Positions 1 to 64,000 of a stretch of DNA of 64,000 nt are shown piece after piece. This DNA comes from Opitutaceae bacterium. GTDB lineage: Bacteria; Verrucomicrobiota; Verrucomicrobiia; Opitutales; Opitutaceae. Position numbers and translations under genes: made by a program. Within the stretch, counting starts at the first letter, position 1, and the number at the start of each line of letters is the position of its first letter. The notes under the pieces were generated by a model. It saw only the letters and a list, made by a program, of their open reading frames with translations. It ran no database searches and was not told the DNA's origin. Location: positions 62,001 through 126,000 of the forward strand of contig JAUSID010000139.1 in assembly GCA_030648295.1 (NCBI GenBank). Reading direction: 5' to 3'.

Positions 1-1390
1 CGATGCCGCCCTCGTGCGCGTGGTCCGCCTCGTCGCTCCGCGGCGCGCCGGAAAAGACGAGGATCCACAGCCGCACCATGTAGAACGCGGTGAGAATCGC
101 GGTGAACGCGAGGATCGCGAACACCGGTGCGTTCTTCATGTAGGCGAGATAAAGGATGGCATCCTTCGAGAAAAAGCCGGCGAGGAACGGCGTGCCGATG
201 AGGGCCAGGACGCCGACGGTGAAGGTGAAGAACGTCAGCGGCAGTTTTTTTCTCAACCCGCCCATCCGGAAAATATCCTGCTCATGATGGCATGCGTGAA
301 TGACCGAGCCGGAACCAAGGAACAGCAGCGCCTTGAAAAACGCGTGGGTCATCAGGTGGAACATCGCGGCGCCGACGCCGGCGCGAACCAGCGCGGTGTG
401 CGCCGTCCCGCCCATGTCGTGCGACAGCGCGAGCGGCCCGAGTCCGAAGGCCGCGACCATGTACCCGAGCTGCGAGAGCGTGGAGTAAGCGAGCACCTTC
501 TTGATGTCGCTCTGCACGATCGCGCAAAGCGCCGCGTAGACCGCCGTGATCGTGCCGATCCACATGATGACCGTGAACGCATCCGGAACCATCAGTGGCT
601 CGATCCGGCACAGCATGTAAATACCCGCGGCCACCATCGTCGCCGCGTGGATCAACGCGGAAACGGGGGTCGGGCCTTCCATCGCATCGGGCAGCCACAC
701 GTGGAGCGGCAGCTGCGCCGACTTGCCCACCGCGCCGCAGAACAGCAGCAGCGGAATCGCGGTCGGCACGACCTTGCCGGCCGTGCCGCCGACGAGGCTG
801 GCGAGCTCCGTGAGGTTCGTCGTGCCAAAGTACGCGTAACACCAGATGATCCCGAGCAGGAAACCGAAGTCGCCGACCCGGTTCACGATGAACGCCTTTT
901 TCGCCGCGTCGGCCGCGGACTGCCGGTTGAGGTAATGGTTGATCAGCAGCCAGGAGCTGAAACCCACCAGCTCCCAGTAGATGAACATCATGAAAAGATT
1001 GTCGGCGAGGACGATGCCGAGCATCGAAAACATGAATACCGACAACCCGCCGAAGTAGCGTCCGCGCGCGCCGTCCTCGTGCATGTAGCCAAGCGAGAAC
1101 ACATGGATGCACAGCCCGACCACGCCGACGATCACGAGCATGAGGGCGGCAAGATCGTCGAACTTGATCCCGAGCTTGAGCACGAAATCACCGAGCCGCA
1201 GCCACTCCATCGACGCCTCGAAACGTTCGCGATGCAGGGCGAGGATGACGGCGACGACGGCGATGATCGCGGCGGTCACGACCGAAACGGCCGCCGCGAT
1301 GCTGCCGGCGCGGCGCAGGAACAGCGCGATGATCGCCGCCGAGACGAGCGGCAGGACCAGAATGAAGACGGCGTATTGAAGCATCGTCAT
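1..1390 (-). CDS. nuoL: NADH-quinone oxidoreductase subunit L, partial (C-terminus beyond window)
   Basis: This is the large proton-pumping membrane subunit of complex I, of the Mrp-antiporter-like family. The 463 visible residues begin MTMLQYAVF and run through many hydrophobic helices. Recognisable family segments are FIYWELVGFSSWLLI, ALIHAATMVAAGIYML, VQSDIKKVLAYSTLSQLGYM and FLAGFFSKDAI. The gene is cut by the left edge after an Asp/Glu/His-rich loop, so the end is missing. ATG at 1390 is preferred; a second ATG two codons later (1384) is also possible. It is the last visible gene of the nuo run, separated from nuoK by a palindromic repeat. Identification is firm. Confidence 0.96.
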   Translation of the reverse strand, partial: MTMLQYAVFILVLPLVSAAIIALFLRRAGSIAAAVSVVTAAIIAVVAVILALHRERFEASMEWLRLGDFVLKLGIKFDDLAALMLVIVGVVGLCIHVFSLGYMHEDGARGRYFGGLSVFMFSMLGIVLADNLFMMFIYWELVGFSSWLLINHYLNRQSAADAAKKAFIVNRVGDFGFLLGIIWCYAYFGTTNLTELASLVGGTAGKVVPTAIPLLLFCGAVGKSAQLPLHVWLPDAMEGPTPVSALIHAATMVAAGIYMLCRIEPLMVPDAFTVIMWIGTITAVYAALCAIVQSDIKKVLAYSTLSQLGYMVAAFGLGPLALSHDMGGTAHTALVRAGVGAAMFHLMTHAFFKALLFLGSGSVIHACHHEQDIFRMGGLRKKLPLTFFTFTVGVLALIGTPFLAGFFSKDAILYLAYMKNAPVFAILAFTAILTAFYMVRLWILVFSGAPRSDEADHAHEGGI

Positions 1391-1395
1391 GCCAA

Positions 1396-1494
1396 CCTGT
1401 AGGAGCGCGCTTGCGCGCGATGCCTGGAGGAAATCGCCTGCCCTTCGGCAGGCTCAGGGCCCTGAGCTTGTCGAACGGGCAAGCAGGCTCCTAC
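1396..1494. repeat. Composite palindromic repeat between nuoK and nuoL
   Basis: The 8-base arms GTAGGAGC (1399-1406) and GCTCCTAC (1487-1494) enclose further palindromes. These are GCGCGCTTGCGCGC near 1405 and CTCAGGGCCCTGAG at 1453-1466. The inner part resembles dispersed REP-type repeats known from many bacteria. It could act as an RNA structure between the two genes. Confidence 0.7.
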
Positions 1495-1513
1495 TTGGAA
1501 TGAACGGCGCATC

Positions 1514-1822
1514 TTAGTTCTTCAGCGTGTTGAGTTCGTCCAGCTGGATCGTCATCCGGCGGCGGAAGAGCGCGACAATGATGGCCAGGCCGACCGCAAC
1601 CTCCGCGGCCGCGACCGTCAGGATGAAGAAAACGAATACGTTGCCGTCCATCGTGCCGTTGTAACGCGAGAAGGCGACCAGGGCCAGGGTCGCGGCGACG
1701 AGCATCAATTCGAGGCACATGAATACGACCAGGGTGTTGCGGCGAATCAGGACGCCGATCAGCCCGATGGCGAACAGGAGCACGCTGATCACCAGGTAGG
1801 AATTGAGGTCCGGTGTCATCAT
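1514..1822 (-). CDS. nuoK: NADH-quinone oxidoreductase subunit K
   Basis: This small membrane subunit of complex I is related to MrpC and has three transmembrane helices. The 102-residue product starts [10 protein letters not shown] and ends LDELNTLKN, the usual length. The two conserved membrane glutamates of the family are visible, in [16 protein letters not shown] and in [17 protein letters not shown]. The first ATG (1822) overlaps the nuoJ stop in an ATGA arrangement, which suggests translational coupling and decides the start; the next ATG at 1819 is equally close. Downstream lies a repeat, then nuoL. Confidence 0.96.
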
Positions 1823-2334
1823 TTGATGTCGTCCATCCCTTCGAATCGCTTGCTGAGCACAATCACGCCGAGCATGGCAATGAGGAGGAGGAAGCCGAGG
1901 ATCTGCACCGGCAGCAGGTAGGTGGTGAACAGTTGGTACGCGTAAACCTTGAGGTCGCTGCCGATCGCCGGCTCGACCTGCACCGGCGGCGAAGGCAGGT
2001 GGCCCCGCGCGATGAAGGACACCACGCCGGCCGCGACCAGCGCAACCGCCACGATTCGCGCCAGCATCGGGACGGCCGCGAGCCGCGGCCGATCGTCGCC
2101 CTTCATGTCGAGCAGCATGACGATGAAGAGGAAGAGCGCGACGATCGCGCCCGCGTATACCAGCAGCAGCAGGAAAGCCAGGAGGTAGGCCTCGAGCCCG
2201 ACGAACAGCCCGGCGACGCCGACCAGCGAGAGCAGGAGCGACATCGCCGCGTTGACCGCATTCTTGTTCACCACGACCCCGATCGCACAAACGACGGTGA
2301 AGATGGCAAAGAAGAGGAAGAGGAAGGGACCCAT
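1819..2334 (-). CDS. nuoJ: NADH-quinone oxidoreductase subunit J
   Basis: This 171-residue membrane subunit of complex I has about five hydrophobic helices. It begins [20 protein letters not shown] and contains [18 protein letters not shown], a family hallmark (YAGAI.VLFLFVVMLL). The C-terminus [15 protein letters not shown] overlaps nuoK by four bases. It is separated from upstream nuoI by about 150 bases of inverted repeat. Length and composition are normal for the family. Confidence 0.95.
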
Positions 2335-2340
2335 GGGATC

Positions 2341-2489
2341 AGAAGCCAGAAGCCGGAAGCCGGAAGCCAGTCAGAGGCCGAAATTCGCAACGCGAACGAC
2401 AGCGACCGGAAAAAAAGATCCGGGACAACAAACGTGCGGGATGAAACTCGTAATTATTCATGCTGGCTTCTGGCCTCTGGCTTCTGGCT
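2341..2489. repeat. Inverted repeat of AGAAGCC-rich arms between nuoI and nuoJ
   Basis: The left arm (2341-2370) is built from repeats of GAAGCC(A/G). The right arm (2463-2489) is the imperfect complement, made of TTCTGGC units, and reaches the nuoI stop codon. The spacer is AT-richer. It could fold into a long hairpin in the polycistronic RNA. Confidence 0.65.
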
Positions 2490-3031
2490 CAGTGCCGGTC
2501 GTTGCCGTGCTCCTCGGCGGCCTTCTTCTTGTCCCATTTGAAATGCTCGTCCGGCAGCGTGCCGCCGAGTTCATAGAGCCGCGCCTTGTTGTTCACCATC
2601 TCCTCGCGCGTGTAGCCGGTCATCGAATACTGCTGTTGGAGAAAAATCGCCTCCTCCGGGCAGACCTCCTCGCACATGCCGCAGTAGATGCAACGCAGCA
2701 TGTCGATATCGAACGCCTGGGGCGCGCGCTCGACGTGGCCGTTCGGAGCGTCGGGCGGAATCTCGCCCGGAGTGATGCGGATGGCCTTGGGTGGGCACAC
2801 AAATTCGCACAACTGGCACGAGACGCACTTTTCGCGGCCGTTCGGATCCTTCACCAATGTGGGCACGCCGCGGTAATTGGGCGGAATCGCCGGCCTTTCT
2901 TCCGGATATTCCATCGTCTCCTTCGGCCGCACGAAGTGCTTCCACGTCGTCTTCAGCCCCGCCATGATATTCGGGACATAGGTGCGCTCGACGAAGGTGA
3001 GCGGTTTTCTTTCGAGAGGAATGATGGCCAT
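2489..3031 (-). CDS. nuoI: NADH-quinone oxidoreductase subunit I (two 4Fe-4S clusters)
   Basis: This peripheral ferredoxin-like subunit of complex I carries clusters N6a and N6b between NuoG/B and the quinone site. The 180-residue product has two CxxCxxCxxxCP motifs, CVSCQLCEFVCP and CIYCGMCEEVCP. I chose ATG at 3031 (MAIIPLERKPLTF) because the 30 codons upstream in frame overlap the end of nuoH and look non-coding. With this start the gap to nuoH is five bases, normal for an operon. The C-terminus is rich in charged residues and is not conserved in the family. Confidence 0.95.
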   Translation of the reverse strand: MAIIPLERKPLTFVERTYVPNIMAGLKTTWKHFVRPKETMEYPEERPAIPPNYRGVPTLVKDPNGREKCVSCQLCEFVCPPKAIRITPGEIPPDAPNGHVERAPQAFDIDMLRCIYCGMCEEVCPEEAIFLQQQYSMTGYTREEMVNNKARLYELGGTLPDEHFKWDKKKAAEEHGNDRH

Positions 3032-3036
3032 GGCGG

Positions 3037-4293
3037 TTAGGCGGCGAGTTTCTGTTCCGGTCGCATGACCACAAACACCAGCGCGAGCAGCGTGGCGACA
3101 CCGATTGCCGCATGCACCCACCAGGGCTGGGCCGTCTGGAGGGCGCCGATTTCAAACGCGTAAAACAACAGGTTGGCGATCGCGAGCGGGAGGAGCTTCT
3201 TCCAGCCGATCTCCATCACCTGGTCGTAGCGGAAGCGCGGCACTGTCCAGCGCACCCACATGAAGAAGAAAATCAGGAAAAGGACCTTCGCGAGAAAGAT
3301 GGTGATCGAGAGGATGCCGACGAGGATCGGGCTGCTGACGCCGAGCCACGCGACCAGTTTCGCGAGCGGGATCCAGGGCAGCGGGTTCCAGCCGCCGAAG
3401 AACAGCAGCGTGAATACGCCGGAGCCGACGATCATGTGCGCATACTCCGCGACAAAAAACAGCCCCCACTTGAACGCGCCGTATTCGGTGTGAAAACCAC
3501 CCACGAGGTCGGCCTCGCTCTCCGGCATGTCGAACGGCTGCCGGTTGGTCTCGGCGAACAACGCCGTGATGAAGATGAACGCCGAAACGGGCATGACGAA
3601 GACGAACCACAGCCCGCCCCAGCTCGCCGAGGTAAAACCTTCCCAGGCTCCGCTCTGGAATTCGACCACGCGACCGAGTCCCATCGTGCTTTCCCGACCC
3701 GGCGCGTTGATCCACATGAAGACCGGGATCACGGAGAGCGTCATCGACAATTCATACGAGATGAGCTGTGCCGACGCGCGCACGCCCCCAAGAAACGGAT
3801 ACTTCGAGTTCGAGGCCCAGCCGGCCAGGATCAGCGAGTAAACGCCGAGCGATGACACGGCGAAAACGGCGAGCAGCCCGATGTCGACGTTGGCCAGCCC
3901 GAGCGGAATCACCCGTCCAGCCTCGTCCAGATAAGCGCCGAACGGGACCGCCGTCACGGTCGTCAGCGCCGGGATCATCGCGACGATGGGCGCGAGGACG
4001 AAGTAGAATTTGTTCACGTGGCCCGGCAGCGGATCTTCCTTGAACAGCATCTTCCCGCCGTCGGCCATGACGTGGAAAAGCCCCAGCCGTTGCAGGAACG
4101 GGCCGAGCACCGGAATCCACGCGGCCCATGGCACGATCGCGCGATTCGGTCCGGGCCGGCCCTGAATCCACGCCGACACCTTGCGTTCCGCCATCGAGCA
4201 TACCCCGCCCAGCGGAAATATGACCATGATCACGGCAAGCCCCTTCAGCACGCCCTGCACGACCGGATGGAGTTGGTTGTAGAACTCGACCAT
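3037..4293 (-). CDS. nuoH: NADH-quinone oxidoreductase subunit H
   Basis: This membrane subunit joins the hydrophilic arm of complex I to the membrane arm and forms part of the quinone chamber. The 418-residue product begins MVEFYNQLHPVVQGVLKG. It contains the family segments AERKVSAWIQGRPGPNRA and ETNRQPFDMPESEADLVGG, the second being the conserved acidic quinone-site loop. At least eight transmembrane stretches are visible. It is longer than the roughly 325 residues of E. coli NuoH, partly through a C-terminal helix before VMRPEQKLAA. It starts one base after the small upstream ORF stops, so the two are probably co-translated. Confidence 0.95.
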   Translation of the reverse strand: MVEFYNQLHPVVQGVLKGLAVIMVIFPLGGVCSMAERKVSAWIQGRPGPNRAIVPWAAWIPVLGPFLQRLGLFHVMADGGKMLFKEDPLPGHVNKFYFVLAPIVAMIPALTTVTAVPFGAYLDEAGRVIPLGLANVDIGLLAVFAVSSLGVYSLILAGWASNSKYPFLGGVRASAQLISYELSMTLSVIPVFMWINAPGRESTMGLGRVVEFQSGAWEGFTSASWGGLWFVFVMPVSAFIFITALFAETNRQPFDMPESEADLVGGFHTEYGAFKWGLFFVAEYAHMIVGSGVFTLLFFGGWNPLPWIPLAKLVAWLGVSSPILVGILSITIFLAKVLFLIFFFMWVRWTVPRFRYDQVMEIGWKKLLPLAIANLLFYAFEIGALQTAQPWWVHAAIGVATLLALVFVVMRPEQKLAA

Positions 4294-4294
4294 T

Positions 4295-4516
4295 TCAGGA
4301 AATCGCGATCAGCAGCAACAGCACGCCGATCCCGGCGGTCACGCCCGCGGCGATCCGCAGTTTTTTCGATTCCGCCTGGAGCGCGGCCTCTTCGCGCACC
4401 GCGGATTTCTTCGCTGTTGGCGGGAGCGGCTTCGGCTTGCGCAGCGACAGCGCGAACAGCGCCGCACCGGCAAGAACGAAAAACATGCCGAAGCCGTAGA
4501 GGGAGAGTGAACGCAT
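4295..4516 (-). CDS. Small two-helix membrane protein between nuoG and nuoH, unknown function
   Basis: This 73-residue ORF begins MRSLSLYGFGMFFVLAGAAL. It has one hydrophobic helix at residues 6-25, a charged proline/lysine/glutamate linker, and a second helix at the C-terminus (IAAGVTAGIGVLLLLIAIS). I do not recognise a family. It sits inside the nuo operon with a single base between its stop and the nuoH start, in the same orientation, so co-expression with complex I is very likely. It may be a lineage-specific accessory or assembly subunit, or a small protein that merely shares the transcript. Confidence 0.7.
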   Translation of the reverse strand: MRSLSLYGFGMFFVLAGAALFALSLRKPKPLPPTAKKSAVREEAALQAESKKLRIAAGVTAGIGVLLLLIAIS

Positions 4517-4597
4517 GGAAGGGGTTAGAGTATGGCAGGTTCTTCGATCAGTTCTGGACAGGAAGTGAAGAGGCTGGGCCAGTTAGGCGCTGGTCCA

Positions 4598-4692
4598 CCA
4601 GCCTCGTTACCTTGCCCGGCTGGTACGCAATGGGCCAGCATCGTTACCTCCGCTGATACGGCGCGGACCAGCCTCGTTACCTCGGCTGCTAC
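4598..4692. repeat. Three direct repeats with core CGTTACC upstream of the small nuo ORF
   Basis: Three units start at 4598, 4635 and 4668, each reading CCAGC(C/A)TCGTTACC followed by a variable half ending GCTG(G/A/C)TAC or close to it. The period is 33-37 bases. The block fills the 232-base gap between nuoG and the small membrane ORF. No convincing ORF uses it. Confidence 0.7.
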
Positions 4693-4748
4693 GGGTTCGG
4701 ACGGCCGCAGTGGCTCGGCTGATGCCACGATGGATTGAAGGATCGCAC

Positions 4749-6533
4749 TCATGCTTTGGCCGCGGCGGCGGCGGCCGGTTTGTAATGCAGCGTCTCGCCT
4801 TCGATGAAGTGCAAGCCGGTCCACGGCGTGGCATCGAGGAGCAGGCCCGTGTCCGGGATGTTCGCGAACGTCATCGTGCGCAGTGCCGGGACTTCCGCCG
4901 CGAGCGTGGTCCAGAGCGCATTCACCTCCGTCGCGGCGGCCGCCGCGCCGAGCGCCGTTCCCAACCGCTCGAGTGCGATCAAATCGTCCACCGCACCCGC
5001 CGGGCCGGGCACCGCCTTGTAGAATTTCTGAATCCGGAACTGCTGGTTCACGAATGTGCCGTTCTTCTCGAACACGGTCGTCGTCGGGATGACGACCTTC
5101 GCCGCCGCGCTCGTCGCGTTCGCATGCGTGCCCACATGGATCACGGCGACCTTCGCGAGCTGCGCCGGCGTCAAGTCGGCCGCAACCAGATCCTCGTTGA
5201 TCGAGACGACCGCTTTGATCGTTCCCGCGTCGATGCGTGCCGCCAGCTCGGAAAGCGCCCCCGTCACCACGCCCCCCGGGAGCGCGGGCATCTTGCCCGC
5301 CTTTTCCGCGGATGCGGGCCGAACGCCCGCGCTGCCTGCGTGTTCGAACCGGGAAATCAGGCCGGTTACCAGCGCGCCGCGCGTATTTGGATTCCGATCC
5401 GACGAGATGAGGATGCCATCGCCGGCTGCCACCCGGCTGACGAAGTGGATCGAAGCCTTCACAACCTCGGCCAGCTTGCGGGTCAGGAACTGCTCCTCGA
5501 CGGAGCTGCGGCCGGAACCGACCACGGCGATCGCGCCGGCGTTCGCCCGCAACAAATCCGCCGCGGCCTTCACCGCCGCGTCGAGCGTGCTGTCGACATT
5601 GCCGATCTTGATCGCGGTCAGCCGATCCGCGGCCCGCACCGGCTTGTAGAGCTCACGTGCGCTGTCACTCACCCACGTGTCGTTCACCATGTCGTTCCGC
5701 CGCGGCGTAATGCGATAAATGATACCCTCGCGCGACCAGACCACGGTGTTCGCCCCGACGCTCGACTCGGTGTCGATGCTGTTCGTCTGCTTGAGAAACC
5801 AGACCCGCATCTTGAACCGGAAATCCGTGCTCGTGAGCGCGCCGACCGGGCAGATGTCGACCGTGTTGAGCGAGTAGTTGTTCGTCAGCATCCTGCCCGG
5901 GTGGCACGTCAGCGTCGAGTAGCTGCCGCGGTCGATGAATCCGAGCACGTCGTCCCTGACGATCTCCTTGCAGAAACGGATGCACCGCGAACAAAGGATG
6001 CAGCGCTCGTCGTCGAGCGTCACGCGCGGCCCGAGCTGCGTGCGCTTCGGCTTGACGTTCTTCTGCTCGATGAACCGCGAGTAACCGCGGCCGTAGCCGG
6101 TCGCCTGCTCCTGGAGCTTGCACTCGCCCGCTTGATCGCAAATCGGGCAGTCGAGCGGATGATTGATGAGCAGGAATTCCATCACGCCCTCGCGGCAGTC
6201 CTTGATCTGCGGCGTGTTCGTCCGGATGTGCAGCCCCGGCGCCGCGTTCGTCGCACAGCCGATCTGCGGGCGCGGGATCCAGTTGATCTTCTGCTTCCCC
6301 GTCGCCGGATCCATGATCGGCGCCTTCGTCGCGGGATCGACGGCGGGCATGCCCATTTCGATCAGGCACATCCGGCAGTTACCGACCACCGTCAGCTTCG
6401 GGTGGTAGCAGTAATACGGAACGTCGACCCCGGCCAGCCGCGCGGCCTCAATCACGTTCGTGCCCTTGGGCACGGCGATTTCCCGGCCGTCGATGTTGAC
6501 GGTGACGAGGTCGGGTTTGGGAGCGGCGATCAT
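4749..6533 (-). CDS. nuoG: NADH-quinone oxidoreductase subunit G (short form)
   Basis: This iron-sulfur subunit of the complex I NADH module carries electrons from NuoE/F to NuoI. The N-terminus holds a 2Fe-2S ferredoxin domain (YYCYHPK, then GNCRMCLIEMG), followed by the HPLDCPICDQAGECKLQ segment and the 4Fe-4S motif CILCSRCIRFCKE. The C-terminal part is a degenerate molybdopterin-oxidoreductase fold. At 594 residues it is shorter than E. coli NuoG (about 900), like the compact forms of many bacteria. The C-terminus is alanine-rich (KPAAAAAAKA). Repeat blocks flank it on both sides. Confidence 0.95.
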   Translation of the reverse strand: MIAAPKPDLVTVNIDGREIAVPKGTNVIEAARLAGVDVPYYCYHPKLTVVGNCRMCLIEMGMPAVDPATKAPIMDPATGKQKINWIPRPQIGCATNAAPGLHIRTNTPQIKDCREGVMEFLLINHPLDCPICDQAGECKLQEQATGYGRGYSRFIEQKNVKPKRTQLGPRVTLDDERCILCSRCIRFCKEIVRDDVLGFIDRGSYSTLTCHPGRMLTNNYSLNTVDICPVGALTSTDFRFKMRVWFLKQTNSIDTESSVGANTVVWSREGIIYRITPRRNDMVNDTWVSDSARELYKPVRAADRLTAIKIGNVDSTLDAAVKAAADLLRANAGAIAVVGSGRSSVEEQFLTRKLAEVVKASIHFVSRVAAGDGILISSDRNPNTRGALVTGLISRFEHAGSAGVRPASAEKAGKMPALPGGVVTGALSELAARIDAGTIKAVVSINEDLVAADLTPAQLAKVAVIHVGTHANATSAAAKVVIPTTTVFEKNGTFVNQQFRIQKFYKAVPGPAGAVDDLIALERLGTALGAAAAATEVNALWTTLAAEVPALRTMTFANIPDTGLLLDATPWTGLHFIEGETLHYKPAAAAAAKA

Positions 6534-6586
6534 CTCAGAAATTGGATTGGCCCACGAAACACACGGAGCACACGAAAATACTCTTG

Positions 6587-6654
6587 GTAGCGGAACGCGT
6601 GAGCGTTTCGCCTTTCGGAATGCCCATTGGCGAAACGCTCACGCGTTCCGCTAC
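6587..6654. repeat. Perfect 26-bp inverted repeat between nuoF and nuoG
   Basis: The arms at 6587-6612 and 6629-6654 are exact reverse complements, starting GTAGCGGAACGCGTGAGCG, with a 16-base loop. The RNA would form a very stable hairpin. There is no T-run, so it is not a classical terminator. It resembles a dispersed intergenic repeat rather than a site unique to nuo. A separate element reading TCCTTCGCTCCGCTCAGGAT follows at about 6669. Confidence 0.85.
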
Positions 6655-6747
6655 ACCGGCCGCAGTGGCTCCTTCGCTCCGCTCAGGATGACAATCGGTG
6701 GATCGGATTGGGAAATCTGCGTTCATTCGCGTGATTCGCGGGAGGGA

Positions 6748-8097
6748 TCAGATTAGTTCGAGCGAGCCATCGGGCTTCGCTTTTTTCGCTTCGGGGTACG
6801 CTTTGAATTCGTCGCTGAACTTCGTGACGAAGCTCTGCGTCGGCCAGGAGCACGCCTCGCCAAACGCGCAGATCGTCCGGCCGGCAATTTGATCCGCAAC
6901 ACTCTTGAGCAGCACGCCGTCCTCCGAGCGCGCGCCGTCATGCACCATCCGGTGCGTGATCTTCTTCATCCAGAGCGAACCTTCGCGACAGGGGGTGCAC
7001 TGGCCGCAGCTCTCGTGCGCGTAGAACGCGTTGATGTTGCCGAGTGCCTCGACCATGTTGACCGAGTCGTCCATCACGATCACACCGCCCGAGCCGCCCA
7101 TCGTGCCGCAGGCCGCCATGGTGTCGAAGTCCATCGGGATGTCCTCGACCGTCAGCGTGCGCGTGGTGCCGTCCTTGTTTTTCAACGTGAACGTCTCGCC
7201 GAATTTCAGCACCTTCGCCGACGAGCCGCCAGGGATCACCGCCTTGAACTTCCGGCCCGGCAGCGGACCGCCGCACACCTCGTAGAGCAGCTGGCCCATC
7301 GTGATCTTCCCGACCTCGTACTCGTAATAGCCGGGTTTCCGCACGTGGCCGCTGACGCAGAGGATGCGGGTGCCGGTGTTATTCGGCGTGCCGATCTTCG
7401 CGAAGTTGTCGCCGCCCATCTCGAGGATGTGCTTCACGTGGCACAGCGTCTCCACGTTGTTCACGATCGTCGGGCATTGGTAGAGCCCGAGCACGGCGGG
7501 GAAATACGGCGGCTTGATTCGGGGATACGGCCGCTTGCCCTCGAGCGACTCGATCAATCCCGTTTCCTCACCGCAGATGTAGGCGCCGGCGCCGCGGTGA
7601 ATGTAGATTTCGCAGCCGTAGTTCGTGCCGAGGATGTTCGGCCCGCAGAAATTCGCCCCGCGCGCCTCGGCGATGGCGCGCTCGAGGATCCGCGCGCCCT
7701 CGGGGAATTCGCCGCGGATGTAAATGTACGCCAGCTTCACGTTGTTCCCGAAGCAGGTGATCATGATCCCCTCGATCAGCTGGTGCGGATCCTGGTGGAT
7801 GATGTAGCGATCCTTGAACGTGCCGGGCTCCGATTCGTCCGCGTTGACGACGAGGTAAATCGGCTTGCCGCTCCTGCGGTCGACGAGTCCCCACTTCACA
7901 CCGCACGGGAAACCCGCGCCGCCGCGGCCGCGCAGCCCCGACTTCTTCACCTCGTCGATGATCGCCTGCGGAGCCATCGTCACGGCCTTCTTCAACATCG
8001 CGTAACCGCCGTTGCGCTGGTAACACGCGAGGTCGTTCGTGTACCCTGGCTCGTCGATGTGCTTGAAGATGATCCGGCGTTGTTCGGGAGCAGCCAT
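6748..8097 (-). CDS. nuoF: NADH-quinone oxidoreductase subunit F (NADH/FMN binding)
   Basis: This catalytic subunit oxidises NADH through FMN and the 4Fe-4S cluster N3. The 449-residue product has the glycine-rich NADH site GLRGRGGAGFPCGVKWG, the FMN segment VVNADESEPGTFKDR, and the cluster ligands CGQCTPCREGSLW with a later cysteine in CAFGEACSWP. It starts MAAPEQRRIIFKHIDEPG. The length is normal for the family. It lies between nuoE and nuoG, each gap filled with repeats. Confidence 0.97.
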   Translation of the reverse strand: MAAPEQRRIIFKHIDEPGYTNDLACYQRNGGYAMLKKAVTMAPQAIIDEVKKSGLRGRGGAGFPCGVKWGLVDRRSGKPIYLVVNADESEPGTFKDRYIIHQDPHQLIEGIMITCFGNNVKLAYIYIRGEFPEGARILERAIAEARGANFCGPNILGTNYGCEIYIHRGAGAYICGEETGLIESLEGKRPYPRIKPPYFPAVLGLYQCPTIVNNVETLCHVKHILEMGGDNFAKIGTPNNTGTRILCVSGHVRKPGYYEYEVGKITMGQLLYEVCGGPLPGRKFKAVIPGGSSAKVLKFGETFTLKNKDGTTRTLTVEDIPMDFDTMAACGTMGGSGGVIVMDDSVNMVEALGNINAFYAHESCGQCTPCREGSLWMKKITHRMVHDGARSEDGVLLKSVADQIAGRTICAFGEACSWPTQSFVTKFSDEFKAYPEAKKAKPDGSLELI

Positions 8098-8109
8098 GGA
8101 CGCGAATTT

Positions 8110-8225
8110 TTTAACCGCGACTGAGCGCGAAAGAGTTGACCGCGAATCGACGCGGAGGAGTTAACCGCGAATGGACGCGAACTGAGGAGTTAACCGCGAA
8201 TGCACGCGAATGAACGCGAATCACA
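8110..8225. repeat. Degenerate tandem repeats (AACCGCGAATGNACGCGAA) between nuoE and nuoF
   Basis: Four to five degenerate copies of an AACCGCGA.TG.(A/G)CGCGAA unit occur in a row, each followed by a GAGGAGTT-like spacer. Spacing is irregular (about 20-35 bases), which excludes a CRISPR array. Related pieces recur at 8875-8900 and 9024-9046. The remaining bases to 8360 hold no gene I can support. Confidence 0.65.
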
Positions 8226-8360
8226 GCCGACTCGACGTTCGATCCGGGTAAGACCCTAAAAGCCGACAATCGCTCGGAGAGTGATTGGTTCGGATTAGCG
8301 TCCATTGGCGTTGATTCGCGGTTCAAAATTTTGGCGGTTTTCAGCTGCGGATTGCGGATT

Positions 8361-8849
8361 CTAGCGCCGCTGGCCGGCCTGCTGCTTGATTTGAGCGCTG
8401 AGCTCCTTCGCTTTCGCGGGATCGACTTTCTCATGCAGCGCGTCGTCGATCATCACGACGGGCGCGGTGCCACAGCTGGCGAGGCATTCGACGAACTCGA
8501 TCGTGACCTCGCCATCGGGCGAGACCTCGCCGCGGTGGGTGTCGAATTCCTTCTCGAACGTCTCGCACGCCTTGTAACCGCCCATCAGTGCGCACGACAG
8601 CGTGCGGCACACCCTGATGTGACGACGGCCGATCGGCTTCTGCCGGAACATGGGGTAGAAGGTGACGACCTCATATACGTTGATCGGCTGCAACTCGAGT
8701 TTCTGCGCGACCCACTCGGTGGCCTCCGGCGGGATGTAGCCGACGTCCTCCTGGATCAGGTGCAGCAGCGGCAGGACCGCACTCCGTTTCACCGGATAAT
8801 GCGGAATCACCTCGTCGATCCGACGGAGCGTTTCGGGTTTGAGATTCAT
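8361..8849 (-). CDS. nuoE: NADH-quinone oxidoreductase subunit E
   Basis: This thioredoxin-fold 2Fe-2S subunit (cluster N1a) of the NADH module has 162 residues. The ligands appear as C-x4-C in VCRTLSCAL and C-x3-C in ECLASCG. I chose ATG 8849 (MNLKPETLRRIDEVIP); the longer reading frame upstream runs through the inverted repeat and is not credible. The HPYPxK/HLIQEDVGYIPPEA start region is typical of the family. The product is somewhat extended at the C-terminus by a Lys/Gln-rich tail. Confidence 0.95.
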   Translation of the reverse strand: MNLKPETLRRIDEVIPHYPVKRSAVLPLLHLIQEDVGYIPPEATEWVAQKLELQPINVYEVVTFYPMFRQKPIGRRHIRVCRTLSCALMGGYKACETFEKEFDTHRGEVSPDGEVTIEFVECLASCGTAPVVMIDDALHEKVDPAKAKELSAQIKQQAGQRR

Positions 8850-8918
8850 CGAGCGGAAAAACAAGAACCGGATCGCCCGCGAATGACGCGAATGGACGCG
8901 AAAACGGATACACCGCCT

Positions 8919-9000
8919 GTCATCCTGAGCGAAGCGAAGGATCCAACCGGATGGAACCCTGCACACGCGCGGCTGGATCCTTCGCTGCGCTCAGGATGAC
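8919..9000. repeat. 27-bp inverted repeat between nuoD and nuoE
   Basis: The arms 8919-8945 and 8974-9000 are reverse complements with one mismatch, beginning GTCATCCTGAGCGAAGCGAA. This is a repeat type seen dispersed in many genomes. The same core occurs once near 6669-6692. The loop is 28 bases. Confidence 0.8.
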
Positions 9001-9053
9001 ACGCACTGGCTGGTTGATTCGGGTTCATTCGCGTGATTCGCGGGAGCTGGTTC

Positions 9054-10295
9054 TCACCGATCGCATTCGCCCATGACGAAGTCGAGCGAGCCCAGGATCG
9101 CGACGACGTCGGAGATGAGGTTGCCGACGCAGAGCTTCGGCAGGATGGAAAGATTGCAGAACGACGGGGCGCGGATCTTCAGCCGCCACGGCACGCCGCC
9201 GCCCTTGCTCACCACGTAGAATCCCAGGATCCCCTTCGGATTCTCCGCCTCGAAGTACACCTCGCCCGGCGGAATCTGCGGACCTTCGGTCACGAGCATG
9301 AAGTGTTGGATCAATTCCTCCATCGACGTCAGCACCTTGTCCTTCGGCGGATTGAAGATCTTCTTGGCGTCGACGGCGAACCATGGTCCATCGGGAAACT
9401 TCGCGACCACCTGCTTGATGATCCGGACCGCCTGCCGCATTTCCTCGCCACGGACGAGATAGCGATCGTAGCAATCGCCCTTGGTCCCCACCGGCACGTC
9501 GAATTCGTAATTCTGATACCCTGAATACGGCTTGTCCTTCCGCAGATCCAGACCGACGCCCGAGCCGCGCAGGTTCGGGCCCGTGATGCCATACGCCAGC
9601 GCGTCCTCCTTCGAGATCACGCCGATGCCGACCGTGCGATCCATGAAGATCTTGTTTCGCGTCAGCAGCGCGAGCGTTTCCTCGAGGATGGGCAGGAACT
9701 GATCGCAGAATGCGTTCACGCGGCCGAGCCAGCCTTCCGGCACGTCGCGGGTCACACCGCCAATCCGCGTGTAACTCGTGGTGAAGCGCGCTCCCGTGAG
9801 TTCCTCGAACAGCCGGTAGAGTTTTTCGCGCTCGTTGAGCGTATACAGCAGGACCGTCCACGCGCCGACATCGAGACCGAACGCGCCCAGCCCCATCAGG
9901 TGCGACGAAATCCGCGCCATCTCGGCCGTAATCACGCGGATGGCCTGGCAGCGCGGCGGCACCTCCAGCTTCGCCAGCCGCTCCACCGCGATGGCATACG
10001 CCATGTTGTTCGCCAGCGGGGCGAGATAATCCAGCCGGTCCGTGTAGGGCACGAACTGGTTGTAGGTCATGTTCTCGGCGATCTTCTCGTCGCCGCGATG
10101 CAGGTATCCAATGACTGGATCCGCCTTGGTCAGGATCTCGCCGTCGAGTTCCATCTGCAACCGGAGCACGCCATGCGTGGACGGATGCGACGGCCCCATC
10201 GAAAGCGACATCTTCTCGGTCTGGAACTCCGGCACCGCCTCGGCGGCGGACGACGCCTTTGCCGCCGCGTCAGGAAAAGTGTGTTCGGTGGGCAT
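9054..10295 (-). CDS. nuoD: NADH-quinone oxidoreductase subunit D
   Basis: This 49-kDa-type subunit forms the quinone-binding pocket of complex I together with NuoB. The 413 residues include MGPSHPSTHGVLRL, GYLHRGDEKIAE, LMGLGAFGLDVGAWT, the GWLGRV region and the C-terminal SLDFVMGECDR. All are hallmarks of NuoD rather than of [NiFe]-hydrogenases, and the hydrogenase nickel cysteines are absent. About 30 variable residues precede the conserved core. nuoC and nuoD are separate genes here, not fused as in E. coli. Confidence 0.97.
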   Translation of the reverse strand: MPTEHTFPDAAAKASSAAEAVPEFQTEKMSLSMGPSHPSTHGVLRLQMELDGEILTKADPVIGYLHRGDEKIAENMTYNQFVPYTDRLDYLAPLANNMAYAIAVERLAKLEVPPRCQAIRVITAEMARISSHLMGLGAFGLDVGAWTVLLYTLNEREKLYRLFEELTGARFTTSYTRIGGVTRDVPEGWLGRVNAFCDQFLPILEETLALLTRNKIFMDRTVGIGVISKEDALAYGITGPNLRGSGVGLDLRKDKPYSGYQNYEFDVPVGTKGDCYDRYLVRGEEMRQAVRIIKQVVAKFPDGPWFAVDAKKIFNPPKDKVLTSMEELIQHFMLVTEGPQIPPGEVYFEAENPKGILGFYVVSKGGGVPWRLKIRAPSFCNLSILPKLCVGNLISDVVAILGSLDFVMGECDR

Positions 10296-10299
10296 TCGA

Positions 10300-10396
10300 T
10301 GAGGACTAAGGGACTAAAGGACGAAGGGACAAAAGGACTTCGGAAGTTCCGTGGTCCCTTGGTCTTTTAGTCCCTTGGTCTCTTGGTCCTTTGTAT
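10300..10396. repeat. Inverted repeat of AAGGGAC units between nuoC and nuoD
   Basis: The left part has repeated GGAC(T/G)AAGGGAC units and the right part the complementary GTCCCTTGGTC units, giving a low-complexity hairpin of about 35-base arms. It ends at the nuoC stop codon. Confidence 0.65.
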
Positions 10397-11098
10397 TCAC
10401 TCCTTCACCTGCTTCAGTTCGCTCTGGCCCGGTTGCGGCCGGCGATCGCTCCAGCTCTCGTCCTTCGCGCGCGGTTCGGCTTCGGTCAGGTTGATTTCGC
10501 CCGGACTGGCGACGAATGGGCCGCCGGCCATCGGCGCCGAGATCACTTTCGCGCCGGTTTCGATCTGCACGTCCTCGCCCGGCAGCGGCACCTCGATCCC
10601 CGCGAGCGGAAACTCCTTCCGCAATGGATGGTAGGGATAACTGTCCCACATCAGAATCCGGCGGAGGTCGGGGTGGCCTTCGAACTTGATCCCAAACATG
10701 TCGAAGCACTCGCGCTCGTGCCAGTTGGCGCCCGGCCAGACGCTCACCACGCTCGGAACCGACGGCTCCGGGTCGCTCACACAATTGGCCGCCACGCGCA
10801 CGTAGCTGCCGGTCCGCGTCGTCGACAGCAGGTGATAAACGACCGTGAACCGCGGCGACACTCCCTCAGCCCAGTCAACCGCCGTGATGTCCATCAGCAG
10901 ATCAAACGCGTAATGGTCGCGCAGGGCGCGCAGCACCGCCGGGATGTCCGCAGCGGCGACGTTCACCGCCGGATGATCCCCGCTCGGCCGCTCGGTCGCC
11001 CCCAGGTTGATGCCGCGCAAAAAGCCAGCCACTTCGTCCGCCGCCAGTGGACAATTCGACGCGCTCGCCGCGCCGCCTTGTTCATCGCCAGGTGTCAT
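10397..11098 (-). CDS. nuoC: NADH-quinone oxidoreductase subunit C
   Basis: This 30-kDa-type subunit of the complex I connecting module has 233 residues from ATG 11098 (MTPGDEQGG). A GTG nine codons further up (11125) is an alternative. The conserved block PGANWHERECFDMFGIKFEGHPDLRRIL, ending PYHPLRKEFPL, is the family signature (seen at about residues 130-175). The C-terminus after the signature is long and hydrophilic, rich in Glu and Gln, with no recognised domain. Confidence 0.93.
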   Translation of the reverse strand: MTPGDEQGGAASASNCPLAADEVAGFLRGINLGATERPSGDHPAVNVAAADIPAVLRALRDHYAFDLLMDITAVDWAEGVSPRFTVVYHLLSTTRTGSYVRVAANCVSDPEPSVPSVVSVWPGANWHERECFDMFGIKFEGHPDLRRILMWDSYPYHPLRKEFPLAGIEVPLPGEDVQIETGAKVISAPMAGGPFVASPGEINLTEAEPRAKDESWSDRRPQPGQSELKQVKE

Positions 11099-11165
11099 GG
11101 GCGAGCTACCGTGCTTCGAGCCCACTGCGCTGGGCCTTAAGCTCCTCCCGGCGCGCAGCGCCGGC

Positions 11166-11254
11166 TAAGGAATTTGGCGGAGCGGCGTGCGAGCACGCGG
11201 CGGAAAGGTTCGAATGTTTCATCGGATGGGTGTGTCGCGCCCGCCAAATTCCTA
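11166..11254. repeat. Inverted repeat between nuoB and nuoC overlapping the nuoB stop
   Basis: The arms TAAGGAATTTGGCGG (11166-11180) and CCGCCAAATTCCTA (11241-11254) are complementary over 13-14 bases. The right arm contains the nuoB TAG stop. A smaller hairpin, CCGGCGC-GCAGCGCCGG, lies at about 11148-11164. Confidence 0.75.
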
Positions 11255-11761
11255 AGCCGACATCAGCCGCCTGGCCGACGGCTCGCGTTTCACCTTGGCC
11301 TGAAGCTTCATCAACCCGTCCAGCAACGCTTCCGGCCGGGGCGGACAGCCGCTGACATATACATCCACCGGAATAATCCGATCGACCCCCTGCATGTGGG
11401 CATAGCTGCGATACATCCCGCCCGAGCTGGCGCACGCGCCCATGGCGATGACCCATTTCGGAGATCCCATCTGGTCGTAAATCCGGCGGATCTGCGGCGC
11501 CATCTTGTAGGTTACGCTCCCGGCCACGATCATGCAGTCGGATTGCCGGGGCGAGAACCGCATCACTTCCGCGCCAAACCGGGCGATGTCGAACCGGGCG
11601 CTGCCAACGGCCATCAGTTCGATGGCGCAACAGGCAAGTCCCATCGGCATCGGCCACATCGAATTGGTGCGGATCCAGTTGATGACGGCATCGGCGCGCG
11701 AAACCACGACGCTCCCTTCCACTTTGCTGTTATACCCGAGCTCTGTATTCGCGGTGACCAT
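11252..11761 (-). CDS. nuoB: NADH-quinone oxidoreductase subunit B
   Basis: This subunit holds the terminal cluster N2, which reduces quinone. The 169-residue product from ATG 11761 ([16 protein letters not shown]) has the adjacent cysteines of [10 protein letters not shown], then [11 protein letters not shown] and [12 protein letters not shown]. These are the four N2 ligands. The upstream in-frame extension is not conserved in the family, so the internal ATG was chosen. It is the first nuo gene of the run. Upstream lies a non-coding stretch and then a divergent tRNA-Ser, with no nuoA. Confidence 0.95.
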
Positions 11762-12037
11762 ATCGGCGGGTGGGCTGGAAGAGAAAATCCCTCGCAGGGT
11801 TGGCAGCCGGTAATGACGCTGCAAGTCGGTTTTCCAAAAACTCCGACATCGTCTCGGGTTAGAAGCGCAACCGCAAGCGGACGAGAGTGCGACTTGACGC
11901 TGAAATTGGGTCGGGAAAGTTCCGATTCGCCCTCTGAGTGGTTCTGAATTCGTGAGTTGACCCGCAACGAGCGGTGGCATTTCTTGTCCGCTTCGCCTGC
12001 TAGCCGCGCCTGTTCCGGGCTCGGCACGGCATCACCC
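11762..12037. other. Intergenic region upstream of nuoB, no gene seen
   Basis: This 276-base gap separates nuoB from the divergent tRNA-Ser and should hold the nuo promoter. No convincing ORF, and in particular no nuoA, is visible on either strand. I see no clear promoter hexamers. Confidence 0.5.
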
Positions 12038-12127
<90 letters not shown>

Positions 12128-12132
12128 GCCTC

Positions 12133-12213
12133 CGCCAAGCCTACGGCTGGCAGGCCAGATTTTTCATTCGAGCATCCGTCCATTGGCGGAGGCTGCCCAC
12201 CGTAGGCTTGGCG
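12133..12213. repeat. Inverted repeat just downstream of tRNA-Ser
   Basis: The perfect 14-base arms CGCCAAGCCTACGG (12133-12146) and CCGTAGGCTTGGCG (12200-12213) face each other. A third related piece, CGCCAAGCCTCCGG, lies at about 12275. These look like a dispersed intergenic repeat that inserted beside the tRNA. Confidence 0.65.
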
Positions 12214-12298
12214 AAGGTGGGCTTTAACGTCCGCCGGCGGTCGGGCTACGGATGGCAGGCCAGCTCTGGAAAACCGCCAAGCCTCCGGCTGGTCGCAC

Positions 12299-12817
12299 AG
12301 CAAACGCATTCGCCAAAACTTTCCGACCTATGCCGAGGCGAAAGTTGAAGCCGATACGCTCGAAATTAAGCGCGTGCAGGGCGAGACGGGAGTTCGTCCG
12401 ACCGTAACCCGGCTAACGGAAGACGAGCTTCATGAATGCGAGGCGGTTGTTCGCCGTCTGGCCGGCAAACCGCAATCGCTTTCGTTTTATGTCGATTTCG
12501 CGCTCGCCAACTACCGCGAGCCAGTCTGCCAAAAACCCCTCGCGGACGGGGCAACGGAATACGTCGCCGCCAAGAAACACGAATTCGAGCAAGACCTGAT
12601 TTCTGAGTCCTATTTCGTGCGGCTGGAACGCGAAATGGAACGGATTTCGAAGCGTATCCCGGTCGCTACGGTGGCGGAACTCACTTCGGCCCGCCTCGTC
12701 GCCTATTTCGAATTCGGGCGCGCTTCCCGTAAGACCTACAACAACCGGCGGGGCACCATGTCCGCTTTCCTCAATACGTATACTAATACGGCACGCCGCC
12801 TGGATCACTTCTCGTAA
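12299..12817 (+). pseudogene. Tyrosine recombinase (integrase) remnant, N-terminal half only
   Basis: The open frame reads as the N-terminal and core-binding region of a phage-type tyrosine integrase. It includes YAEAKVEADTLEIKR, TEDELHECEAVVRRL and the SAM-like segment LTSARLVAYFEF...RKTYNNRRGTMSAFLN. There is no start codon before GTG 12374, and the frame stops right after the core-binding domain. The catalytic domain with the R-H-R-Y residues is therefore entirely missing. It lies about 170 bases downstream of the tRNA-Ser in the same orientation, the usual place for an island integrase. Family assignment is by pattern and moderately sure; the truncation is directly visible. Confidence 0.6.
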
Positions 12818-12872
12818 CGTGCCAGCCAAATTGATGGCAACACGGTTCATGAGCCGCAAAATCATGATTCGT

Positions 12873-13895
12873 TCAATTCTTGGGAACCTGCGGCGCCGCT
12901 TTTTCTCGCTGCTTCGCTTTCTCATAAATCGCCGCGCGCTTGGCTTTGGCACTTGGATCCCGCTCCACGCGCGGCCCGGGATGCACGACTGGCTCGAACT
13001 TGATCAGTGAGCTGTCAATCGGCTTTGGCTTGGTCGCAATGTGGCGCAAATAAAAAGAAGACAACGTATCGTAAACCTTCATACCAACGGCGTGGACATA
13101 GCCGTTGTAAAAACCATGCTGCTGTTCCGGAAAAAAGATAATCTCGTAGTATTTACCGGCCGCTCTCATGGCCGGAATGACAATCTCATTGTTAATGTTG
13201 TTAATCGGATGCAGATTGCTGTGAACGATCAGCACGGGACAATTGATTTTGCTGATTTTGGCTTCCGTTAACTTCCGGAGCTCAGGCGTGTAGTGTTTTC
13301 TTGGCTCGTCCATCAGCTCATTTGGATCCCGCTGTTCCTTGTTCATCATGCCGGTAAAAAGCACATTCGCGGGCTCGCCACCGGCGACGGCGCAAAGTTC
13401 CGTCTCGCCGGCCAGTTCCATGGCGAGACTGCCGCCGCCGCTGCCGCCAAAGACCACCACACTCTTCGGATCCACGCGTGGCAGCTTTTTCACGTAGTCG
13501 ATCACCGCTAGACAGTCGATCAAGGCATCACGGGTCTGCGGATCCTCACTTCGCGGCCGAAATGTCGCCGCCACGGTGACGTAGCCGGCCGCGAGAAAGC
13601 GACACTGGTTTGGCTGGAACAGCACGTCCTTCTTCAAAACGTCCAGTTTAAGGGACCCGAGCCCGCCGTGAAGAAAGACAATGGCTGGCCGCCGGTCATT
13701 GCCCGGGGGCGTGCGGATGACCGCGGTCGCCTTATGGTTGTCCCGGGTTGGCGCCTCGATTACGACCAGCGGGCACGCTTCTTCGGAGACAACGGGTCTC
13801 AAAAACTGCGCGGCCGGTTCCGCTGCGCAGGCAATCAATGGAACAAGTGCGTTGATGCAGCACACGATCAAAAACTTCGTCGTCTGTGTCGTCAT
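12873..13895 (-). CDS. Secreted alpha/beta hydrolase (prolyl-oligopeptidase/dienelactone-hydrolase-like esterase)
   Basis: The 340-residue product has an N-terminal signal peptide (MTTQTTKFLIVCCINALVPL, cleavage after ACAA). An alpha/beta hydrolase fold follows: the oxyanion-loop segment VFLHGGLGSLKL, the nucleophile elbow FGGSGGGSLAMELAG, and a late HGFYNGY that supplies the histidine. It is one of three paralogues in this island (also 13936-14937 and 33184-34326). All share the DALIDCLAVIDYVKK helix and the MxxKEQRD segment after the nucleophile. Their probable role is deacylation of glycans or of small plant esters; the substrate is unknown. A start ten codons upstream is possible. Confidence 0.8.
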   Translation of the reverse strand: MTTQTTKFLIVCCINALVPLIACAAEPAAQFLRPVVSEEACPLVVIEAPTRDNHKATAVIRTPPGNDRRPAIVFLHGGLGSLKLDVLKKDVLFQPNQCRFLAAGYVTVAATFRPRSEDPQTRDALIDCLAVIDYVKKLPRVDPKSVVVFGGSGGGSLAMELAGETELCAVAGGEPANVLFTGMMNKEQRDPNELMDEPRKHYTPELRKLTEAKISKINCPVLIVHSNLHPINNINNEIVIPAMRAAGKYYEIIFFPEQQHGFYNGYVHAVGMKVYDTLSSFYLRHIATKPKPIDSSLIKFEPVVHPGPRVERDPSAKAKRAAIYEKAKQREKAAPQVPKN

Positions 13896-13935
13896 AGGAA
13901 AAGTTGTATGAAGCGCATGAAACAAGCGCTTGCCG

Positions 13936-14937
13936 TCATGGGTTCTTCTTTTCGCTCCTCACGGGCTCGCGGGTGGTGTCCAACGCAGGGTCCCGAGCGC
14001 GTTCCACGCGCGGACCGGGGTGAACGATGGGCTCCAGCTTGATTAATTTGCGATCGATAGGTGTGGGCTGGGTGGAAAGATGGCGCGAGAAGAACCGAGC
14101 AAGATCACGGAACACGGTTTCTCCGACCTCGAGATTGTATCCGTTGTAAAACCCATGTCCATGTCCGGGATAAAGAATCGTCTCGATGCTCTTGCCGGCC
14201 GCTTTTATCGCTGGAATCACGTCCTCGTTATTTAGCTGGTTCACATCGTGAACATCGCTACGCACGATAAGAATCGGTCGCTTGATTCGATCTATTTTGG
14301 CCTCGGTGAATTTACGCAAATCAGGTGTGTAATAACGCTTGTGGTTTCTTAATTCCTTTAGGTCCTTCCGTTCTTTGGTCAGCATCCCCGTGTAAAACAA
14401 CGTTGCCGGTTCGCCAGCCGCTACCGCGCAAACGTCTGCCGCTCCGGCCAGCTCCAGCGCAAGGCTGCCGCCGCCACTTGCGCCGAATACAACCACGTTT
14501 TTCGGGTCCACCTCCGGACGCTTCTTCACGTAATCGATAATCGCCAGACAGTCGATCAACGCATCGCGGGTCTGCGGGTCGTCGCGTCGCGAGCGAAAGG
14601 TCGCGGCCATCGTCACGTAGCCCGCGGCCAGGAATCGCGCCTGGGTGAGGGTGGGCTGGAGGAGCACATCCTTTCTCAAAGTATCCAGGGTCAGCTTTTG
14701 AAAACCACCGTGCAGAAATATGATTGCCGGATACGGCCCCTTACCCGGCGGACTACGAACAATTGCTGTCGCCCGTTGACCGTCGCTGGTGGGCGCGTGG
14801 ATGACGACGAGCGGGCTGGCCACCTCGGAGATGGATGGCTTTAGCGCCGCAGTGCTGGCGGCCTCGGCCGCTGCCACAACGTGCGGAAGGCTCGCTGCCA
14901 GGCCGGTCCCGAGCAGTAACGTTCTGAGTCTCGTCAT
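13936..14937 (-). CDS. Secreted alpha/beta hydrolase, paralogue of the downstream gene
   Basis: The 333-residue product has a signal peptide (MTRLRTLLLGTGLAASLPHV, cleaved after AAA). The core matches the neighbour at 12873-13895: IIFLHGGFQKLTLDTL, FGASGGGSLALELAG as the serine elbow, ILIVRSDVHDVN near the acid residue, and HGHGFYNGYN with the catalytic histidine. Both end in a shared tail, IVHPGPRVER. The two genes are tandem duplicates 40 bases apart in the same orientation. The substrate is unknown; context with sulfatases and SGNH esterases suggests glycan de-esterification. Confidence 0.8.
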   Translation of the reverse strand: MTRLRTLLLGTGLAASLPHVVAAAEAASTAALKPSISEVASPLVVIHAPTSDGQRATAIVRSPPGKGPYPAIIFLHGGFQKLTLDTLRKDVLLQPTLTQARFLAAGYVTMAATFRSRRDDPQTRDALIDCLAIIDYVKKRPEVDPKNVVVFGASGGGSLALELAGAADVCAVAAGEPATLFYTGMLTKERKDLKELRNHKRYYTPDLRKFTEAKIDRIKRPILIVRSDVHDVNQLNNEDVIPAIKAAGKSIETILYPGHGHGFYNGYNLEVGETVFRDLARFFSRHLSTQPTPIDRKLIKLEPIVHPGPRVERARDPALDTTREPVRSEKKNP

Positions 14938-15049
14938 AATTCGCCCTTTTGTGCCTTTTGAGCCGCCCCTTTTGCGCCGGATATTTGTGAAAAACGATTC
15001 GATATTTCGCCGTTCGATCGCTGGTCCGTCAGGGAAGCACTCCGGCCAG

Positions 15050-15227
15050 ATTCTCCGCCGCCGCTCCGCCAGCGCGAGGGTGGGACGTGCGCTCGGTCAT
15101 CATCCGGCGGGGGCCTTGCGCCGTCCTCGGCCTGCTTCCTGCGCGCCGCATCCGCCGCCAGCATGATATCGATGCCCAGACCGGCGCAGGCAACGAGGAG
15201 GCAAATCAGCGGCATTCGCAGTTTCAT
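15050..15227 (-). pseudogene. Truncated N-terminus of a secreted esterase (copy of the gene at 34400-35395)
   Basis: The frame starts MKLRMPLICLLVACAGLGID and continues ADAARRKQAEDGARPPPDDD...VPPSR. This matches, in order and spacing, the signal peptide and linker of the esterase at 34400-35395 (GADTAQRKKKEADSGPRRDDD...FRPSR). Homology ends at about 15050 and no hydrolase core follows. It is a decayed relic of a duplicate. Confidence 0.6.
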
Positions 15228-15344
15228 ATCGAGTTTGTCGATACGGTCGCGCGCATTTACGATGAAATGGAAAGTCTCATGCTCATGATGAGACGGAAAG
15301 TCTCTGAGATTACCGATGGTTACGTTACGAAACCCCGCGCGGGT

Positions 15345-16661
15345 CTATTGCTCGGTTGGTTTGAGATACCAGCGCGCGGCCAAAGGATTGTGGTGCACGA
15401 AGTCGAGAAGCAGCTGCGCGACCTTGCGGCGGCCGGAATCGTTGCCGGTGAAGTTGAACGCGTCACCGTCGGACCGATACCGCGCCTTCTCCATTTCCTG
15501 CGCCGGAGGTCCGCTCGGATGGGAACCGTCATCTGGCCGCAAATCCTCGCGCAGCCAGACAAGCCCATCGGCACGCGGCTTGACGCCGTCGGTCCAAAGA
15601 TACGGGCCCCAAACCACCGCAGGCGCTTTGACGGCCCCTTTCGCCGGGTCAAAGTTTAGTTGAGGATCGCCCTTCATCTGCGCCTGGATGATCCAGCGCA
15701 TCGCGAAAGCCCCCTCGTACGCATACGGCTCGGGATTTTGCGGGGTCAGCGCGTAGCCGGCGTAGATCCGACTCGCGAGATAGACAACGCGGCAGTTGGG
15801 ATGTCGCTCGCGCAGGAGATGCAGCGTCTTGATGGTGTTGTCCGCCAGCACGCGCGCGTGCGCCGGAAATTCGCCGAGCTGGCGTGGATTGCCCTGCGCG
15901 TGCTTGATCCAGGCCACCTGCACCTGCCTGGTCGTCACACCGGCCAACTTCAGCCGTTCCTCGACCACGCGCCACGGACTTAGGCCCATTTCGCGATCCA
16001 CCCAGATGGACGCTGCGCGGCCGGATTGCGCGCCATTGACGACGACGACGTGCGGTGATTTTCGTGGATCGACTTTGGCGAAATCCTCGAACTGCGCGAA
16101 CTCGACCGACGCGTTCGACATGCCGATGGAGAGGAAAACAATTTTGCCGTCCTTCGCTGGCCGACCCTCCGAGTCGAGCGGTGTAATCCTGGCCAGTTCG
16201 CGTTCCGCGGCCGCACGATGCGGGGCGGGCGGTTCGTTCCGGCCGCCGCCATACAATCCGCCGTCTTCTCCCTTGTAGGTTTGCGCGCCAAGCTCCGTGA
16301 GCGGAATCATTCCGGTAAAGTCGCGCGGGGGCGGTACCGGCCCTTTTTTTCCCTGATAGCGGTCGAGGTAGGCTTGTTCGTCGGCGGTCAGCGTTTCGCC
16401 CTTCTGGCGGCTGTGGCGCAGTTCGCGCGCACGATTGCGCTCCTCGACCTCGGCCTGTTCGTCGTCGGTCAGCGCTTCACCCTTCTGCAACTTCATCCGT
16501 AGGGCACGGGCGCGCTCTATTTCCGCGGGGTTTTCCTGCGCGATAACGCTGCCCTGTCCGCCGAGCGCCACCGCGGCAAGTGTTGCGGCGACGAGCACAA
16601 CGCGCGTCAGAGGCGCCGCGGCTCGATTTGTTGAGTTCCTAGTGAGTCGTTCGAGGTTCAT
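15345..16661 (-). CDS. Secreted SGNH-type esterase-like protein with two N-terminal helical modules
   Basis: The 438-residue product from ATG 16661 has a signal peptide (hydrophobic LTRVVLVAATLAAVALGG, cleaved near VIAQ). Two tandem copies of a short charged module follow at residues 43-107, with signatures KGEALTDDEQAE and KGETLTADEQAYLDRY. After the linker DFTGMIPLTELG and YKGEDGGLYGGGRN comes the main domain: FLSIGMSNASVEF as the probable serine block, VVVNGAQSGR, and a C-terminal NDSGRRKVAQLLLDF. It is paralogous to 30773-31927. The role is probably acyl-ester hydrolysis; family assignment is by motif layout only. Longer starts up to 16748 exist but read through the marR relic. Confidence 0.65.
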   Translation of the reverse strand: MNLERLTRNSTNRAAAPLTRVVLVAATLAAVALGGQGSVIAQENPAEIERARALRMKLQKGEALTDDEQAEVEERNRARELRHSRQKGETLTADEQAYLDRYQGKKGPVPPPRDFTGMIPLTELGAQTYKGEDGGLYGGGRNEPPAPHRAAAERELARITPLDSEGRPAKDGKIVFLSIGMSNASVEFAQFEDFAKVDPRKSPHVVVVNGAQSGRAASIWVDREMGLSPWRVVEERLKLAGVTTRQVQVAWIKHAQGNPRQLGEFPAHARVLADNTIKTLHLLRERHPNCRVVYLASRIYAGYALTPQNPEPYAYEGAFAMRWIIQAQMKGDPQLNFDPAKGAVKAPAVVWGPYLWTDGVKPRADGLVWLREDLRPDDGSHPSGPPAQEMEKARYRSDGDAFNFTGNDSGRRKVAQLLLDFVHHNPLAARWYLKPTEQ

Positions 16662-16719
16662 GCCGTTGCGATCATGGATGGTCTTGCTGGAGTGCGTCTC
16701 CGACATCGAAATGTGTTCA

Positions 16720-16830
16720 TCAGGTGTCATCGGGCTTGAGGTGCTCATGCAGGTTGTTGATTACGCGCGACAGAGCCGCGCGGATGCGACGGCCGGATTC
16801 ATGCGATGGGCCGCGACGCGAAGTCGTTCG
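16720..16830 (-). pseudogene. MarR-family regulator remnant (C-terminal end)
   Basis: The last codons read RRIRAALSRVINNLHEHLKP followed by DDT and a stop. This closely matches the C-terminus of the intact MarR protein at 28426-28923 (RRLRGDLSRVIHNLHEHLKP). Upstream residues (VAAHRMNPAVA) continue the match only after a frame change, and the DNA-binding domain is gone. It lies directly downstream of the first TonB receptor gene. Confidence 0.7.
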
Positions 16831-16850
16831 TTCGCCAACCAGTGGCACGT

Positions 16851-19800
16851 TCAGAGGCTCGCCTTGACCCCCGCCGTGACGACGGTGGACCAACCGTGCG
16901 TTTGGGCGCGGCGGTCTTCGGTCGCCCGGCCCGTATAGTTGGTGCGGTGGGATGGGCCAAGATTCACGGCATCCATGAACAACTGCAGCTTTCGGCTGAG
17001 CTTGTATTTCAAGAAAGCGTCGATCTGCGTCCGCCGGCCAAAAAAGACACTACCTGATGGGTCGTTCAAATCCAGACGGTCCAAGTACGTATCAGCGAAA
17101 TTCCAATCGAGCCGGACGTCCCAGCGGCCGTAGGCGTAGGACAGCCCGGCATTGCCCGTCTGCGGATTGAAATCAACGAGGGCGTTTTTGAACGGCAGTT
17201 TGACATTGCCGAGGGCTCCATAATTACCTCGTGTCGAAAGCGCGGTCCAGTTGAAGAACACGCCAAACCCCTTGAATACCCCCGGCAGGAATGTGAATTG
17301 CTGAGTGTAATTGAACTCGACGCCATCCACGCGCGCAGTTCCAGAATTCATTTTGGTGATCCCTTGCCAGCCCGCGAATTCCTCCAGGTCGAGGCCAAAT
17401 TCTTTGCCCGATATCGTGAAGGCCGTGGTGGTGACGTAATTCTTTATCGACTTTCTGAAGACGGACACCGAGACGACGCCCACCGGCTCGAAATAGTACT
17501 CCGCACTCAGGTCATAATTTTGCGAGCGTTGCGGTTTTAGGCCAGGATTGGCGAACGTCACGGTCGCATTTGTGTCGTTTTGGACGAAGCTGGTAGTCAG
17601 GTCCGCGATCGCGGGCCGGCCAATGGTGGTCGAATATGCCGCCCGGAAGAGGAGGCGTTTCCATGGTTCATACCGAAATTGCAAATTCGGAAACCAGTTC
17701 TTATATCCTGAATCAAACTCCCGGTATGAGCCGTAGCGAATCTCGGGTGTCGCGGCCGACGCGATATCGGAAGGAGTTTTCACCGCCACGTCGGTTCGCT
17801 CGTAACGGAGCCCCGCCGTCGTGCGCAAGGTGTCGGTCAACCGGAATACGCCCTGCACAAACGCCGCGGGAATTGTCTCCCGCGTCCAATAGGAGTCGCG
17901 CAGGCCATTTACGACGGTTTGGTCCGCGTTCAGCGTGACGAGATCCGGGTGAAATGAGAACTTCAGGCCCGGCCGGCCACCAATCCCCTCCGGTATATAG
18001 CGATAACCCGCGTCGCGAAAGAATCGGGCCGTATCGATTACGTTCGAATGCGGGTAGCGGCTCCCGACCCAGTCAAACGTGAAGTTACGATCCACATAGG
18101 TGCTAAAATTCGATCCAATCGCCCGGCCCTGATTGGTTCGCTCGCGGTGGTCCATGCGACGGTCGTGCCGAATCTGAAATCCGGTCTTGAGCAGCGTTGG
18201 AATGCGCAGGAGTTCAAAAGGCCGCTCGAGGGTGAGTCGTGCGCCCGGAATCTCGTTGGTCGTTCGGCGATGCTCGGCCGCCGGAGTGAGTTGCGCGTTA
18301 TTGAATGTGTTTGTGCGGTAATCGCGCCCACCTGTCTGCACCAGCGTGGGAAAATCGCGATTCGTGCGATCCCAGATGAACGCGATGTCGTCCAGGGTTT
18401 GCACTGTCGCGCCGCGTCGAATGTCATACCGTTCCGAGGTGGAATAAGTGAGATCCCAGCTGACCTTCACGCGCGATCCCGTCCAATCATGAGCGCCCTG
18501 AAGGCTCCAGCGCCATGTATCCGTAGGCCGATACACGAGATCATGGACGGCACCATAGCGCGCCCGATCGAACACCCAGACATCCTCGGACGAGCGCGTC
18601 AGATTGGGCACGGCATTGTTCATGAAGGTCGGCTGGAGCCGTTCCATGTTTTCCACGAGGCGCGTGAAACCCGCGGTGAATGACACGCGTGAGCCTTCGG
18701 AGAGTTTATAATCGACGCGCATGTTCGCTCCCGCGCGTTCCTGACGATGGAATTGATGGCTGGTGTAATTCACCCGCAGCGGACGCGAGGGACTGATGTA
18801 GTTCCAATTGGGTTGAAAAACCGCAAACACGGTCGCGCGAACCAAGCCATACACCTCGTTGTTGGCGACGAAAGTGACGCCAAGGTTTTGCTTCCCGCCG
18901 AGGACGCTCAGGGTGTCGCTGTACTGGAGCTTGAAGGACGGAAACAAGTACTCGCCATACGTAGGATCGAGTTTCCTGCCATACGTCGTGTTGTATGCGG
19001 CGGCGGCGCTAAGACTGATATGCCGACCCGCGCGATCAAAAGCACTCCTGGTCTTCAGATTGACGGTGCCACCGAGGGAATCCGCGGACATGTCGGCGGA
19101 TGGTGTTTTCACGATTTCGACACTCTCGATGAAATCGGCCGGGATGCCGCCCACAACCTGCGCGCGAGCTTCGCTCGCGCTGGCAATGGGAGTTCCGTCC
19201 ATGTTCAACACGGTGAAGTCAGGCGACATGCCGCGCAGGCTGATATTCTGAATTTCGACAGTGCTCGTCGTAACAGCCACACCAGGCAACCGTTGCATGA
19301 ACGCCCCGATATTCCCGTTGGCGATGGAGCCGAAGGCATCGGCGGCCACGACGTTCACGACGGAGATTTCACGCTCCTGTCGTGCGATAGCGGCCGCATT
19401 GCCTTCGCGCGTGCCGGCAATCGTAAGTTCTGGCAGGACATAGACGCCAGAGGTCAACCGGAAATCATGGACGCTGGCGGGAGCGCGCGCCAGATCTACG
19501 TCCGCGGTGCCGACGTCGAGCCCAGGATACGTTGCCCGGACCGAAAGCGGTCCGAGAGGAAGATGGGACAGAACATAGGTGCCCTCCTTTGACGTATACG
19601 CCACCTGGCTGGTGCCCACGACGCTGACCGTGGCACCTTCCAGGTATTCACCCGTCGCGAGGTTGGAGACGCGGCCGCGCAGCATACCACCAACCGACGC
19701 CGCAAGGGAACCCGGCTCCGCCGATTGGGCGTTGGCGCGCATGGCCAGGGCCGATAGGAGGGTTGCGCCCAGGATGGCGACACAGGGCAGCCGGTACAGC

Positions 19801-19892
19801 ATGCGACCGTGCCGTTCGAAGCGGGAAACCCATTCACGCACTCTCACCGCAAAACCAGGGAAAGCCCTGTACTTTGAAACATGGCGATTCAT
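16851..19892 (-). CDS. TonB-dependent outer-membrane receptor with carboxypeptidase-regulatory-like domain
   Basis: The product has about 1013 residues from ATG 19892. A signal peptide precedes a carboxypeptidase-regulatory-like domain (LRGRVSNLATGEYLEGATVSV). A plug domain follows (VVAADAFGSIANGNIGAFMQRLPGV, with ISLRGMSPDFTVLNMDG), then a long beta barrel with repeated aromatic Y-R-Y type strands. This architecture is typical of receptors that import large glycan fragments or siderophores with TonB energy. The nearest neighbours are an SGNH esterase downstream and an alpha/beta hydrolase upstream on the other strand, so a carbohydrate ligand is likely. A start nine codons upstream is possible. 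Confidence 0.9.
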   Translation of the reverse strand: MNRHVSKYRAFPGFAVRVREWVSRFERHGRMLYRLPCVAILGATLLSALAMRANAQSAEPGSLAASVGGMLRGRVSNLATGEYLEGATVSVVGTSQVAYTSKEGTYVLSHLPLGPLSVRATYPGLDVGTADVDLARAPASVHDFRLTSGVYVLPELTIAGTREGNAAAIARQEREISVVNVVAADAFGSIANGNIGAFMQRLPGVAVTTSTVEIQNISLRGMSPDFTVLNMDGTPIASASEARAQVVGGIPADFIESVEIVKTPSADMSADSLGGTVNLKTRSAFDRAGRHISLSAAAAYNTTYGRKLDPTYGEYLFPSFKLQYSDTLSVLGGKQNLGVTFVANNEVYGLVRATVFAVFQPNWNYISPSRPLRVNYTSHQFHRQERAGANMRVDYKLSEGSRVSFTAGFTRLVENMERLQPTFMNNAVPNLTRSSEDVWVFDRARYGAVHDLVYRPTDTWRWSLQGAHDWTGSRVKVSWDLTYSTSERYDIRRGATVQTLDDIAFIWDRTNRDFPTLVQTGGRDYRTNTFNNAQLTPAAEHRRTTNEIPGARLTLERPFELLRIPTLLKTGFQIRHDRRMDHRERTNQGRAIGSNFSTYVDRNFTFDWVGSRYPHSNVIDTARFFRDAGYRYIPEGIGGRPGLKFSFHPDLVTLNADQTVVNGLRDSYWTRETIPAAFVQGVFRLTDTLRTTAGLRYERTDVAVKTPSDIASAATPEIRYGSYREFDSGYKNWFPNLQFRYEPWKRLLFRAAYSTTIGRPAIADLTTSFVQNDTNATVTFANPGLKPQRSQNYDLSAEYYFEPVGVVSVSVFRKSIKNYVTTTAFTISGKEFGLDLEEFAGWQGITKMNSGTARVDGVEFNYTQQFTFLPGVFKGFGVFFNWTALSTRGNYGALGNVKLPFKNALVDFNPQTGNAGLSYAYGRWDVRLDWNFADTYLDRLDLNDPSGSVFFGRRTQIDAFLKYKLSRKLQLFMDAVNLGPSHRTNYTGRATEDRRAQTHGWSTVVTAGVKASL

Positions 19893-20084
19893 GACGACAG
19901 GGGTAGCCGCGCAAGACACTCAAGGAGCCCGCGCGAGTGTGTTTCGTATGCGAATCAAATCAGCGCACGATTGGCGTGTCAAGGCTGCGCCGTTTAGCCT
20001 GATCGTCTGGCCCGGAGGAAACAACGCTCTGCGGGTCGGACGGAACAATGGAACAACGGAATGACGTGAAGAACGTGAGCAATT

Positions 20085-20113
20085 CTTATCTCGTCATTCC
20101 GGGACGCTATAAT
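20085..20113 (+). promoter_or_regulatory. Possible promoter (-10 TATAAT)
   Basis: A perfect TATAAT lies at 20108-20113, about 150 bases before the hydrolase at 20265. The -35 region (TTCTTA or CTTATC near 20083-20090) is poor. The call rests on the -10 box alone. Confidence 0.35.
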
Positions 20114-20264
20114 GGGGCGCGCGACGGTTATCGCCGCATTTCCCTGTATGATCCGAGGAGTTACTCGGTTCACCCGGGTGCTGACCGCGATGCCTGCGAA
20201 ACGGCTTGCGGTCGTCTTTCGCAGAGCTATTCGTCGGCTGAACAAAATCACTTACCAGGATCCT

Positions 20265-21281
20265 ATGATGAGGGCGGGCGTGGAAAAGTCGATGATCGCA
20301 ACGAATCGAATGCGCGGTGTCGCGCTCGCGACGGTCGTGCTCGCAATGGCAGGCATGGCATCAGCGGCGGAGCCTGAAGAAATCGCGCTTTGGTCCGGCA
20401 CCGCGCCCGGCTCCGAGCGCAGCACGCTCAAGGAGGAATATGAGAACCGGCCTATCACCGACGGTACGGCTACGGTTCGCGACCGCTCCGTCAAAGGCGT
20501 TACGAAACCATCGATGACGGTTTACCTGCCGGATAATGGGCAGCGCGTCCGGACGGCAGTTCTTCTTTGTCCGGGCGGAGCTTTCAGCCACCTCGCAATC
20601 GACAAGGAGGGCCATGATGTGGCGCGGTGGCTGGCTGCAAAGGGAATCGCGGGCATCGTGCTCAAGTACCGCATGCCCGATCGGGAAGCGCAGGTATACG
20701 TTCGGAACGGCGCGGTTCTCGACGTGCAGCGCGCGATCCGTTTGATCCGCCACCGGGCGGGGGAGTGGAATCTGGCGTCGGACCGGATCGGCGTAATGGG
20801 CTTTTCGGCGGGAGGTTATCTGGCAGCCCTGGCGGGGACGCTCTTCGACACGGGCAACCCGCAGGCCGCGGATCCTGTGGAACGGGAGAGCTGCCGGCCC
20901 GACTTCATCACGCCAGTGTACCCGCTCATCTCGCTGTCTCTCCACGCGTCGAGAGGACCGGGACTGATCGCATCCATGCTCGGCCCGGACGCACCGCAGG
21001 AACTGCTGGACGAGTTTTCGCCAGACATGCGCGCAAAGCCCCGCGCCTCGCCCACGTTTCTGGTGCATGCCGCCGATGACAACCTTTCGGCCGAACATAG
21101 CCTCCGCTTCTCGCTGGCCTTGCTTCGAGCCAAAGTTCCGGTGGAACTGCACCTCTACGCGACCGGCAGACACGGGTTCGGTATCCGCGAGCGTGGCCTG
21201 CCGGTATCTGCATGGAAGGATCGCTGGTTCGTGTGGCTCACAACCACTGTGTTTCCCAACGGCGAAAACGCGACACGATGA
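20265..21281 (+). CDS. Secreted alpha/beta hydrolase of the BD-FAE/acetylxylan-esterase-like type
   Basis: The 338-residue product starts at ATG 20265, preceded by AGGA (20257-20260); a second ATG directly follows. The signal peptide is MRGVALATVVLAMAGMASAA. The fold is shown by LLCPGGAFSHLAIDKEGHDV (oxyanion loop), the serine elbow MGFSAGGYLAAL, LVHAADDNLSAEHS with the acid, and GRHGFGIRERG with the histidine. Proteins of this layout deacetylate or deferuloylate hemicellulose and are often annotated endoxylanase-like. It is the only plus-strand protein gene of the island core and runs convergent with an esterase relic. Confidence 0.8.
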   Translation: MMRAGVEKSMIATNRMRGVALATVVLAMAGMASAAEPEEIALWSGTAPGSERSTLKEEYENRPITDGTATVRDRSVKGVTKPSMTVYLPDNGQRVRTAVLLCPGGAFSHLAIDKEGHDVARWLAAKGIAGIVLKYRMPDREAQVYVRNGAVLDVQRAIRLIRHRAGEWNLASDRIGVMGFSAGGYLAALAGTLFDTGNPQAADPVERESCRPDFITPVYPLISLSLHASRGPGLIASMLGPDAPQELLDEFSPDMRAKPRASPTFLVHAADDNLSAEHSLRFSLALLRAKVPVELHLYATGRHGFGIRERGLPVSAWKDRWFVWLTTTVFPNGENATR

Positions 21282-21339
21282 AACCGTCCGGCCGAGATTG
21301 CGGGGCGGTGCAGCGTGCGTCGTGGCGGAGCCCATTTCC

Positions 21340-21590
21340 TCCGCCAAGGGCGACACCGGCGCAGTTCCCGTGCCGAGTTCCGTCACCGGAATTAGGCCGG
21401 TCGAGTCGGTTGGTGTTGGCGGCGGGCCCTTCTTTGCCTGATAGCGATCGAGGCATGCTTTTTCTTCCGCGGAAATCTCTTCGCCTTTGATCATCTGGCG
21501 CCGGATTTCGCGGGCGCGGACGCGTTCCTCGTAGTCGGCCTGGTACCGCTCGTTGGGCACGCTGCAAACGCCCAAGTATTCGGGGTCGTT
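21340..21590 (-). pseudogene. Truncated SGNH-type esterase relic (module and linker only)
   Basis: The frame from about 21587 reads ...NERYQADYEERVRAREIRR, then KGEEISAEEKACLDRYQAKKG and TDSTGLIPVTELGTGT. This is the same module plus linker found at the N-terminus of the SGNH proteins at 15345-16661 and 30773-31927. There is no signal peptide, no good start codon (only TTG 21575) and no catalytic domain, because the convergent hydrolase gene takes over. It follows the sulfatase at 21616 closely. Confidence 0.6.
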
Positions 21591-21615
21591 GACGATGCCA
21601 CATCAGGTCACGACA

Positions 21616-23226
21616 TCACTTCGCGTTCGTTTTCTTCACCCAGTTCAATTCGACGCCCACTCGCCTGGCCCATGTCGCCCATCGGGTTGAAAGATCCCGT
21701 ACGAGTTCGGGCCGGGTGTGGGCGAGGTTGTGTTGTTCGGCGCGGTCGGTCCCCAGGTCATAGAGTTCCCACGGCTTGTCGGGTAACGAGACGAGCTTCC
21801 AATTGCCCTGCCGCACGGCACGATCCTTATGATATTCCCAGAATATCGTGTCGCGGACAACGGGACGCTGGCCCTGTAATATAGCCACCAGGGAGGTACC
21901 TTCGAACGGATGAACTGACTGCTCCCGGAAGGTTTTAGGATACTGCGCACCGGCCAGTTCCAGGCACGTCGGCATGATATCCATGACGTGGCAAACGTCA
22001 TGTTTTATGCCTTGCGGCCGAATGCCGCGCGGCCAGCAGAACACCGCCGGAGTGGCAATGCCGCCTTCATAGCACGTGTCCTTGTATCCATAGAATGGCG
22101 TGTTGCTGGCGTCGGCCCACGGCGCATCGTAGGTGTGAAACGACTCCATTGGACCGGGGCCGGTCAGCGAGGCATCGCCGGACCGGGTGCCATGATGATG
22201 AATACCGGCACAGGCCCCGTTGTCGGAAAGAAAAATAATCAGCGTGTTTTCCTCTTTCTTCAGCTCGCGCAATTTGACCAGCAGCCGGCCAATATTCTGG
22301 TCGACGCGGTCCACCATCGCCGCATAGACGGATATCTTGAGATCCCAATCGTCGTGTTCGGTGACGTCGTCCCAAGGCAGAATACTGCCTTCCGCGTCCG
22401 CGAAACGGGACAACCACGGTCCAGGGCCTCGCAGCGGGAAGCCAAACGCGCTATTGCCGCGTGGTGCCAACGGGAATGGCCGTGTAAACAACTTCATGCT
22501 GGTCTGGCGGTCATGGCGGGCGAGCCTGACCTGGTCCCAACCCATCATATATTTGCCGCGGTATTTGGCTATATCTTCCGGCCATGCCTGGAGCGGGTAA
22601 TGCGGTGCGGTGTATGCCACATAAAGAAGGAATGGCTTGGCGTCCTTTTGCTCGGAGAGATACCGTAAGGCATAGTCAGTATAGGTATCTGTGCTATAGA
22701 ATTTGGGATCGTCAGGTGTATAAGGTATAAACACCCGGCCGTCGATCGCCCACTTGTGAGGCCCCCTTTCGAAAGCCGGTGGCGGTTCCCCGGGGCGCTG
22801 GCGGCCCGGATTAAAGTGATTCGCCGCGCCGTCGTTGAGTCCAAAATACCGCTCGAACCCGCGGTTGACCGGCAGATCCTCCCCATGCCACTTGCCGACC
22901 ATCCACGTGTGATAGTCCGCCGCCCGGAGGACTTCCGCGATCGTCACGCAGTGCGTGAACGTCAGCGGACTGCTGCCCATGCCCGCTTGGTGCGGATACA
23001 ACCCGGTCAGCAGCGAGGCGCGGGAAGGATAACACTTCGGTGTCGTGTAGAACTGGGAAAAACGTGCGCCGCGTGCCGCAAGCGAATCCAGATTGGGCGT
23101 CCGAATTTCGGAGCCGTAGCAGCCGATATCCGAGTAGCCCATGTCGTCGGCCAAAATGATAATGATATTCGGCCGGTCTGCGGCCGCCGCAGCGGCGATC
23201 AACATCAAAAAGAGAATCGTCTTCAT
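21616..23226 (-). CDS. Secreted arylsulfatase-family sulfatase (Cys type)
   Basis: The 536-residue product has the signal peptide MKTILFLMLIAAAAAA and the sulfatase start RPNIIIILADDMGYSDIGCYG, whose aspartates bind calcium. The formylglycine motif CYPSRASLLTG has its modified cysteine at about residue 65, so activity needs a maturase (FGE or anSME), which is not in the window. Further family blocks are VGKWHGEDLPVNRGFERYFG and LIIFLSDNGACAGIH. ATG 23226 gives a clean signal peptide ten bases after the preceding gene. It probably removes sulfate esters from a glycan or aryl substrate outside the cytoplasm. It is most like the third sulfatase at 28973-30577. Confidence 0.9.
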   Translation of the reverse strand: MKTILFLMLIAAAAAADRPNIIIILADDMGYSDIGCYGSEIRTPNLDSLAARGARFSQFYTTPKCYPSRASLLTGLYPHQAGMGSSPLTFTHCVTIAEVLRAADYHTWMVGKWHGEDLPVNRGFERYFGLNDGAANHFNPGRQRPGEPPPAFERGPHKWAIDGRVFIPYTPDDPKFYSTDTYTDYALRYLSEQKDAKPFLLYVAYTAPHYPLQAWPEDIAKYRGKYMMGWDQVRLARHDRQTSMKLFTRPFPLAPRGNSAFGFPLRGPGPWLSRFADAEGSILPWDDVTEHDDWDLKISVYAAMVDRVDQNIGRLLVKLRELKKEENTLIIFLSDNGACAGIHHHGTRSGDASLTGPGPMESFHTYDAPWADASNTPFYGYKDTCYEGGIATPAVFCWPRGIRPQGIKHDVCHVMDIMPTCLELAGAQYPKTFREQSVHPFEGTSLVAILQGQRPVVRDTIFWEYHKDRAVRQGNWKLVSLPDKPWELYDLGTDRAEQHNLAHTRPELVRDLSTRWATWARRVGVELNWVKKTNAK

Positions 23227-23236
23227 CGTGGGTTTC

Positions 23237-24676
23237 TCAATCCTCGGTCTTCTTCTTGCCCTGCGGCACAAGCGCGCCTGTATATTGGATGCGCTTGGGC
23301 ATGCGTTCGAGCGCCTTCATCTCCGTGGCGTCGCCCTCGTCGCCCTGCTGTTTCATCCAGGCATCGAGCCGGGTCCGCAGCGCGTCGCGCACGGGGGAAA
23401 GTCTTGGATTGTTGATCAGATTCACGCGATTCCACGGATCGGCTTCACAGTCGTAGAGTTCCTCCGCCGGCCGATGCTGGTAATCATGGACCAGAAGTGC
23501 GGCGCGCTTGTTGCCGGCCGACGCGCTTTTCTCCCAGCTCCGGAACACGGCGCCCTTCGTCGCGCCGTTCTGAAATGTCACCTCCGCTGAAAAATTGCGG
23601 ATATAGCGATAACGCGTGTCGCGCACGCTGCGAATACCGTAATGGTCGGAGCCGTTTACGATCCCGCGGCTGGTTTGAAGGCCAAAGACGTGCGTCTTAT
23701 GGGTGCGGGTGGCGCCGGTGAGCACGGGCAGGAACGAGCGCCCGTCGAGAATGTCGGGACGCGGGAGTCCGGCCGCTTCCAGGAACGTGGGAACAACATC
23801 CACGTACTCGACCAGGGCATCGCTCACGGCGCGGGACTTGATGCGGCCGGGCCACCGAACGAGGCAGCCGCTTTGCAAGCCCGCTTCATAACAGGTCCAC
23901 TTGGCAAAAGGGAATGAGTTTCCCTGCTCGCTCACTACGATGACCAGCGTGTTGTCGCGCTGGCCATGCCGCTCGAGCAGGCCTAAAAATTCGCCGACTT
24001 GGGAATCGAAATAAGTGATCTCGGCCAGGTATCGCGAAAATGCTTCGCGCGTTTCCGGCGTGTCGGCCCAGATGGGAGGCAGTTGCAGGGAGGCCGGCGG
24101 ATATTTGCTCGGATCACCCTTGTCCCATGGACCATGTGGTTCGTGCGATGCGGCAATGAACAAAAAGGGAGAGCCGGTCTTGGCGGCGTCCGTGAGCGCC
24201 CGGTCAAACGCCTCTGGATCCGGGTTTCCGTCGTCGGCCCGAGCGGAGTATTGAAACGGAAATACGGACAACGGATTAATATGAGTCTTGCCGGAGAGAT
24301 ACGTGCGATAGCCGGCCGGCTGCAGATAGCTCGCGATGCTCTTCACCCACTCGTACGCCATCGTATGGTTGGGGTAGGCACCCGATTTCACCGGATACAA
24401 ACCCGTGTAGAGAGCGTGTCGCGTCGGCGAACACATCGCCGCCGCTTGAAAGCACCGGGTAAACTTCATGCCTTCGCCCGCGAGTCGGTCGAGGTGCGGG
24501 GTCCGGCCCTGGCCGCCGTAGACGCCGAGGTCGCTGTAGGTGCAGTCGTCGGCAATAATGAGCAGGAAATTGGGGCGGGAAGTCGCAGCGGCGTGGGCTG
24601 ACCAGGCAAGGCAAGCCAACCCGAGAAAAGCGATCAGCCGGTTCGGCTGCCGCGACGAGGAAGCCCATTTAAACAT
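23237..24676 (-). CDS. Secreted sulfatase (Cys type), N-sulfoglucosamine-sulfohydrolase-like layout
   Basis: The 479-residue product from ATG 24676 has a signal peptide (LIAFLGLACLAWSAHA). The calcium-site start is RPNFLLIIADDCTYSDLGVYG and the active-site motif MCSPTRHALYTG has the formylglycine cysteine at about residue 82. Later blocks are ASHEPHGPWDKGD, LVIVVSEQGNSFPFAKWT and YDCEADPWNRVNL. The CSPTR motif and short length resemble the heparan N-sulfatase group, but substrate cannot be read from sequence. An ATG at 24721 would give a longer amino end. It is followed ten bases later by another sulfatase. Confidence 0.88.
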   Translation of the reverse strand: MFKWASSSRQPNRLIAFLGLACLAWSAHAAATSRPNFLLIIADDCTYSDLGVYGGQGRTPHLDRLAGEGMKFTRCFQAAAMCSPTRHALYTGLYPVKSGAYPNHTMAYEWVKSIASYLQPAGYRTYLSGKTHINPLSVFPFQYSARADDGNPDPEAFDRALTDAAKTGSPFLFIAASHEPHGPWDKGDPSKYPPASLQLPPIWADTPETREAFSRYLAEITYFDSQVGEFLGLLERHGQRDNTLVIVVSEQGNSFPFAKWTCYEAGLQSGCLVRWPGRIKSRAVSDALVEYVDVVPTFLEAAGLPRPDILDGRSFLPVLTGATRTHKTHVFGLQTSRGIVNGSDHYGIRSVRDTRYRYIRNFSAEVTFQNGATKGAVFRSWEKSASAGNKRAALLVHDYQHRPAEELYDCEADPWNRVNLINNPRLSPVRDALRTRLDAWMKQQGDEGDATEMKALERMPKRIQYTGALVPQGKKKTED

Positions 24677-24859
24677 GGGCGGGCGGGAGGCAACGTGCGC
24701 AGTGGGTTGGGTCGGATTCATTGGGGCAAAATTCTGGAGAGCTTTTCGAATAAGCCGTTGACCACTCGGCGCCACTTTTCGGCAATCCGATTTGTTCGCG
24801 CAAACGGGAGCTGACGCGCTCGAACCGCTCGAAGCTTTTCCTGCGCGTCGTGCTATTCA

Positions 24860-27800
24860 TCAAAACCGAAATGTGTTGGTGAGGAGAATTTCCAACGCCG
24901 GATCGAATCGCACCCGCGCGATCGAGCCGTCGGGCTGACGGCTAATGACGCTCACCCGGTCGCCGGACCAGTTTTGAAGGTTCCGGGCGTTGAGTTGTGC
25001 CGTCCAGTCCTTGTTCCCCATAATCCGCCGGCGATAGCCAAACATCAGATCACAGCTCGTGGTTGCCTCTGAAAAATAAGGCTTCGAGATATCCGGAAGC
25101 ACGACACCATTTGGGTCGGTATAGATGGGATATCCGTTCGCAAAACGATCTTCCCAACGGAGGGCGCCGCCGATCGAGAATCCTTTCAGCCGGCCTTCGC
25201 TGAAACTATAGCGCGTAACCATGTTCAGCCGCCATTTACGCTGTTCAATCTGCGGCCGCCCTTCCTGGCCTTTGACCGCGAAGTAATCGACGAATCGGAC
25301 GGCGACCTGCTGGTTGATGGTAACGCCATTCACCGGCCCAACTGGCAAATCCCAATCAAGGTCGCCGTACTGAGTGAGATGCGGCAGCCAGGTTTTCTCT
25401 ATCACGTCGGTCAGGCCCGGCGCGATGTCGGTCAGAATCGTCTCTTGCCGGGCGGCATTGAACGCGATCCGCCAGTTCGGCGTGGGATTGAAGGTAAGCT
25501 CTGCCTCGAAGCCTTTCGCCTCGATGTCATTGGTGTCGGAAACGCCGCGAGGGTCTCCCAAAATCGTGTTGCTGCCATCGGCCAACACCTTGAAATTATA
25601 CGCGGTTTTCAGCTCGTCGGTGAGATATGATTCCATGCTGGCCCGCGCTGCTCGCGCTTTCGTCAGGTTCGGATAAAACCGCGCTGCCGCCTGATCGCGC
25701 GTGAGGCCGTCGGGGGTGAGTCCGGTCGCGGCGTTGACGGCAATCTGGTTCTTGACGGCATCGTCGATCGCACCGTCGTTGTTCGCATCCACTCGCAGGA
25801 TGTCAGCATTCAGGAACCCATGGTGCTGGAAAATATTGCCGAACATCTGGTTGAAAAGCTGGGACACATTGGAGGTCGCGCCGGCGAGCCTGGAATTATA
25901 CCAGTTGAAGCGCGCAACGACTTTGTTGTCCCAGAGAAAAACGCTCACGCCATAGTCTTTGCTTCGGCCCGATGGCGACGACAAGGGGCGGTGAAATTGA
26001 TCGACGCGGTCGGTCGCGGGAACGAAATTTTCGCTCGTGTTGTAATGAAGCGCGAGGTTGCCGCCCCAGGGCAGCTTGATCAGCTGACTCGGCCAGTTCA
26101 GCACGCCGCCATAGCCGAAAACACTGCTCTTGATCTTCAGGAAGCTGCCGTTCTCGAGACTAAATCCCTCGGGGGAGACGTCGGGAATTTCATCCGGGCC
26201 AAGCAAGGGGGCCTGAGTGTTGAGCCACGTCTTGACCGTGTCCTGGCGATAGCCGGTATTGACGACCAGCAAGCGATCCCAGAAAAACGACTGACCGTTG
26301 ACGGCGAACGAGGTGACCTTCGTCTGTTGCAGGCGATAATTGCTGCTCGGCACATACCTCGGCGTGAAGGTGCCCAGGACAAAGCCCTCGTTGCCGTTGA
26401 CGACCGAAGCTTGCCCCAGATTCGCGGCCGTGACATCCGGCCCCAGATTCCAGCTCAGCTTTTGAATCGAATAATCGGCCGGCAGCCCCAATTGGTACTT
26501 GGCCGGCGTGAGGACAAAGTCGCCCAGCTTGAAATTCGGATTGGTGAACGCATCCAATTGGGCCGGTCCGATGTAGCTCATGAGCTGCACGCGCCGCGCA
26601 TTGCCGTTCGCCAGGCGGGCGTTGGGGGGGCCAATGTGCAGCGCGGGCTCGGGGTCGCCGAATGAGCTCAGGCTATATGAAATCTGCTTTTCGTCGAAGG
26701 TCGATTTGTCCGCCAGGCCGGTCAGCGTATGGCGGCCGAGCAGTTTGCCGAGCCACTGGCGGGCTTTGGTTTTTTCGGCGAAATCGAATTTGATGAAACC
26801 CGTGAACCGCGCGGCTTCCCGCTGGGTGTCGTAGGTTCGCGGGGTGGCCTCCGTGATAACGAAGGGACGCCCGTAATTGGGATTGGGCATCGCCGCCACG
26901 ACTCCGGACGTGCGGTAATTCGGATCGCTCGGCAGGAAGAGCGTCTCGTTCATGTCGAAGTAGATCCTGGCCGTGCCGATCTCGAAGGCCGTGAAATCCC
27001 GCTTGAACAGGTCCTGATAGTCGTACGCGACATCGAAACCGGCCCGGCCGTCCCAGAGCACCTGCGTGAGGCCTACGTTGTAGTTCACAAAATCGCGCGT
27101 GTAGTAATCATTGGCCCAACCGAGATTTTGCTTGCTGAAGTCGAACGTTTTCAGATCGGTGAATCCCTGCACCAGCCAGCCGACACCGTTGATCTGGCTC
27201 CGGTTGTTCGGATACGTATTGAACGGCGCCGCCCGCGCGACCCGGGTGGGATTAAAAAAAGGATCGCCCACCGCGTAGTCGTTGGCGCGATACTGTGCCG
27301 TGTAGGCAAACGCCGGCCGTGCGCCGGTGGAACCGTCGTAGACCAGGCCATAGGAGCCGTTGCCCCAGTTCGCGTTGCCCATGCTGGTCGGCGTGACCGT
27401 ATCTCTCACCCGAAATTTCAGCTTTTCGGCGGCCGAAAGGGCATTCCACTGCACTTGCGTCGGGCCATTGACGTTGCCGAACCGCTGCAGGTTGGCGTAG
27501 GGATCAATCGAGAGCCGGGCGACCGGCGCGTAATCGAAGAATGTGTCCAGGTTCTGCTTCGGCAGCAGCACGCCCGGAGCGTTGCCGCGAATCCGGCCAT
27601 TTTCCACATGCGCGGTGATGACCGTGTCCTGGTTCTTGAACGGCCGGTAGGCGACGGCGCCATACTGGCGAGCATCGTCCTTGTAGGTCGGCTGTTGCCG
27701 GTATTGGGTGCGGTCCAGCAGAACCGCACCGTGAATCGCCAGTGTATCCTTGATCAGGACACGATTCAGATTGAACGAACCGCGGTAGGAGGGATTTTTG

Positions 27801-28429
27801 CCGCCGCTGGCGATGCGGGTGCTCACCTCGTTCGTGTCGCGGAAGCGCGCCTTGATCAGGCCTTGGTTCGTCAGCCCGGCGGGCGAGCCCAGGCCAAAAA
27901 GGAACGAATTGGCACCGCGATTGATATCGACCCGATCGGTGTTGTAGGAATCGAAGGGAATGTCGGTCTTGAAAAAATCGCGCGCGCGATCCGGCGCGGC
28001 GAGTCCGCGGATGCGCGTTGTCCCGTCCGGATCGCGCCGCGCATCATCGATGTTCGCATCGCCGCGGGCGCTCGCGTCGTTCGAACCGGTGAAATTGCCG
28101 AGGATACCGCCGACTTCCGTGCTGGTCGTATATTGGAAAAGCTCCTCCACCCCGGTGACTCCGAGATCGTCCATGAGTTCCTTCGTCACGACCTGAATGG
28201 ATGAGCCGATATCCTTGATATCCTGGCGCAGGCGCCCGCCTGCGAGCGTCTGCGAGGCGTAGTAGCCTTGTCCGGGTTTTTCATCGACGACAAAGGGTGA
28301 AAGCTCGATCGCCGGTTCGAGTCGCGGCGGGTCCGCTTCCTTGCCACTGGGCTGCGCGAACGCCAGCTCTAACCAGCCCAGGCACACCAGGGAGGTAGCC
28401 GAAACGAGTTTCGTGCAATCGAATTTCAT
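24860..28429 (-). CDS. TonB-dependent outer-membrane receptor
   Basis: The 1189-residue protein has a signal peptide (MKFDCTKLVSATSLVCLGWL...AFA). A short TonB-box-like segment follows (IELSPFVVDEKPGQGYYASQ). The plug domain reads LRQDIKDIGSSIQVVTKEL, then TTRIRGLAAPDRARDFF and VDINRGANSFLFGLGSPAG. A long beta barrel ends in a typical aromatic residue (LEILLTNTFRF). The PFVVDE...GY.AS.TLAGTR-like start is common in Verrucomicrobiota receptors. Its ATG overlaps the marR stop by four bases and two sulfatases follow, so it most likely imports a desulfated glycan fragment. Confidence 0.92.
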   Translation of the reverse strand: MKFDCTKLVSATSLVCLGWLELAFAQPSGKEADPPRLEPAIELSPFVVDEKPGQGYYASQTLAGGRLRQDIKDIGSSIQVVTKELMDDLGVTGVEELFQYTTSTEVGGILGNFTGSNDASARGDANIDDARRDPDGTTRIRGLAAPDRARDFFKTDIPFDSYNTDRVDINRGANSFLFGLGSPAGLTNQGLIKARFRDTNEVSTRIASGGKNPSYRGSFNLNRVLIKDTLAIHGAVLLDRTQYRQQPTYKDDARQYGAVAYRPFKNQDTVITAHVENGRIRGNAPGVLLPKQNLDTFFDYAPVARLSIDPYANLQRFGNVNGPTQVQWNALSAAEKLKFRVRDTVTPTSMGNANWGNGSYGLVYDGSTGARPAFAYTAQYRANDYAVGDPFFNPTRVARAAPFNTYPNNRSQINGVGWLVQGFTDLKTFDFSKQNLGWANDYYTRDFVNYNVGLTQVLWDGRAGFDVAYDYQDLFKRDFTAFEIGTARIYFDMNETLFLPSDPNYRTSGVVAAMPNPNYGRPFVITEATPRTYDTQREAARFTGFIKFDFAEKTKARQWLGKLLGRHTLTGLADKSTFDEKQISYSLSSFGDPEPALHIGPPNARLANGNARRVQLMSYIGPAQLDAFTNPNFKLGDFVLTPAKYQLGLPADYSIQKLSWNLGPDVTAANLGQASVVNGNEGFVLGTFTPRYVPSSNYRLQQTKVTSFAVNGQSFFWDRLLVVNTGYRQDTVKTWLNTQAPLLGPDEIPDVSPEGFSLENGSFLKIKSSVFGYGGVLNWPSQLIKLPWGGNLALHYNTSENFVPATDRVDQFHRPLSSPSGRSKDYGVSVFLWDNKVVARFNWYNSRLAGATSNVSQLFNQMFGNIFQHHGFLNADILRVDANNDGAIDDAVKNQIAVNAATGLTPDGLTRDQAAARFYPNLTKARAARASMESYLTDELKTAYNFKVLADGSNTILGDPRGVSDTNDIEAKGFEAELTFNPTPNWRIAFNAARQETILTDIAPGLTDVIEKTWLPHLTQYGDLDWDLPVGPVNGVTINQQVAVRFVDYFAVKGQEGRPQIEQRKWRLNMVTRYSFSEGRLKGFSIGGALRWEDRFANGYPIYTDPNGVVLPDISKPYFSEATTSCDLMFGYRRRIMGNKDWTAQLNARNLQNWSGDRVSVISRQPDGSIARVRFDPALEILLTNTFRF

Positions 28430-28923
28430 GGTTCGGGGTCTGCAGGTTTCAGGTGCTCGTGCAAGTTGTGGATGACGCGGGAGAGATCGCCGCGCAGCCG
28501 GCGCGCAGCAACCGGCGTGAATCCGTGCTCCAACACCTCCCGCATCTGCGCTGCGACCGCCTGGCAGCGCGGCTCGAGGCTCCGCGCTTTTCGCGTCAGG
28601 CTGATTCGCACGGCCCGCTTGTCCACTGCGTCCCGCACGCGCGATATGAGTCCCTCGCGTTCCAGGCCTTGGACGGTCTCGGTTACCGATGATGGAGCCA
28701 GGCCGGTCCGCGCCGTAAGATCGCGCAAGGTCAAATTATCTTCGGTGAAAAGAGCAAAGAGCAAATGGCCCATGCCCGGCCGAATATGTTCCGCCAGCCC
28801 ATCGGCCTCCAGTTGCTCTTGCAAAAAGACAATGTAATTCAGGTAGACGCGCCCGATCAATACCCAGAGATCATCGGAGGCCTTCGCCGGAGTGGCAATC
28901 AGGTGGCGTTCCTTGTAGCGCAT
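28426..28923 (-). CDS. MarR-family transcriptional regulator
   Basis: The 165-residue winged-helix regulator has the core MGHLLFALFTEDNLTLRDLT, the recognition region TGLAPSSVTETVQGLEREGL and the wing ISRVRDAVDKRAVRISLT, all typical of MarR. It starts MRYKERHLIATPAKASDDL and ends HEHLKPADPEP. The stop overlaps the ATG of the TonB receptor gene, so regulator and receptor should be translated together. MarR proteins usually repress their own operon and release DNA on binding a small, often aromatic or phenolic ligand. The ligand here is unknown. A decayed relative lies at 16720-16830. Confidence 0.9.
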   Translation of the reverse strand: MRYKERHLIATPAKASDDLWVLIGRVYLNYIVFLQEQLEADGLAEHIRPGMGHLLFALFTEDNLTLRDLTARTGLAPSSVTETVQGLEREGLISRVRDAVDKRAVRISLTRKARSLEPRCQAVAAQMREVLEHGFTPVAARRLRGDLSRVIHNLHEHLKPADPEP

Positions 28924-28972
28924 GACGATTGGCAGCGGGGGGCGGCAGTGCTGGTCGAATCCGGGTGCCTGC

Positions 28973-30577
28973 TCAGCGGCTGCCGGTCAGCGACGGTTTC
29001 CGCGTCGATTCGCGAGCCTTGGTTTCGCCAATCCACATCTGCCATTCGCGTTTCAATTCTTCAGCGACGCGCGGATACTCGTCGATCACGTTGTCGGTTT
29101 CCGTCTGATCATGGGAGACATCGTAAAGCTCCCAAGGCTCGTTGTTGTCCGACACCAATTTCCAGTTGTCCTTCCGGATGGCTTTGCCATTGGCCCACTG
29201 CCAATAGAGCGGCTTTCCCCGGACCGGAAGGCGGTGATCGAACAATGGCGCAAGATTGATTCCATCCATCGCTTCGACCTCCTCTCCTTTTCGGTTGTGG
29301 GTCGGGTAGGACGCTCCGATGAGGTGCAGAAGGGTCGGCATGATGTCGATGAGATGGGCGGGAAAGGCGGTGATGCGCCCCGGCTGCCGAATCTTGTCCT
29401 TCCACGATACAATCAGCGGAGTGGCAATTCCTCCCTCGTGACTGTCCGCTTTGTACAAGCGAAAGGGCGTGTTGCTCACATTCGCCCAGGAGAGGTTCAA
29501 CGAAGTCCACCGCCCGACGCTCCCGATCGGCAGCGACGGATCCGATTCCTTGCCCCTCGCCCAAAGCCAGGATTGGGGATCGGACTGTGATTGCGCGCCG
29601 TTGTCCGACATGAAGAGGATTATCGTGTTTGCGAGCTGGCCGAGTTCCTCCAGCTTGCCCAGCAGCCGGCCGATATTCTGGTCCACCCGATCAATCATCG
29701 CGGCGTAGGTGGCCATGATTGCATCCCGTGCCGCCTTTTCCTCCGCGAAGAGCTTCGCCCAGTCTTCGTAAGTGGGTGCGGACAGCGGATAGGTGCGATC
29801 GAGCATTCCCATCTCCACCTGCCGCTCGTAACGTTTGCGGCGAATCGACTCGTATCCTTCCATATAGCTGCCGATGTATTTTTTGATGTCGGCCGGCCAC
29901 GCCATCAGCGGGTCATGTGGAGCGGTGTAGGCCACATAGAGAAAGAATGGCTTTGATTCGCCTTTATACTGATCGAGAAAACCAATCGCATGGTTGGTGA
30001 AATAGTCGGTGGAATAGAAATCCCCTTCCTCGGGCGTGTAGGGCGTCCGGATCTCATGGTCGATGCCCCACTTCCGTTCTCCGAAATTGCCCTGCTTGTT
30101 TGCCGGCACGGGTTCGCCGGCGCGCCGCTTGCCGGGATTGAAATGATTGGAGGCACCATCCATCAGTCCCCAATATCGATCGAACCCGAACCGGACCGGG
30201 TTTTCCTCACCGTGGTGCTTCCCGGTCATCAACGTGCGGTAGCCCGAATTTTGCAGGACTTCAGCGACGGTGACCGCGTTGGTGAACGACAACGGCTTGT
30301 CGCCCATGCCGACCCGTTGCGCATACTGGCCCGTCAAAAGGCAGGCGCGGGACGGAAAACATTTGGCGGTATTATGAAACCGGCTGAACCGAAGCCCATT
30401 CCTGGCGAGCCGATCCAAATTGGGTGTCGCGATTTCCCCGCCATAGCAGCCGATGTCCGAGAAGCCCATGTCATCGACCATGATCATGACGACGTTTGGC
30501 CGCTTGTCGTCCTTGCCGTGGGAAAGGACAGTCACGACAATCGAAAACAGAAGGACATGGATCTTAGCCGGAGCCAT
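28973..30577 (-). CDS. Secreted arylsulfatase-family sulfatase (Cys type)
   Basis: The 534-residue product from ATG 30577 begins MAPAKIHVLLFSIVVTVLSH as a signal peptide. It continues RPNVVMIMVDDMGFSDIGCYG. The active-site motif KCFPSRACLLTG has the formylglycine cysteine at about residue 73. The blocks MTGKHHGEENPVRFGFDRYWG, YVAYTAPHDPLMAWP and IILFMSDNGAQSQSD follow the arylsulfatase pattern and are closely similar to the sulfatase at 21616-23226. A much longer frame upstream lacks a signal peptide and is disfavoured. It lies 49 bases upstream of marR in the same operon. Confidence 0.9.
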   Translation of the reverse strand: MAPAKIHVLLFSIVVTVLSHGKDDKRPNVVMIMVDDMGFSDIGCYGGEIATPNLDRLARNGLRFSRFHNTAKCFPSRACLLTGQYAQRVGMGDKPLSFTNAVTVAEVLQNSGYRTLMTGKHHGEENPVRFGFDRYWGLMDGASNHFNPGKRRAGEPVPANKQGNFGERKWGIDHEIRTPYTPEEGDFYSTDYFTNHAIGFLDQYKGESKPFFLYVAYTAPHDPLMAWPADIKKYIGSYMEGYESIRRKRYERQVEMGMLDRTYPLSAPTYEDWAKLFAEEKAARDAIMATYAAMIDRVDQNIGRLLGKLEELGQLANTIILFMSDNGAQSQSDPQSWLWARGKESDPSLPIGSVGRWTSLNLSWANVSNTPFRLYKADSHEGGIATPLIVSWKDKIRQPGRITAFPAHLIDIMPTLLHLIGASYPTHNRKGEEVEAMDGINLAPLFDHRLPVRGKPLYWQWANGKAIRKDNWKLVSDNNEPWELYDVSHDQTETDNVIDEYPRVAEELKREWQMWIGETKARESTRKPSLTGSR

Positions 30578-30772
30578 GCAGGGGAGGTGGCGCGGCTTGC
30601 TCCTCAAGCCGCTTTTTTCGAGTGAACAGTCCAAGGGCGTTGAGGAGCAACGCACACCACCATTCAGTAGATTCGATTGCATCGGTGGAATGCGCTCCGA
30701 CTGCATCGTTCCAGCTTGATCATGATTGAACGGGGATGGCAAAAGTCCAAATCGCGGCGGCATCCCATGGTT

Positions 30773-31927
30773 CTACCGCGCGGCTTTCCCGACAAACCAT
30801 GGCCGGGCGGTCGGATCGGTGGTTAGAAATTTGATCAACTGATCAGCCACTTTGCGCCGGCCGAGTTCCGAGAGGTGGGTGCCGCCGGTATTGGCGTCCT
30901 CCCGCTTCCACACCAACTCGTCAAACTTCCGGCCTTTCTCACCGTCAGCCCACAGATACGGCCCCCACAACAACAGCGGAGCCTTGCCCTCGGTATAACG
31001 GAGTGCCGCGTTGCCTCCGATTTGGTCTTGGATAAGCCAGCGGATGGTGAAGGCGCTCTCGTAGGCGTAGGGTTCCGGATTCAACGGGCCGCGGGCGTAA
31101 CCGGCGTAGGTCCGGCTGGAGAGATACGCGATCCGCAGGTTCGGGAACCGCTGCCTGAGCAGTTGGAGAACCTGCGCCATATCGTCCTTCAACACCTGTG
31201 CGTGCCCGGGAAATTCGCCGAGTTCCGACGGCATGGCTCGCGCGTGCTTGACCCACGCGGCCTGCACCTGGAGCGGTGAAACACCGGCCAATTGAATGCG
31301 CTCATCGACCGTTTGCCATAATTGGGTGCCACGCAATTCACCGGACACCCACCGAGCCGCGTCGGCGCCGCCGATGGCACAGTCGACGAGGACCAAGGCG
31401 GGGTTTTTGCGCCGATCGGCGTTGGCTACCTCGATGAAGGTCTGCGACTCCTGGGTGGTGTTCGACATCCCGTGGGTAATCATGACGATCTTTCCGCTCG
31501 CAGACGGCCTGCCCGAGGTGTCGAGCGGTTGGATCTTGGCGGCTTCCGCCATCGCGGCCCGCAGATGCACATCGGACGGCCCGTTCCGGCCGCCACCATA
31601 TAGCCCGCCGTCTTCGCCTTTGTAGCGCTCGGTCGAGTTCATGTCCGTTAGAGGCACAAAGCCACGAAACGGCTTGCCGGGATCGTCCTTCGGCGCGGTG
31701 GTGTGCTTGGGACTTTGCGCTTTTTCGCCGCCACGCGCGGCCATTGCCCGATCCAAATATATCTTTTCCTCGGGCGTGAGCGGCTTGCCACTTTTCGATT
31801 TCTGACGGATCTCCCTGGACTTCTGGAGGTCGATCGGTTCGTCGGCGGCGCGGACGGCACCGAACGTCATGGCGATCAGCAGGGCGGCTGACCCAATGAC
31901 AATTTTGAAGCCGTGTCTATGATTCAT
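30773..31927 (-). CDS. Secreted SGNH-type esterase-like protein with N-terminal helical module
   Basis: The 384-residue product has a signal peptide (FKIVIGSAALLIAMTFGAVRA). One copy of the charged module lies at residues 29-67 (DEPIDLQKSREIRQK, KPLTPEEKIYLDRAMAARGG). The linker FRGFVPLTDMNS and the YKGEDGGLYGGGRNGP block follow. The main domain has ITHGMSNTTQESQTF (probable serine block), LVDCAIGGADAARWV and a C-terminal HLSELGRRKVADQLIKF with a candidate catalytic histidine. It parallels 15345-16661 throughout. It starts 12 bases after the upstream esterase ends, so it is in the same operon. Hydrolysis of acyl esters on glycans is plausible but unproven. Confidence 0.65.
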   Translation of the reverse strand: MNHRHGFKIVIGSAALLIAMTFGAVRAADEPIDLQKSREIRQKSKSGKPLTPEEKIYLDRAMAARGGEKAQSPKHTTAPKDDPGKPFRGFVPLTDMNSTERYKGEDGGLYGGGRNGPSDVHLRAAMAEAAKIQPLDTSGRPSASGKIVMITHGMSNTTQESQTFIEVANADRRKNPALVLVDCAIGGADAARWVSGELRGTQLWQTVDERIQLAGVSPLQVQAAWVKHARAMPSELGEFPGHAQVLKDDMAQVLQLLRQRFPNLRIAYLSSRTYAGYARGPLNPEPYAYESAFTIRWLIQDQIGGNAALRYTEGKAPLLLWGPYLWADGEKGRKFDELVWKREDANTGGTHLSELGRRKVADQLIKFLTTDPTARPWFVGKAAR

Positions 31928-31939
31928 GGCGACGATTTC

Positions 31940-33082
31940 CTATTGTTTCGCGCCCTTTGCCTCTCCGCCGCCGCGCGCTGCCATCGCCCGATCCAAATAT
32001 GCTTTCTCCTCCGGCGTCACGGGCTGGCCGCTCCGGGTTTTCTGTCGGATTTCTCTGACCTTCTGCATGTCGATTGGGTCGGCCCCCGCTTCGCTGACCA
32101 ATGCGTTGGGCACCACCGCTGTCCGAGGCGGCGGTTGCGCACGCGGCAGGTGTCGATTGAACCACTGTACGCTCTCACGTGCGTAAAGACGCGCCCGCTC
32201 CGGATCCCCAAACGTCGGACCGTGTGTTCCTCCCTCAATCCGCACCAGCTTGGCCTCAACGCCGGACTTCCGCAGAACGCGCTCGAAAAGTTCCGCCTGC
32301 GCGAACGGAACGGTCGTGTCCGCGTCGCCATGCACCAGCAGGAATGCAGGGTCATCCGCGGACACGTAGGTGAATGGGGACACCTCGCAATAACGTCGGT
32401 TGGCGGGCGACGCGGGATCTTCATCCATCGGCATGCCGACGAATTTCACCACTTGCGGCACTTGCGGCATCAGGCGAAGGTCGCTGGGAGTTGCGCGCGC
32501 GACGACCGTCTGCACCTTCGCACTTTCCCGCTCGATGGGATTTGCAGCCTTGGAATCACCATGCCCATCAAGCACACCGAGCATGCTCACGAGGTGCCCA
32601 CCAGAAGATCCACCGATCGCCCCTATCCGGTCGGGGTCAATGCCGTATTCTCGCGCATTGTGCCGTATGAAACGCACCGCCCGCTGCACGTCCTCCACCG
32701 CGGCTGGATAAGGGAAGGCCGAAGACCCACGATGGTTTACGCAGAACACATTGTACCCCTCCTTGACCAGCGCCGACACCTCCGCCGAGTTTCCGGTCCC
32801 CCGCTTCAACTGCGGCGCATCATAGCCGGGACCGCCCGCTTGCCAGCCACTCCCTTTGATGTGAATCACTCCAAACCCGTTGGACTGCGCAGGACGATAT
32901 ACATCCATCAGCAACGCGAGCCCAGAGTACATGCCGTAGACCACGTTGTTTTCCGTCGGAGTCTGCGCGTGGACGGGGCCCAAGCTACCTATAATCATCG
33001 CCGCCAAGGCGAGGACGGAAACGACGACCGTCCGGATTTCCCATCGGCTACGACGGATGGGACACTCGCTATATGTAGTCAT
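31940..33082 (-). CDS. Secreted BD-FAE-like alpha/beta esterase with C-terminal helical module
   Basis: The 380-residue product from ATG 33082 has a signal peptide (VVVSVLALAAMIIGSLGPVHA). Its hydrolase fold shows IHIKGSGWQAGG as the oxyanion loop, NHRGSSAFPYPAAVEDVQRA, the elbow IGGSSGGHLVSML, LLVHGDADTTVP with the acid and EGGTHGPTFGD with the histidine. After the fold, near the C-terminus (31967-32080), it carries the same charged module that other island proteins carry at their N-terminus: DPIDMQKVREIRQK and PVTPEEKAYLDRAMAARGG. The module's position at the other end of the protein is unusual. Confidence 0.75.
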   Translation of the reverse strand: MTTYSECPIRRSRWEIRTVVVSVLALAAMIIGSLGPVHAQTPTENNVVYGMYSGLALLMDVYRPAQSNGFGVIHIKGSGWQAGGPGYDAPQLKRGTGNSAEVSALVKEGYNVFCVNHRGSSAFPYPAAVEDVQRAVRFIRHNAREYGIDPDRIGAIGGSSGGHLVSMLGVLDGHGDSKAANPIERESAKVQTVVARATPSDLRLMPQVPQVVKFVGMPMDEDPASPANRRYCEVSPFTYVSADDPAFLLVHGDADTTVPFAQAELFERVLRKSGVEAKLVRIEGGTHGPTFGDPERARLYARESVQWFNRHLPRAQPPPRTAVVPNALVSEAGADPIDMQKVREIRQKTRSGQPVTPEEKAYLDRAMAARGGGEAKGAKQ

Positions 33083-33183
33083 GGTTGGAAGCGGAGATTC
33101 AAACTGGTTGGTGGAAATATGATTTTGATAGCGGCTGGCGACAAGTGGCACCGCTCAAGAAAACAGGGATTTCCGGCCAGACA

Positions 33184-34326
33184 CTACTTATTCCCTTTTT
33201 CAACTCCCGGGCCAACCGACACCTGCTTGATCAGCGACTTGTCCAGCGGCTTCGGTTGCGTCGGCAGGTTTTTCTTGATGAAGGCGTGACTGTCGTTGAA
33301 GCACTTTCGGGCCGCCTCGGGGGTGCCACGGCCCCAGTAAAATCCGTGCGGCTGCTCTGGGTAGATGATCACCTCGACATTCTTCTCCGCCACTTTCAGC
33401 TCCGGGATGATGATCTCGTGGTTGATCTTTTTGAGCGGGTGCTGGTCACCGTGCACGATGAGAACGGGACAGGCGATCTTGCGAATCTTCGCGCGAGTGA
33501 AATTCTGGAGTTCGGGGGTGTAGAAGGACTTCGGGTTCTCCATGATCGTCATCAAACCCCGGTTATCCTTGGTCATCATACCGGTGAATAGCACGCTTGC
33601 CGGCTCGCCTGCCACAACGGCGCAGAGCTTCGCTTCACCGGCCAACTCCAGCGCCAGACTGCCGCCACCGCTGCCGCCAAAAAGGACCACGCTCTTCGGG
33701 TCCACCTCGGGCATTTTCTTGACGTGCGCGATGATCGCCAGGCAATCGACGAGCGCATCCCGTGTCTGTGGGTCGTCCCGCCTGCTGCGGAACGTGGCGT
33801 TGACCACCACATACCCGGCGGCGAGAAACCGGCCCCGAGTCGGCTGATTCCGCGACTCCGTCTGCAACTCTTGCACGTCGTGCTGCCCCAATCCGCCGTG
33901 CAGGAACACGATGGCCGGGAACGGCCCTTGGCCGGGCGGCTTGCGGACTACTGCCAGAGCCTTGTTCTTGTCTGCAGTCGGCACCTCGATGACTTCCAGC
34001 GGGCAGGCCTTTTCGGAAACCGTGAAGACTTCGGACGCGCCACCCTTCACTTCGCGCGTGGCCCGATTGAGTTCATCATCAACCGCGGACGGTTGCTTGG
34101 ATAGCGGCGGGCCGCGCTCTTTCTGACGGGCATTCCGTGCTTCAACGCCGCGATCGTAATAGGCTTGTTCTTTCGCCGACAACTTCTCGCCCTTCTGCAC
34201 GCGGCCGCGCAGCTCACGCACCCGCTGCATGTCGATCGGATCGTCGGCCGCAAGCGCGTCCACCGTGATGGTCAAACAAAGCAAGACGCCGGTACAGATG
34301 GCCCAAATTCCGTGGTGCGTTTTCAT
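33184..34326 (-). CDS. Secreted alpha/beta hydrolase with N-terminal helical module
   Basis: This 380-residue paralogue of the two hydrolases at 12873-14937 differs by an extra module between signal peptide and core. The signal peptide is MKTHHGIWAICTGVLLCLTI. The module at residues 28-67 reads DDPIDMQRVRELRGR and KLSAKEQAYYDRGVEARNAR. The hydrolase core has IVFLHGGLGQHDVQEL, the elbow FGGSGGGSLALELAG, LIVHGDQHPLKKIN and QPHGFYWGRG with the histidine. It lies within the island's minus-strand operon between two other esterases. Its substrate is unknown; de-esterification of a glycan is inferred from context. Confidence 0.8.
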   Translation of the reverse strand: MKTHHGIWAICTGVLLCLTITVDALAADDPIDMQRVRELRGRVQKGEKLSAKEQAYYDRGVEARNARQKERGPPLSKQPSAVDDELNRATREVKGGASEVFTVSEKACPLEVIEVPTADKNKALAVVRKPPGQGPFPAIVFLHGGLGQHDVQELQTESRNQPTRGRFLAAGYVVVNATFRSRRDDPQTRDALVDCLAIIAHVKKMPEVDPKSVVLFGGSGGGSLALELAGEAKLCAVVAGEPASVLFTGMMTKDNRGLMTIMENPKSFYTPELQNFTRAKIRKIACPVLIVHGDQHPLKKINHEIIIPELKVAEKNVEVIIYPEQPHGFYWGRGTPEAARKCFNDSHAFIKKNLPTQPKPLDKSLIKQVSVGPGVEKGNK

Positions 34327-34399
34327 CAGGTGAATTTACTTTGACCCGCGAAAAATTTCTCTTTTCGCGATCCGCGTTTCTTCTTTCGCCGCAGATTTA

Positions 34400-35395
34400 T
34401 TAGCGGGAATTGGCGGATACCATGGGATCAAAACGCATCAACACCGCGGCGGGGTCGGCCTTGATTTTCGGCGGCCCCTGGAGATAACCGAGCGACGTGA
34501 GGAATTCGTCGGCCTTGCGCGCGGTGGCTTCGTGCCAGGGCGCCCCGTTGAAGAAACCATGCCGGTTTTTATCCGCGGTCCATACTTCGCAACGCGTGCC
34601 CTGCGCGTCTGCTTTACGGCAGAATTCGCGGGCGACTTCGAGGAACTCCCGATCCTCCGTTCCGAAGAACATGATGGTCGGCGGCTCATCCTTCTGTGGC
34701 GTGTTCAACTCCATGACCTGCGCGCTCACCAAAGCCTGCTCGGCGCTTGCGCCAGCCTTTCCGATGACACGCAACACGCGCTCTCCCATGGCCGGATTGA
34801 AAAGAACCAGCGCGCACGGGCGCGGCGAGAGCCTGACGTCGTCGTCCGTTGCATCGGGCCCAGTCGCCCGCGCCACCAGCAGCGACAACGTACCTCCCGC
34901 CGATCCACCCGACGCGATCACTTTATCCGGGGCAATCCCAAGTTCGCCCGCATGGCTCTTGACCCAGCGCATTGCGCTGCGCGCATCTTCGACGCATTTG
35001 TCAATAAGGGTGCCGTGCGTTCCCTTGACACGGTATTCAGGACAGACCGTGACCAGCCCGCGCGAAGCGAAATAATCCGCCTGCCAGAAGAATTGCGATG
35101 GCGTGCCATGGTTGAATCCGCCGCCAAACCACAAAACCATTGCTGGCCGCCGGTCGGAGGCGGACCAGCCCGGCGGTAAATAAAAGTGCAGCTTCAACTG
35201 GCCCTGTGGCGTGGTCTTGAACACCACCACTTTGTCCACCGCGCGCGAGGGACGGAATTTCGGCGCATCGTCGTCCCGCCGCGGGCCGGAATCGGCTTCC
35301 TTTTTTTTCCGTTGCGCCGTATCAGCGCCCTGAAGCAGCGGCAAATTGTTGATGGCGAGTGTTGCCGCCAACAAGAGCCAAAATGGGGTTCTCAT
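34400..35395 (-). CDS. Secreted alpha/beta hydrolase (BD-FAE-like)
   Basis: The 331-residue product starts MRTPFWLLLAATLAINNLPL as a signal peptide. A lysine/aspartate-rich linker (AQRKKKEADSGPRRDDD) follows. The fold shows MVLWFGGGFNHGTPSQF, EYRVKGTHGTLIDKCVEDAR, the elbow ASGGSAGGTLSLLVA, MFFGTEDREFLEVA and NRHGFFNGAP with the histidine. It would act as a secreted carboxylesterase or acetyl esterase. It is the first gene of the long minus-strand run 35395-21616. A relic of a second copy lies at 15050-15227. Confidence 0.8.
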   Translation of the reverse strand: MRTPFWLLLAATLAINNLPLLQGADTAQRKKKEADSGPRRDDDAPKFRPSRAVDKVVVFKTTPQGQLKLHFYLPPGWSASDRRPAMVLWFGGGFNHGTPSQFFWQADYFASRGLVTVCPEYRVKGTHGTLIDKCVEDARSAMRWVKSHAGELGIAPDKVIASGGSAGGTLSLLVARATGPDATDDDVRLSPRPCALVLFNPAMGERVLRVIGKAGASAEQALVSAQVMELNTPQKDEPPTIMFFGTEDREFLEVAREFCRKADAQGTRCEVWTADKNRHGFFNGAPWHEATARKADEFLTSLGYLQGPPKIKADPAAVLMRFDPMVSANSR

Positions 35396-35544
35396 ACGCG
35401 TATTTAGATTCGCTCCCCGTTGGGTTCAGACGGGCCTGATCTACGTTTCGGATCCGAAACAGTACGTTCTTATGCGTCAAGTTGAAACCTTGCCAGAAAT
35501 GCCCTGCATGCTCCGGCGCGCTCCGGCTCACCGGACGACTTTGT

Positions 35545-35618
35545 GGCTGCGCAACCGCGAAGATTTGCCAGGAAATTTGCCAGTGGATTTGCCACTAAAG
35601 AATGTTCGATTGAATTGG
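35545..35618. repeat. 74-base repeat with three 12-base ATTTGCCA iterations (copy 1)
   Basis: The stretch contains GATTTGCCAGGA, AATTTGCCAGTG and GATTTGCCACTA in direct tandem, a 12-base period. It is embedded in a longer segment that recurs imperfectly at 38959-39030 (GGCTGCGCA upstream, TTCG(A/G)TTGAAT downstream). Such iterations resemble integrase arm-type sites, which is an inference. Confidence 0.55.
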
Positions 35619-35709
35619 TGGGCAGTGGTTATCACTGTGATCCTATTCTAATCCCTCGTAACAACTCAAAAGCACGCTCAGCGAAGCTTTTCGATTGTTG
35701 GGCCGGTGA

Positions 35710-35734
35710 GGTTCGAATCCCTCCCTCTCCGCCA
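35710..35734 (+). other. Putative attachment site attR (copy of tRNA-Ser 3' end)
   Basis: These 25 bases are identical to 12103-12127, from the T-arm to the CCA of tRNA-Ser. The rest of a tRNA is absent upstream, so this is a duplicated target rather than a gene. With 12103-12127 it brackets about 23.6 kb. Confidence 0.75.
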
Positions 35735-35888
35735 TTTGCGCTCCGCGCAAATGGAGGGTTTCGCGAAGCGAAACCGCAGCCGCGCAGCGGATGCGGGGGA
35801 GGGATGAGAACGAAGTTCGACGGAGCGAGTCTGCGCGCGGAGATGGGGCGCGCGAAGCGCGAGTGCGAAGCACCAGCCGGAGGCTGCC

Positions 35889-35907
35889 AATCCCTCCCTC
35901 TCCGCCA
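35889..35907 (+). other. Partial att copy (19 bases of tRNA-Ser 3' end)
   Basis: AATCCCTCCCTCTCCGCCA repeats the last 19 bases of the tRNA. Between this and the 35710 copy lie only about 150 bases of GC-rich sequence with no gene. It suggests a second integration or excision event at the same junction. Confidence 0.65.
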
Positions 35908-35950
35908 TCTTTCGCCAAGTTCTCCCGAGTGCCCTCTTGTCTCCGTGGCA

Positions 35951-36245
35951 TCACTTCAACCGCTCGATCCAATAGTCGGGTCTTCGCTTTCCGTGCATCA
36001 GCGCAACCACATGGAGTCGATCGGGCTCGATAATGTAGAGCAACTTGTAGGGAAAGTCTTCGACGACGCATTTGCGCACATCGCCGCGCAACCGCGGCCA
36101 GGCCCGCGGATGGCCTTCGATTCTCGCTGTCGCTGCGCGCACGCTGCGGTAGAAGCGCAAACCGAGTTCTACGGATTCAGCCTGGTAGGTCTCCGATCGC
36201 GTGCTGGAATTCTTCGTCGGCCTCAGGATGAAAAATTGCTCTCAC
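35951..36245 (-). pseudogene. ParE/RelE-type toxin, frameshifted
   Basis: The gene starts at GTG 36245, overlapping the antitoxin stop, with VRAIFHPEADEEFQHAI. It then needs a one-base frame change near 36190-36195 to continue ETYQAESVELGLRFYRSVRA and on to YKLLYIIEPDRLHVVALMHG and RRPDYWIERL. The joined product would be 97 residues, a normal length for a ParE/RelE mRNA-interferase or gyrase-inhibitor fold. As read it stops after about 23 residues, so it should be inactive. A sequencing error in one G could also explain it. Confidence 0.7.
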
Positions 36246-36472
36246 AATCCGAGTCGTCGTCGCGCCTTCGCAAAAACTTCTTCGGCGGCGACGCCTTTCA
36301 CTTTTCCACTGCGCAACTCTTCCGCCCGGCGTTCCGCCACATCAGCCCACGCCTGTTCCTCTGGCGTCAACGGCGCATCCAGCGATTCCGCGATCTTCGT
36401 GCAGAGCGTCTCGCGCTCTTGCGGCGGCAAAGCCTGCGCTGCGGTTAGAATTTGGGCGGCGGTCATGGACAT
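36242..36472 (-). CDS. Antitoxin, addiction-module component (Unstab_antitox type)
   Basis: The 76-residue protein reads MSMTAAQILTAAQALPPQER and continues with a helical acidic segment (TKIAESLDAPLTPEEQAWAD) and a basic C-terminus (VFAKARRRLGL). This is the layout of the putative addiction-module component family that pairs with ParE/RelE toxins. It should bind the toxin and repress its own promoter. Its partner, encoded with a four-base overlap, is frameshifted, leaving an orphan antitoxin. A start two codons later is possible. Confidence 0.75.
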   Translation of the reverse strand: MSMTAAQILTAAQALPPQERETLCTKIAESLDAPLTPEEQAWADVAERRAEELRSGKVKGVAAEEVFAKARRRLGL

Positions 36473-36588
36473 GGGGACAAAATGTAAAGGTTGCTGCTGG
36501 TTTCAACTCTCGTCTCAAGCCGTAGATTGGCAAACGGCGGCTTGGCGCCGTTTGGGGCAGAGCCCCGAGCGAAGCGAGCCAATCTCGA

Positions 36589-36620
36589 CCTCTCCGCCAT
36601 TTGCGCTCCGCGCAAATGGA
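36589..36620 (+). repeat. 32-base copy of the att-flank sequence, overlapping the radC start
   Basis: This stretch is identical to 35724-35755. It runs from the last 11 bases of the tRNA-Ser end (CCTCTCCGCCA) into TTTGCGCTCCGCGCAAATGGA. The ATG of the truncated radC lies in its last bases. It is a third trace of recombination at the tRNA-derived junction. Confidence 0.7.
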
Positions 36621-37239
36621 TCAATTCATGTTCGACTTGGGCGACGAGACGATGGGGTCGTCATTCACAATGGCAGTCAGCGAGCAACCACCGCAGCGAC
36701 TGGAAAACTTCGGCGTGAACGCGGTCAGCGATACCGAACTGCTGGCGATGATTCTTCAGGGAAACGGCATCCGCGCCGACCAGGCGCTGGGCCTGGCGTC
36801 CCGATTGATCGGCGAGGCCGGCTCACTCGCCGGGCTGATTTCATGGTCGGCAGCGGACTACCGCCGGATGAAAGGCATCGGCCGAATCAAAGGACTTCAG
36901 CTTGGCGCGATTGCGGAGATCGCGCGACGGATGATGACGGCGCAGCGCCCGACACCGCCCATGCTGAACCGGGCGGACCTGATCGCGGCGCATTTCGCGA
37001 CGACGGTCGCGGGACTTCAGGTCGAAAAATTCTGGGTGCTCCGCCTCAACCGGAAACAGCGGTTATTGAAACAAGTCGAGGTCACCTCCGGCACCGCCAC
37101 CGCGGCGCTGGCGCACCCGCGCGAAGTCTATCGCGCTGCCATTAATCGAGCAGCCCCGGTTTGGCTTTGGGCAAGCGATTACCGCTTTAGCGGTAAATCA
37201 ATGCTTTTTCGCGGAGACGTGGGCCGATTCACCCAATAA
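36616..37239 (+). pseudogene. radC: Truncated RadC/JAB-domain protein lacking its metal site
   Basis: The 207-residue product from ATG 36616 has the RadC helix-hairpin-helix region (RLENFGVNAVSDTELLAMIL, then MKGIGRIKGLQLGAIAEIAR). The start of the JAB domain follows (KFWVLRLNRKQRLLKQVEVT, HPREVYRAAINRAA). The next segment should carry the metal-binding HNHPSGD motif. Instead it reads PVWLWASDYRFSGK and ends. The catalytic half is therefore lost and the 3' end is replaced by sequence that holds the first palindrome of the hip promoter region. Other starts (36628, 36658) are possible. Confidence 0.75.
37179..37196. promoter_or_regulatory. Operator-like palindrome 1 of the hip region
   Basis: TTACCGCTTTAGCGGTAA is a perfect palindrome apart from its two central bases. 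It lies inside the 3' end of the truncated radC, centred exactly 71 bp before palindrome 2. It probably binds HipB. Confidence 0.65.
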
Positions 37240-37249
37240 TCGCCGATAT

Positions 37250-37267
37250 TTACCGCTTTAGCGGCAC
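37250..37267. promoter_or_regulatory. Operator-like palindrome 2 of the hip region
   Basis: TTACCGCTTTAGCGGCAC matches palindrome 1 at all but the last positions. It lies in the non-coding gap before hipB, with its centre at 37258.5. Confidence 0.65.
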
Positions 37268-37320
37268 AAATGGCCGTATATTTCGTCTTTTGGCTTGAAA
37301 AGCCAGCTTTACTCGATTCT

Positions 37321-37338
37321 TTACTGCTAAAGCAGCAA
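37321..37338. promoter_or_regulatory. Operator-like palindrome 3, overlapping the hipB start
   Basis: TTACTGCTAAAGCAGCAA has the same layout with C-to-T/A changes in the arms and an inverted centre. It ends on the first base of the hipB ATG, so a bound repressor would also cover the ribosome-binding region. Its centre is again 71 bp from the previous one. Confidence 0.65.
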
Positions 37339-37589
37339 TGATCCCTTTATCTCAATTGATCCAAAATCACCGGCAAAAAGCCGGTGTGACCCAAGCCCAA
37401 CTGGCGAAACTCGCCGGCGTGGGCAAGACGGTCGTATGGGATTTGGAGCACGGCAAGGAGTCAGTCCAATGGGACACACTCCAGAAGATCTTCCGCGTGC
37501 TGAATATCACCGTCGAATGGCACAGCCCGCTGCTCCAACGCACCGCGATCCCACCGGAAGCATCCGCACCGCCGCCGCATTCGGCCTAG
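37338..37589 (+). CDS. hipB: HipB-like XRE-family antitoxin/repressor
   Basis: The 83-residue helix-turn-helix protein begins MIPLSQLIQNHRQKAGVTQA. It has the HTH region TQAQLAKLAGVGKTVVWDLE followed by the HipB-typical continuation KESVQWDTLQKIFRVLNI. In hip systems this protein binds promoter operators and represses the operon, with or without the kinase. Three palindromes precede it, the last overlapping its start. It is 15 bases upstream of hipS. The proline-rich C-terminal tail (PPEASAPPPHSA) is unusual for HipB and probably disordered. Confidence 0.85.
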   Translation: MIPLSQLIQNHRQKAGVTQAQLAKLAGVGKTVVWDLEHGKESVQWDTLQKIFRVLNITVEWHSPLLQRTAIPPEASAPPPHSA

Positions 37590-37604
37590 AGGGAAGCGCT
37601 CGTC

Positions 37605-37913
37605 ATGAAACTAGCCCGCATCTATCAACAAAAACAACTCGCCGGCCTGCTGGAGGCGCGGGACGACGGCTCGTATCGCTTCACGTATGACGCCGCGTTT
37701 CATGGCGAGCCGGTCTCGCTCACCATGCCGACCAACCAGCGGGTCTGGGAATTCCCCCGCTTCCCGGCGCCGTTCGAGGGGCTGCTGCCCGAAGGCGTTC
37801 AACTCGATGCGCTGCTCCGGCTCCGTAAACTGGATCGCAACGACCTGTTCGGCCAGTTGCTGGCCGTGGGGCACGACGTGGTCGGATCGCTGCGCATTGA
37901 GGCCACCCCATGA
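37605..37913 (+). CDS. hipS: HipS-like small antitoxin (HipA N-subdomain-1 homologue)
   Basis: The 102-residue protein matches the N-terminal subdomain of HipA kinases as a separate gene. It reads KLARIYQQKQLAGLLEARDD, then ...VSLTMPTNQRVWEFPRFPAPF, EGLLPEGVQLDALL and GHDVVGSLRIEATP. In the HipBST system of E. coli O127 the equivalent protein HipS neutralises the kinase HipT. The stop overlaps the hipT ATG by four bases. A fused single HipA would have both parts in one chain, so the split here appears genuine and not a frameshift: both junction codons are clean. Confidence 0.82.
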   Translation: MKLARIYQQKQLAGLLEARDDGSYRFTYDAAFHGEPVSLTMPTNQRVWEFPRFPAPFEGLLPEGVQLDALLRLRKLDRNDLFGQLLAVGHDVVGSLRIEATP

Positions 37914-38839
37914 GATGCCTCATCACGAATGAGCCTTGGGAGGGACCGGAGCCGTATTCACCGGCGGGCCTGCGTCTGCTCGACCGGCGTCTGAAGTCCC
38001 TGGCGCCACTGCCCTACACGCGGGAGCAGTTGCTGGAGGAAGCCGCTGCGCGGGCCGTGAAGATGTCGATCCAAGGCATGCAGCCGAAAGTCAGCACCGT
38101 GCTGCGCGCGATCGAAGGCCGCATGGAGATCGTCGACAATGACGGGCGGTATATCGTGAAGCCGCCCAATCTCATTTACGCGGAGCTGCCGGAGAACGAG
38201 GCGCTCACCATGTCGCTCGCCACCACGCTGGGAATCGAGGTGCCCGTGCATGGGCTGCTGCAGAACGGAGACCAAACCCGTTCCTACTTTGTCCGCCGCT
38301 TCGACCGCGTCGGCTGGAACAAACAGCCCGTGGAAGATTTTGCGCAGTTGAGCGGCGCGAGCCGTGATACGAAATATGATTCCAGCACGGAGCGGCTGAT
38401 CGAAATCATCGACCGCTTCTGCACCTTCCCGGCTTTGGAGCGGATGAAATTCCTCGACCGGCTGCTCTGCTCCTTCCTGACCGGCAACGAGGACATGCAC
38501 CTCAAGAACTGGTCGCTCATCACGCGCGATGACAAGGTGGAGCTGTCGCCCGCCTACGACCTGCTGAATTCCACGATTCCCAATCCGCGCAGCCGGGAGG
38601 AGCTCGCGCTGCCGCTGCGCGGCAAAAAATCCAATCTCCGCGCGAATGATTTCTGGCGCTACCTGGCCGGCGAGCGGCTCGGTCTCCGCGCCGCGCTGAT
38701 CGAGCAGACGCGGGCGCGCTTCGCGTCCGCGTGTACCGGCTGGCCGGCGCGGATCGAAGCCAGTTTTCTCTCGGCCGAGATGAAGACCCGCTATCTTATC
38801 TTACTGACGGAGCGACGTGAACGACTTGGCAGCGTGTGA
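37910..38839 (+). CDS. hipT: HipT-like serine/threonine kinase toxin
   Basis: The 309-residue kinase lacks the first HipA subdomain, as HipT does. The Gly-rich loop is KMSIQGMQPKVS, with S53 and Q55 where E. coli HipT has two autophosphorylated serines. Catalytic residues are seen in TGNEDMHLKNWSLI (D195, N200) and the DFG-like SPAYDLLNS (D217). HipT phosphorylates tryptophanyl-tRNA synthetase and arrests translation; that target is known from E. coli and only inferred here. The length and hipB-hipS-hipT order fit a HipBST module. The frame appears intact to LTERRERLGSV. Confidence 0.85.
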   Translation: MRCLITNEPWEGPEPYSPAGLRLLDRRLKSLAPLPYTREQLLEEAAARAVKMSIQGMQPKVSTVLRAIEGRMEIVDNDGRYIVKPPNLIYAELPENEALTMSLATTLGIEVPVHGLLQNGDQTRSYFVRRFDRVGWNKQPVEDFAQLSGASRDTKYDSSTERLIEIIDRFCTFPALERMKFLDRLLCSFLTGNEDMHLKNWSLITRDDKVELSPAYDLLNSTIPNPRSREELALPLRGKKSNLRANDFWRYLAGERLGLRAALIEQTRARFASACTGWPARIEASFLSAEMKTRYLILLTERRERLGSV

Positions 38840-38958
38840 CCCGCCATTACGTCCAAGCGCCAACGAGACTGGCGCGGGAACGAGGCTACCGAGGGGATGC
38901 TTTATGTCTGCGGCTACATTGAGGCTCTCACAACCAAGCGTCTCGATTAAGTGTGCGC

Positions 38959-39030
38959 GGCTGCGCACCACGAAAATCTGCCAAAGTATTTGCCAGTGGA
39001 TTTGCCACTGACGGAAATTCGGTTGAATCA
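38959..39030. repeat. ATTTGCCA iteration repeat (copy 2)
   Basis: The second copy of the segment at 35545-35618 shares CGGCTGCGCA, then AATCTGCCAAAG, TATTTGCCAGTG and GATTTGCCACTG, followed by TTCGGTTGAAT. Together the two copies bracket the att cluster, toxin-antitoxin pair, radC relic and hipBST. The rest of 38840-39300 holds no gene I can support. Confidence 0.55.
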
Positions 39031-39300
39031 AGCTCCTGAAGCCCGCATGAGGCGTCATTGTTCCGACGAAGAATGCGAATAGCCCTGCGAGTGGATGATT
39101 GGCGAATCGAATACGTTCATCACGCCGCAAAACACGCTCCGGTTCCTGTTCATTCGATACTCCGAGTTTGGTCCGACCTGCGTCCAGGGTTGCAGAAAAC
39201 CCGGTGAAGACGGATGTGTTCATTCGCAAAGCAGCGATTCACCAGCGTGGTTGGTTCGCGGCGTCCCAACACAATCGAGCAACCGGCAATGGGAATTCTC

Positions 39301-40758
39301 ATGCGCAACACCCTCACACGCCCCTTCGCTGCCGTAATGATCCTACTGTGCCTGGGCATCGCCGCGCATTGTTTCGCGGCGGTCGCGCCGAAGCGGCCGA
39401 ACATCATTTTCCTGTTGCTCGATAATGTCGGGCAGGAGTGGTTTGGCTGCTACGGCAGCGAGGAGAACTGCACGCCGAACATCGACCGGCTCGCTGCGTC
39501 CGGCGTGCGCGTCGAGAACTGCTATACGCCGCCGGTGTGCGGACCCAGCCGAACCGTGCTGCTGACCGGGCGCTATCCCCATCGCACCGGGTTTCGGCTG
39601 CACCATGATGCCGCCCTCTACGGCGGGGGCGGTCTCGATCCACGTCGCGAAATCGCCTTCCCGCGACTTTTTCGCGATGCCGGGTACATCACCGGGATCA
39701 CCGGGAAATGGCAGATCAACAATCTTTATGATGAACCCGACGCCCTTCGCGCCCACGGTTTCATGGAACACCTGGTTTGGCCCGGGAGCGTCGACGTCGA
39801 TCAGGTCAGGGGCGCGGAGCTCGACCGTTACTGGAATGCCGTGCGGCGTGAATCGGTGGAGGAGACGCTGCCACATATCCAAAAGATAGAGAGTCGCTAC
39901 TGGGATCCGGTCCTGCTGCGAAACGGAAAGCGCGAGGTGCACCCGGGCAAGTTCGGCCCGGATGTTTCGCACGCGTTTGCGCTCGATTTTCTGCGGCGTC
40001 ATCGGGAACAGCCCTTTCTGCTGTACCTGCCGATGGTGCTCACGCACGGGGAAACCTTCACCAAGCCCGTCGTTCCGACTCCGGTGCACCGCGCGGCCGG
40101 ACGCTCCGAGCAGGAGATGTTCGCGGATATGTTGCGCTACGCGGATCGACTCGTGGGCGACATCGTGGCCGAGGTGGAACGGTTGGACTTGCGGGGGAAC
40201 ACGCTCATCTTTGTCGCCAGCGACAACGGCACGGAATCGCGCTTCAAAGCCCGACGAAACGGACGCGTGGTCCAAGGCGCGTTGTACCAGTTGAGTGAAC
40301 CCGGCGGCAACGTCGTGCTGCTGGCGAACTGCCCGAAGCAGATTCCCGGCGGCCGGACAATCCCGCTCGCAGATTTCACGGATATCTATCCCACGTTGTG
40401 CGATCTCGCCGGCGTTCCGCTGTCGCGCGAGCACCGCGTCGACGGACATTCCTTCGCTGATTTTCTGCGCGGCAGACCGGGAGCCGCGAAGCGCGATTGG
40501 ATCCTGAACGAGTATCACGACACGCGAGTCATCCGCGACACCCGGTACAAGCTTTATTCCGACGGCCGGCTCTTCGATCTCCAAAACGATCCGGACGAAC
40601 GCACTCCCTTGAATACGCCTGAGGCGCCGGACGCTTCCGCGGCCCGGCGTCGGCTGCAGATGGCGCTGGACGCGCTGCCGCCCGACACTCCGCCACCATT
40701 TCTGCTCCGCAGTCAAAGCGGCTTCAAGCTGCGGAACGAGGCTCGCGCGAAAGACTAG
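39301..40758 (+). CDS. Secreted sulfatase (Cys type)
   Basis: The 485-residue product from ATG 39301 has a signal peptide (FAAVMILLCLGIAAHCFA). The sulfatase start is RPNIIFLLLDNVGQEWFGCY, and the active-site motif VCGPSRTVLLTG has the formylglycine cysteine at about residue 80. LIFVASDNGTESRFKARR and FDLQNDPDERTPLN complete the family pattern. The second metal aspartate is replaced by Asn (LLDNVG), seen in some family members. It is divergent from the three sulfatases of the island and lies outside the att boundary. The next gene begins about 200 bases later. The substrate is unknown. Confidence 0.87.
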   Translation: MRNTLTRPFAAVMILLCLGIAAHCFAAVAPKRPNIIFLLLDNVGQEWFGCYGSEENCTPNIDRLAASGVRVENCYTPPVCGPSRTVLLTGRYPHRTGFRLHHDAALYGGGGLDPRREIAFPRLFRDAGYITGITGKWQINNLYDEPDALRAHGFMEHLVWPGSVDVDQVRGAELDRYWNAVRRESVEETLPHIQKIESRYWDPVLLRNGKREVHPGKFGPDVSHAFALDFLRRHREQPFLLYLPMVLTHGETFTKPVVPTPVHRAAGRSEQEMFADMLRYADRLVGDIVAEVERLDLRGNTLIFVASDNGTESRFKARRNGRVVQGALYQLSEPGGNVVLLANCPKQIPGGRTIPLADFTDIYPTLCDLAGVPLSREHRVDGHSFADFLRGRPGAAKRDWILNEYHDTRVIRDTRYKLYSDGRLFDLQNDPDERTPLNTPEAPDASAARRRLQMALDALPPDTPPPFLLRSQSGFKLRNEARAKD

Positions 40759-40975
40759 CCAGTGCATTTTGCCGGCGCGGAAAGCGGGCCGAACAAGATC
40801 CGCTCACTTTCGCTCGAATAGCGATCTCACGCTGCACGACCCCGCCGTGAGCGAGACGACCACAGCTCTGCCATCGATCGACAGCGACCGTCAGGCGCGG
40901 CGGTTCAAGCACGCCGCGCAACGCTTCGCTGACGATACGGTTCGCCTTCCGAGCGTGAACATCGACAGTTGGCGC

Positions 40976-42439
40976 ATGCCCAACTGCTCGCGCCGCGCTT
41001 TTGTTGGCACGTCGGCCAAGGCGGCCATCGCCGCCTTGGGCGGGATGGGGCTTCGTTCGCCCGCCGCGAGTGGACCCGCCGTGGCGGCGGTGGCGCCCGA
41101 GGCGGTCACGCGCCGGCTGGCCCAATACCTTGTCTCGGCGCGCCGCGCCGAGATTCCGGTCAACGTGCGCAAGGAAGCGACCCGCACGCTGCTCAACTTC
41201 ATGGGCGTCGCGGTGGGCGGCGCCCGGCATGAGTCGGTCGATTTCGCCCTGGCGGCGACCGGGCCGTTCGCCGGGCCGGCCCAGGCGCAGGTGCTGGGCC
41301 GGCGCGAGCGGCTGGACATCAACACCGCGACCCTGCTCAACGGGATCAGCTCGCACGTTCTAAACTTCGACGACACGCACCTGAACACCATCATCCACGC
41401 GTCGAGCCCGATTGTGCCACCGGCGCTGGCGTTGGCGGAACATCGCCCGGCGACCAGCGGCGCTGATTTCCTGCATGCCTTGATTCTCGGCCTGGAGACC
41501 GCATTCCGCGTGGGGAGCGCGGTGTATCCAGAACATTTTGACGCCGGTTGGCACATCACGGGCACGACCGGTGCCATCGGCGCCGCGGCCGCGGCCGGGC
41601 GGTTGCTCGAGTTGAACGAGCAGCAGATGGTGTGGGCGCTCGGTCTCGCGGCGTCGCAGCCGGTCGGCTTGCGCGAATCGTTCGGTTCGATGAACAAGAG
41701 CCTGAATCCCGGCCGCGCCGGCCAGAACGGACTGCTCGCGGCCCTGCTGGCGGCGCGCAACTTCACGAGCTCCGATCAGATGCTCGAGGCGAAGACCGGC
41801 TGGGCCCACACCCTCAGCACAAAGCAGAATCTGCCTGCCATCACCGACGGACTGGGCGTGCGCTTCGAAACGGCGCTGAACACCTACCTGCCGTTCGCCT
41901 GCGGCATCGTGATCCACCCGGCCATCGACGGATGCATTCGGCTGCGCCACGAGCATGGGTTGCAACCGGACGAGGTCGCGAAGGTGGAACTGCGGGTGCA
42001 CCCGCGCGTGCTGCAATTGGGCGGCAAGAAAACGCCCGCCTCAGGCCTCGAAGGGAAGTTCAGCGTCTATCACGCCGCGGCGATCGCCCTGATCGCGGGC
42101 CGCGCTGGACCGGGCCAGTTCAGCGACGAAGCGGTTCGTGCCGCCGCGACGGTGCGTCTCCGCGAGCGCGTGTCGGCGTCGGTCGACCCGGCGGTGAAGG
42201 AAACTCAGGCCGGCGTGAAGCTCACGCTGCGCGATGGACGCACGGTCGAAACATTCGTCGCGCACGTGGTCGGCAGCGCGCAGAATCCGATGACGGACGA
42301 AGCGCTGACGGACAAGGTCTCCGACCTGTTGGAGGCTTCGCTGCCGCCCAGGCAGGTGCGCGCGCTCATTGACGCATGTTGGAACGTGGAGAAGCTGCCG
42401 AGCGCAGCCACGCTCGCCCAGCTCGCGGCGGCGGCGTAG
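40976..42439 (+). CDS. Tat-exported MmgE/PrpD-family protein
   Basis: The 487-residue product has a twin-arginine signal (MPNCSRRAFVGTSAKAAIAA), which decides the start; the frame extends further upstream without conserved sequence. The MmgE/PrpD fold follows: TRTLLNFMGVAVGGARHESV, NGISSHVLNFDDTHLNTIIH, AGWHITGTTGAIGAAAAAGR and KFSVYHAAAIALI. The family includes 2-methylcitrate dehydratase, cis-aconitate decarboxylase and iminodisuccinate epimerase. A Tat-exported member points to an extracytoplasmic acid or sugar-acid dehydratase or epimerase, which is inference. It sits alone between a sulfatase and two gene remnants. Confidence 0.8.
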   Translation: MPNCSRRAFVGTSAKAAIAALGGMGLRSPAASGPAVAAVAPEAVTRRLAQYLVSARRAEIPVNVRKEATRTLLNFMGVAVGGARHESVDFALAATGPFAGPAQAQVLGRRERLDINTATLLNGISSHVLNFDDTHLNTIIHASSPIVPPALALAEHRPATSGADFLHALILGLETAFRVGSAVYPEHFDAGWHITGTTGAIGAAAAAGRLLELNEQQMVWALGLAASQPVGLRESFGSMNKSLNPGRAGQNGLLAALLAARNFTSSDQMLEAKTGWAHTLSTKQNLPAITDGLGVRFETALNTYLPFACGIVIHPAIDGCIRLRHEHGLQPDEVAKVELRVHPRVLQLGGKKTPASGLEGKFSVYHAAAIALIAGRAGPGQFSDEAVRAAATVRLRERVSASVDPAVKETQAGVKLTLRDGRTVETFVAHVVGSAQNPMTDEALTDKVSDLLEASLPPRQVRALIDACWNVEKLPSAATLAQLAAAA

Positions 42440-42469
42440 GCTTGGTGCGCAACCATCGCGACGATCCTG

Positions 42470-42716
42470 CACGATCCCTGCGCGACGGCCAAACCCTTTA
42501 CGAGGTGGAGCTCGAACGCGACAACGCACCGAATCCGCACCTGCGTATCGCCGCGGATGGCACCGTACTGCGCGATTCACGTACCGCAGTAATCGATACG
42601 GCGACAGAGGCCGCACTCTATTCGGAATATCCGGCGCCCGCTTACATTCCGCGGGTGAAGCTGAAGGATCTGCCCGCCTCGGTGCAGCGGACAATCAACA
42701 AGGAAGCGGCTGGTCG
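42470..42716 (+). pseudogene. PepSY-like protein remnant
   Basis: The plus-strand frame reads LRDGQTLYEVELERDN, HLRIAADGTVLRDS and YIPRVKLKDLPASVQRTINK. This is the pattern of small periplasmic PepSY-like (beta-lactamase-inhibitor-like) proteins. It has no start or signal peptide and ends at 42716, exactly where the opposite-strand gene fragment ends. It is a relic joined by deletion. Confidence 0.5.
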
Positions 42717-43218
42717 CTATCTTTTCGCGCCGTCGCGACTCGCATCCGCGGGCAGCAGCCGCACGCGGACGGTGTTGAACGAGTCGTTGTTCTTGCCGCG
42801 GCCGCCACCGGTGAAGTTCAAACTGAGGTCCCACCCACCGGCATCCATCCACTTGGTGGGGAAATGCCAGAAGAAGGTGTTCGGCGCTGTCGCGGCGGCC
42901 GAGCCGGTCAAACGGCTGGAACGCGTGGTGCGCGCCCTCAATGCGCGCGACGCCGAAGTTGACGCGATATTTCTGGTTGTCTCCCTTGAAGCCCCCGCCA
43001 TCGCCCCAGATGCCGTATTGGTGATCGTCGTCCGCCCACGTCATCATGAAATTGTCGCTGCCCGGCGCGCCGCGGGAGTGCGTCGACCAGTCGATGTGCA
43101 CGCCGCCGATTAGCTTGCTCGCAGGATAGGGGGCGCCGGCTGGCGGCCGGAGGATGCGGGAAGACTCGGCGGCGAGGCCGGAACACGTGAACAGGAGAAG
43201 GGAAAGCAGCGAACGCAT
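42717..43218 (-). pseudogene. Secreted protein of unknown function with central deletion
   Basis: From ATG 43218 the frame reads a signal peptide (MRSLLSLLLFTCSGLAAESS). It continues HIDWSTHSRGAPGSDNFMMT and WADDDHQYGIWGDGGGFKGD to about residue 100. Homologous-looking C-terminal sequence (NTFFWHFPTKWMDAGGWDLS, FTGGGRGKNNDSFNTVRVRL) then follows in a different frame. The DNFxxTWADD...YGDGGGF start and the FFWHFPTKW end are typical of a several-hundred-residue secreted family of planctomycetes and verrucomicrobia. The middle is missing and the frame is broken, so the gene is inactive. The function is unknown; a beta-propeller sugar-binding or hydrolase role is only a guess. Confidence 0.55.
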
Positions 43219-43453
43219 GGGCCAATCGACGGTAAATAACGCAGACAGTTGAGCGCGGGGACGTCGAGCGGAGTCGATTCGGCGCGCCACAATTCGGCGC
43301 CCGCATAATCCCGCGCCCTTCGGTCCCGATGACTCCCAATCTGAGCGGCAAATCCTGCGACATGCGGGATAAGCGGAGCGGCGGGTGCATGACGGCGGAT
43401 CGGCCAGGCCGTTATTGACGGATATGCAATAAATATTTTAAAGGGCAGCTTCG

Positions 43454-44086
43454 ATGTCCCGCCCCGAAAACGCCAAACGCCCGCCCGCCACGACCGAGAT
43501 CACCGTGGCGCGGCGCATCGCCGCGTTGCGCGCCGAGAGCCACGTCACGCTCCGCGAACTGGCCGGGCGCACGGGACTTTCCGACGCTTATCTCAACCGG
43601 GTGGAGCGGCAGAAGACTCCCATCAATATCGCGAATCTCGAAAAAGTCGCGGGGGCCTTCGGTGTTTCCCTCGGCAGTTTTTTCGATGCCGACGAAGCGC
43701 GCCAGCCGCTCGTGGTCACGCGGGCCGGCGCCGGCCGCAAGGTCAGGTTTCGCGGTCGCACCGGATTCCGCGTCGACCTGCTCGCGCACTTGAAGAAAGG
43801 CAAGCTGATGGAGCCGCTGCTCGTTGATCTCGCCTCGGCTACCGCGCAGGTTCCGCTGCGGTCGCACCCCGGGCAGGAGTTCAACTACGTGATCGAGGGC
43901 CGTTGCGTCTTTCTTTATGGCAAGGAGCGGATCGAGCTCGGCACCGGCGATGCGGTTTATTTCGACGCGAGCGTGCCGCATGTTTGCCGCGCCCTGGACA
44001 AGGGGCCCGCGCGAATTCTCGCGCTCGTTGCCTCCGCCGATTACCCGCTGCACGGCAACATCGCGGTGTTGCTGGACGACCGATGA
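43454..44086 (+). CDS. XRE-cupin transcriptional regulator of the apiose operon
   Basis: The 210-residue regulator has an N-terminal helix-turn-helix (VARRIAALRAESHVTLRELA, TGLSDAYLNRVERQKTPINI). A C-terminal cupin sensor domain follows (LRSHPGQEFNYVIEGRCVFL, then LGTGDAVYFDASVPHVCRAL). Such proteins bind a metabolite in the cupin and control the adjacent catabolic genes. It is the first gene of the run, its stop overlaps the next ATG (ATGA), and an AGGG lies eight bases before its start. The ligand is probably an apiose-pathway sugar acid or the sugar itself, inferred from position only. Confidence 0.88.
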   Translation: MSRPENAKRPPATTEITVARRIAALRAESHVTLRELAGRTGLSDAYLNRVERQKTPINIANLEKVAGAFGVSLGSFFDADEARQPLVVTRAGAGRKVRFRGRTGFRVDLLAHLKKGKLMEPLLVDLASATAQVPLRSHPGQEFNYVIEGRCVFLYGKERIELGTGDAVYFDASVPHVCRALDKGPARILALVASADYPLHGNIAVLLDDR

Positions 44087-45762
44087 GCCGCGCCCGCGAT
44101 TTCGTCATCGGACCGCTGGCCTTTCGCCTCGACCCCGGCACGGGCATGGTTCGCAACGTACGCTTTCATGGGCACGAAATTGTCCGGGGCATTTATCCCG
44201 CCGTCCGCGATGCAGACTGGGCCACGGTGTCGCCGACCGTCCCCTCGCCCGACATCTCCGCATCAGCCGGGATCGCTCGAGTCCGCATGAGCGGACGCGT
44301 TTCCGGTGAGGGCATTGACCTCGAATGGAATGCGGACATCGAAGCGACGGCCGGTGGTTCGCTCCGCTACCGTTGGAGCGGCTGCGCGCTGCGCGATTTC
44401 GCCACCAACCGCACCGGCCTGTGCGTGCTGCATCCCGCGGAAATCGCCGGCACCGCCTGCGTCATCGAGCATCCGGATGGGCGGACCGAAGCGACGGCGT
44501 TTCCCCAGACGGTCTCGCCGCACCAGCCATTCCGCGAGGTGCGCGCGATCACGCATGAGGCTGCGCCTGGCTTGACCGTTGGCGTTCGCCTGGAGGGCGA
44601 GGTTTTCGAAACGGAGGATCAGCGCAACTGGACCGACGCGTCGTTCAAAACGTATTGCCGTCCGCTCGACTGGCCGCGGCCGTATCAACTGAAGAGCGGC
44701 ACAACGATCGAACATACCGTCACCGTGACGGCGCGCGGAACGCCACCCACCCGACCGGTCATGGCAACCGGCATTCGACTTTCCCGCGCGCTAATCGCCA
44801 CCCGGCTGCCGCGCATTGGCTTTGGTCTGCCGGGTCCGATTCCCGAAAACCTGCGCAAACGCGTGCGGGCGCTTCGACCGAGTCATGTCCGCATCGAGGT
44901 TTCTCCCGAGCAGCTGCCGGAAATGCTGGCGTGGGCGCGCGCCGACGCGGAGTTGCTCAACTGTGAGCTGGAAGTCGCGCTCCGCGGTGCAACGTCGACC
45001 GTGTTGGCGCGGTCGAATTTCCCGGCGCAGTGCAGCCTCCATCTTTTCGATGAACAGGGAAACAGTGCGCCCGCCGAAGTCGTGTCGGCATGGCGCGGAG
45101 CGGGATTCACCGCAATCGGCACCGGAACGTTGAATCATTTTGTCGCGCTGAACCGTCAGCCTCCCGCCACGCGGAGCGAGCACGACTGGACGACTTTTGG
45201 CATCAACGCGCAGGTGCACACCTTCGACGACCAGTCGGTGATCGAAACACTCTCGCAACATGGCGTTGTCGCCCGGCAGGCGCAGGCACTCGGCGGCGGC
45301 CGGCCCGTGGCCATCGCGCCGATCGTACTGGGCCCGTCGGCCGATTCCACTGATGGCCGGTTGCACGGCCAATTCGCCGCCCGCTGGGTTCTGGGAAGTC
45401 TCGTCCGGCTGGCAGCGGCGGGAGGTGTCGACCGCGTGACTTTTTTTCGCACCCACGGTCCCGGGGGATTTCTGCGCGGGGACGGCATCACACCCGCGGA
45501 ACATCTTTTTCGGGTTCTCGCCGGCAACACGGGGAAGCATTTCACCTTGGGGACCGAACCGGGCCGCAACGTCGACGCGCTGCTGGTAGCGGCGGGAAAC
45601 GACCGCCGTTTGCTCGTCGCGCACGAGGATGAAAATGCGGTGCCGATCGAGATTCCATTTGGCGGCGCCGCCGGCACGCTTGGTCATGAGGCCGCGCCCT
45701 TTTCCGGAGGCCATGCGCTGGTCCCGCCGCACGCCGTGTGGCAACTCCACCTTTCGCCATGA
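44083..45762 (+). CDS. apnL: D-apionate lactonase-like protein
   Basis: The 559-residue cytoplasmic protein (no signal peptide) starts MSRARDFVIGPLAFRLDPGT. It has the pattern I associate with ApnL: a first domain around VRNVRFHGHEIVRGIYPAVR with RDADWATVSPTV, then IGFGLPGPIPENLRKRVRAL and GTLNHFVALNRQPP. ApnL hydrolyses D-apionolactone to D-apionate, the second step of oxidative D-apiose catabolism. The overlap with the regulator and with the dehydrogenase that makes the lactone supports this. The family has few other known functions; assignment is by recollection of sequence layout plus context. Confidence 0.7.
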   Translation: MSRARDFVIGPLAFRLDPGTGMVRNVRFHGHEIVRGIYPAVRDADWATVSPTVPSPDISASAGIARVRMSGRVSGEGIDLEWNADIEATAGGSLRYRWSGCALRDFATNRTGLCVLHPAEIAGTACVIEHPDGRTEATAFPQTVSPHQPFREVRAITHEAAPGLTVGVRLEGEVFETEDQRNWTDASFKTYCRPLDWPRPYQLKSGTTIEHTVTVTARGTPPTRPVMATGIRLSRALIATRLPRIGFGLPGPIPENLRKRVRALRPSHVRIEVSPEQLPEMLAWARADAELLNCELEVALRGATSTVLARSNFPAQCSLHLFDEQGNSAPAEVVSAWRGAGFTAIGTGTLNHFVALNRQPPATRSEHDWTTFGINAQVHTFDDQSVIETLSQHGVVARQAQALGGGRPVAIAPIVLGPSADSTDGRLHGQFAARWVLGSLVRLAAAGGVDRVTFFRTHGPGGFLRGDGITPAEHLFRVLAGNTGKHFTLGTEPGRNVDALLVAAGNDRRLLVAHEDENAVPIEIPFGGAAGTLGHEAAPFSGGHALVPPHAVWQLHLSP

Positions 45763-46784
45763 AACGACTTCGCTTCGCCATTCTCGGCACCGGCTTCTGG
45801 TCGCACTACCAGCTGGCCGCATGGCGGGAGCTGAAAGAAGTGGAGTGCGTCGCGCTCTACAACCGCACGCGGGCGAAAGCGGAGGCGCTCGGCCGCGAAT
45901 TTGGGATCACCGCGATTTATGACGACCCGGCGGAATTGCTGAAGCAGGAGAAAATCGATTTCGTCGACATCATCACCGATGTCGACCGTCACGCGAAACT
46001 CACGCGGCTCGCCGCCAGCCACGGCGCCGCGGTGATTTGCCAGAAGCCGATGGCAGCGACACGGCGCGAAGCGGAGGCAATGGTTTCGTTCTGCCAGACA
46101 CGACGCGCTCCACTTTTAATCCACGAAAATTTCAGGTGGCAGGCGCCGCTGCGCGCTCTCGCCGCCAAGCTCGAACGCAACGCGATCGGTCGTCCGTTCC
46201 GCGCCCGGATCGACTTCATTTCCGGATTCCCGGTTTTCGATAATCAGCCGTTCCTCGCCGGGCTGGAGCAGTTCATCATCACCGACGTCGGCAGTCACAC
46301 GCTCGACGTCGCGCGTTTCCTTTTCGGCGAGGCGAAGTCGGTTTACTGCCGCACCCAGCGGGTCCACAAAACGATCAAAGGTGAGGACGTCGCGACGATC
46401 ATCATGGAAATGCGCAACGGCATGCACGTGACCGTGAACATGGCGTACGCCGGAAATGCGCTCGAGCGCGACGCGTTTCCCGAAACGCTCGTGTTCGTCG
46501 AGGGCGAAACCGGCAGCGTGGAATTGTCGCCGGGTTGCGTATTGCGCACGACCACGCGCCGCGGGACGCGGCTCCGCACCGTGACGCCGCCGCATTACGA
46601 CTGGGCCGACCCGCGCTACGCCGTCGTTCACTCCAGTATCGTCCCCTGCAACGCGAACCTGCTGGCCGCGCTGCAGGGCCGCGGTCGCGCCGAGACCACG
46701 GGCGACGACAATCTGCAGACGGTCCGCCTGGTGTTTGGCGCATACGAATCCGCCAAGCGCGGCAAACCCGTGCTGCTATCCTGA
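45759..46784 (+). CDS. apsD: Gfo/Idh/MocA oxidoreductase, probable D-apiose dehydrogenase
   Basis: The 341-residue NAD(P)-dependent enzyme has a Rossmann start (RFAILGTGFWSHYQLAAW), the catalytic-lysine segment VICQKPMAATRREAEAM and HENFRWQAPLRAL in the C-terminal domain. The QKP variant of the usual EKP motif is, to my knowledge, characteristic of the ApsD group. ApsD oxidises D-apiose to D-apionolactone. Its ATG overlaps the stop of the lactonase gene, so substrate and product enzymes are coupled. A general sugar dehydrogenase of the family remains the alternative. It ends 9 bases before the next gene. Confidence 0.7.
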   Translation: MKRLRFAILGTGFWSHYQLAAWRELKEVECVALYNRTRAKAEALGREFGITAIYDDPAELLKQEKIDFVDIITDVDRHAKLTRLAASHGAAVICQKPMAATRREAEAMVSFCQTRRAPLLIHENFRWQAPLRALAAKLERNAIGRPFRARIDFISGFPVFDNQPFLAGLEQFIITDVGSHTLDVARFLFGEAKSVYCRTQRVHKTIKGEDVATIIMEMRNGMHVTVNMAYAGNALERDAFPETLVFVEGETGSVELSPGCVLRTTTRRGTRLRTVTPPHYDWADPRYAVVHSSIVPCNANLLAALQGRGRAETTGDDNLQTVRLVFGAYESAKRGKPVLLS

Positions 46785-46792
46785 TCCTTTCC

Positions 46793-47632
46793 ATGGCTAC
46801 CACCTCAATCGCACTCGTCGGCGCCGGCGGCAAAATGGGCTGCCGCCTCACCGACAATTTTCTCAAATGCGCCGATTATGCGGTGCACTATCTGGAGATT
46901 TCGCCGAAGGGCCTCGAGAACCTGAAGTCGCGCGGCGTCACCGTGTCGGACCAGGAGTCCGCCGTGCCGTCCGCCGACGTCGTCATCCTCGCGGTGCCTG
47001 ACGTGGCGATCGGCGCGATCTCCCGCGACGTGGTGCCGCAGATGAAACCCGGCGCGTTGCTGCTCACGCTCGATCCCGCCGCGCCGCTCGACGGGCAGAT
47101 CGCCACCCGACCGGACGTCGGCTGTGTCATCACTCATCCCTGCCATCCCTCGATCTTCAATTGGGAGCCGACCGAGAAAGGGTTTCGTGACTTCTATGGC
47201 GGCATCTCGGCGAAACAGGCCGTTGTCTGCGCGCTCATGAGCGGCACCGAGGCGGATTACGAGCGGGCGGTGAAAGTAGCCACGGCGATGTATGCGCCGG
47301 TCAAGCACGTGCACCGTGTCACCCTGGAACAGATGGCGATCCTCGAGCCCGCGATGGTCGAGACGCTCGCGCAGACCTGCATGGAGGTGGTGCGCGAAGG
47401 CTACGACACCATCGTGGCGAAAGGCGTGCCGGCCGACGCCGCGCGGGATTTCGTCCTCGGCCACCTGCGTATCCAGATTGCGGTGCTGTTCGGCGAGGTG
47501 AACGGCACGTTCTCGGACGCCGCCTACAAAATCAGCAAGCGCGCGAAACCGGTCCTCTTCCGCGAGGGCTGGAAGAAAATCTTCGAACTCGACGACATTC
47601 GCGAACAGGTCCGCGATATCACGACGCGGTGA
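46793..47632 (+). CDS. apnO: D-apionate oxidoisomerase (phosphogluconate-dehydrogenase-like)
   Basis: The 279-residue protein begins MATTSIALVGAGGKMGCRLT, a Rossmann fold with GAGGKMG. It continues PSADVVILAVPDVAIGAISR, VITHPCHPSIFNWEPTEKG and a helical C-terminal domain (EQMAILEPAMVETLAQTCME, AARDFVLGHLRIQIAVLFGE). This is the phosphogluconate-dehydrogenase-C-terminal-domain family in which ApnO converts D-apionate to 3-oxo-isoapionate. The THPCHP and KMGCRLTDN blocks match the ApnO pattern I recall. It lies directly after the dehydrogenase and before the TIM-barrel gene. Confidence 0.75.
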   Translation: MATTSIALVGAGGKMGCRLTDNFLKCADYAVHYLEISPKGLENLKSRGVTVSDQESAVPSADVVILAVPDVAIGAISRDVVPQMKPGALLLTLDPAAPLDGQIATRPDVGCVITHPCHPSIFNWEPTEKGFRDFYGGISAKQAVVCALMSGTEADYERAVKVATAMYAPVKHVHRVTLEQMAILEPAMVETLAQTCMEVVREGYDTIVAKGVPADAARDFVLGHLRIQIAVLFGEVNGTFSDAAYKISKRAKPVLFREGWKKIFELDDIREQVRDITTR

Positions 47633-47651
47633 CCTGGCGCCGCGAAACCCC

Positions 47652-48473
47652 ATGCAACTCGGCGTAAGCTCGTTTGCCTTTGGTTGGGCCGTCGCCGCCG
47701 GCAGTCCGCCGGCGCCGGCCGCCTTCACCGCCGACACGCTGCTCGATTTCGCGGTGGCGCACCGGGTGCCGGTGATTCAGTTCGGCGATAACCTGCCCCT
47801 GCATGCGCTGGCCGACAACGAGCTGGCTCGGTTCGGCGCCCGCGCGCACTCGCAAGCCGTCGCGATCGAAACCGGAGCGCGGGGACTGACGGCCGGGCAC
47901 CTCGATCGCTATATCGCGATTTCCCGCCGGCTCGACGCGCGGCTGCTGCGCTTCGTCATCGATGCAAAGGAATACGAGCCCGATCTGACCACCGTCACGG
48001 GTATCATTCGCCACGCCCTGCCTGCGCTTCGCGCCGCGAACCTGGTGCTCGGAATCGAAAATCACGACCGCTTTCCCTGCGGCACGCTGCGCGAGCTGAT
48101 CGATGGCATCGCGAGCGAGCATGTCGGGATCTGCCTCGACACGGCCAATTCGCTCGGCGCCGGCGAAGGCATTGGTGAAGTTCTCGCGACGCTCGCGCCC
48201 GTGTGTGTGAATCTTCACGTCAAGGACTTCGCGATCCAGCGTGTGCCGCATGCGATGGGCTTCAGCGTGAGCGGGCGCTCGCTGGGGCACGGCATGCTTC
48301 CGCTGGCCCGCGTGGTCGAGGCCGTCGCGTCTCACGGCCGATGCCGCACCGCCGTCGTGGAACTGTGGCCGCCGCCCGAACCGGACATGACGGCCACGCT
48401 GGCCAAGGAAATGCGCTGGGCGCAGCAAAGCGTCGCCGTATTGCGCGAAGCGCTGACGGCCCTCCCTTGGTAG
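47652..48473 (+). CDS. oiaC: Xylose-isomerase-like TIM-barrel protein, candidate 3-oxo-isoapionate decarboxylase
   Basis: The 273-residue cytoplasmic protein of the sugar-phosphate isomerase/epimerase family starts MQLGVSSFAFGWAVAAG. Metal-site strands are visible: LVLGIENHDRFP (Glu), GICLDTANSLGAGEG (Asp), VNLHVKDFAIQ (His) and VVELWPPPEPDM (Glu). In the apiose pathway OiaC of this superfamily decarboxylates 3-oxo-isoapionate to L-erythrulose. Position directly after apnO makes that the best guess. The superfamily is broad, so an epimerase or isomerase role is possible. The gap to the next gene is only about 30 bases. Confidence 0.62.
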   Translation: MQLGVSSFAFGWAVAAGSPPAPAAFTADTLLDFAVAHRVPVIQFGDNLPLHALADNELARFGARAHSQAVAIETGARGLTAGHLDRYIAISRRLDARLLRFVIDAKEYEPDLTTVTGIIRHALPALRAANLVLGIENHDRFPCGTLRELIDGIASEHVGICLDTANSLGAGEGIGEVLATLAPVCVNLHVKDFAIQRVPHAMGFSVSGRSLGHGMLPLARVVEAVASHGRCRTAVVELWPPPEPDMTATLAKEMRWAQQSVAVLREALTALPW

Positions 48474-48502
48474 TTGGAATTGCGCTACGCTATTTAACCC
48501 CC

Positions 48503-49960
48503 ATGCACCTCACTTGCCGCGTCATTCTCCTCGCTGCGCTCATCGGAGCCATCGCCAGCCGCACGCCGGTCCAGGCCGCGACCGCGCTGCCCGCGCTCAA
48601 GGTCAGCGAAAACCAGCGCTTCCTCGTTACCGCCGATGGGAAGCCGTTTTTCTATCTCGGCGATACGGCCTGGGAGTTGTTTCACCGGCTGAACCGTGAA
48701 CAGGCCGTGCAGTACCTGGATCTCCGCGCGAAGCAGCGTTACACCGTGATCCAGGCCGTGGCGCTCGCCGAGCTCGAGGGACTCGCGGATCCGAATGCGT
48801 ATGGCGACCTCCCGCTCATCGAAACCGATCCCGGACGCCCGGCCGTCACTCCGGGCTCCGACCCGAAAAATGGGGCCGCCTACGACTACTGGGATCATGT
48901 GGACTTTATCGTCAACGAAGCGAACCGCCGCGGGATCTACATTGGGTTTCTACCGACGTGGGGCCGGTGGGTGCCGAACGAGCGCAAGGAAGACAAGCAG
49001 ATCGTATTCAATGCCGAGAACGCCGGGCGTTATGGAAAGTTCCTCGGGGAGCGCTACCGCGGCAAAGGCATCATTTGGGTACTCGGCGGTGACCGCTCCG
49101 CCCAGGGCATCGAACCGATCTGGCGGGCGATGGCCAAAGGCATCGCCATCGGCGTCTCAGGCCAGGAGGACTACTCGGCGCTATTGATGACGTTTCACCC
49201 GCGCGGCGGATTGACGTCGTCGACGTGGTTTCATGGCGACCCGTGGCTCGACTTCAACATGCAGCAGACCGGCCACAGTCCGGTATCCACGAACGCAGCC
49301 ACCAAGACGACGTGGCAGAGAATCACCGATGACTATCAACGCACGCCGGTGAAGCCGGTGCTCGATGGGGAACCACTTTACGAGGATCACCCGATTGGCT
49401 TTCGCGCGGCGCGCGAGAATGGGTACTCGTTCGACGCCCATGTGCGCCAGCGCGCCTACTGGCATGTCTTCGCCGGCGCCTGCGGCCACACCTATGGCCA
49501 TCACTCGGTCTGGCAGATGTATTCGGCCGGCAGGAAACCGATCAATGGTCCCCTGCTCTACTGGCACGAGGCGATTCACCGCCCGGGCGCTGATCAAATG
49601 CGGCATGTCCGCGCGCTGATCGAGTCGCGGCCGATTCTCTCGCGCGTGCCCGACCAATCGCTCGTCGTCGACGCGCTCAAAGGCGCCGACTTTATCGCGG
49701 CGACACGCGGCGATGGATATGCCTTCATCTACAGCGCGCAAGGCCGCACGTTCATGGCGAACCTGGGGAAAATCTCCGGCCCGCGCGTCGTCGCGTGGTG
49801 GTTCAATCCGCGCAACGGGGCCGCGGAAAAAATTGGCCCCTTCGACAACACCGGAACGCGCGAGTTCGTGCCGCACATCCATGGCGGTTTTGGTACCGAC
49901 ATGGTGCTCGTGCTCGACGACGCCGCGAAAAACTTCCCCGCTCCGGGAACGGCGAAATGA
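48503..49960 (+). CDS. Secreted GH140-like (DUF4038) glycosidase, probable apiosidase
   Basis: The 485-residue product has a signal peptide (MHLTCRVILLAALIGAIASR, cleaved near VQA). A DUF4038-type TIM barrel follows: NQRFLVTADGKPFFYLGDTA, WELFHRLNREQAVQYL, GFLPTWGRWV, then GGDRSAQG with Asp at about residue 197 and LDGEPLYED with Glu at about residue 290. These correspond to the catalytic pair of the GH140 endo-apiosidase that acts on rhamnogalacturonan II. The C-terminus is a DUF5060-like beta domain (YSAQGRTFMANLG). It would release apiose in the periplasm for the ABC importer. Its stop overlaps the binding-protein start. Confidence 0.78.
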   Translation: MHLTCRVILLAALIGAIASRTPVQAATALPALKVSENQRFLVTADGKPFFYLGDTAWELFHRLNREQAVQYLDLRAKQRYTVIQAVALAELEGLADPNAYGDLPLIETDPGRPAVTPGSDPKNGAAYDYWDHVDFIVNEANRRGIYIGFLPTWGRWVPNERKEDKQIVFNAENAGRYGKFLGERYRGKGIIWVLGGDRSAQGIEPIWRAMAKGIAIGVSGQEDYSALLMTFHPRGGLTSSTWFHGDPWLDFNMQQTGHSPVSTNAATKTTWQRITDDYQRTPVKPVLDGEPLYEDHPIGFRAARENGYSFDAHVRQRAYWHVFAGACGHTYGHHSVWQMYSAGRKPINGPLLYWHEAIHRPGADQMRHVRALIESRPILSRVPDQSLVVDALKGADFIAATRGDGYAFIYSAQGRTFMANLGKISGPRVVAWWFNPRNGAAEKIGPFDNTGTREFVPHIHGGFGTDMVLVLDDAAKNFPAPGTAK

Positions 49961-50973
49961 CCCACCCCATGAAATTTTTCCTCCGCGTCTGTCTTCTCGC
50001 CGCCTGCACCGGACTCGTTGGCTGCCAGAAATCGGAGACGACTTCCGCGGGCACGGCCGGCGCGAAGCCACTCACCATCGGGGTCGCGTTCGAGACGCTG
50101 CAAACCGAGTATTGGGTCGCAGGCTTCGAGGCGATCAAAGCCGATCTGAAGAAGCGCGGCCATACCATGCTCGAGGCGGTGTCCGATGGCGACACCAACC
50201 GGCAGTTCGACCAGGTGAAAAACTTCATCACGCGCAAGGTCGACGGCATCATCCTGGTGCCGAAAGACGCCAAGACGTGCCTGCCAATCATCAAGGCCGC
50301 CAACGCGGCGAACGTGCCCATCGTCCTGTTCAATCGTCCCGCCGACAAGAGCGACGCGAAGTCAGTGGCAGTGGTGGCCGACAATTTTGCGCTCACGCGG
50401 GAGACCGTCGCCTATCTCGTGAGCGAGGCGAAAAAGGCGGGCCGCAAGCACAAGGCTGCCATTCTCATTGGTGATCTCGGGGACATCAACGCGATCGGCC
50501 GCCGCGACGGATTCGACGCAGCGATCAAGGGCAGCGAGAGCGTCGTCGAGGTGGTCGCACGCATTCCGACCGAATGGAACCAGGAGAAGGCGCAGGCCGG
50601 GCTCGTGAACGCGCTGCAGGCCAGCCCGGACATCAACTTCATTTTCACCAGCTCGGATTTTCTGCTCCCGAGCATCGTCAGCGCGCTCAAAACCGCGGGC
50701 AAGTATCACCAGATCGGAATGCCGGGCCATGTGATCCTCGGCGGGTTCGACGGGGATGCCACGGCGTATCAACTGCTCAAGGACGGCTACCTCGACGCGA
50801 CCGGCGTGCAGGATGTGTATTTCGAGGCCGCGCAATGCATCCAGGCCGTGATCGACTTGCGCGCGGGCCGGACGGTGCCCGACCTGATCCGCGATCCGGG
50901 GTTCGTCATTCATCAGGCCAACCTCCAGCAGAAAGCGGCGCAGATGTGGGGCGCGCAAATGAGCAAGAAGTGA
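49957..50973 (+). CDS. Periplasmic sugar-binding lipoprotein of an ABC importer (ribose type)
   Basis: The 338-residue protein has a lipoprotein signal (MKFFLRVCLLAACTGLVGCQ) with lipobox LVGC. The pentose-binding fold of the RbsB type follows: IGVAFETLQTEYWVAGFEAI, FITRKVDGIILVPKDAKTCL, VPIVLFNRPADKSDA and HVILGGFDGDATAYQLLKDG. It delivers the sugar to the adjacent permeases. ATG 49957 overlaps the glycosidase stop; ATG 49969 is an alternative giving a cleaner signal. D-apiose is the inferred ligand because binding proteins of this family are known apiose binders and the catabolic genes are adjacent. Confidence 0.85.
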   Translation: MTHPMKFFLRVCLLAACTGLVGCQKSETTSAGTAGAKPLTIGVAFETLQTEYWVAGFEAIKADLKKRGHTMLEAVSDGDTNRQFDQVKNFITRKVDGIILVPKDAKTCLPIIKAANAANVPIVLFNRPADKSDAKSVAVVADNFALTRETVAYLVSEAKKAGRKHKAAILIGDLGDINAIGRRDGFDAAIKGSESVVEVVARIPTEWNQEKAQAGLVNALQASPDINFIFTSSDFLLPSIVSALKTAGKYHQIGMPGHVILGGFDGDATAYQLLKDGYLDATGVQDVYFEAAQCIQAVIDLRAGRTVPDLIRDPGFVIHQANLQQKAAQMWGAQMSKK

Positions 50974-51962
50974 GTGACGCGGCGACAGCCCGGTCCTGGC
51001 GCGCCACCGCGGCGCGCGTCCTGTTCTCCGACTACTTTGTGCTGTGGCTGTGCGTCGTCTACGTCGCCGTGGTCGCGCCGTTCACGCCCGGGTTTCTGAC
51101 CCTCGAAAACGCCGGCAATCTGCTCGCGACGCTGCTCCCGCTGTTCGTCGTCGCGCTCGGCCAGACGCTCGTGCTCATCACGGGCGGAATCGACCTTTCG
51201 GTCACGTCCATCATCGGGCTCTGCAGCATCACCGGCGCGCTGGCCATGAACGACGACACCGGCTGGCTCGCGCGCAGTCCGATGGCGATGCCGGTCGGCG
51301 CCGGCGTGATGCTGGCCGCCGGCGCCCTGGTGGGTGGATTCAACGGCACCGCGATCACGCGGTTCCGGATGCCGCCGTTCATCGTGACGCTCGCCTCGAT
51401 GATGGGCGTGAGCGGCGCGGCGGTCTGGCTGACTCAGTCGAAAACCATCAACCGGCTGCCCGATGCGTTCAACGCGCTTGGCGGCAAAACCACCATCGCC
51501 CTGGTGATTGCCCTTGTCGTCGGAATCAGCGTTCACGTGATGCTCAGCCGATCGATGTTCGGCCGGTGGCTTTACGCCGTCGGCCATAACGCCCGCACCG
51601 CCCGCGTCTCGGGGGTGCCGGTGAACGGTGTCATTCTCGGCGCCTACATTTGCTCCGGCGTCCTCGCCGCGGTGGCGGCAATTCTCTACACCGGGCAGGC
51701 CGAGACCGGCTCACCTGTATTGGGACAGCGCATACTGCTGGATGTCATCGGCGCCACGGTGATCGGCGGTACGAGCCTGTTTGGCGGCCGGGGCAAGGTG
51801 CTCTGGACGCTCTTCGGCGTGCTTTTCCTCAAGCTCGTCGACAACAGTCTCAACCTGCTGAGCCTCTCCCTTTTCACCCTCACGATCGTCAAGGGGGTGG
51901 TGATTCTGCTCGCCGCCTTGCTCGATTCGCTCCGCACACGGCTGGGGCCGGCCGATCGATGA
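50970..51962 (+). CDS. ABC importer permease 1 (RbsC type)
   Basis: The 330-residue integral membrane protein starts at GTG 50970, overlapping the previous stop by four bases. The RbsC/BPD_transp_2 pattern is clear: LGQTLVLITGGIDLSVTSII, GGFNGTAITRFRMPPFIVTL, GHNARTARVSGVPVNGVILG and VIGATVIGGTSLFGGRGKVL. About ten transmembrane helices are visible. Two different permease genes flank the ATPase gene, so the channel is probably a heterodimer. The GTG start decides the frame; an internal ATG start would lose the first helix. Confidence 0.87.
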   Translation: MSDAATARSWRATAARVLFSDYFVLWLCVVYVAVVAPFTPGFLTLENAGNLLATLLPLFVVALGQTLVLITGGIDLSVTSIIGLCSITGALAMNDDTGWLARSPMAMPVGAGVMLAAGALVGGFNGTAITRFRMPPFIVTLASMMGVSGAAVWLTQSKTINRLPDAFNALGGKTTIALVIALVVGISVHVMLSRSMFGRWLYAVGHNARTARVSGVPVNGVILGAYICSGVLAAVAAILYTGQAETGSPVLGQRILLDVIGATVIGGTSLFGGRGKVLWTLFGVLFLKLVDNSLNLLSLSLFTLTIVKGVVILLAALLDSLRTRLGPADR

Positions 51963-53476
51963 CCTCCGCGCCCGCCGTCGAATTCCAGGGCATTGACAAG
52001 AACTTCAGCGGCGTGCCGGTGCTCCGCGCGGTGACTTTCTCCGTCGCAGCGGGGCGTACGCTGGGACTGGTGGGCGAAAACGGCGCGGGCAAATCGACGC
52101 TGATGAACATTCTCGGCGGCAACTTGCGGTCGGACCACGGGAGGATGGTCCTGGCGGGCCAGCCGTACGCGCCCGGCCATCCCACCGACGCGAGCCGGCG
52201 CGGGGTCGCATTCATCCACCAGGACTTGAATCTGTTTTCGAACCTGACGATTGCGGAAAATATCTTTCTCACCTCGTTTCCTCGGCTCGGCGGTGCGCCT
52301 TGGATCGCGCAGCGCCGACTCCACACGCGGACCACGCAACTGCTTCATGACGTCGGGCTGGACCTCGCGCCCGACACGCCCGTGGAACGACTCTCGACCG
52401 GCGAATGCCAGCTCGTGGAAATCGCGCGGGCCCTCAGTGTCGACGCGCGGCTGATCATCCTCGACGAACCGACGACGTCGCTGAGTGCGCGTGAAACCGA
52501 CGCGCTGTTCGCGCTGCTACGGCGCCTCCAGGCGCAAGGCATCGCCCTGATCTACATTTCGCACATCCTCGAACACGTCCGGCAGCTTTGCCACGACGTC
52601 GTGGTATTGCGGGATGGCGCGGTGGTGGCACAAGGCACGATCGCCACCTTTTCCACGGCCGCGCTCATTTCCGCCATGGTGGGTCGCAGCCTCACGCAAC
52701 TTTACCCGACGCGCCACGGTGCGGCCACGGGCGAGATGGCGCTCGAAGTGAAAGCCGTCAGCCAGCCCGGAATCGTGCGCGCCATCGACTTCACCGTGCG
52801 CCGTGGCGAAGTCGTTGGCATGTTTGGCCTGATGGGAGCCGGCCGCTCCGAACTCGCCCGCATCCTGTTTGGACTCGAGCCTCATGCCTCGGGGGAAATC
52901 AGCATCGCCGGGCAACCTCTCGCTCATGCTGATGCTCGCCGCCGGATTGAACACGGACTCGCCTTCGTCAGTGACGATCGACGACACGACGGCCTTTGCC
53001 TGCACGCGTCCATCGCCGACAATCTCGCGCTGGTCTCCCTGCGTTCGCATGCCCGCGGAAAGTTCAAACTCATCGATCGCACCGGATGGCAGCGGGCCAT
53101 TTCCAGGATCCGCGAGGCGGTCCGGCTCACGGCGAAAGCGAACGATGACCAGCCCGTTCAGACCCTCAGCGGCGGCAACCAGCAGAAAGTCGCGCTCGGA
53201 AAATGGCTGCTCATGTCGCCGGCGGTGCTGATTCTCGACGAGCCGACACGGGGCGTCGATGTCGGCGCGAAATTCGATTTGTATCAACTGATGTTGGACC
53301 TCGCCGACCGCGGCTCGGGTCTCCTCGTGATTTCGTCCGAGATCGAGGAGCTCATTGGCATTTGCGATCGCATTCTCGTGATGAGCCAGGGCGAGATCCG
53401 CGGGAATTTTCGCCGGACAGAATTCAACCGCGAGACGCTGCTCACGGCGGCGCTGCCGCGTGAAACCCAAACATGA
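51959..53476 (+). CDS. ABC importer ATPase, two nucleotide-binding domains (RbsA type)
   Basis: The 505-residue protein has two fused ATP-binding domains. The first has Walker A GENGAGKSTL, signature LSTGECQLVEIAR and Walker B LIILDEPTTSLS. The second has the degenerate Walker A GLMGAGRSEL, signature LSGGNQQKVALGKW and VLILDEPTRGVDVG. This pattern, with the weak second Walker A, is typical of RbsA/XylG/MglA importers of monosaccharides. The signature glutamate in LSTGE replaces the usual Gly-Gln order, so ATP hydrolysis may be asymmetric. ATGA overlaps link it to both permease genes. Confidence 0.9.
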   Translation: MTSAPAVEFQGIDKNFSGVPVLRAVTFSVAAGRTLGLVGENGAGKSTLMNILGGNLRSDHGRMVLAGQPYAPGHPTDASRRGVAFIHQDLNLFSNLTIAENIFLTSFPRLGGAPWIAQRRLHTRTTQLLHDVGLDLAPDTPVERLSTGECQLVEIARALSVDARLIILDEPTTSLSARETDALFALLRRLQAQGIALIYISHILEHVRQLCHDVVVLRDGAVVAQGTIATFSTAALISAMVGRSLTQLYPTRHGAATGEMALEVKAVSQPGIVRAIDFTVRRGEVVGMFGLMGAGRSELARILFGLEPHASGEISIAGQPLAHADARRRIEHGLAFVSDDRRHDGLCLHASIADNLALVSLRSHARGKFKLIDRTGWQRAISRIREAVRLTAKANDDQPVQTLSGGNQQKVALGKWLLMSPAVLILDEPTRGVDVGAKFDLYQLMLDLADRGSGLLVISSEIEELIGICDRILVMSQGEIRGNFRRTEFNRETLLTAALPRETQT

Positions 53477-54456
53477 GACCGCGGCCTTCATCGCCCGGCA
53501 TCCTGGTGCTGCGCCAGGCGCCGCTGATTCTGTTTGCCGCCATCGTCCTTCTCTTTGGCGCGCTCGCGCCGAAATTTCTCACCGCCGACAACGCGATCAA
53601 CGTCCTCATCCAGGCGGTGCCGACGGCGATCGTCGCGGTCGGCATGACCTTCGTGCTGCTCACCGCGGGCGTCGATCTCTCGGTCGGGGCCATCATGTTC
53701 CTCGGCGGCGCGATTGCCGGCAAGCTGCTCGTCGGCGGACAGCCGCTGCCGCTCGCGCTCGGTGCGATCCTCGCCGTGGGCGTGGCATTCGGTGCGTTGA
53801 ACGCCGTTTTCGTCACCCGGCTGCGCATCGCGCCGTTCATCGTCACGCTGGCGCTGCTGTTCATCGGCCGTGGCGTGGCCCTGACGATTACCCAGACGCG
53901 GGCGATGAACCTGCCCGACAGCTTCCTGCAACTTGGGGCCACCAGGATCGCCGGCGTGCCGTTGCCGCTCATGGTGCTCGGCGCCGTCGTATTGACGGCT
54001 CAGGTGGTGCTCATGCATACGCCTTTTGGGCGACAAATCTACGCGGTGGGCAACCATCCCGCGAATGCCCGCCGGGCCGGTATTCGTACCCAACGCATCC
54101 TGGCGGCAGTTTATATTATCTGCGGCTTCTGCGCGGCGTTGGGCGGCATTCTTTCCCTGGCGCAACTCGGCGCGGTTTCGCCGAAATTCGGCGAAGCGTA
54201 CGAATTCAAGGCGATCGCCGCCGCGGTACTCGGCGGTACGAGCTTGTTCGGCGGGCGCGGCGCCGTTTTTCCCGGCACGGTACTGGGTGCAGTACTCATT
54301 CAGTCAATCGAGACCGGATTGGTGATCCTCAATGCGGACCCTTATGCCTACCCGGTCGTCACCGCCGCCGTCATCCTGATCGCGGTGCTCGTCGACAGCG
54401 TGCGCAATACCGCGCTGTCCCGGCTCACGCAGCGCCGAATCCGGGTTGACGCGTAG
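53473..54456 (+). CDS. ABC importer permease 2 (RbsC type)
   Basis: The 327-residue membrane protein starts at ATG 53473, overlapping the ATPase stop. It has VGMTFVLLTAGVDLSVGAIM, TRLRIAPFIVTLALLFIGRG, GNHPANARRAGIRTQRILAA and AAVLGGTSLFGGRGAVFPGT, the same layout as the first permease but clearly diverged from it. With the binding protein, ATPase and first permease it completes a ribose-type ABC importer. It is the last gene of the coupled run; after it comes about 200 bases of non-coding sequence and an opposing pseudogene. Confidence 0.88.
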   Translation: MRPRPSSPGILVLRQAPLILFAAIVLLFGALAPKFLTADNAINVLIQAVPTAIVAVGMTFVLLTAGVDLSVGAIMFLGGAIAGKLLVGGQPLPLALGAILAVGVAFGALNAVFVTRLRIAPFIVTLALLFIGRGVALTITQTRAMNLPDSFLQLGATRIAGVPLPLMVLGAVVLTAQVVLMHTPFGRQIYAVGNHPANARRAGIRTQRILAAVYIICGFCAALGGILSLAQLGAVSPKFGEAYEFKAIAAAVLGGTSLFGGRGAVFPGTVLGAVLIQSIETGLVILNADPYAYPVVTAAVILIAVLVDSVRNTALSRLTQRRIRVDA

Positions 54457-54667
54457 CAACGCGGCATCGGTCAGCCAGCCGGCGCGTGGTCGGCATCCGT
54501 CGGGGCGCGGAGGAGAGATAAGGGCAAACGCCGGCTTGGCGGCGCTTGGACACTCGCACCGGCATCATTACCGGCAAGGATGAGCGGGGCATCTGCGCGA
54601 AGCCGGACACGAGCGCGATCAGACCGGGCGGCAGCAACCGTGTTGTCGTTCGCGTAAGAGGTACGCG
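54457..54667. other. Intergenic gap with no gene
   Basis: This region separates the transporter from the opposing pseudogene. It contains no supportable ORF. A short motif on the minus strand (GGTAATGATGCCGG) recalls the repeats at 4598-4692 but does not recur tandemly. Confidence 0.4.
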
Positions 54668-55314
54668 CTATGGCGTCGTTCGCGGCGGCTGCGGGCGCCG
54701 CGCCCCTTGCGGCTGATCTGGTTTCATCGGCGTGGCCCGGATCGCTTCGCCGATGGCTTTGAGCTGGACGAGAAACTCGGGCGCGAACGTGCCGTTTTTC
54801 TGCGTCGGCGTGTCCCACGTCACGGCGCCGCCGGCTTCCGCCACTTTGCGGCTGAACGCCATCGCCTCCGCCGTCGCGAAGCGCGGCGAGCCCTGGCCCC
54901 ACGTGGAGCCGAGATGGCTGAGGAAGTGGAGCTGCGCACCATCGATGCGGCCGTCGAAGTTGCGCCGCGCGTTCCAGAGCTTTGGATCGGAGACTTCACC
55001 TGCGATGTAGTCCTCATGCGGCGTGATTGACCGGAATTCTGGCCGATGGTGATGATGTAGCAGCCGGCGCCCACAGACTCCAGCTGGCCGGCGCACGCCT
55101 CGACATCGAAACCACTCACGAGCGTGTTCCAGTTTTCCGGCGTCATCTGATCGCGCTGCCCGCGCATGATCCAGTCGTGAAGGAAATGCGTCATGACACC
55201 GAAGCGCGCCTCGCGCATCCAGCCGGCACGACCAGCCGTCTGCGCGTGCACACCCGAACCGACCAAGACGGCAAGGCAGCTGAGAGTCACCACCAGACGA
55301 AACAGGCAGAGCAT
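54668..55314 (-). pseudogene. Secreted alpha-L-fucosidase-like (GH29-type) protein with central deletion
   Basis: From ATG 55314 the frame reads a signal peptide (MLCLFRLVVTLSCLAVLVGS). The fucosidase-like start follows: WMREARFGVMTHFLHDWIMR, MTPENWNTLVSGFDVEACAG and GCYIITIGQNSG. At about 55030 it switches frame and jumps to a C-terminal part (SITPHEDYIAGEVSDPKLWN, THLGSTWGQGSPRF-like, TWDTPTQKNGTFAPEFLVQL). The central barrel strands with the catalytic residues are missing. The result is an inactive relic that keeps both ends. The family call is by pattern; many such proteins are uncharacterised glycosidase-like enzymes. Confidence 0.6.
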
Positions 55315-55556
55315 AAGATTTTCCGCGCGGGGAAACGTGATGAAAGTCCGGTGCCTTCGCCGCCGGAAGTCGAGTGTGACTTATATGGTTAAGCGCAAGC
55401 GGCGAGGCTGCGTCTCAGACCAGGGACCACGAGGAATGCTCCGCGTGCCAGCAGCGTGAACTCCGCGTCCCAATCTTTGGGCCACGTTTCGAACAATTGT
55501 AGTACGGTCTTTTTTCGAGACTGCGCTCGAAGAAAGTGACGCGCTGCGCGCGCAGT

Positions 55557-55635
55557 TGTAGGGCTGCCGTTTATCGGCAGGCCGCAATGTACCATCGAAC
55601 GATCGTGCGGCCTGGCGACAAGCGCCAGCCCTACA
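55557..55635. repeat. MITE-like imperfect inverted repeat
   Basis: The arms at 55557-55586 and 55606-55635 are complementary over 30 bases with a few mismatches. They begin TGTAGGGCTG and end CAGCCCTACA, with a 19-base loop. TGTAGGG-type palindromes are common dispersed repeats in verrucomicrobial genomes (recollection). No ORF is carried. Confidence 0.7.
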
Positions 55636-55759
55636 AATCGTGTGATTCGTTACGACCAACATGTTGGCCTCTGCGCTCGAATAGTCAGACGGGTTCAGCA
55701 TGCTCGCCGTCGACACGAGGTTTGCCTTGATTTCCGACCAGACCAGGCGCCGGTCGGCA

Positions 55760-55970
55760 TCCCCACCGGGAATCAGAGGCGTGGTTTGCCGACTTGCTCC
55801 TTCAAACCAACGCAAGGAACGCGCCGCGGTATTTGGGGGACATCGAGCCCGAGGCGCTGGAAAACGAGCCGATCGCGACCGGCGATCACTGCTTCGGCTG
55901 CACGGCCGGCGCGGGCTCGAGTTGCGGTGGCGCGATTGAGACCGCCGTCGCCGACACGAAGCAGGCATGA
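55760..55970 (+). pseudogene. Unidentified C-terminal fragment with a cysteine-rich tail
   Basis: A frame without a start codon reads ESEAWFADLLLQTNA, APRYLGDIEPEALENEP and GDHCFGCTAGAGSSCGGAIE, ending at TGA 55968-55970. I do not recognise the family. It could be the end of a decayed enzyme or transporter gene. The acidic stretch before a Cys/Gly/Ser-rich tail resembles peptide-natural-product precursors, but no modifying enzyme is nearby. The lack of a start and the surrounding decayed genes favour a relic. Confidence 0.35.
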
Positions 55971-56043
55971 TGCGCGGTTATCCGAAGCTGCGAACCCGAA
56001 CGACTTTCCCTCTGTGGACGTTGAGGCGCTCAGGTGACGCGGC

Positions 56044-56736
56044 TTAATCCTGATTTCGCCCCAGGAGCGCCGGCAACTCGTCGAGCGACTGAATCACGGC
56101 ATCGGGATTGCCCGGAAGCCGCTCTGGTCGCTGCTTGTAACGATTGCACCAGACGACCCGCATGCCGAAGGCCGACGCGGCGTAGGCGTCCCAAGCGTTT
56201 GACGATTGGAAGGCGATCGCTTCGGCGGGAATGCCGAGCCGGTCCACGGCAAGCTGATACACATCGGGATGCGGCTTGTAGACACCGGCATCCTCGACCG
56301 AGAGCACCGCGTCAAGGTGGGGCGTCAGCCCTGCCGCATTGACCGCGGCCGACAACATGTGCGGAGTCCCATTCGACAGGATTGCCGTGACCAGACCCCG
56401 TGCCTTGAGCTGACGCAGCACTCCCGGCACTTCAGGAAAAGTCTCGAGGCTGAGATATAGATTCATCAATCGGGCGCGCAGCGCGGGCGACGCAAGACCC
56501 AGCGTCTCCATGGCGTAGTCGAGTGCATCGCCCGTGACCTGCCAAAAATCGGCATGGCGATGCTGAAGCGCGCGAAGCCAGGTGTATTGCAGTTGCTTGT
56601 CGCGCCAGAGAGCCGTCAGTGGCTTCACCTTTTCCCCGAGTTCATCTTCACAATGCAACGGGGCGGAAGCGAAATCGAAGAGCGTTCCATAGGCGTCGAA
56701 CACACAGGCACGAATCCCATCAATTGTAGCCGGCAT
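56044..56736 (-). CDS. HAD-family hydrolase, 2-haloacid-dehalogenase type
   Basis: The 230-residue HAD protein has motif I VFDAYGTLFDFAS (nucleophile Asp), motif II LSNGTP, motif III lysine in GVYKPHPDVYQLA, and the motif IV region FQSSNAWDAYAASAFGMRVV. The DAYGTLFD start and the SSNxxDAxxA motif are those of (S)-2-haloacid dehalogenases. It would displace halide from 2-haloacids, or act as a related phosphatase. It starts MPATIDGIRACVFD and is complete. It stands alone among decayed genes, with no obvious partner. Confidence 0.88.
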   Translation of the reverse strand: MPATIDGIRACVFDAYGTLFDFASAPLHCEDELGEKVKPLTALWRDKQLQYTWLRALQHRHADFWQVTGDALDYAMETLGLASPALRARLMNLYLSLETFPEVPGVLRQLKARGLVTAILSNGTPHMLSAAVNAAGLTPHLDAVLSVEDAGVYKPHPDVYQLAVDRLGIPAEAIAFQSSNAWDAYAASAFGMRVVWCNRYKQRPERLPGNPDAVIQSLDELPALLGRNQD

Positions 56737-56811
56737 AATTTTCTCTTTCAGTAAGGCGGGCTGATTGCCGCCGGGGCAAAATTCTCGATTTCGATGACTT
56801 GGTTGGCGAGG

Positions 56812-57348
56812 TTAAGCTATGCCACAAGAGGAGGGGTATCCGTGGCCTTCTTCGAAGCACCGCTTGCAGTGCTCCTTCATCCGGCAAGGCCATGACAACG
56901 TCGCGGGCGAATTCATGACGAAGGGGCGTGCGACCAACGTGAGGATCGAACGGAATCCGATGCCTTTGTACCCGATCGGAGTGTCCCGATTGGCATCCAC
57001 CGCGTTTTGCAGCAGTTCGAGCAGAGCGCGGCCCGCGTAACTCTGGGCTGTCTGGGCCTGCTGGCTGATCTCGCTCGCCCGTTGGTTTGGTATCTCAAGA
57101 ACGCGCCGTTTTTCGTTGTGGAGACGATCGACTTCCCTCCGTGCGTCGGATTCGTCCTGAAAATCGCGGGGAGGCGGTAGATCGAATTCCGGATGGTCTG
57201 CTTTGCTCGTTGTCCACCCGTAGACCACCGCCTCCAGACCGCGCAGGGAAAAAGGGCGCCCCGTGTTTGCCACGAACAAGGCGTCTTCCGTCAGTCGGAA
57301 CAGGATTCGGCCGGAGTCCGACGGTTTCGACGGCATCGCGGGATTCAT
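56812..57348 (-). pseudogene. Rearranged fragment of a GHKL/sacsin-like ATPase
   Basis: The frame contains recognisable pieces of a histidine-kinase-like ATPase fold in the wrong order. First comes RILFRLTEDALFVANTGRPF with SLRGLEAVVYGWTTSK, which normally follows the N-box. Then comes RASEISQQAQTAQSYAGRAL with LLELLQNAVDA (the N-box). Then comes TPIGYKGIGFRSILTL, which should follow the first block. The remainder of the large protein is absent. In intact relatives such an ATPase domain heads big proteins often found in phage-defence islands. The permutation makes it non-functional. Confidence 0.55.
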
Positions 57349-57367
57349 CGCCAGGATGGGTCTCTTT

Positions 57368-58543
57368 TCAGAGCTGCTGAAGGAAATCCTGCCAGGCCCA
57401 CGCTTGCACGCCGGGGGCCACAGCCCGCGTGGGCACTGGTGTTTTCGCGGGTTGGTGAACGAGCGACAGCCGGATTGCCGCGCTTCGCGGGCGCTTCTTT
57501 CGCCACGCCTCCGCGAGCCGCAGCATCGGCGCGGCCATCGCGGGCGTCACAGTCTTGCCCGCCTTGCACTCCACCAGCGAAACGCCGCCATTCTTTTCCG
57601 GGATCAGGAAATCGACTTCGAGGCCCTGTTCGTCGCGAAAATAGTAGAGTTCCGGCCGACGTCCCGCATGGACCTGGGTCTTGATGATTTCGGCGGCGAT
57701 GAAGCCCTCGAACAGCGCCCCGAGAAACGGGGACTTGGCGAGTTCCGCCGCCGTGTCGATGCCGAGCAGATGGCAGGCGAGGCCCGCGTCCGCGATGTAG
57801 ACCTTGGGTGACTTGATCAGTCGCTTCCCGAGATTCTCGTAGAACGGCGGCACGATCAGGATTTGCGCCGTTGTTTCCAAAACCCCCAGCCACTGGCCGA
57901 TGGTCGGCACACTCACACCCAGCGGAGCGGCAAATTCGGTCTTGTTGAGCACCTGTCCATGCCGGCTGGCGACCAGCGCGAGGAAACGCCGGAAGGTCGC
58001 GAGGTCCCGCACGGCCGTGACGGCACGCACGTCCCGCTCCAGGTAGGTTTGCACGTAGGAGGCGAACCACAGTTGCGCTGCCGACGGCCGCGCGACGACC
58101 TCGGGATAGCCACCGCGCAACAGGCTCACCTTGGAGTTCTCGCGCGTCGACAGCGGACGCAATTGCAACACGGCCGCCCGGCCGGCCATGGATTCGCTGA
58201 CGCCCTGCATCAATGGTGCCTCCTGCGAGCCCGTCAGCAGCCATTGGCCGAAGGGGCGTGGGCGGGCGTCGATCCGCGCCCGCACCAGCGCAAAGACCTC
58301 CGGCACGTTCTGGACCTCGTCGAGGATTACGGGCGGTCGCAGTTCATCGAGAAAGCCCTGAGGATCGGCGCGCAAGCGGCCCACGACCACCGGATCCTCC
58401 AGCAGAAAATAGCTGGCTTGCGGAAACAGGTGCTGCAGCAGCCAGGTCTTGCCCGCGCGGCGCGGACCCGTCAGGACCACGGCCGGGAAGCTCCGGGCGG
58501 CCCGCACCAGCGTGGCTTCCAGTTCTCGGGCAATATAGCGCAT
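57368..58543 (-). CDS. ATP-binding protein with DUF4143 C-terminal domain
   Basis: The 391-residue protein from ATG 58543 (MRYIARELEATLVRAARSFP) has an AAA-type core. This comprises Walker A TGPRRAGKTWLL, Walker B VILDEVQNVPEVF, and sensor LLTGSQEAPLMQGV with ESMAGRAAVLQLRPLS. It is followed by the DUF4143 segment YIADAGLACHLLGIDT and a PD-(D/E)XK-like stretch LEVDFLIPEKNGGVSLVECK. The family is widespread, often mobile, and of unclear function, with links to DNA processing. The frame extends 33 codons upstream but without conserved sequence. It looks intact, unlike its neighbours. Confidence 0.85.
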   Translation of the reverse strand: MRYIARELEATLVRAARSFPAVVLTGPRRAGKTWLLQHLFPQASYFLLEDPVVVGRLRADPQGFLDELRPPVILDEVQNVPEVFALVRARIDARPRPFGQWLLTGSQEAPLMQGVSESMAGRAAVLQLRPLSTRENSKVSLLRGGYPEVVARPSAAQLWFASYVQTYLERDVRAVTAVRDLATFRRFLALVASRHGQVLNKTEFAAPLGVSVPTIGQWLGVLETTAQILIVPPFYENLGKRLIKSPKVYIADAGLACHLLGIDTAAELAKSPFLGALFEGFIAAEIIKTQVHAGRRPELYYFRDEQGLEVDFLIPEKNGGVSLVECKAGKTVTPAMAAPMLRLAEAWRKKRPRSAAIRLSLVHQPAKTPVPTRAVAPGVQAWAWQDFLQQL

Positions 58544-59064
58544 TGTGAGATTCCTAAAGTGTAATCTTAGGAACCTCAAGCTTGTCTTTTCGCGAAACGG
58601 GAAGCGGACGCGGTCTGGAGAGACCTTTCCGCAGGCGGACAAACCCGGCCGCCTGCCAGCCGGTTTCGACGCGGGCCGGCGGTTCGCAGGCGGTGTGACG
58701 AATCATTTGGACCGGACGCTCAGCGTTCCGCGCTGCGGACCGCTGGCTTGCAAAGTCCATTTTCCTCCGCGCCGAGGGCGCTATTGGATTTCGCACTGAG
58801 ATTTTGAAAAGCAATCCACGCCGTCAGCGCGAACAACATCGCGCCGGCATGACATTGAGTGCCACGGCCGCGGGGCGCATCCATCGGACATCGGGCATCT
58901 GAAATCTCGGAACTACAATCCCCTGACCCTTTCACCCGAGTCATTCACGTCGCGTTAAACTGCATTGAAATGCCAGATTCTCGATGGCTGATTCTCGATT
59001 TCAAATTTCCCCAAATCGTCTCTAAATGGTGCGAAGTGGATCAATCGTAACTTAACCCCCTCCC
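58544..59064. other. Non-coding gap, no gene seen
   Basis: About 520 bases between the divergent ATPase and esterase genes hold no supportable ORF or RNA. The promoters of both genes should lie here; I see no clear hexamers. The sequence near the esterase is less GC-rich than its surroundings. Confidence 0.4.
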
Positions 59065-61203
59065 ATGGCCACTCCGCTGCCTCCCCCGCCGCCTCCCGCC
59101 GAACACGCCAGCGTGCTCAATTTCTGGGGTTACTACACCGATGCGACGAACGTCCTCTACCAGGATTTTTCGCGGGAGGCGTTTGCGCGGCTGGCGGAGC
59201 GGAAGGTGAAGGTGGCACGGCTCGAATCGCGCGCCGATTGGGAACGCTACCGGCAGGAGGCCCGGGAGAGAATCATCGAACTCGCGGGGCCGTTTCCGGA
59301 GAAGACGCCGCTCAACCCCCGCGTGCTCGGCGCGGTGAACAAAGGTGCGTTTCGCGTCGAGAAGATCGTCTACGAATCGCAGCCGGGCCTGCACGTGACC
59401 GCGGCGCTGTTTGTCCCTGAGCCGCTGCGCGGCAAGGCCCCGGCGATCATTTACTGCAGCGGGCATAGCGATTCGAGTTTCCGCTCGCCGCCCTACCAGA
59501 CGATGATCCTGAACCTGGTGCAGAAGGGTTTCGTCGTCCTCGCCTTCGATCCGATCGGGCAGGGTGAGCGGCTGCAGTATTTCAACGCCCAGACCGGCCG
59601 CTCCGACTTCGGCAACGGCTCGTCGACGCGCGAGCACACCCGCGCCGGCTCGCAATGCTTCCTCACCGGCAGCTCGCTGGCGCGCTACATGATTTGGGAC
59701 GGGATTCGCAGCGTCGATTACCTCGTGACGCGGCCTGAAGTGGATCCCGCGCGCATCGGCATCACCGGCCGCTCCGGCGGCGGCACGCAGAGCGCCTACA
59801 TTGCGTCCGTCGACGAACGCATCCGCGCTGCGGCGCCCGAGAACTATCTCACGACCTTCGAGCAGCTGCTGAAGACGCGCGGACCGCAGGATCCCGAGCA
59901 GAACTTCCATCGCGGGATTGCGCGGGGTTTCGACCAGCCCGACTTCGTCCTCGCGCGGGCGCCGAAGCCGACGCTCGTTGTCGCCACGACGCGCGACATC
60001 TTCAGCATCGAGGGCACGCAGGCGCTGTTCGCGGAAGCCCGCCGCGGTTTCACCGCGCTCGGCCGCGCCGATGCGCTCGAGATGACGGTCGACGATGCGG
60101 AGCACACGTCCACCCGGAAGAACCGCGAGGCGACGTATGCCTTTTTCCGCCAACACCTCGAACTCCCGGGCGACAGCACCGACGAGAGCATCGCGCTGCT
60201 GAGTGCGGACGAACTGCGCATCACCGAGACCGGCCAGGTGTCGACCTCGCTCCGCGGGGAAAGCGTTTTCACCCTCAACCGGCGCGAGGCGACCGCGCTC
60301 GGCGAAAAACGCGACGAGCGGCGCCGCGACCTGCCGCGGCACCTTGCCGCCGTGAAGGCGGACGCCGCGCGGCTGGCGGGTTATGCGCCGCCGGCGGAGC
60401 GCGCGCCCGCGGTCTTCTCCGGCCGCATTCAGCGCGAAGGCTACGACCTCGAGAAATACCTGCTGCCGGTGGATGAGCGCTACGCCGTGCCCGTTGTCGC
60501 GCTCGTGCCGAAAACGCCGTCGGGCCGGGTGGTGCTCTACCTGCATCCGGGCGGCAAGGCCGCGCAGGCCGGGCCGGATGGCGAGATGGAGTGGCTCGTG
60601 AAGCAGGGCTGCACGGTGATCGCGCCCGACGTGGTTGGCAGCGGTGAACTTGGTCCCGGGTTCCTCGGCGTGCCGGGCGACAACCCGCCGCGGCTCTGGT
60701 ATGCCTACGTGCTCCTCGGGAAGAGCATCCTGGGCCGGCAGATGGCGGACGTGATGCGGACGGTGCGGTTCGCGCAGGCGCGATTCGGCGTCGCGCCCGG
60801 CGACCTCGCCGGCGTGGCGCGCGGCGTATTCGGCCCGCTGTTACTGCACACCGCCGCGATCGAGGGCATCTTCGGCCGGGTCGCGCTGATCGAGTCGCTG
60901 CTGTCCTATCATTCGATCGCGATGACCGAGCGCTACGCACCGGCCTGGATCCAGGGAGCGGTTCCGGGCGCGCTGACCGCTTACGACCTGCCGGATTTGG
61001 TGGCGTGCGTGGCGCCGCGCCACGTGCTGCTCGCCGATCCACGCGATAGCCGCGGCGCGCCGGCCAAGGCTGCGGAGATCGCCGAGGAAACCGCGGTCAT
61101 GGTGCGGGCCCACGCGCGGAACCCGGCGCGGCTGAAAGTCCTTTCGCTCCCGCCGGGCGACACGGCCGCGTTGAACAAGGCGGTTGCGGAGTGGCTGCGT
61201 TGA
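59065..61203 (+). CDS. Large alpha/beta hydrolase, tandem acetylxylan-esterase-like
   Basis: The 712-residue protein has a first hydrolase-like domain: APAIIYCSGHSDSSFRSPPY, AFDPIGQGERLQYF, the elbow GITGRSGGGTQSAYIAS, VVATTRDIFSIEG and DDAEHTSTRKNR with a histidine. A second, weaker domain follows (RVVLYLHPGGKAAQAG, PDVVGSGELGPGFLGVP) in which the usual serine elbow GxSxG is replaced by GVARGVFG, so only the first is likely to be active. The mature-looking start MATPLPPPPPPAEHASVLNF lacks a signal peptide, unlike the other esterases here. Stop codons lie just upstream. Truncation of the export signal is likely. Confidence 0.75.
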   Translation: MATPLPPPPPPAEHASVLNFWGYYTDATNVLYQDFSREAFARLAERKVKVARLESRADWERYRQEARERIIELAGPFPEKTPLNPRVLGAVNKGAFRVEKIVYESQPGLHVTAALFVPEPLRGKAPAIIYCSGHSDSSFRSPPYQTMILNLVQKGFVVLAFDPIGQGERLQYFNAQTGRSDFGNGSSTREHTRAGSQCFLTGSSLARYMIWDGIRSVDYLVTRPEVDPARIGITGRSGGGTQSAYIASVDERIRAAAPENYLTTFEQLLKTRGPQDPEQNFHRGIARGFDQPDFVLARAPKPTLVVATTRDIFSIEGTQALFAEARRGFTALGRADALEMTVDDAEHTSTRKNREATYAFFRQHLELPGDSTDESIALLSADELRITETGQVSTSLRGESVFTLNRREATALGEKRDERRRDLPRHLAAVKADAARLAGYAPPAERAPAVFSGRIQREGYDLEKYLLPVDERYAVPVVALVPKTPSGRVVLYLHPGGKAAQAGPDGEMEWLVKQGCTVIAPDVVGSGELGPGFLGVPGDNPPRLWYAYVLLGKSILGRQMADVMRTVRFAQARFGVAPGDLAGVARGVFGPLLLHTAAIEGIFGRVALIESLLSYHSIAMTERYAPAWIQGAVPGALTAYDLPDLVACVAPRHVLLADPRDSRGAPAKAAEIAEETAVMVRAHARNPARLKVLSLPPGDTAALNKAVAEWLR

Positions 61204-61427
61204 GCGGCGGGGTCGCGCTTTTCCACGTGAATTCCGCATCACCTAACGCGGTCGATGCGCAGTTGTGCCATGCGATCTTCCGGTGCCGCGAGTATCTCGT
61301 GTCGCGCGGCGTCAGGTGTGGCCGGCTGCAAGCCTTGAACGTATTTCCGACCAGCCGCGCACGCGGAACCGCCAAAGCCTGATGAACGCTGGGCCGACAC
61401 CGGATCGACGTTTCGATCCGCCCTGCT
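61204..61427. other. Gap after the large esterase, no gene seen
   Basis: No supportable ORF or RNA is visible in these 224 bases. They lead into a short Tat-signal relic. Confidence 0.35.
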
Positions 61428-61520
61428 ATGAAACGACCACTTAACCGCCGCGAATTCATTGCCCAGGCCTCGCTCGCCGTCGCCGCCGGCTACGGTCCGC
61501 GACCGCGTGATGTTGACTGA
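61428..61520 (+). pseudogene. Isolated twin-arginine signal peptide, relic of an exported enzyme
   Basis: ATG 61428 opens a 30-codon frame reading MKRPLNRREFIAQASLAVAA followed by GYGPRPRDVD and a stop. NRREFIAQASLAVAAG is a good twin-arginine signal peptide. Nothing of the mature protein follows. It is the 5' stub of a deleted gene, probably a Gfo/Idh-type or sugar-isomerase-type exported enzyme, which commonly carry such leaders. Confidence 0.5.
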
Positions 61521-61701
61521 CCCTTTGCACTGCTATCCCTGAGAATGTTGTCGGCCTGCGTGCAAATCGTTGCTCGTTCAGCAATCCGGTGGTTTGGTCC
61601 TGCTCCTTGCTCCCTGCTCCCTTCTCCGCGGCGCAGCAGATGACAACACATATTACTTCGGTTGCGGCTGCGCCGCCCTAAGACCCACTGCCGTTTTTCT
61701 G

Positions 61702-62550
61702 ATGAATTCCTCGCCCCACCCCGAGCGCATCAATCGACGCACCTTCATCGGTGGAGCGGTCGCGAGCACGGTTGCCCTTGCCGGCATTCCTCGCACCCTG
61801 GCGGAAAATCCGAATGTTCAGCACCAGCGCTGGCGTATCGGACACCACTTTTGGAATTGGGATCACGCGTGGAACAACGCCGCGTTCCTCGACCGCCGCC
61901 TGCAGCTCACGAAAGAAACGGGCTACGCCGGATTCGAGGCCAAGCCGGCCGAAATCGGCCATCCTCCGGGCGCAGTCCGGGAAAAGTGTGCGGCGCTGGG
62001 CCTCACTTGCGCTGCCATCGGCGCGAGCCCCAAGGAAGGCATCGCCTACGCCGCCGCGGCGGGCGCCGGCATTCTCCGCACCAGCGTGGCCAGGGAGGAA
62101 ACGCAGCGATGGGTCGATGCCGCCGGCGAACACCGCATCATCCTCGTCGTCCATCCGCACGTCGGCACGCGCGACGCACCCGGCGCCGTCGAGACCCGAG
62201 AGGATCTCCTGCGTTACCTCGATGAACGCCCCGGCGTTTTCGCCTGCCCCGACACCGGACACCTCGCCCTTTGTGGCTCCGATCCCGTGCAGACCATCCG
62301 CGACCTCGGCCGCCGCTGTCGTTATATCCATCTGAAGGATCTTCCGGCTCACCGCATCAACAACAAGCACGCGCCGGGCGAGAAATTCTGTGAGCTCGGC
62401 ACCGGCGCCCTCGACCTGGCTGGGGTCATCAAGGCTCTCGAAGACATCCGTTACGAAGGCTGGATCATGGTCGAACGCGATAGTCGCGAACCGGACTATG
62501 TGCGGAGCGCAAGAAACATGCGCGCGGTGTTGAAAAAGTTTGGCTGCTGA
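61702..62550 (+). CDS. Tat-exported xylose-isomerase-like TIM-barrel protein
   Basis: The 282-residue product starts MNSSPHPERINRRTFIGGAV, a twin-arginine signal with cleavage after about residue 34. Metal-site strands of the sugar-phosphate isomerase/epimerase superfamily follow: GYAGFEAKPAEIG (Glu), LVVHPHVGTRDAPG, CPDTGHLALCGSDP (Asp/His), YIHLKDLPAHRI (His) and GWIMVERDSREPDY (Glu). Exported members are common in Verrucomicrobiota and Planctomycetota; their reactions are mostly unknown, though some act as 3-keto-sugar epimerases or isomerases. It is intact. No partner dehydrogenase remains, but the Tat stub upstream may mark one that was lost. Confidence 0.8.
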   Translation: MNSSPHPERINRRTFIGGAVASTVALAGIPRTLAENPNVQHQRWRIGHHFWNWDHAWNNAAFLDRRLQLTKETGYAGFEAKPAEIGHPPGAVREKCAALGLTCAAIGASPKEGIAYAAAAGAGILRTSVAREETQRWVDAAGEHRIILVVHPHVGTRDAPGAVETREDLLRYLDERPGVFACPDTGHLALCGSDPVQTIRDLGRRCRYIHLKDLPAHRINNKHAPGEKFCELGTGALDLAGVIKALEDIRYEGWIMVERDSREPDYVRSARNMRAVLKKFGC

Positions 62551-62577
62551 GCACGGCCCCTCCGCGCGGGTTAAACC

Positions 62578-63573
62578 GATCGTACATTCAGGAACCCGCA
62601 ACCGCGGCCGACGTGGGTCACCGCCATACCCTCCCGGCGTCATCCCAACCTCGTACCGGATTTCTCCCGGCGACTGGCTGAGACGTTGCACCTGCCGTTT
62701 CAAATGGCGTTCGCCAAGACCGTTGACCGCCCTGAACAGAAAACGATGGAGAACAGTGCGCAGCATTTTCTCCGCGCGCGATTGGAGGCGTTGCTCGCAC
62801 GCGGTTTCCTGCTGAGTCAAGCGGTGGAGCGATGGAACGCCCGCGCCATCTGGGTGGTGAGCCGTGCCGATTCCACGTATCCGAAACGACTCAAGGCCCG
62901 GCTCAGAGAAGACGCTCCCCCGATATTGTATGGCTGCGGATCGATTTCGCTCCTCGAGCAAGGCGGACTGGCTGTCGTCGGTTCACGTCACATTGACGAT
63001 GAACTGATCAACTATGCCGAAAATGTCGGCCGCGTTTCGTCGGAAGCGCAGCGCATGATCATTTCCGGCGGAGCCAAGGGTATTGACCGGGCCGCGATGA
63101 ATGGTGCGCTGCAGGCCGGCGGGAATGTCGCCGGTGTGATGGCGGACAGCCTCGAGCGAGCAGCGTTGGCACGGGAAAATCGGGAGCCACTGATGGATGG
63201 CCGGCTCGTGCTCATTTCCCCTTACGACCCGGCTGCGGGCTTCAACGTCGGCAATGCGATGCAGCGTAACAAGCTCATCTACGCACTGGCTGACGCCGCG
63301 CTGGTCGTGACGTCCGACCTTGAAAAAGGTGGAACGTGGACTGGAGCGATCGAGCAGTTGGACCGCCTGCATTTCGTGCCCGTGTTTGTGCGTAACGGCG
63401 CGAACGCCGGCAAAGGGAATGCGGCGCTGCTGCGGCGCGGAGCGCTGACATGGCCCGAGCCGAAAGATCGTGGGGAACTTGAATCGGCTCTTCTCGCGGC
63501 CAGCGCTTCGATCGCGGCGCAGCCGCAACAGGACACGCTCCCGTTAACACTACGCGAGGAAACATCCAGCTAA
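62578..63573 (+). pseudogene. In-frame fusion of a phosphoribosyltransferase tail to a DprA-like protein
   Basis: The frame opens after TAA at about 62575 without a good start (TTG 62686 or ATG 62704). It first reads [20 protein letters not shown] and [16 protein letters not shown] with QKTMENSAQ, the pattern of ComF-like phosphoribosyltransferase domains found in RecQ-linked proteins. It then passes into [14 protein letters not shown] and a DprA-like Rossmann domain: [58 protein letters not shown] and [14 protein letters not shown]. The DprA part lacks its usual amino end. The join suggests a deletion that fused two neighbouring genes. Confidence 0.6.
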
Positions 63574-63689
63574 AGAAATCGAAACCACCGCGCTTCCGCA
63601 CCGTGCAAGCATCGGATCGCTTGCTCTGAGGAGCGCACTTTTTATGATGCCCTCGCCGGCATCGAAAGTGCGGTGGAGGCGATGGGAAC

Positions 63690-63832
63690 TTCGCGTCATC
63701 GCCACCGAACTCGTTACCTCGGTTCGCAAAAACGTGACCATCGACTGAACCGTTCGTGAAAGTGCGCGCGCGAAAATCAAGGTGATGGTGAAGCGCATCC
63801 TGAAACGTCACGGCTACCCGCCGGATCTACGC
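63690..63832 (+). pseudogene. hsdR: Type I restriction HsdR C-terminal remnant with nonsense codon
   Basis: The frame reads RVIATELVTSVRKNVTID, a TGA at 63746-63748, then [20 protein letters not shown] and HGYPPDL. This is the conserved C-terminal segment of type I restriction HsdR subunits (NVTIDWTVRES...KRxLRKHGYPPD). TGA stands exactly where that pattern has Trp. The rest of the subunit is absent upstream and the end is lost. It is a relic of a restriction system. Confidence 0.65.
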
Positions 63833-64000
63833 TGCCCTCCGACCTCTGCCCTCTGGTTTTTTCCTGCTCCTTTCTCGCTGCTCCCTGCTCCTCGGCGCCC
63901 AGGACGATGACAGCAGGGAATGCTCGGTTCCACCTGACTCCACCGATTCACTGATCACCGACGACTGACTCACCGATCATCCGGCCAACCGCCACACCGC
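63833..64000. other. Low-complexity CTGCTCC-rich sequence at the right edge
   Basis: The stretch has several CTGCTCC/CTGCCCTC repeats, like the piece at about 61600-61625. No gene is visible before the window ends. Confidence 0.4.

Follow-up and report, generated by a model that had tools for sequence, protein, structure and literature searches.

A predicted helical hairpin shared by exported SGNH and alpha/beta-hydrolase esterases of an Opitutaceae bacterium, a candidate attachment module

Introduction

What would bring the same short charged segment to the front of one secreted esterase and to the end of another with a different catalytic fold? The question is raised by a gene cluster in a 9.1-Mb assembly of an Opitutaceae bacterium. 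The window, as we call the whole stretch of DNA analysed here (64,000 nucleotides), is part of contig C265 of that assembly, and a preliminary description of it proposed that the segment is a shuffled docking or anchoring module. Domain shuffling is held to be important in Planctomycetes, according to an excerpt of PMC8567305.

Results

Six copies of the module in the window

The module is approximately 38 residues long and has the consensus xxxPIDxxRARxLxxRxQxGExLTxEExAYLxRAxxAR in the alignment of its copies, with I5, D6, A10, L13, G20, L23, E27, Y30 and A34 as the strong columns. The (D/E)P that opens the residue pattern of the preliminary description is weakly conserved. The window was translated in six frames, and all 1145 segments of 30 or more amino acids were searched with a profile built from 55 module copies, exclusively those of other genomes. 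Six matches were obtained, all on the minus strand (E 3e-16 to 2e-4); the only other stretch reported had an E-value of 64, and the best E-value from five residue shuffles was 0.17. The matches are the six copies in five genes that had been proposed, the tandem pair and the copy in a relic among them, and the positions agree within six residues. The profile thus picks out these copies and not random charged linkers.

All features named here lie on the minus strand. SGNH protein 1 (15345..16748, likely start 16661) has two modules in tandem, the first at 16443..16535 (E 1.7e-7) and the second at 16359..16436 (E 3.2e-10); judged by eye, they lie so near each other that a single stretch of sequence serves as helix 2 of the first and as helix 1 of the second. 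A decayed SGNH relic carries a copy at 21444..21518 (E 2.0e-4), and by eye its frame runs on into an SGNH-1-like linker, after which the family motifs are lost. SGNH protein 2 (30773..31927) consists of a signal peptide assigned by eye, a module directly behind it (31733..31846, E 2.3e-15), a low-confidence linker and the SGNH domain. Esterase 1 (31940..33151), a BD-FAE-type alpha/beta hydrolase (Pfam BD-FAE, 1.6e-44), bears the module at its C-terminus (31973..32083, E 3e-16). Esterase 2 (33184..34326; Pfam DLH 3.7e-11, Peptidase_S9 6.5e-10) has it behind a signal peptide, again assigned by eye (34132..34248, E 5.5e-15). When esterases 1 and 2 were compared by BLASTP, the module was the sole alignment, C-terminus against N-terminus, over 41 residues (46%, E 1e-8). 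Two paralogues of esterase 2 at 12873..14937, which share 54-58% identity with it in the catalytic part, have no profile match, as had been described, and none was found in the two TonB-dependent receptor genes, three sulfatase genes and MarR regulator gene at 16851..30763. The recurring segment is very probably a genuine, conserved and recombining mini-domain.

Predicted fold of the module

In the AF2 model of SGNH protein 2 (53 sequences), helices are placed at residues 34-45 and 52-71. The pLDDT blocks are 90, 95 and 94 over residues 31-60 and 70 over residues 61-70, residues 71-81 (the linker) are below 50, and the catalytic domain is mostly above 90. The 63-residue tail of esterase 1, modelled with module segments as the alignment, has helices at 22-34 and 40-54, with block pLDDT of 87-91 over residues 21-50, a mean of 73.7 and a pTM of 0.46. 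The module is therefore predicted to be an independently folding unit of about 38 residues made of a helix, a Gly-Glu-x-Leu-Thr turn and a second helix. The models agree with the earlier suggestion of a helical hairpin, which is not predicted to be disordered, and support its placement outside the catalytic folds. We read D6 as an N-cap, I5, A10, L13, L23, Y30, L31 and A34 as the core, G20-E21 as the turn and T24-E27 as a further cap. Because most conserved columns are explicable as caps, turn and core of a hairpin, the constraint on the module could stem from folding or stability alone.

The home of the module is an SGNH-esterase family

In PVC-type bacteria, the module has its chief home in a single uncharacterised family of exported SGNH esterases, as an N-terminal segment between signal peptide and catalytic domain. 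Relatives were gathered by a scan of GTDB species genomes, and the best-scoring 80 of 550 loci were kept. The module is present in 70 of these 80 loci and in 72 of their 85 SGNH ORFs, a share that may overstate the carriers because the query used for ranking itself bears the module. The profile behind this count draws part of its copies from these 80 loci; 69 of 80 were obtained with an earlier 24-copy profile that contains few copies from them. Sixty ORFs have one copy, nine have two, two have three and one has four. Within up to 4 kb of flanking DNA on either side of these best 80 loci, no ORF without an SGNH domain carries the module. The record titles are mostly of Planctomycetota and Verrucomicrobiota, and Sumerlaeota, Lentisphaerae, Armatimonadetes and others also occur. 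Records of Chthoniobacter flavus, Singulisphaera acidiphila and Brevifollis, cultivable relatives with a module-bearing SGNH protein, are among these loci.

Ten of the best 80 loci fall below the module threshold. By eye, a degenerate copy remains in two (L088, L157), a different N-terminal domain is present in two (L148, L160), no module is seen in five (L103, L104, L112, L124, L137), and L081 has a long unrelated stretch ahead of its SGNH domain. In a relative on a Streptomyces plasmid, the one read of seven matched records, the signal peptide leads directly to the catalytic domain. The module is thus optional in the family, and this relative indicates that it is dispensable for the catalytic fold.

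Members of the family share YKGEDGGLYGGGRN-like and WGPYLWADG-like motifs. SGNH hydrolases have a conserved Ser in block I and a conserved Asp/His in block V. In an alignment of 53 members, Ser 155 and His 351 never vary and Asp 348 is conserved in at least 90% (numbering of the protein encoded at 30773-31927), and we read these three as the probable catalytic residues. Eighteen matches at E <=0.001 were obtained by Foldseek with the AF2 model of SGNH protein 2. They are described as acylhydrolases, GDSL-like lipase, sialate O-acetylesterases and other esterases, and their query TM-scores are only 0.28-0.36. The fold match together with the conserved Ser and Asp/His places the host protein among the SGNH hydrolases. 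No catalogued family names it, since Pfam SASA (PF03629) and GDSL (PF00657) were below cut-off or absent in the members scanned.

Distribution across other genomes

Among 57 genomes of relatives, the own genome included, nine have module matches at E <=0.001, and the 12 matches found in the other genomes are all in SGNH proteins. In the phylum, at least 18 of 387 genomes (own included) have matches at this threshold. Among the matches listed, those of five other genomes are strong and all SGNH proteins, and the other 12 of the 17 genomes have weak matches only (7e-5 to 9e-4). The weak matches of ten genomes were dropped because they fall in reading frames for other proteins, by our naming uronate-isomerase-like ones and others; those in L050 and L051 are in short frames and could be relics. 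At E <=1e-5, with the centre genome counted each time, matches were found in at least 12 of 392 Planctomycetota genomes, at least 11 of 213 genomes of the order of G442, 2 of 40 genomes of the G435 phylum and at least 17 of 320 of the order of G437. In four of the 12 Planctomycetota genomes, the matches listed are only weak ones (3e-6 to 8e-6) in other proteins. Of these, L208-L210 lie in one secreted-looking protein type, and L207 and L211 of G484 have KSGEELTDEEKAKL-type hairpins that may be related to the module. A further weak match, at the N-terminus of a beta-helix-like protein (L195, E 1.5e-4), is a doubtful one. The strong matches that were read are SGNH proteins or truncated SGNH starts, with the exception of L180 and L197. 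Three peptide strings of the module were found in no paper, and none of the papers listed in combined-term literature searches names the module in its listing.

Fusions to alpha/beta hydrolases

In its own genome the module is found on two alpha/beta-hydrolase families, at the C-terminus of esterase 1 and the N-terminus of esterase 2, and the paralogues of both on contig C214 also carry it. Outside this genome such fusions are rare, with two strong cases among the strong matches read. One, in a Spartobacteria record (L180), is a hydrolase of the BD-FAE type that bears the module N-terminally. The other is a protein of the esterase-2 family with a C-terminal module in a Sumerlaeota-titled MAG that is possibly mixed (L197); by BLASTP it is 46% identical to esterase 2 of the window and 44-45% identical to the two module-less paralogues. 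Comparison of these proteins indicates that one family has the module N-terminally, C-terminally or not at all. The six-row tree of the esterase-2 family requires three label changes, but its support is weak. L162, a same-genus relative of esterase 2, has an EF-hand pair at its N-terminus where esterase 2 has the module. Relatives of esterase 1 with 39-48% identity match only to about residue 338, before the module, and the two that were read (L168, L172) end without it. The proposal that unrelated hydrolases share the module therefore holds in so far as it has been shuffled across enzyme families and termini, but the sharing is uneven: the module belongs mainly to one SGNH family's N-terminal segment, and the esterase copies are exceptions.

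A second cluster, selection and the origin of the C-terminal copy

A search of the whole genome with the 24-copy profile found 17 places at E <0.001, and the next was at 0.02. Six are on C265, five whole copies and two halves of one frame-broken copy on C214, two on C7 and two on C163; on C7 and C163 the copies stand at the N-termini of SGNH proteins. C214 holds a second version of the cluster, with both SGNH proteins, esterase 1 with a C-terminal module and esterase 2 with an N-terminal module, and reading of the frames also gives sulfatases and receptor-like genes. The frame-broken copy is followed by a decayed gene related to the one at 34400-35395 in the window, which itself is without the module.

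Between C265 and C214, by counts calculated from the sequence identities, 24 of 108 module residues differ in SGNH protein 2 and esterases 1 and 2, compared with 39 of 75 linker residues (Fisher p 4e-5). SGNH protein 1 was omitted from this count, no linker being measured for it; with it the module figure becomes 38 of 140, its own module differing in 44% (56% identity). In the three gene pairs together, the module is better conserved than its linkers. Pooled dN/dS over the regions measured in four genes was 0.14 for the catalytic parts, 0.23 for the module, 0.31 for the linker and 0.35 for the signal peptide, ratios that are rough because dS is high (0.3 to 1.7) and the stretches are short. 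By gene, the module gave 0.10 in esterase 1, 0.15 in SGNH protein 2, 0.32 in SGNH protein 1 and 0.36 in esterase 2. The linker of esterase 1 gave 0.39, and in esterase 2 the module is higher than its linker (0.24). The C-terminal copies of esterase 1 on the two contigs are 70-72% identical, and the adjoining linker is 36% identical.

Esterase 1 ends 12 bases before the start of SGNH protein 2, the modules of the two are 78% identical at the protein level, and some likeness continues past the module. From these sequences, the simplest account of the C-terminal copy would be that the 5' part of the SGNH gene was duplicated locally and joined to the end of the esterase gene. Since the C214 cluster has the same arrangement, the duplication probably preceded that of the cluster; later exchange within the cluster is also possible, because the module of esterase 1 is nearer to that of SGNH protein 2 than to its C214 counterpart.

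Discussion

Docking or anchoring is the best reading of the module. A tag for attachment or association is suggested by the two-helix bead itself, with its low-confidence linker, its position at either end, its tandem copies and its optional presence, and also by its carriers, esterases with apparent signal peptides that in the own genome are clustered with sulfatases and TonB-dependent receptors. A binding unit would fit its repetition and its occurrence at either terminus. The cluster's sulfatases are without the module, which we count against a role in association. On balance, we give about an even chance that the module serves the association or localisation of esterases.

The module would be native to the N-terminus of exported SGNH esterases of Verrucomicrobia, Planctomycetes and relatives, in one to four beads. 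Short recombination would have copied it onto neighbouring esterase genes, once C-terminally and at least once N-terminally. After export, the hairpin on its flexible linker may contact a shared partner non-covalently, and this partner could be a component of the cell envelope or another copy of the module. The esterases of one gene cluster would in this way be held together or near the cell.

The chief rival is that the module is a passive spacer or an aid to export or folding, and that the copies on the esterases arose when the 5' end of the SGNH gene was duplicated by accident, and serve no function. We consider this doubtful, although it has real weight. Nearly all strong matches read are of one SGNH family in one position, and the 12 bases between esterase 1 and SGNH protein 2, with modules 78% identical, are what a local duplication predicts. 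Against it, the two C-terminal copies of esterase 1 in this genome have been kept at 72% identity (dN/dS 0.10), and the linker beside them is down to 36%. Help in export is unlikely from a C-terminal placement, and the separate fusions in two other genomes and the tandem copies, up to four, also argue against a passive role.

Two further explanations give the module an active role of another kind. As a substrate-binding, CBM-like module it would hold the esterases to acylated or sulfated polysaccharide. The sulfatases and TonB-dependent receptors of the cluster, the tandem copies and the conserved basic columns 9, 11, 16 and 33 would be in line with this, but we find it improbable for a helical hairpin of 38 residues in which only columns 7 (F/W/M) and 30 (Y) are conserved aromatics and the mean net charge is only +0.8, and the sulfatases do not carry it. 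Least probable, and very unlikely in our view, is an inhibitory or activating pro-region or lid that acts on the SGNH active site. The position between signal peptide and catalytic domain would allow it; the linker that separates the two, with pLDDT below 50 in residues 71-81, speaks against it, as do the optional presence in the SGNH family and the occurrence on a different fold at the opposite end.

If the module is a docking tag, it would show how these bacteria keep the secreted enzymes of one cluster together. One enzyme family without the module, with it N-terminally and with it C-terminally is a natural experiment, and neither the module nor its host esterase family reached the cut-off of a Pfam or NCBIfam model in the members scanned.

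Pfam and NCBIfam scans of 61 module copies gave no convincing match. The NCBIfam model DUSAM (TIGR02267) was hit by 2 of the 61 (best E 0.032) and the YihI model by 8 (best E 0.0057), which we took as chance; the term 'DUSAM domain' was not found in the literature search. The PDB sequence search with the module profile gave 28 sequences to E 10, and the best, a uronate isomerase (E 0.0044, 23 residues), was rejected as a chance helix-turn-helix. Foldseek with the hairpin gave nothing below E 3, the dockerin 1ohz_B at E 5.4 being not significant. Across Pfam, the PDB sequence search and Foldseek, the module thus shows no significant similarity, in fold or in sequence, to any known docking domain.

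SHOCT (PF09851) is nearest in kind. According to an excerpt of PMC3581485, it is an amphipathic helical hairpin of about 30 residues with a strongly conserved Gly and Glu, its helices and loop are free of insertions and deletions, and it is found repeatedly at the ends of proteins next to many unrelated domains, localisation being one of its proposed roles; in the same paper, SHOCT did not pass a test of self-association. Our module resembles it in these residues and in its recurrence, and is likewise a short two-helix hairpin in the AF2 models, amphipathic by eye. Its turn, GExLT, is however one residue longer from Gly to Thr than the GILT of the genome's own SHOCT (by eye), and SHOCT is mostly C-terminal whereas the module is mostly N-terminal. 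A Pfam scan to E 10, in which HMMER filters drop most weak matches, reported SHOCT in none of the 61 copies. The SHOCT model at E <=0.1 matched the own genome only in C64, on no module copy, and hhalign of the module with that sequence aligned six columns at a probability of 1.2%. By the tests run, with no model match, a longer turn and no full-length hhalign alignment, the module is not a member of SHOCT.

Dockerins are small modules at either terminus of secreted hydrolases, and the dockerin or EF-hand calcium-binding loop has the form DxDxDG. Our module is likewise small and found at either terminus of secreted hydrolases, so that dockerins are nearest to it in proposed role, not in sequence. 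Membership was rejected, as no EF-hand is among the 12 Pfam families listed for the 61 copies and the consensus is without the calcium-loop aspartates. By analogy, we may speculate, though we think it rather unlikely in this full form, that PVC-type bacteria have a calcium-independent docking code, in which a two-helix tag derived from SGNH proteins and repeated up to four times would gather secreted esterases on a common envelope scaffold as dockerins gather cellulosomal enzymes.

The N-terminal position in esterase 2, the alpha/beta hydrolase of the window (33184-34326, minus strand) that carries the module behind its signal peptide, and in a relative of this enzyme from another genome (G007, locus L162, 1129-2334) is an interchangeable slot. 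Where esterase 2 has its hairpin, the relative has an EF-hand pair at the N-terminus (PF13202, E 3.6e-9). In the uncharacterised exported SGNH-esterase family that is the main host of the module, the members at L148 and L160 have a different N-terminal domain where the hairpin would be, and this domain matched no Pfam family at cut-off. Streptomyces plasmids also hold the SGNH family (seven records matched), with the members annotated as "hypothetical protein". The module is absent from the one protein read among these seven, which is encoded on a linear plasmid of Streptomyces zaomyceticus (L233, 2980-3981).

The genome that contains the window has two diverged versions of the cluster of esterase, SGNH, sulfatase and TonB-receptor genes, one at 15345-35395 of the window and the other at about 44900-68100 of contig C214. 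Protein identity between the two versions is about 73-76% for the gene pairs compared. The window version contains a decayed SGNH gene, and in the C214 version one of the esterase genes is frame-broken. A MarR-type regulator gene (28426-28923) lies within the window cluster, with sulfatase and TonB-receptor genes on its two sides.

Weak module-like stretches were seen elsewhere. Two of them, in short frames of G067 (L050) and G063 (L051), have E-values of 9e-4 and might be remnants that the module has left in further genomes of the same class. A weak module-like hairpin (L195 in G437, E 1.5e-4) is located at the protein start, behind a signal peptide; its host protein appears beta-helix-like by eye and has no Pfam match. 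In the genome of the window, a large secreted-looking protein (L022, contig C198) has a GEPLTASERAAVDAAL segment shortly behind its signal peptide, which shows weak similarity to the module (E about 0.4 to 1.7) and is probably a separate hairpin. Hairpins of the ELLEKRKSGEELTDEEKAKL type, arranged in tandem or inserted, were observed at two loci of a Planctomycetota genome (L207 and L211 in G484). The proteins that carry them are basic and secreted-looking, apart from one of a repeat type, and the hairpins possibly represent a second family of short, mobile hairpins.
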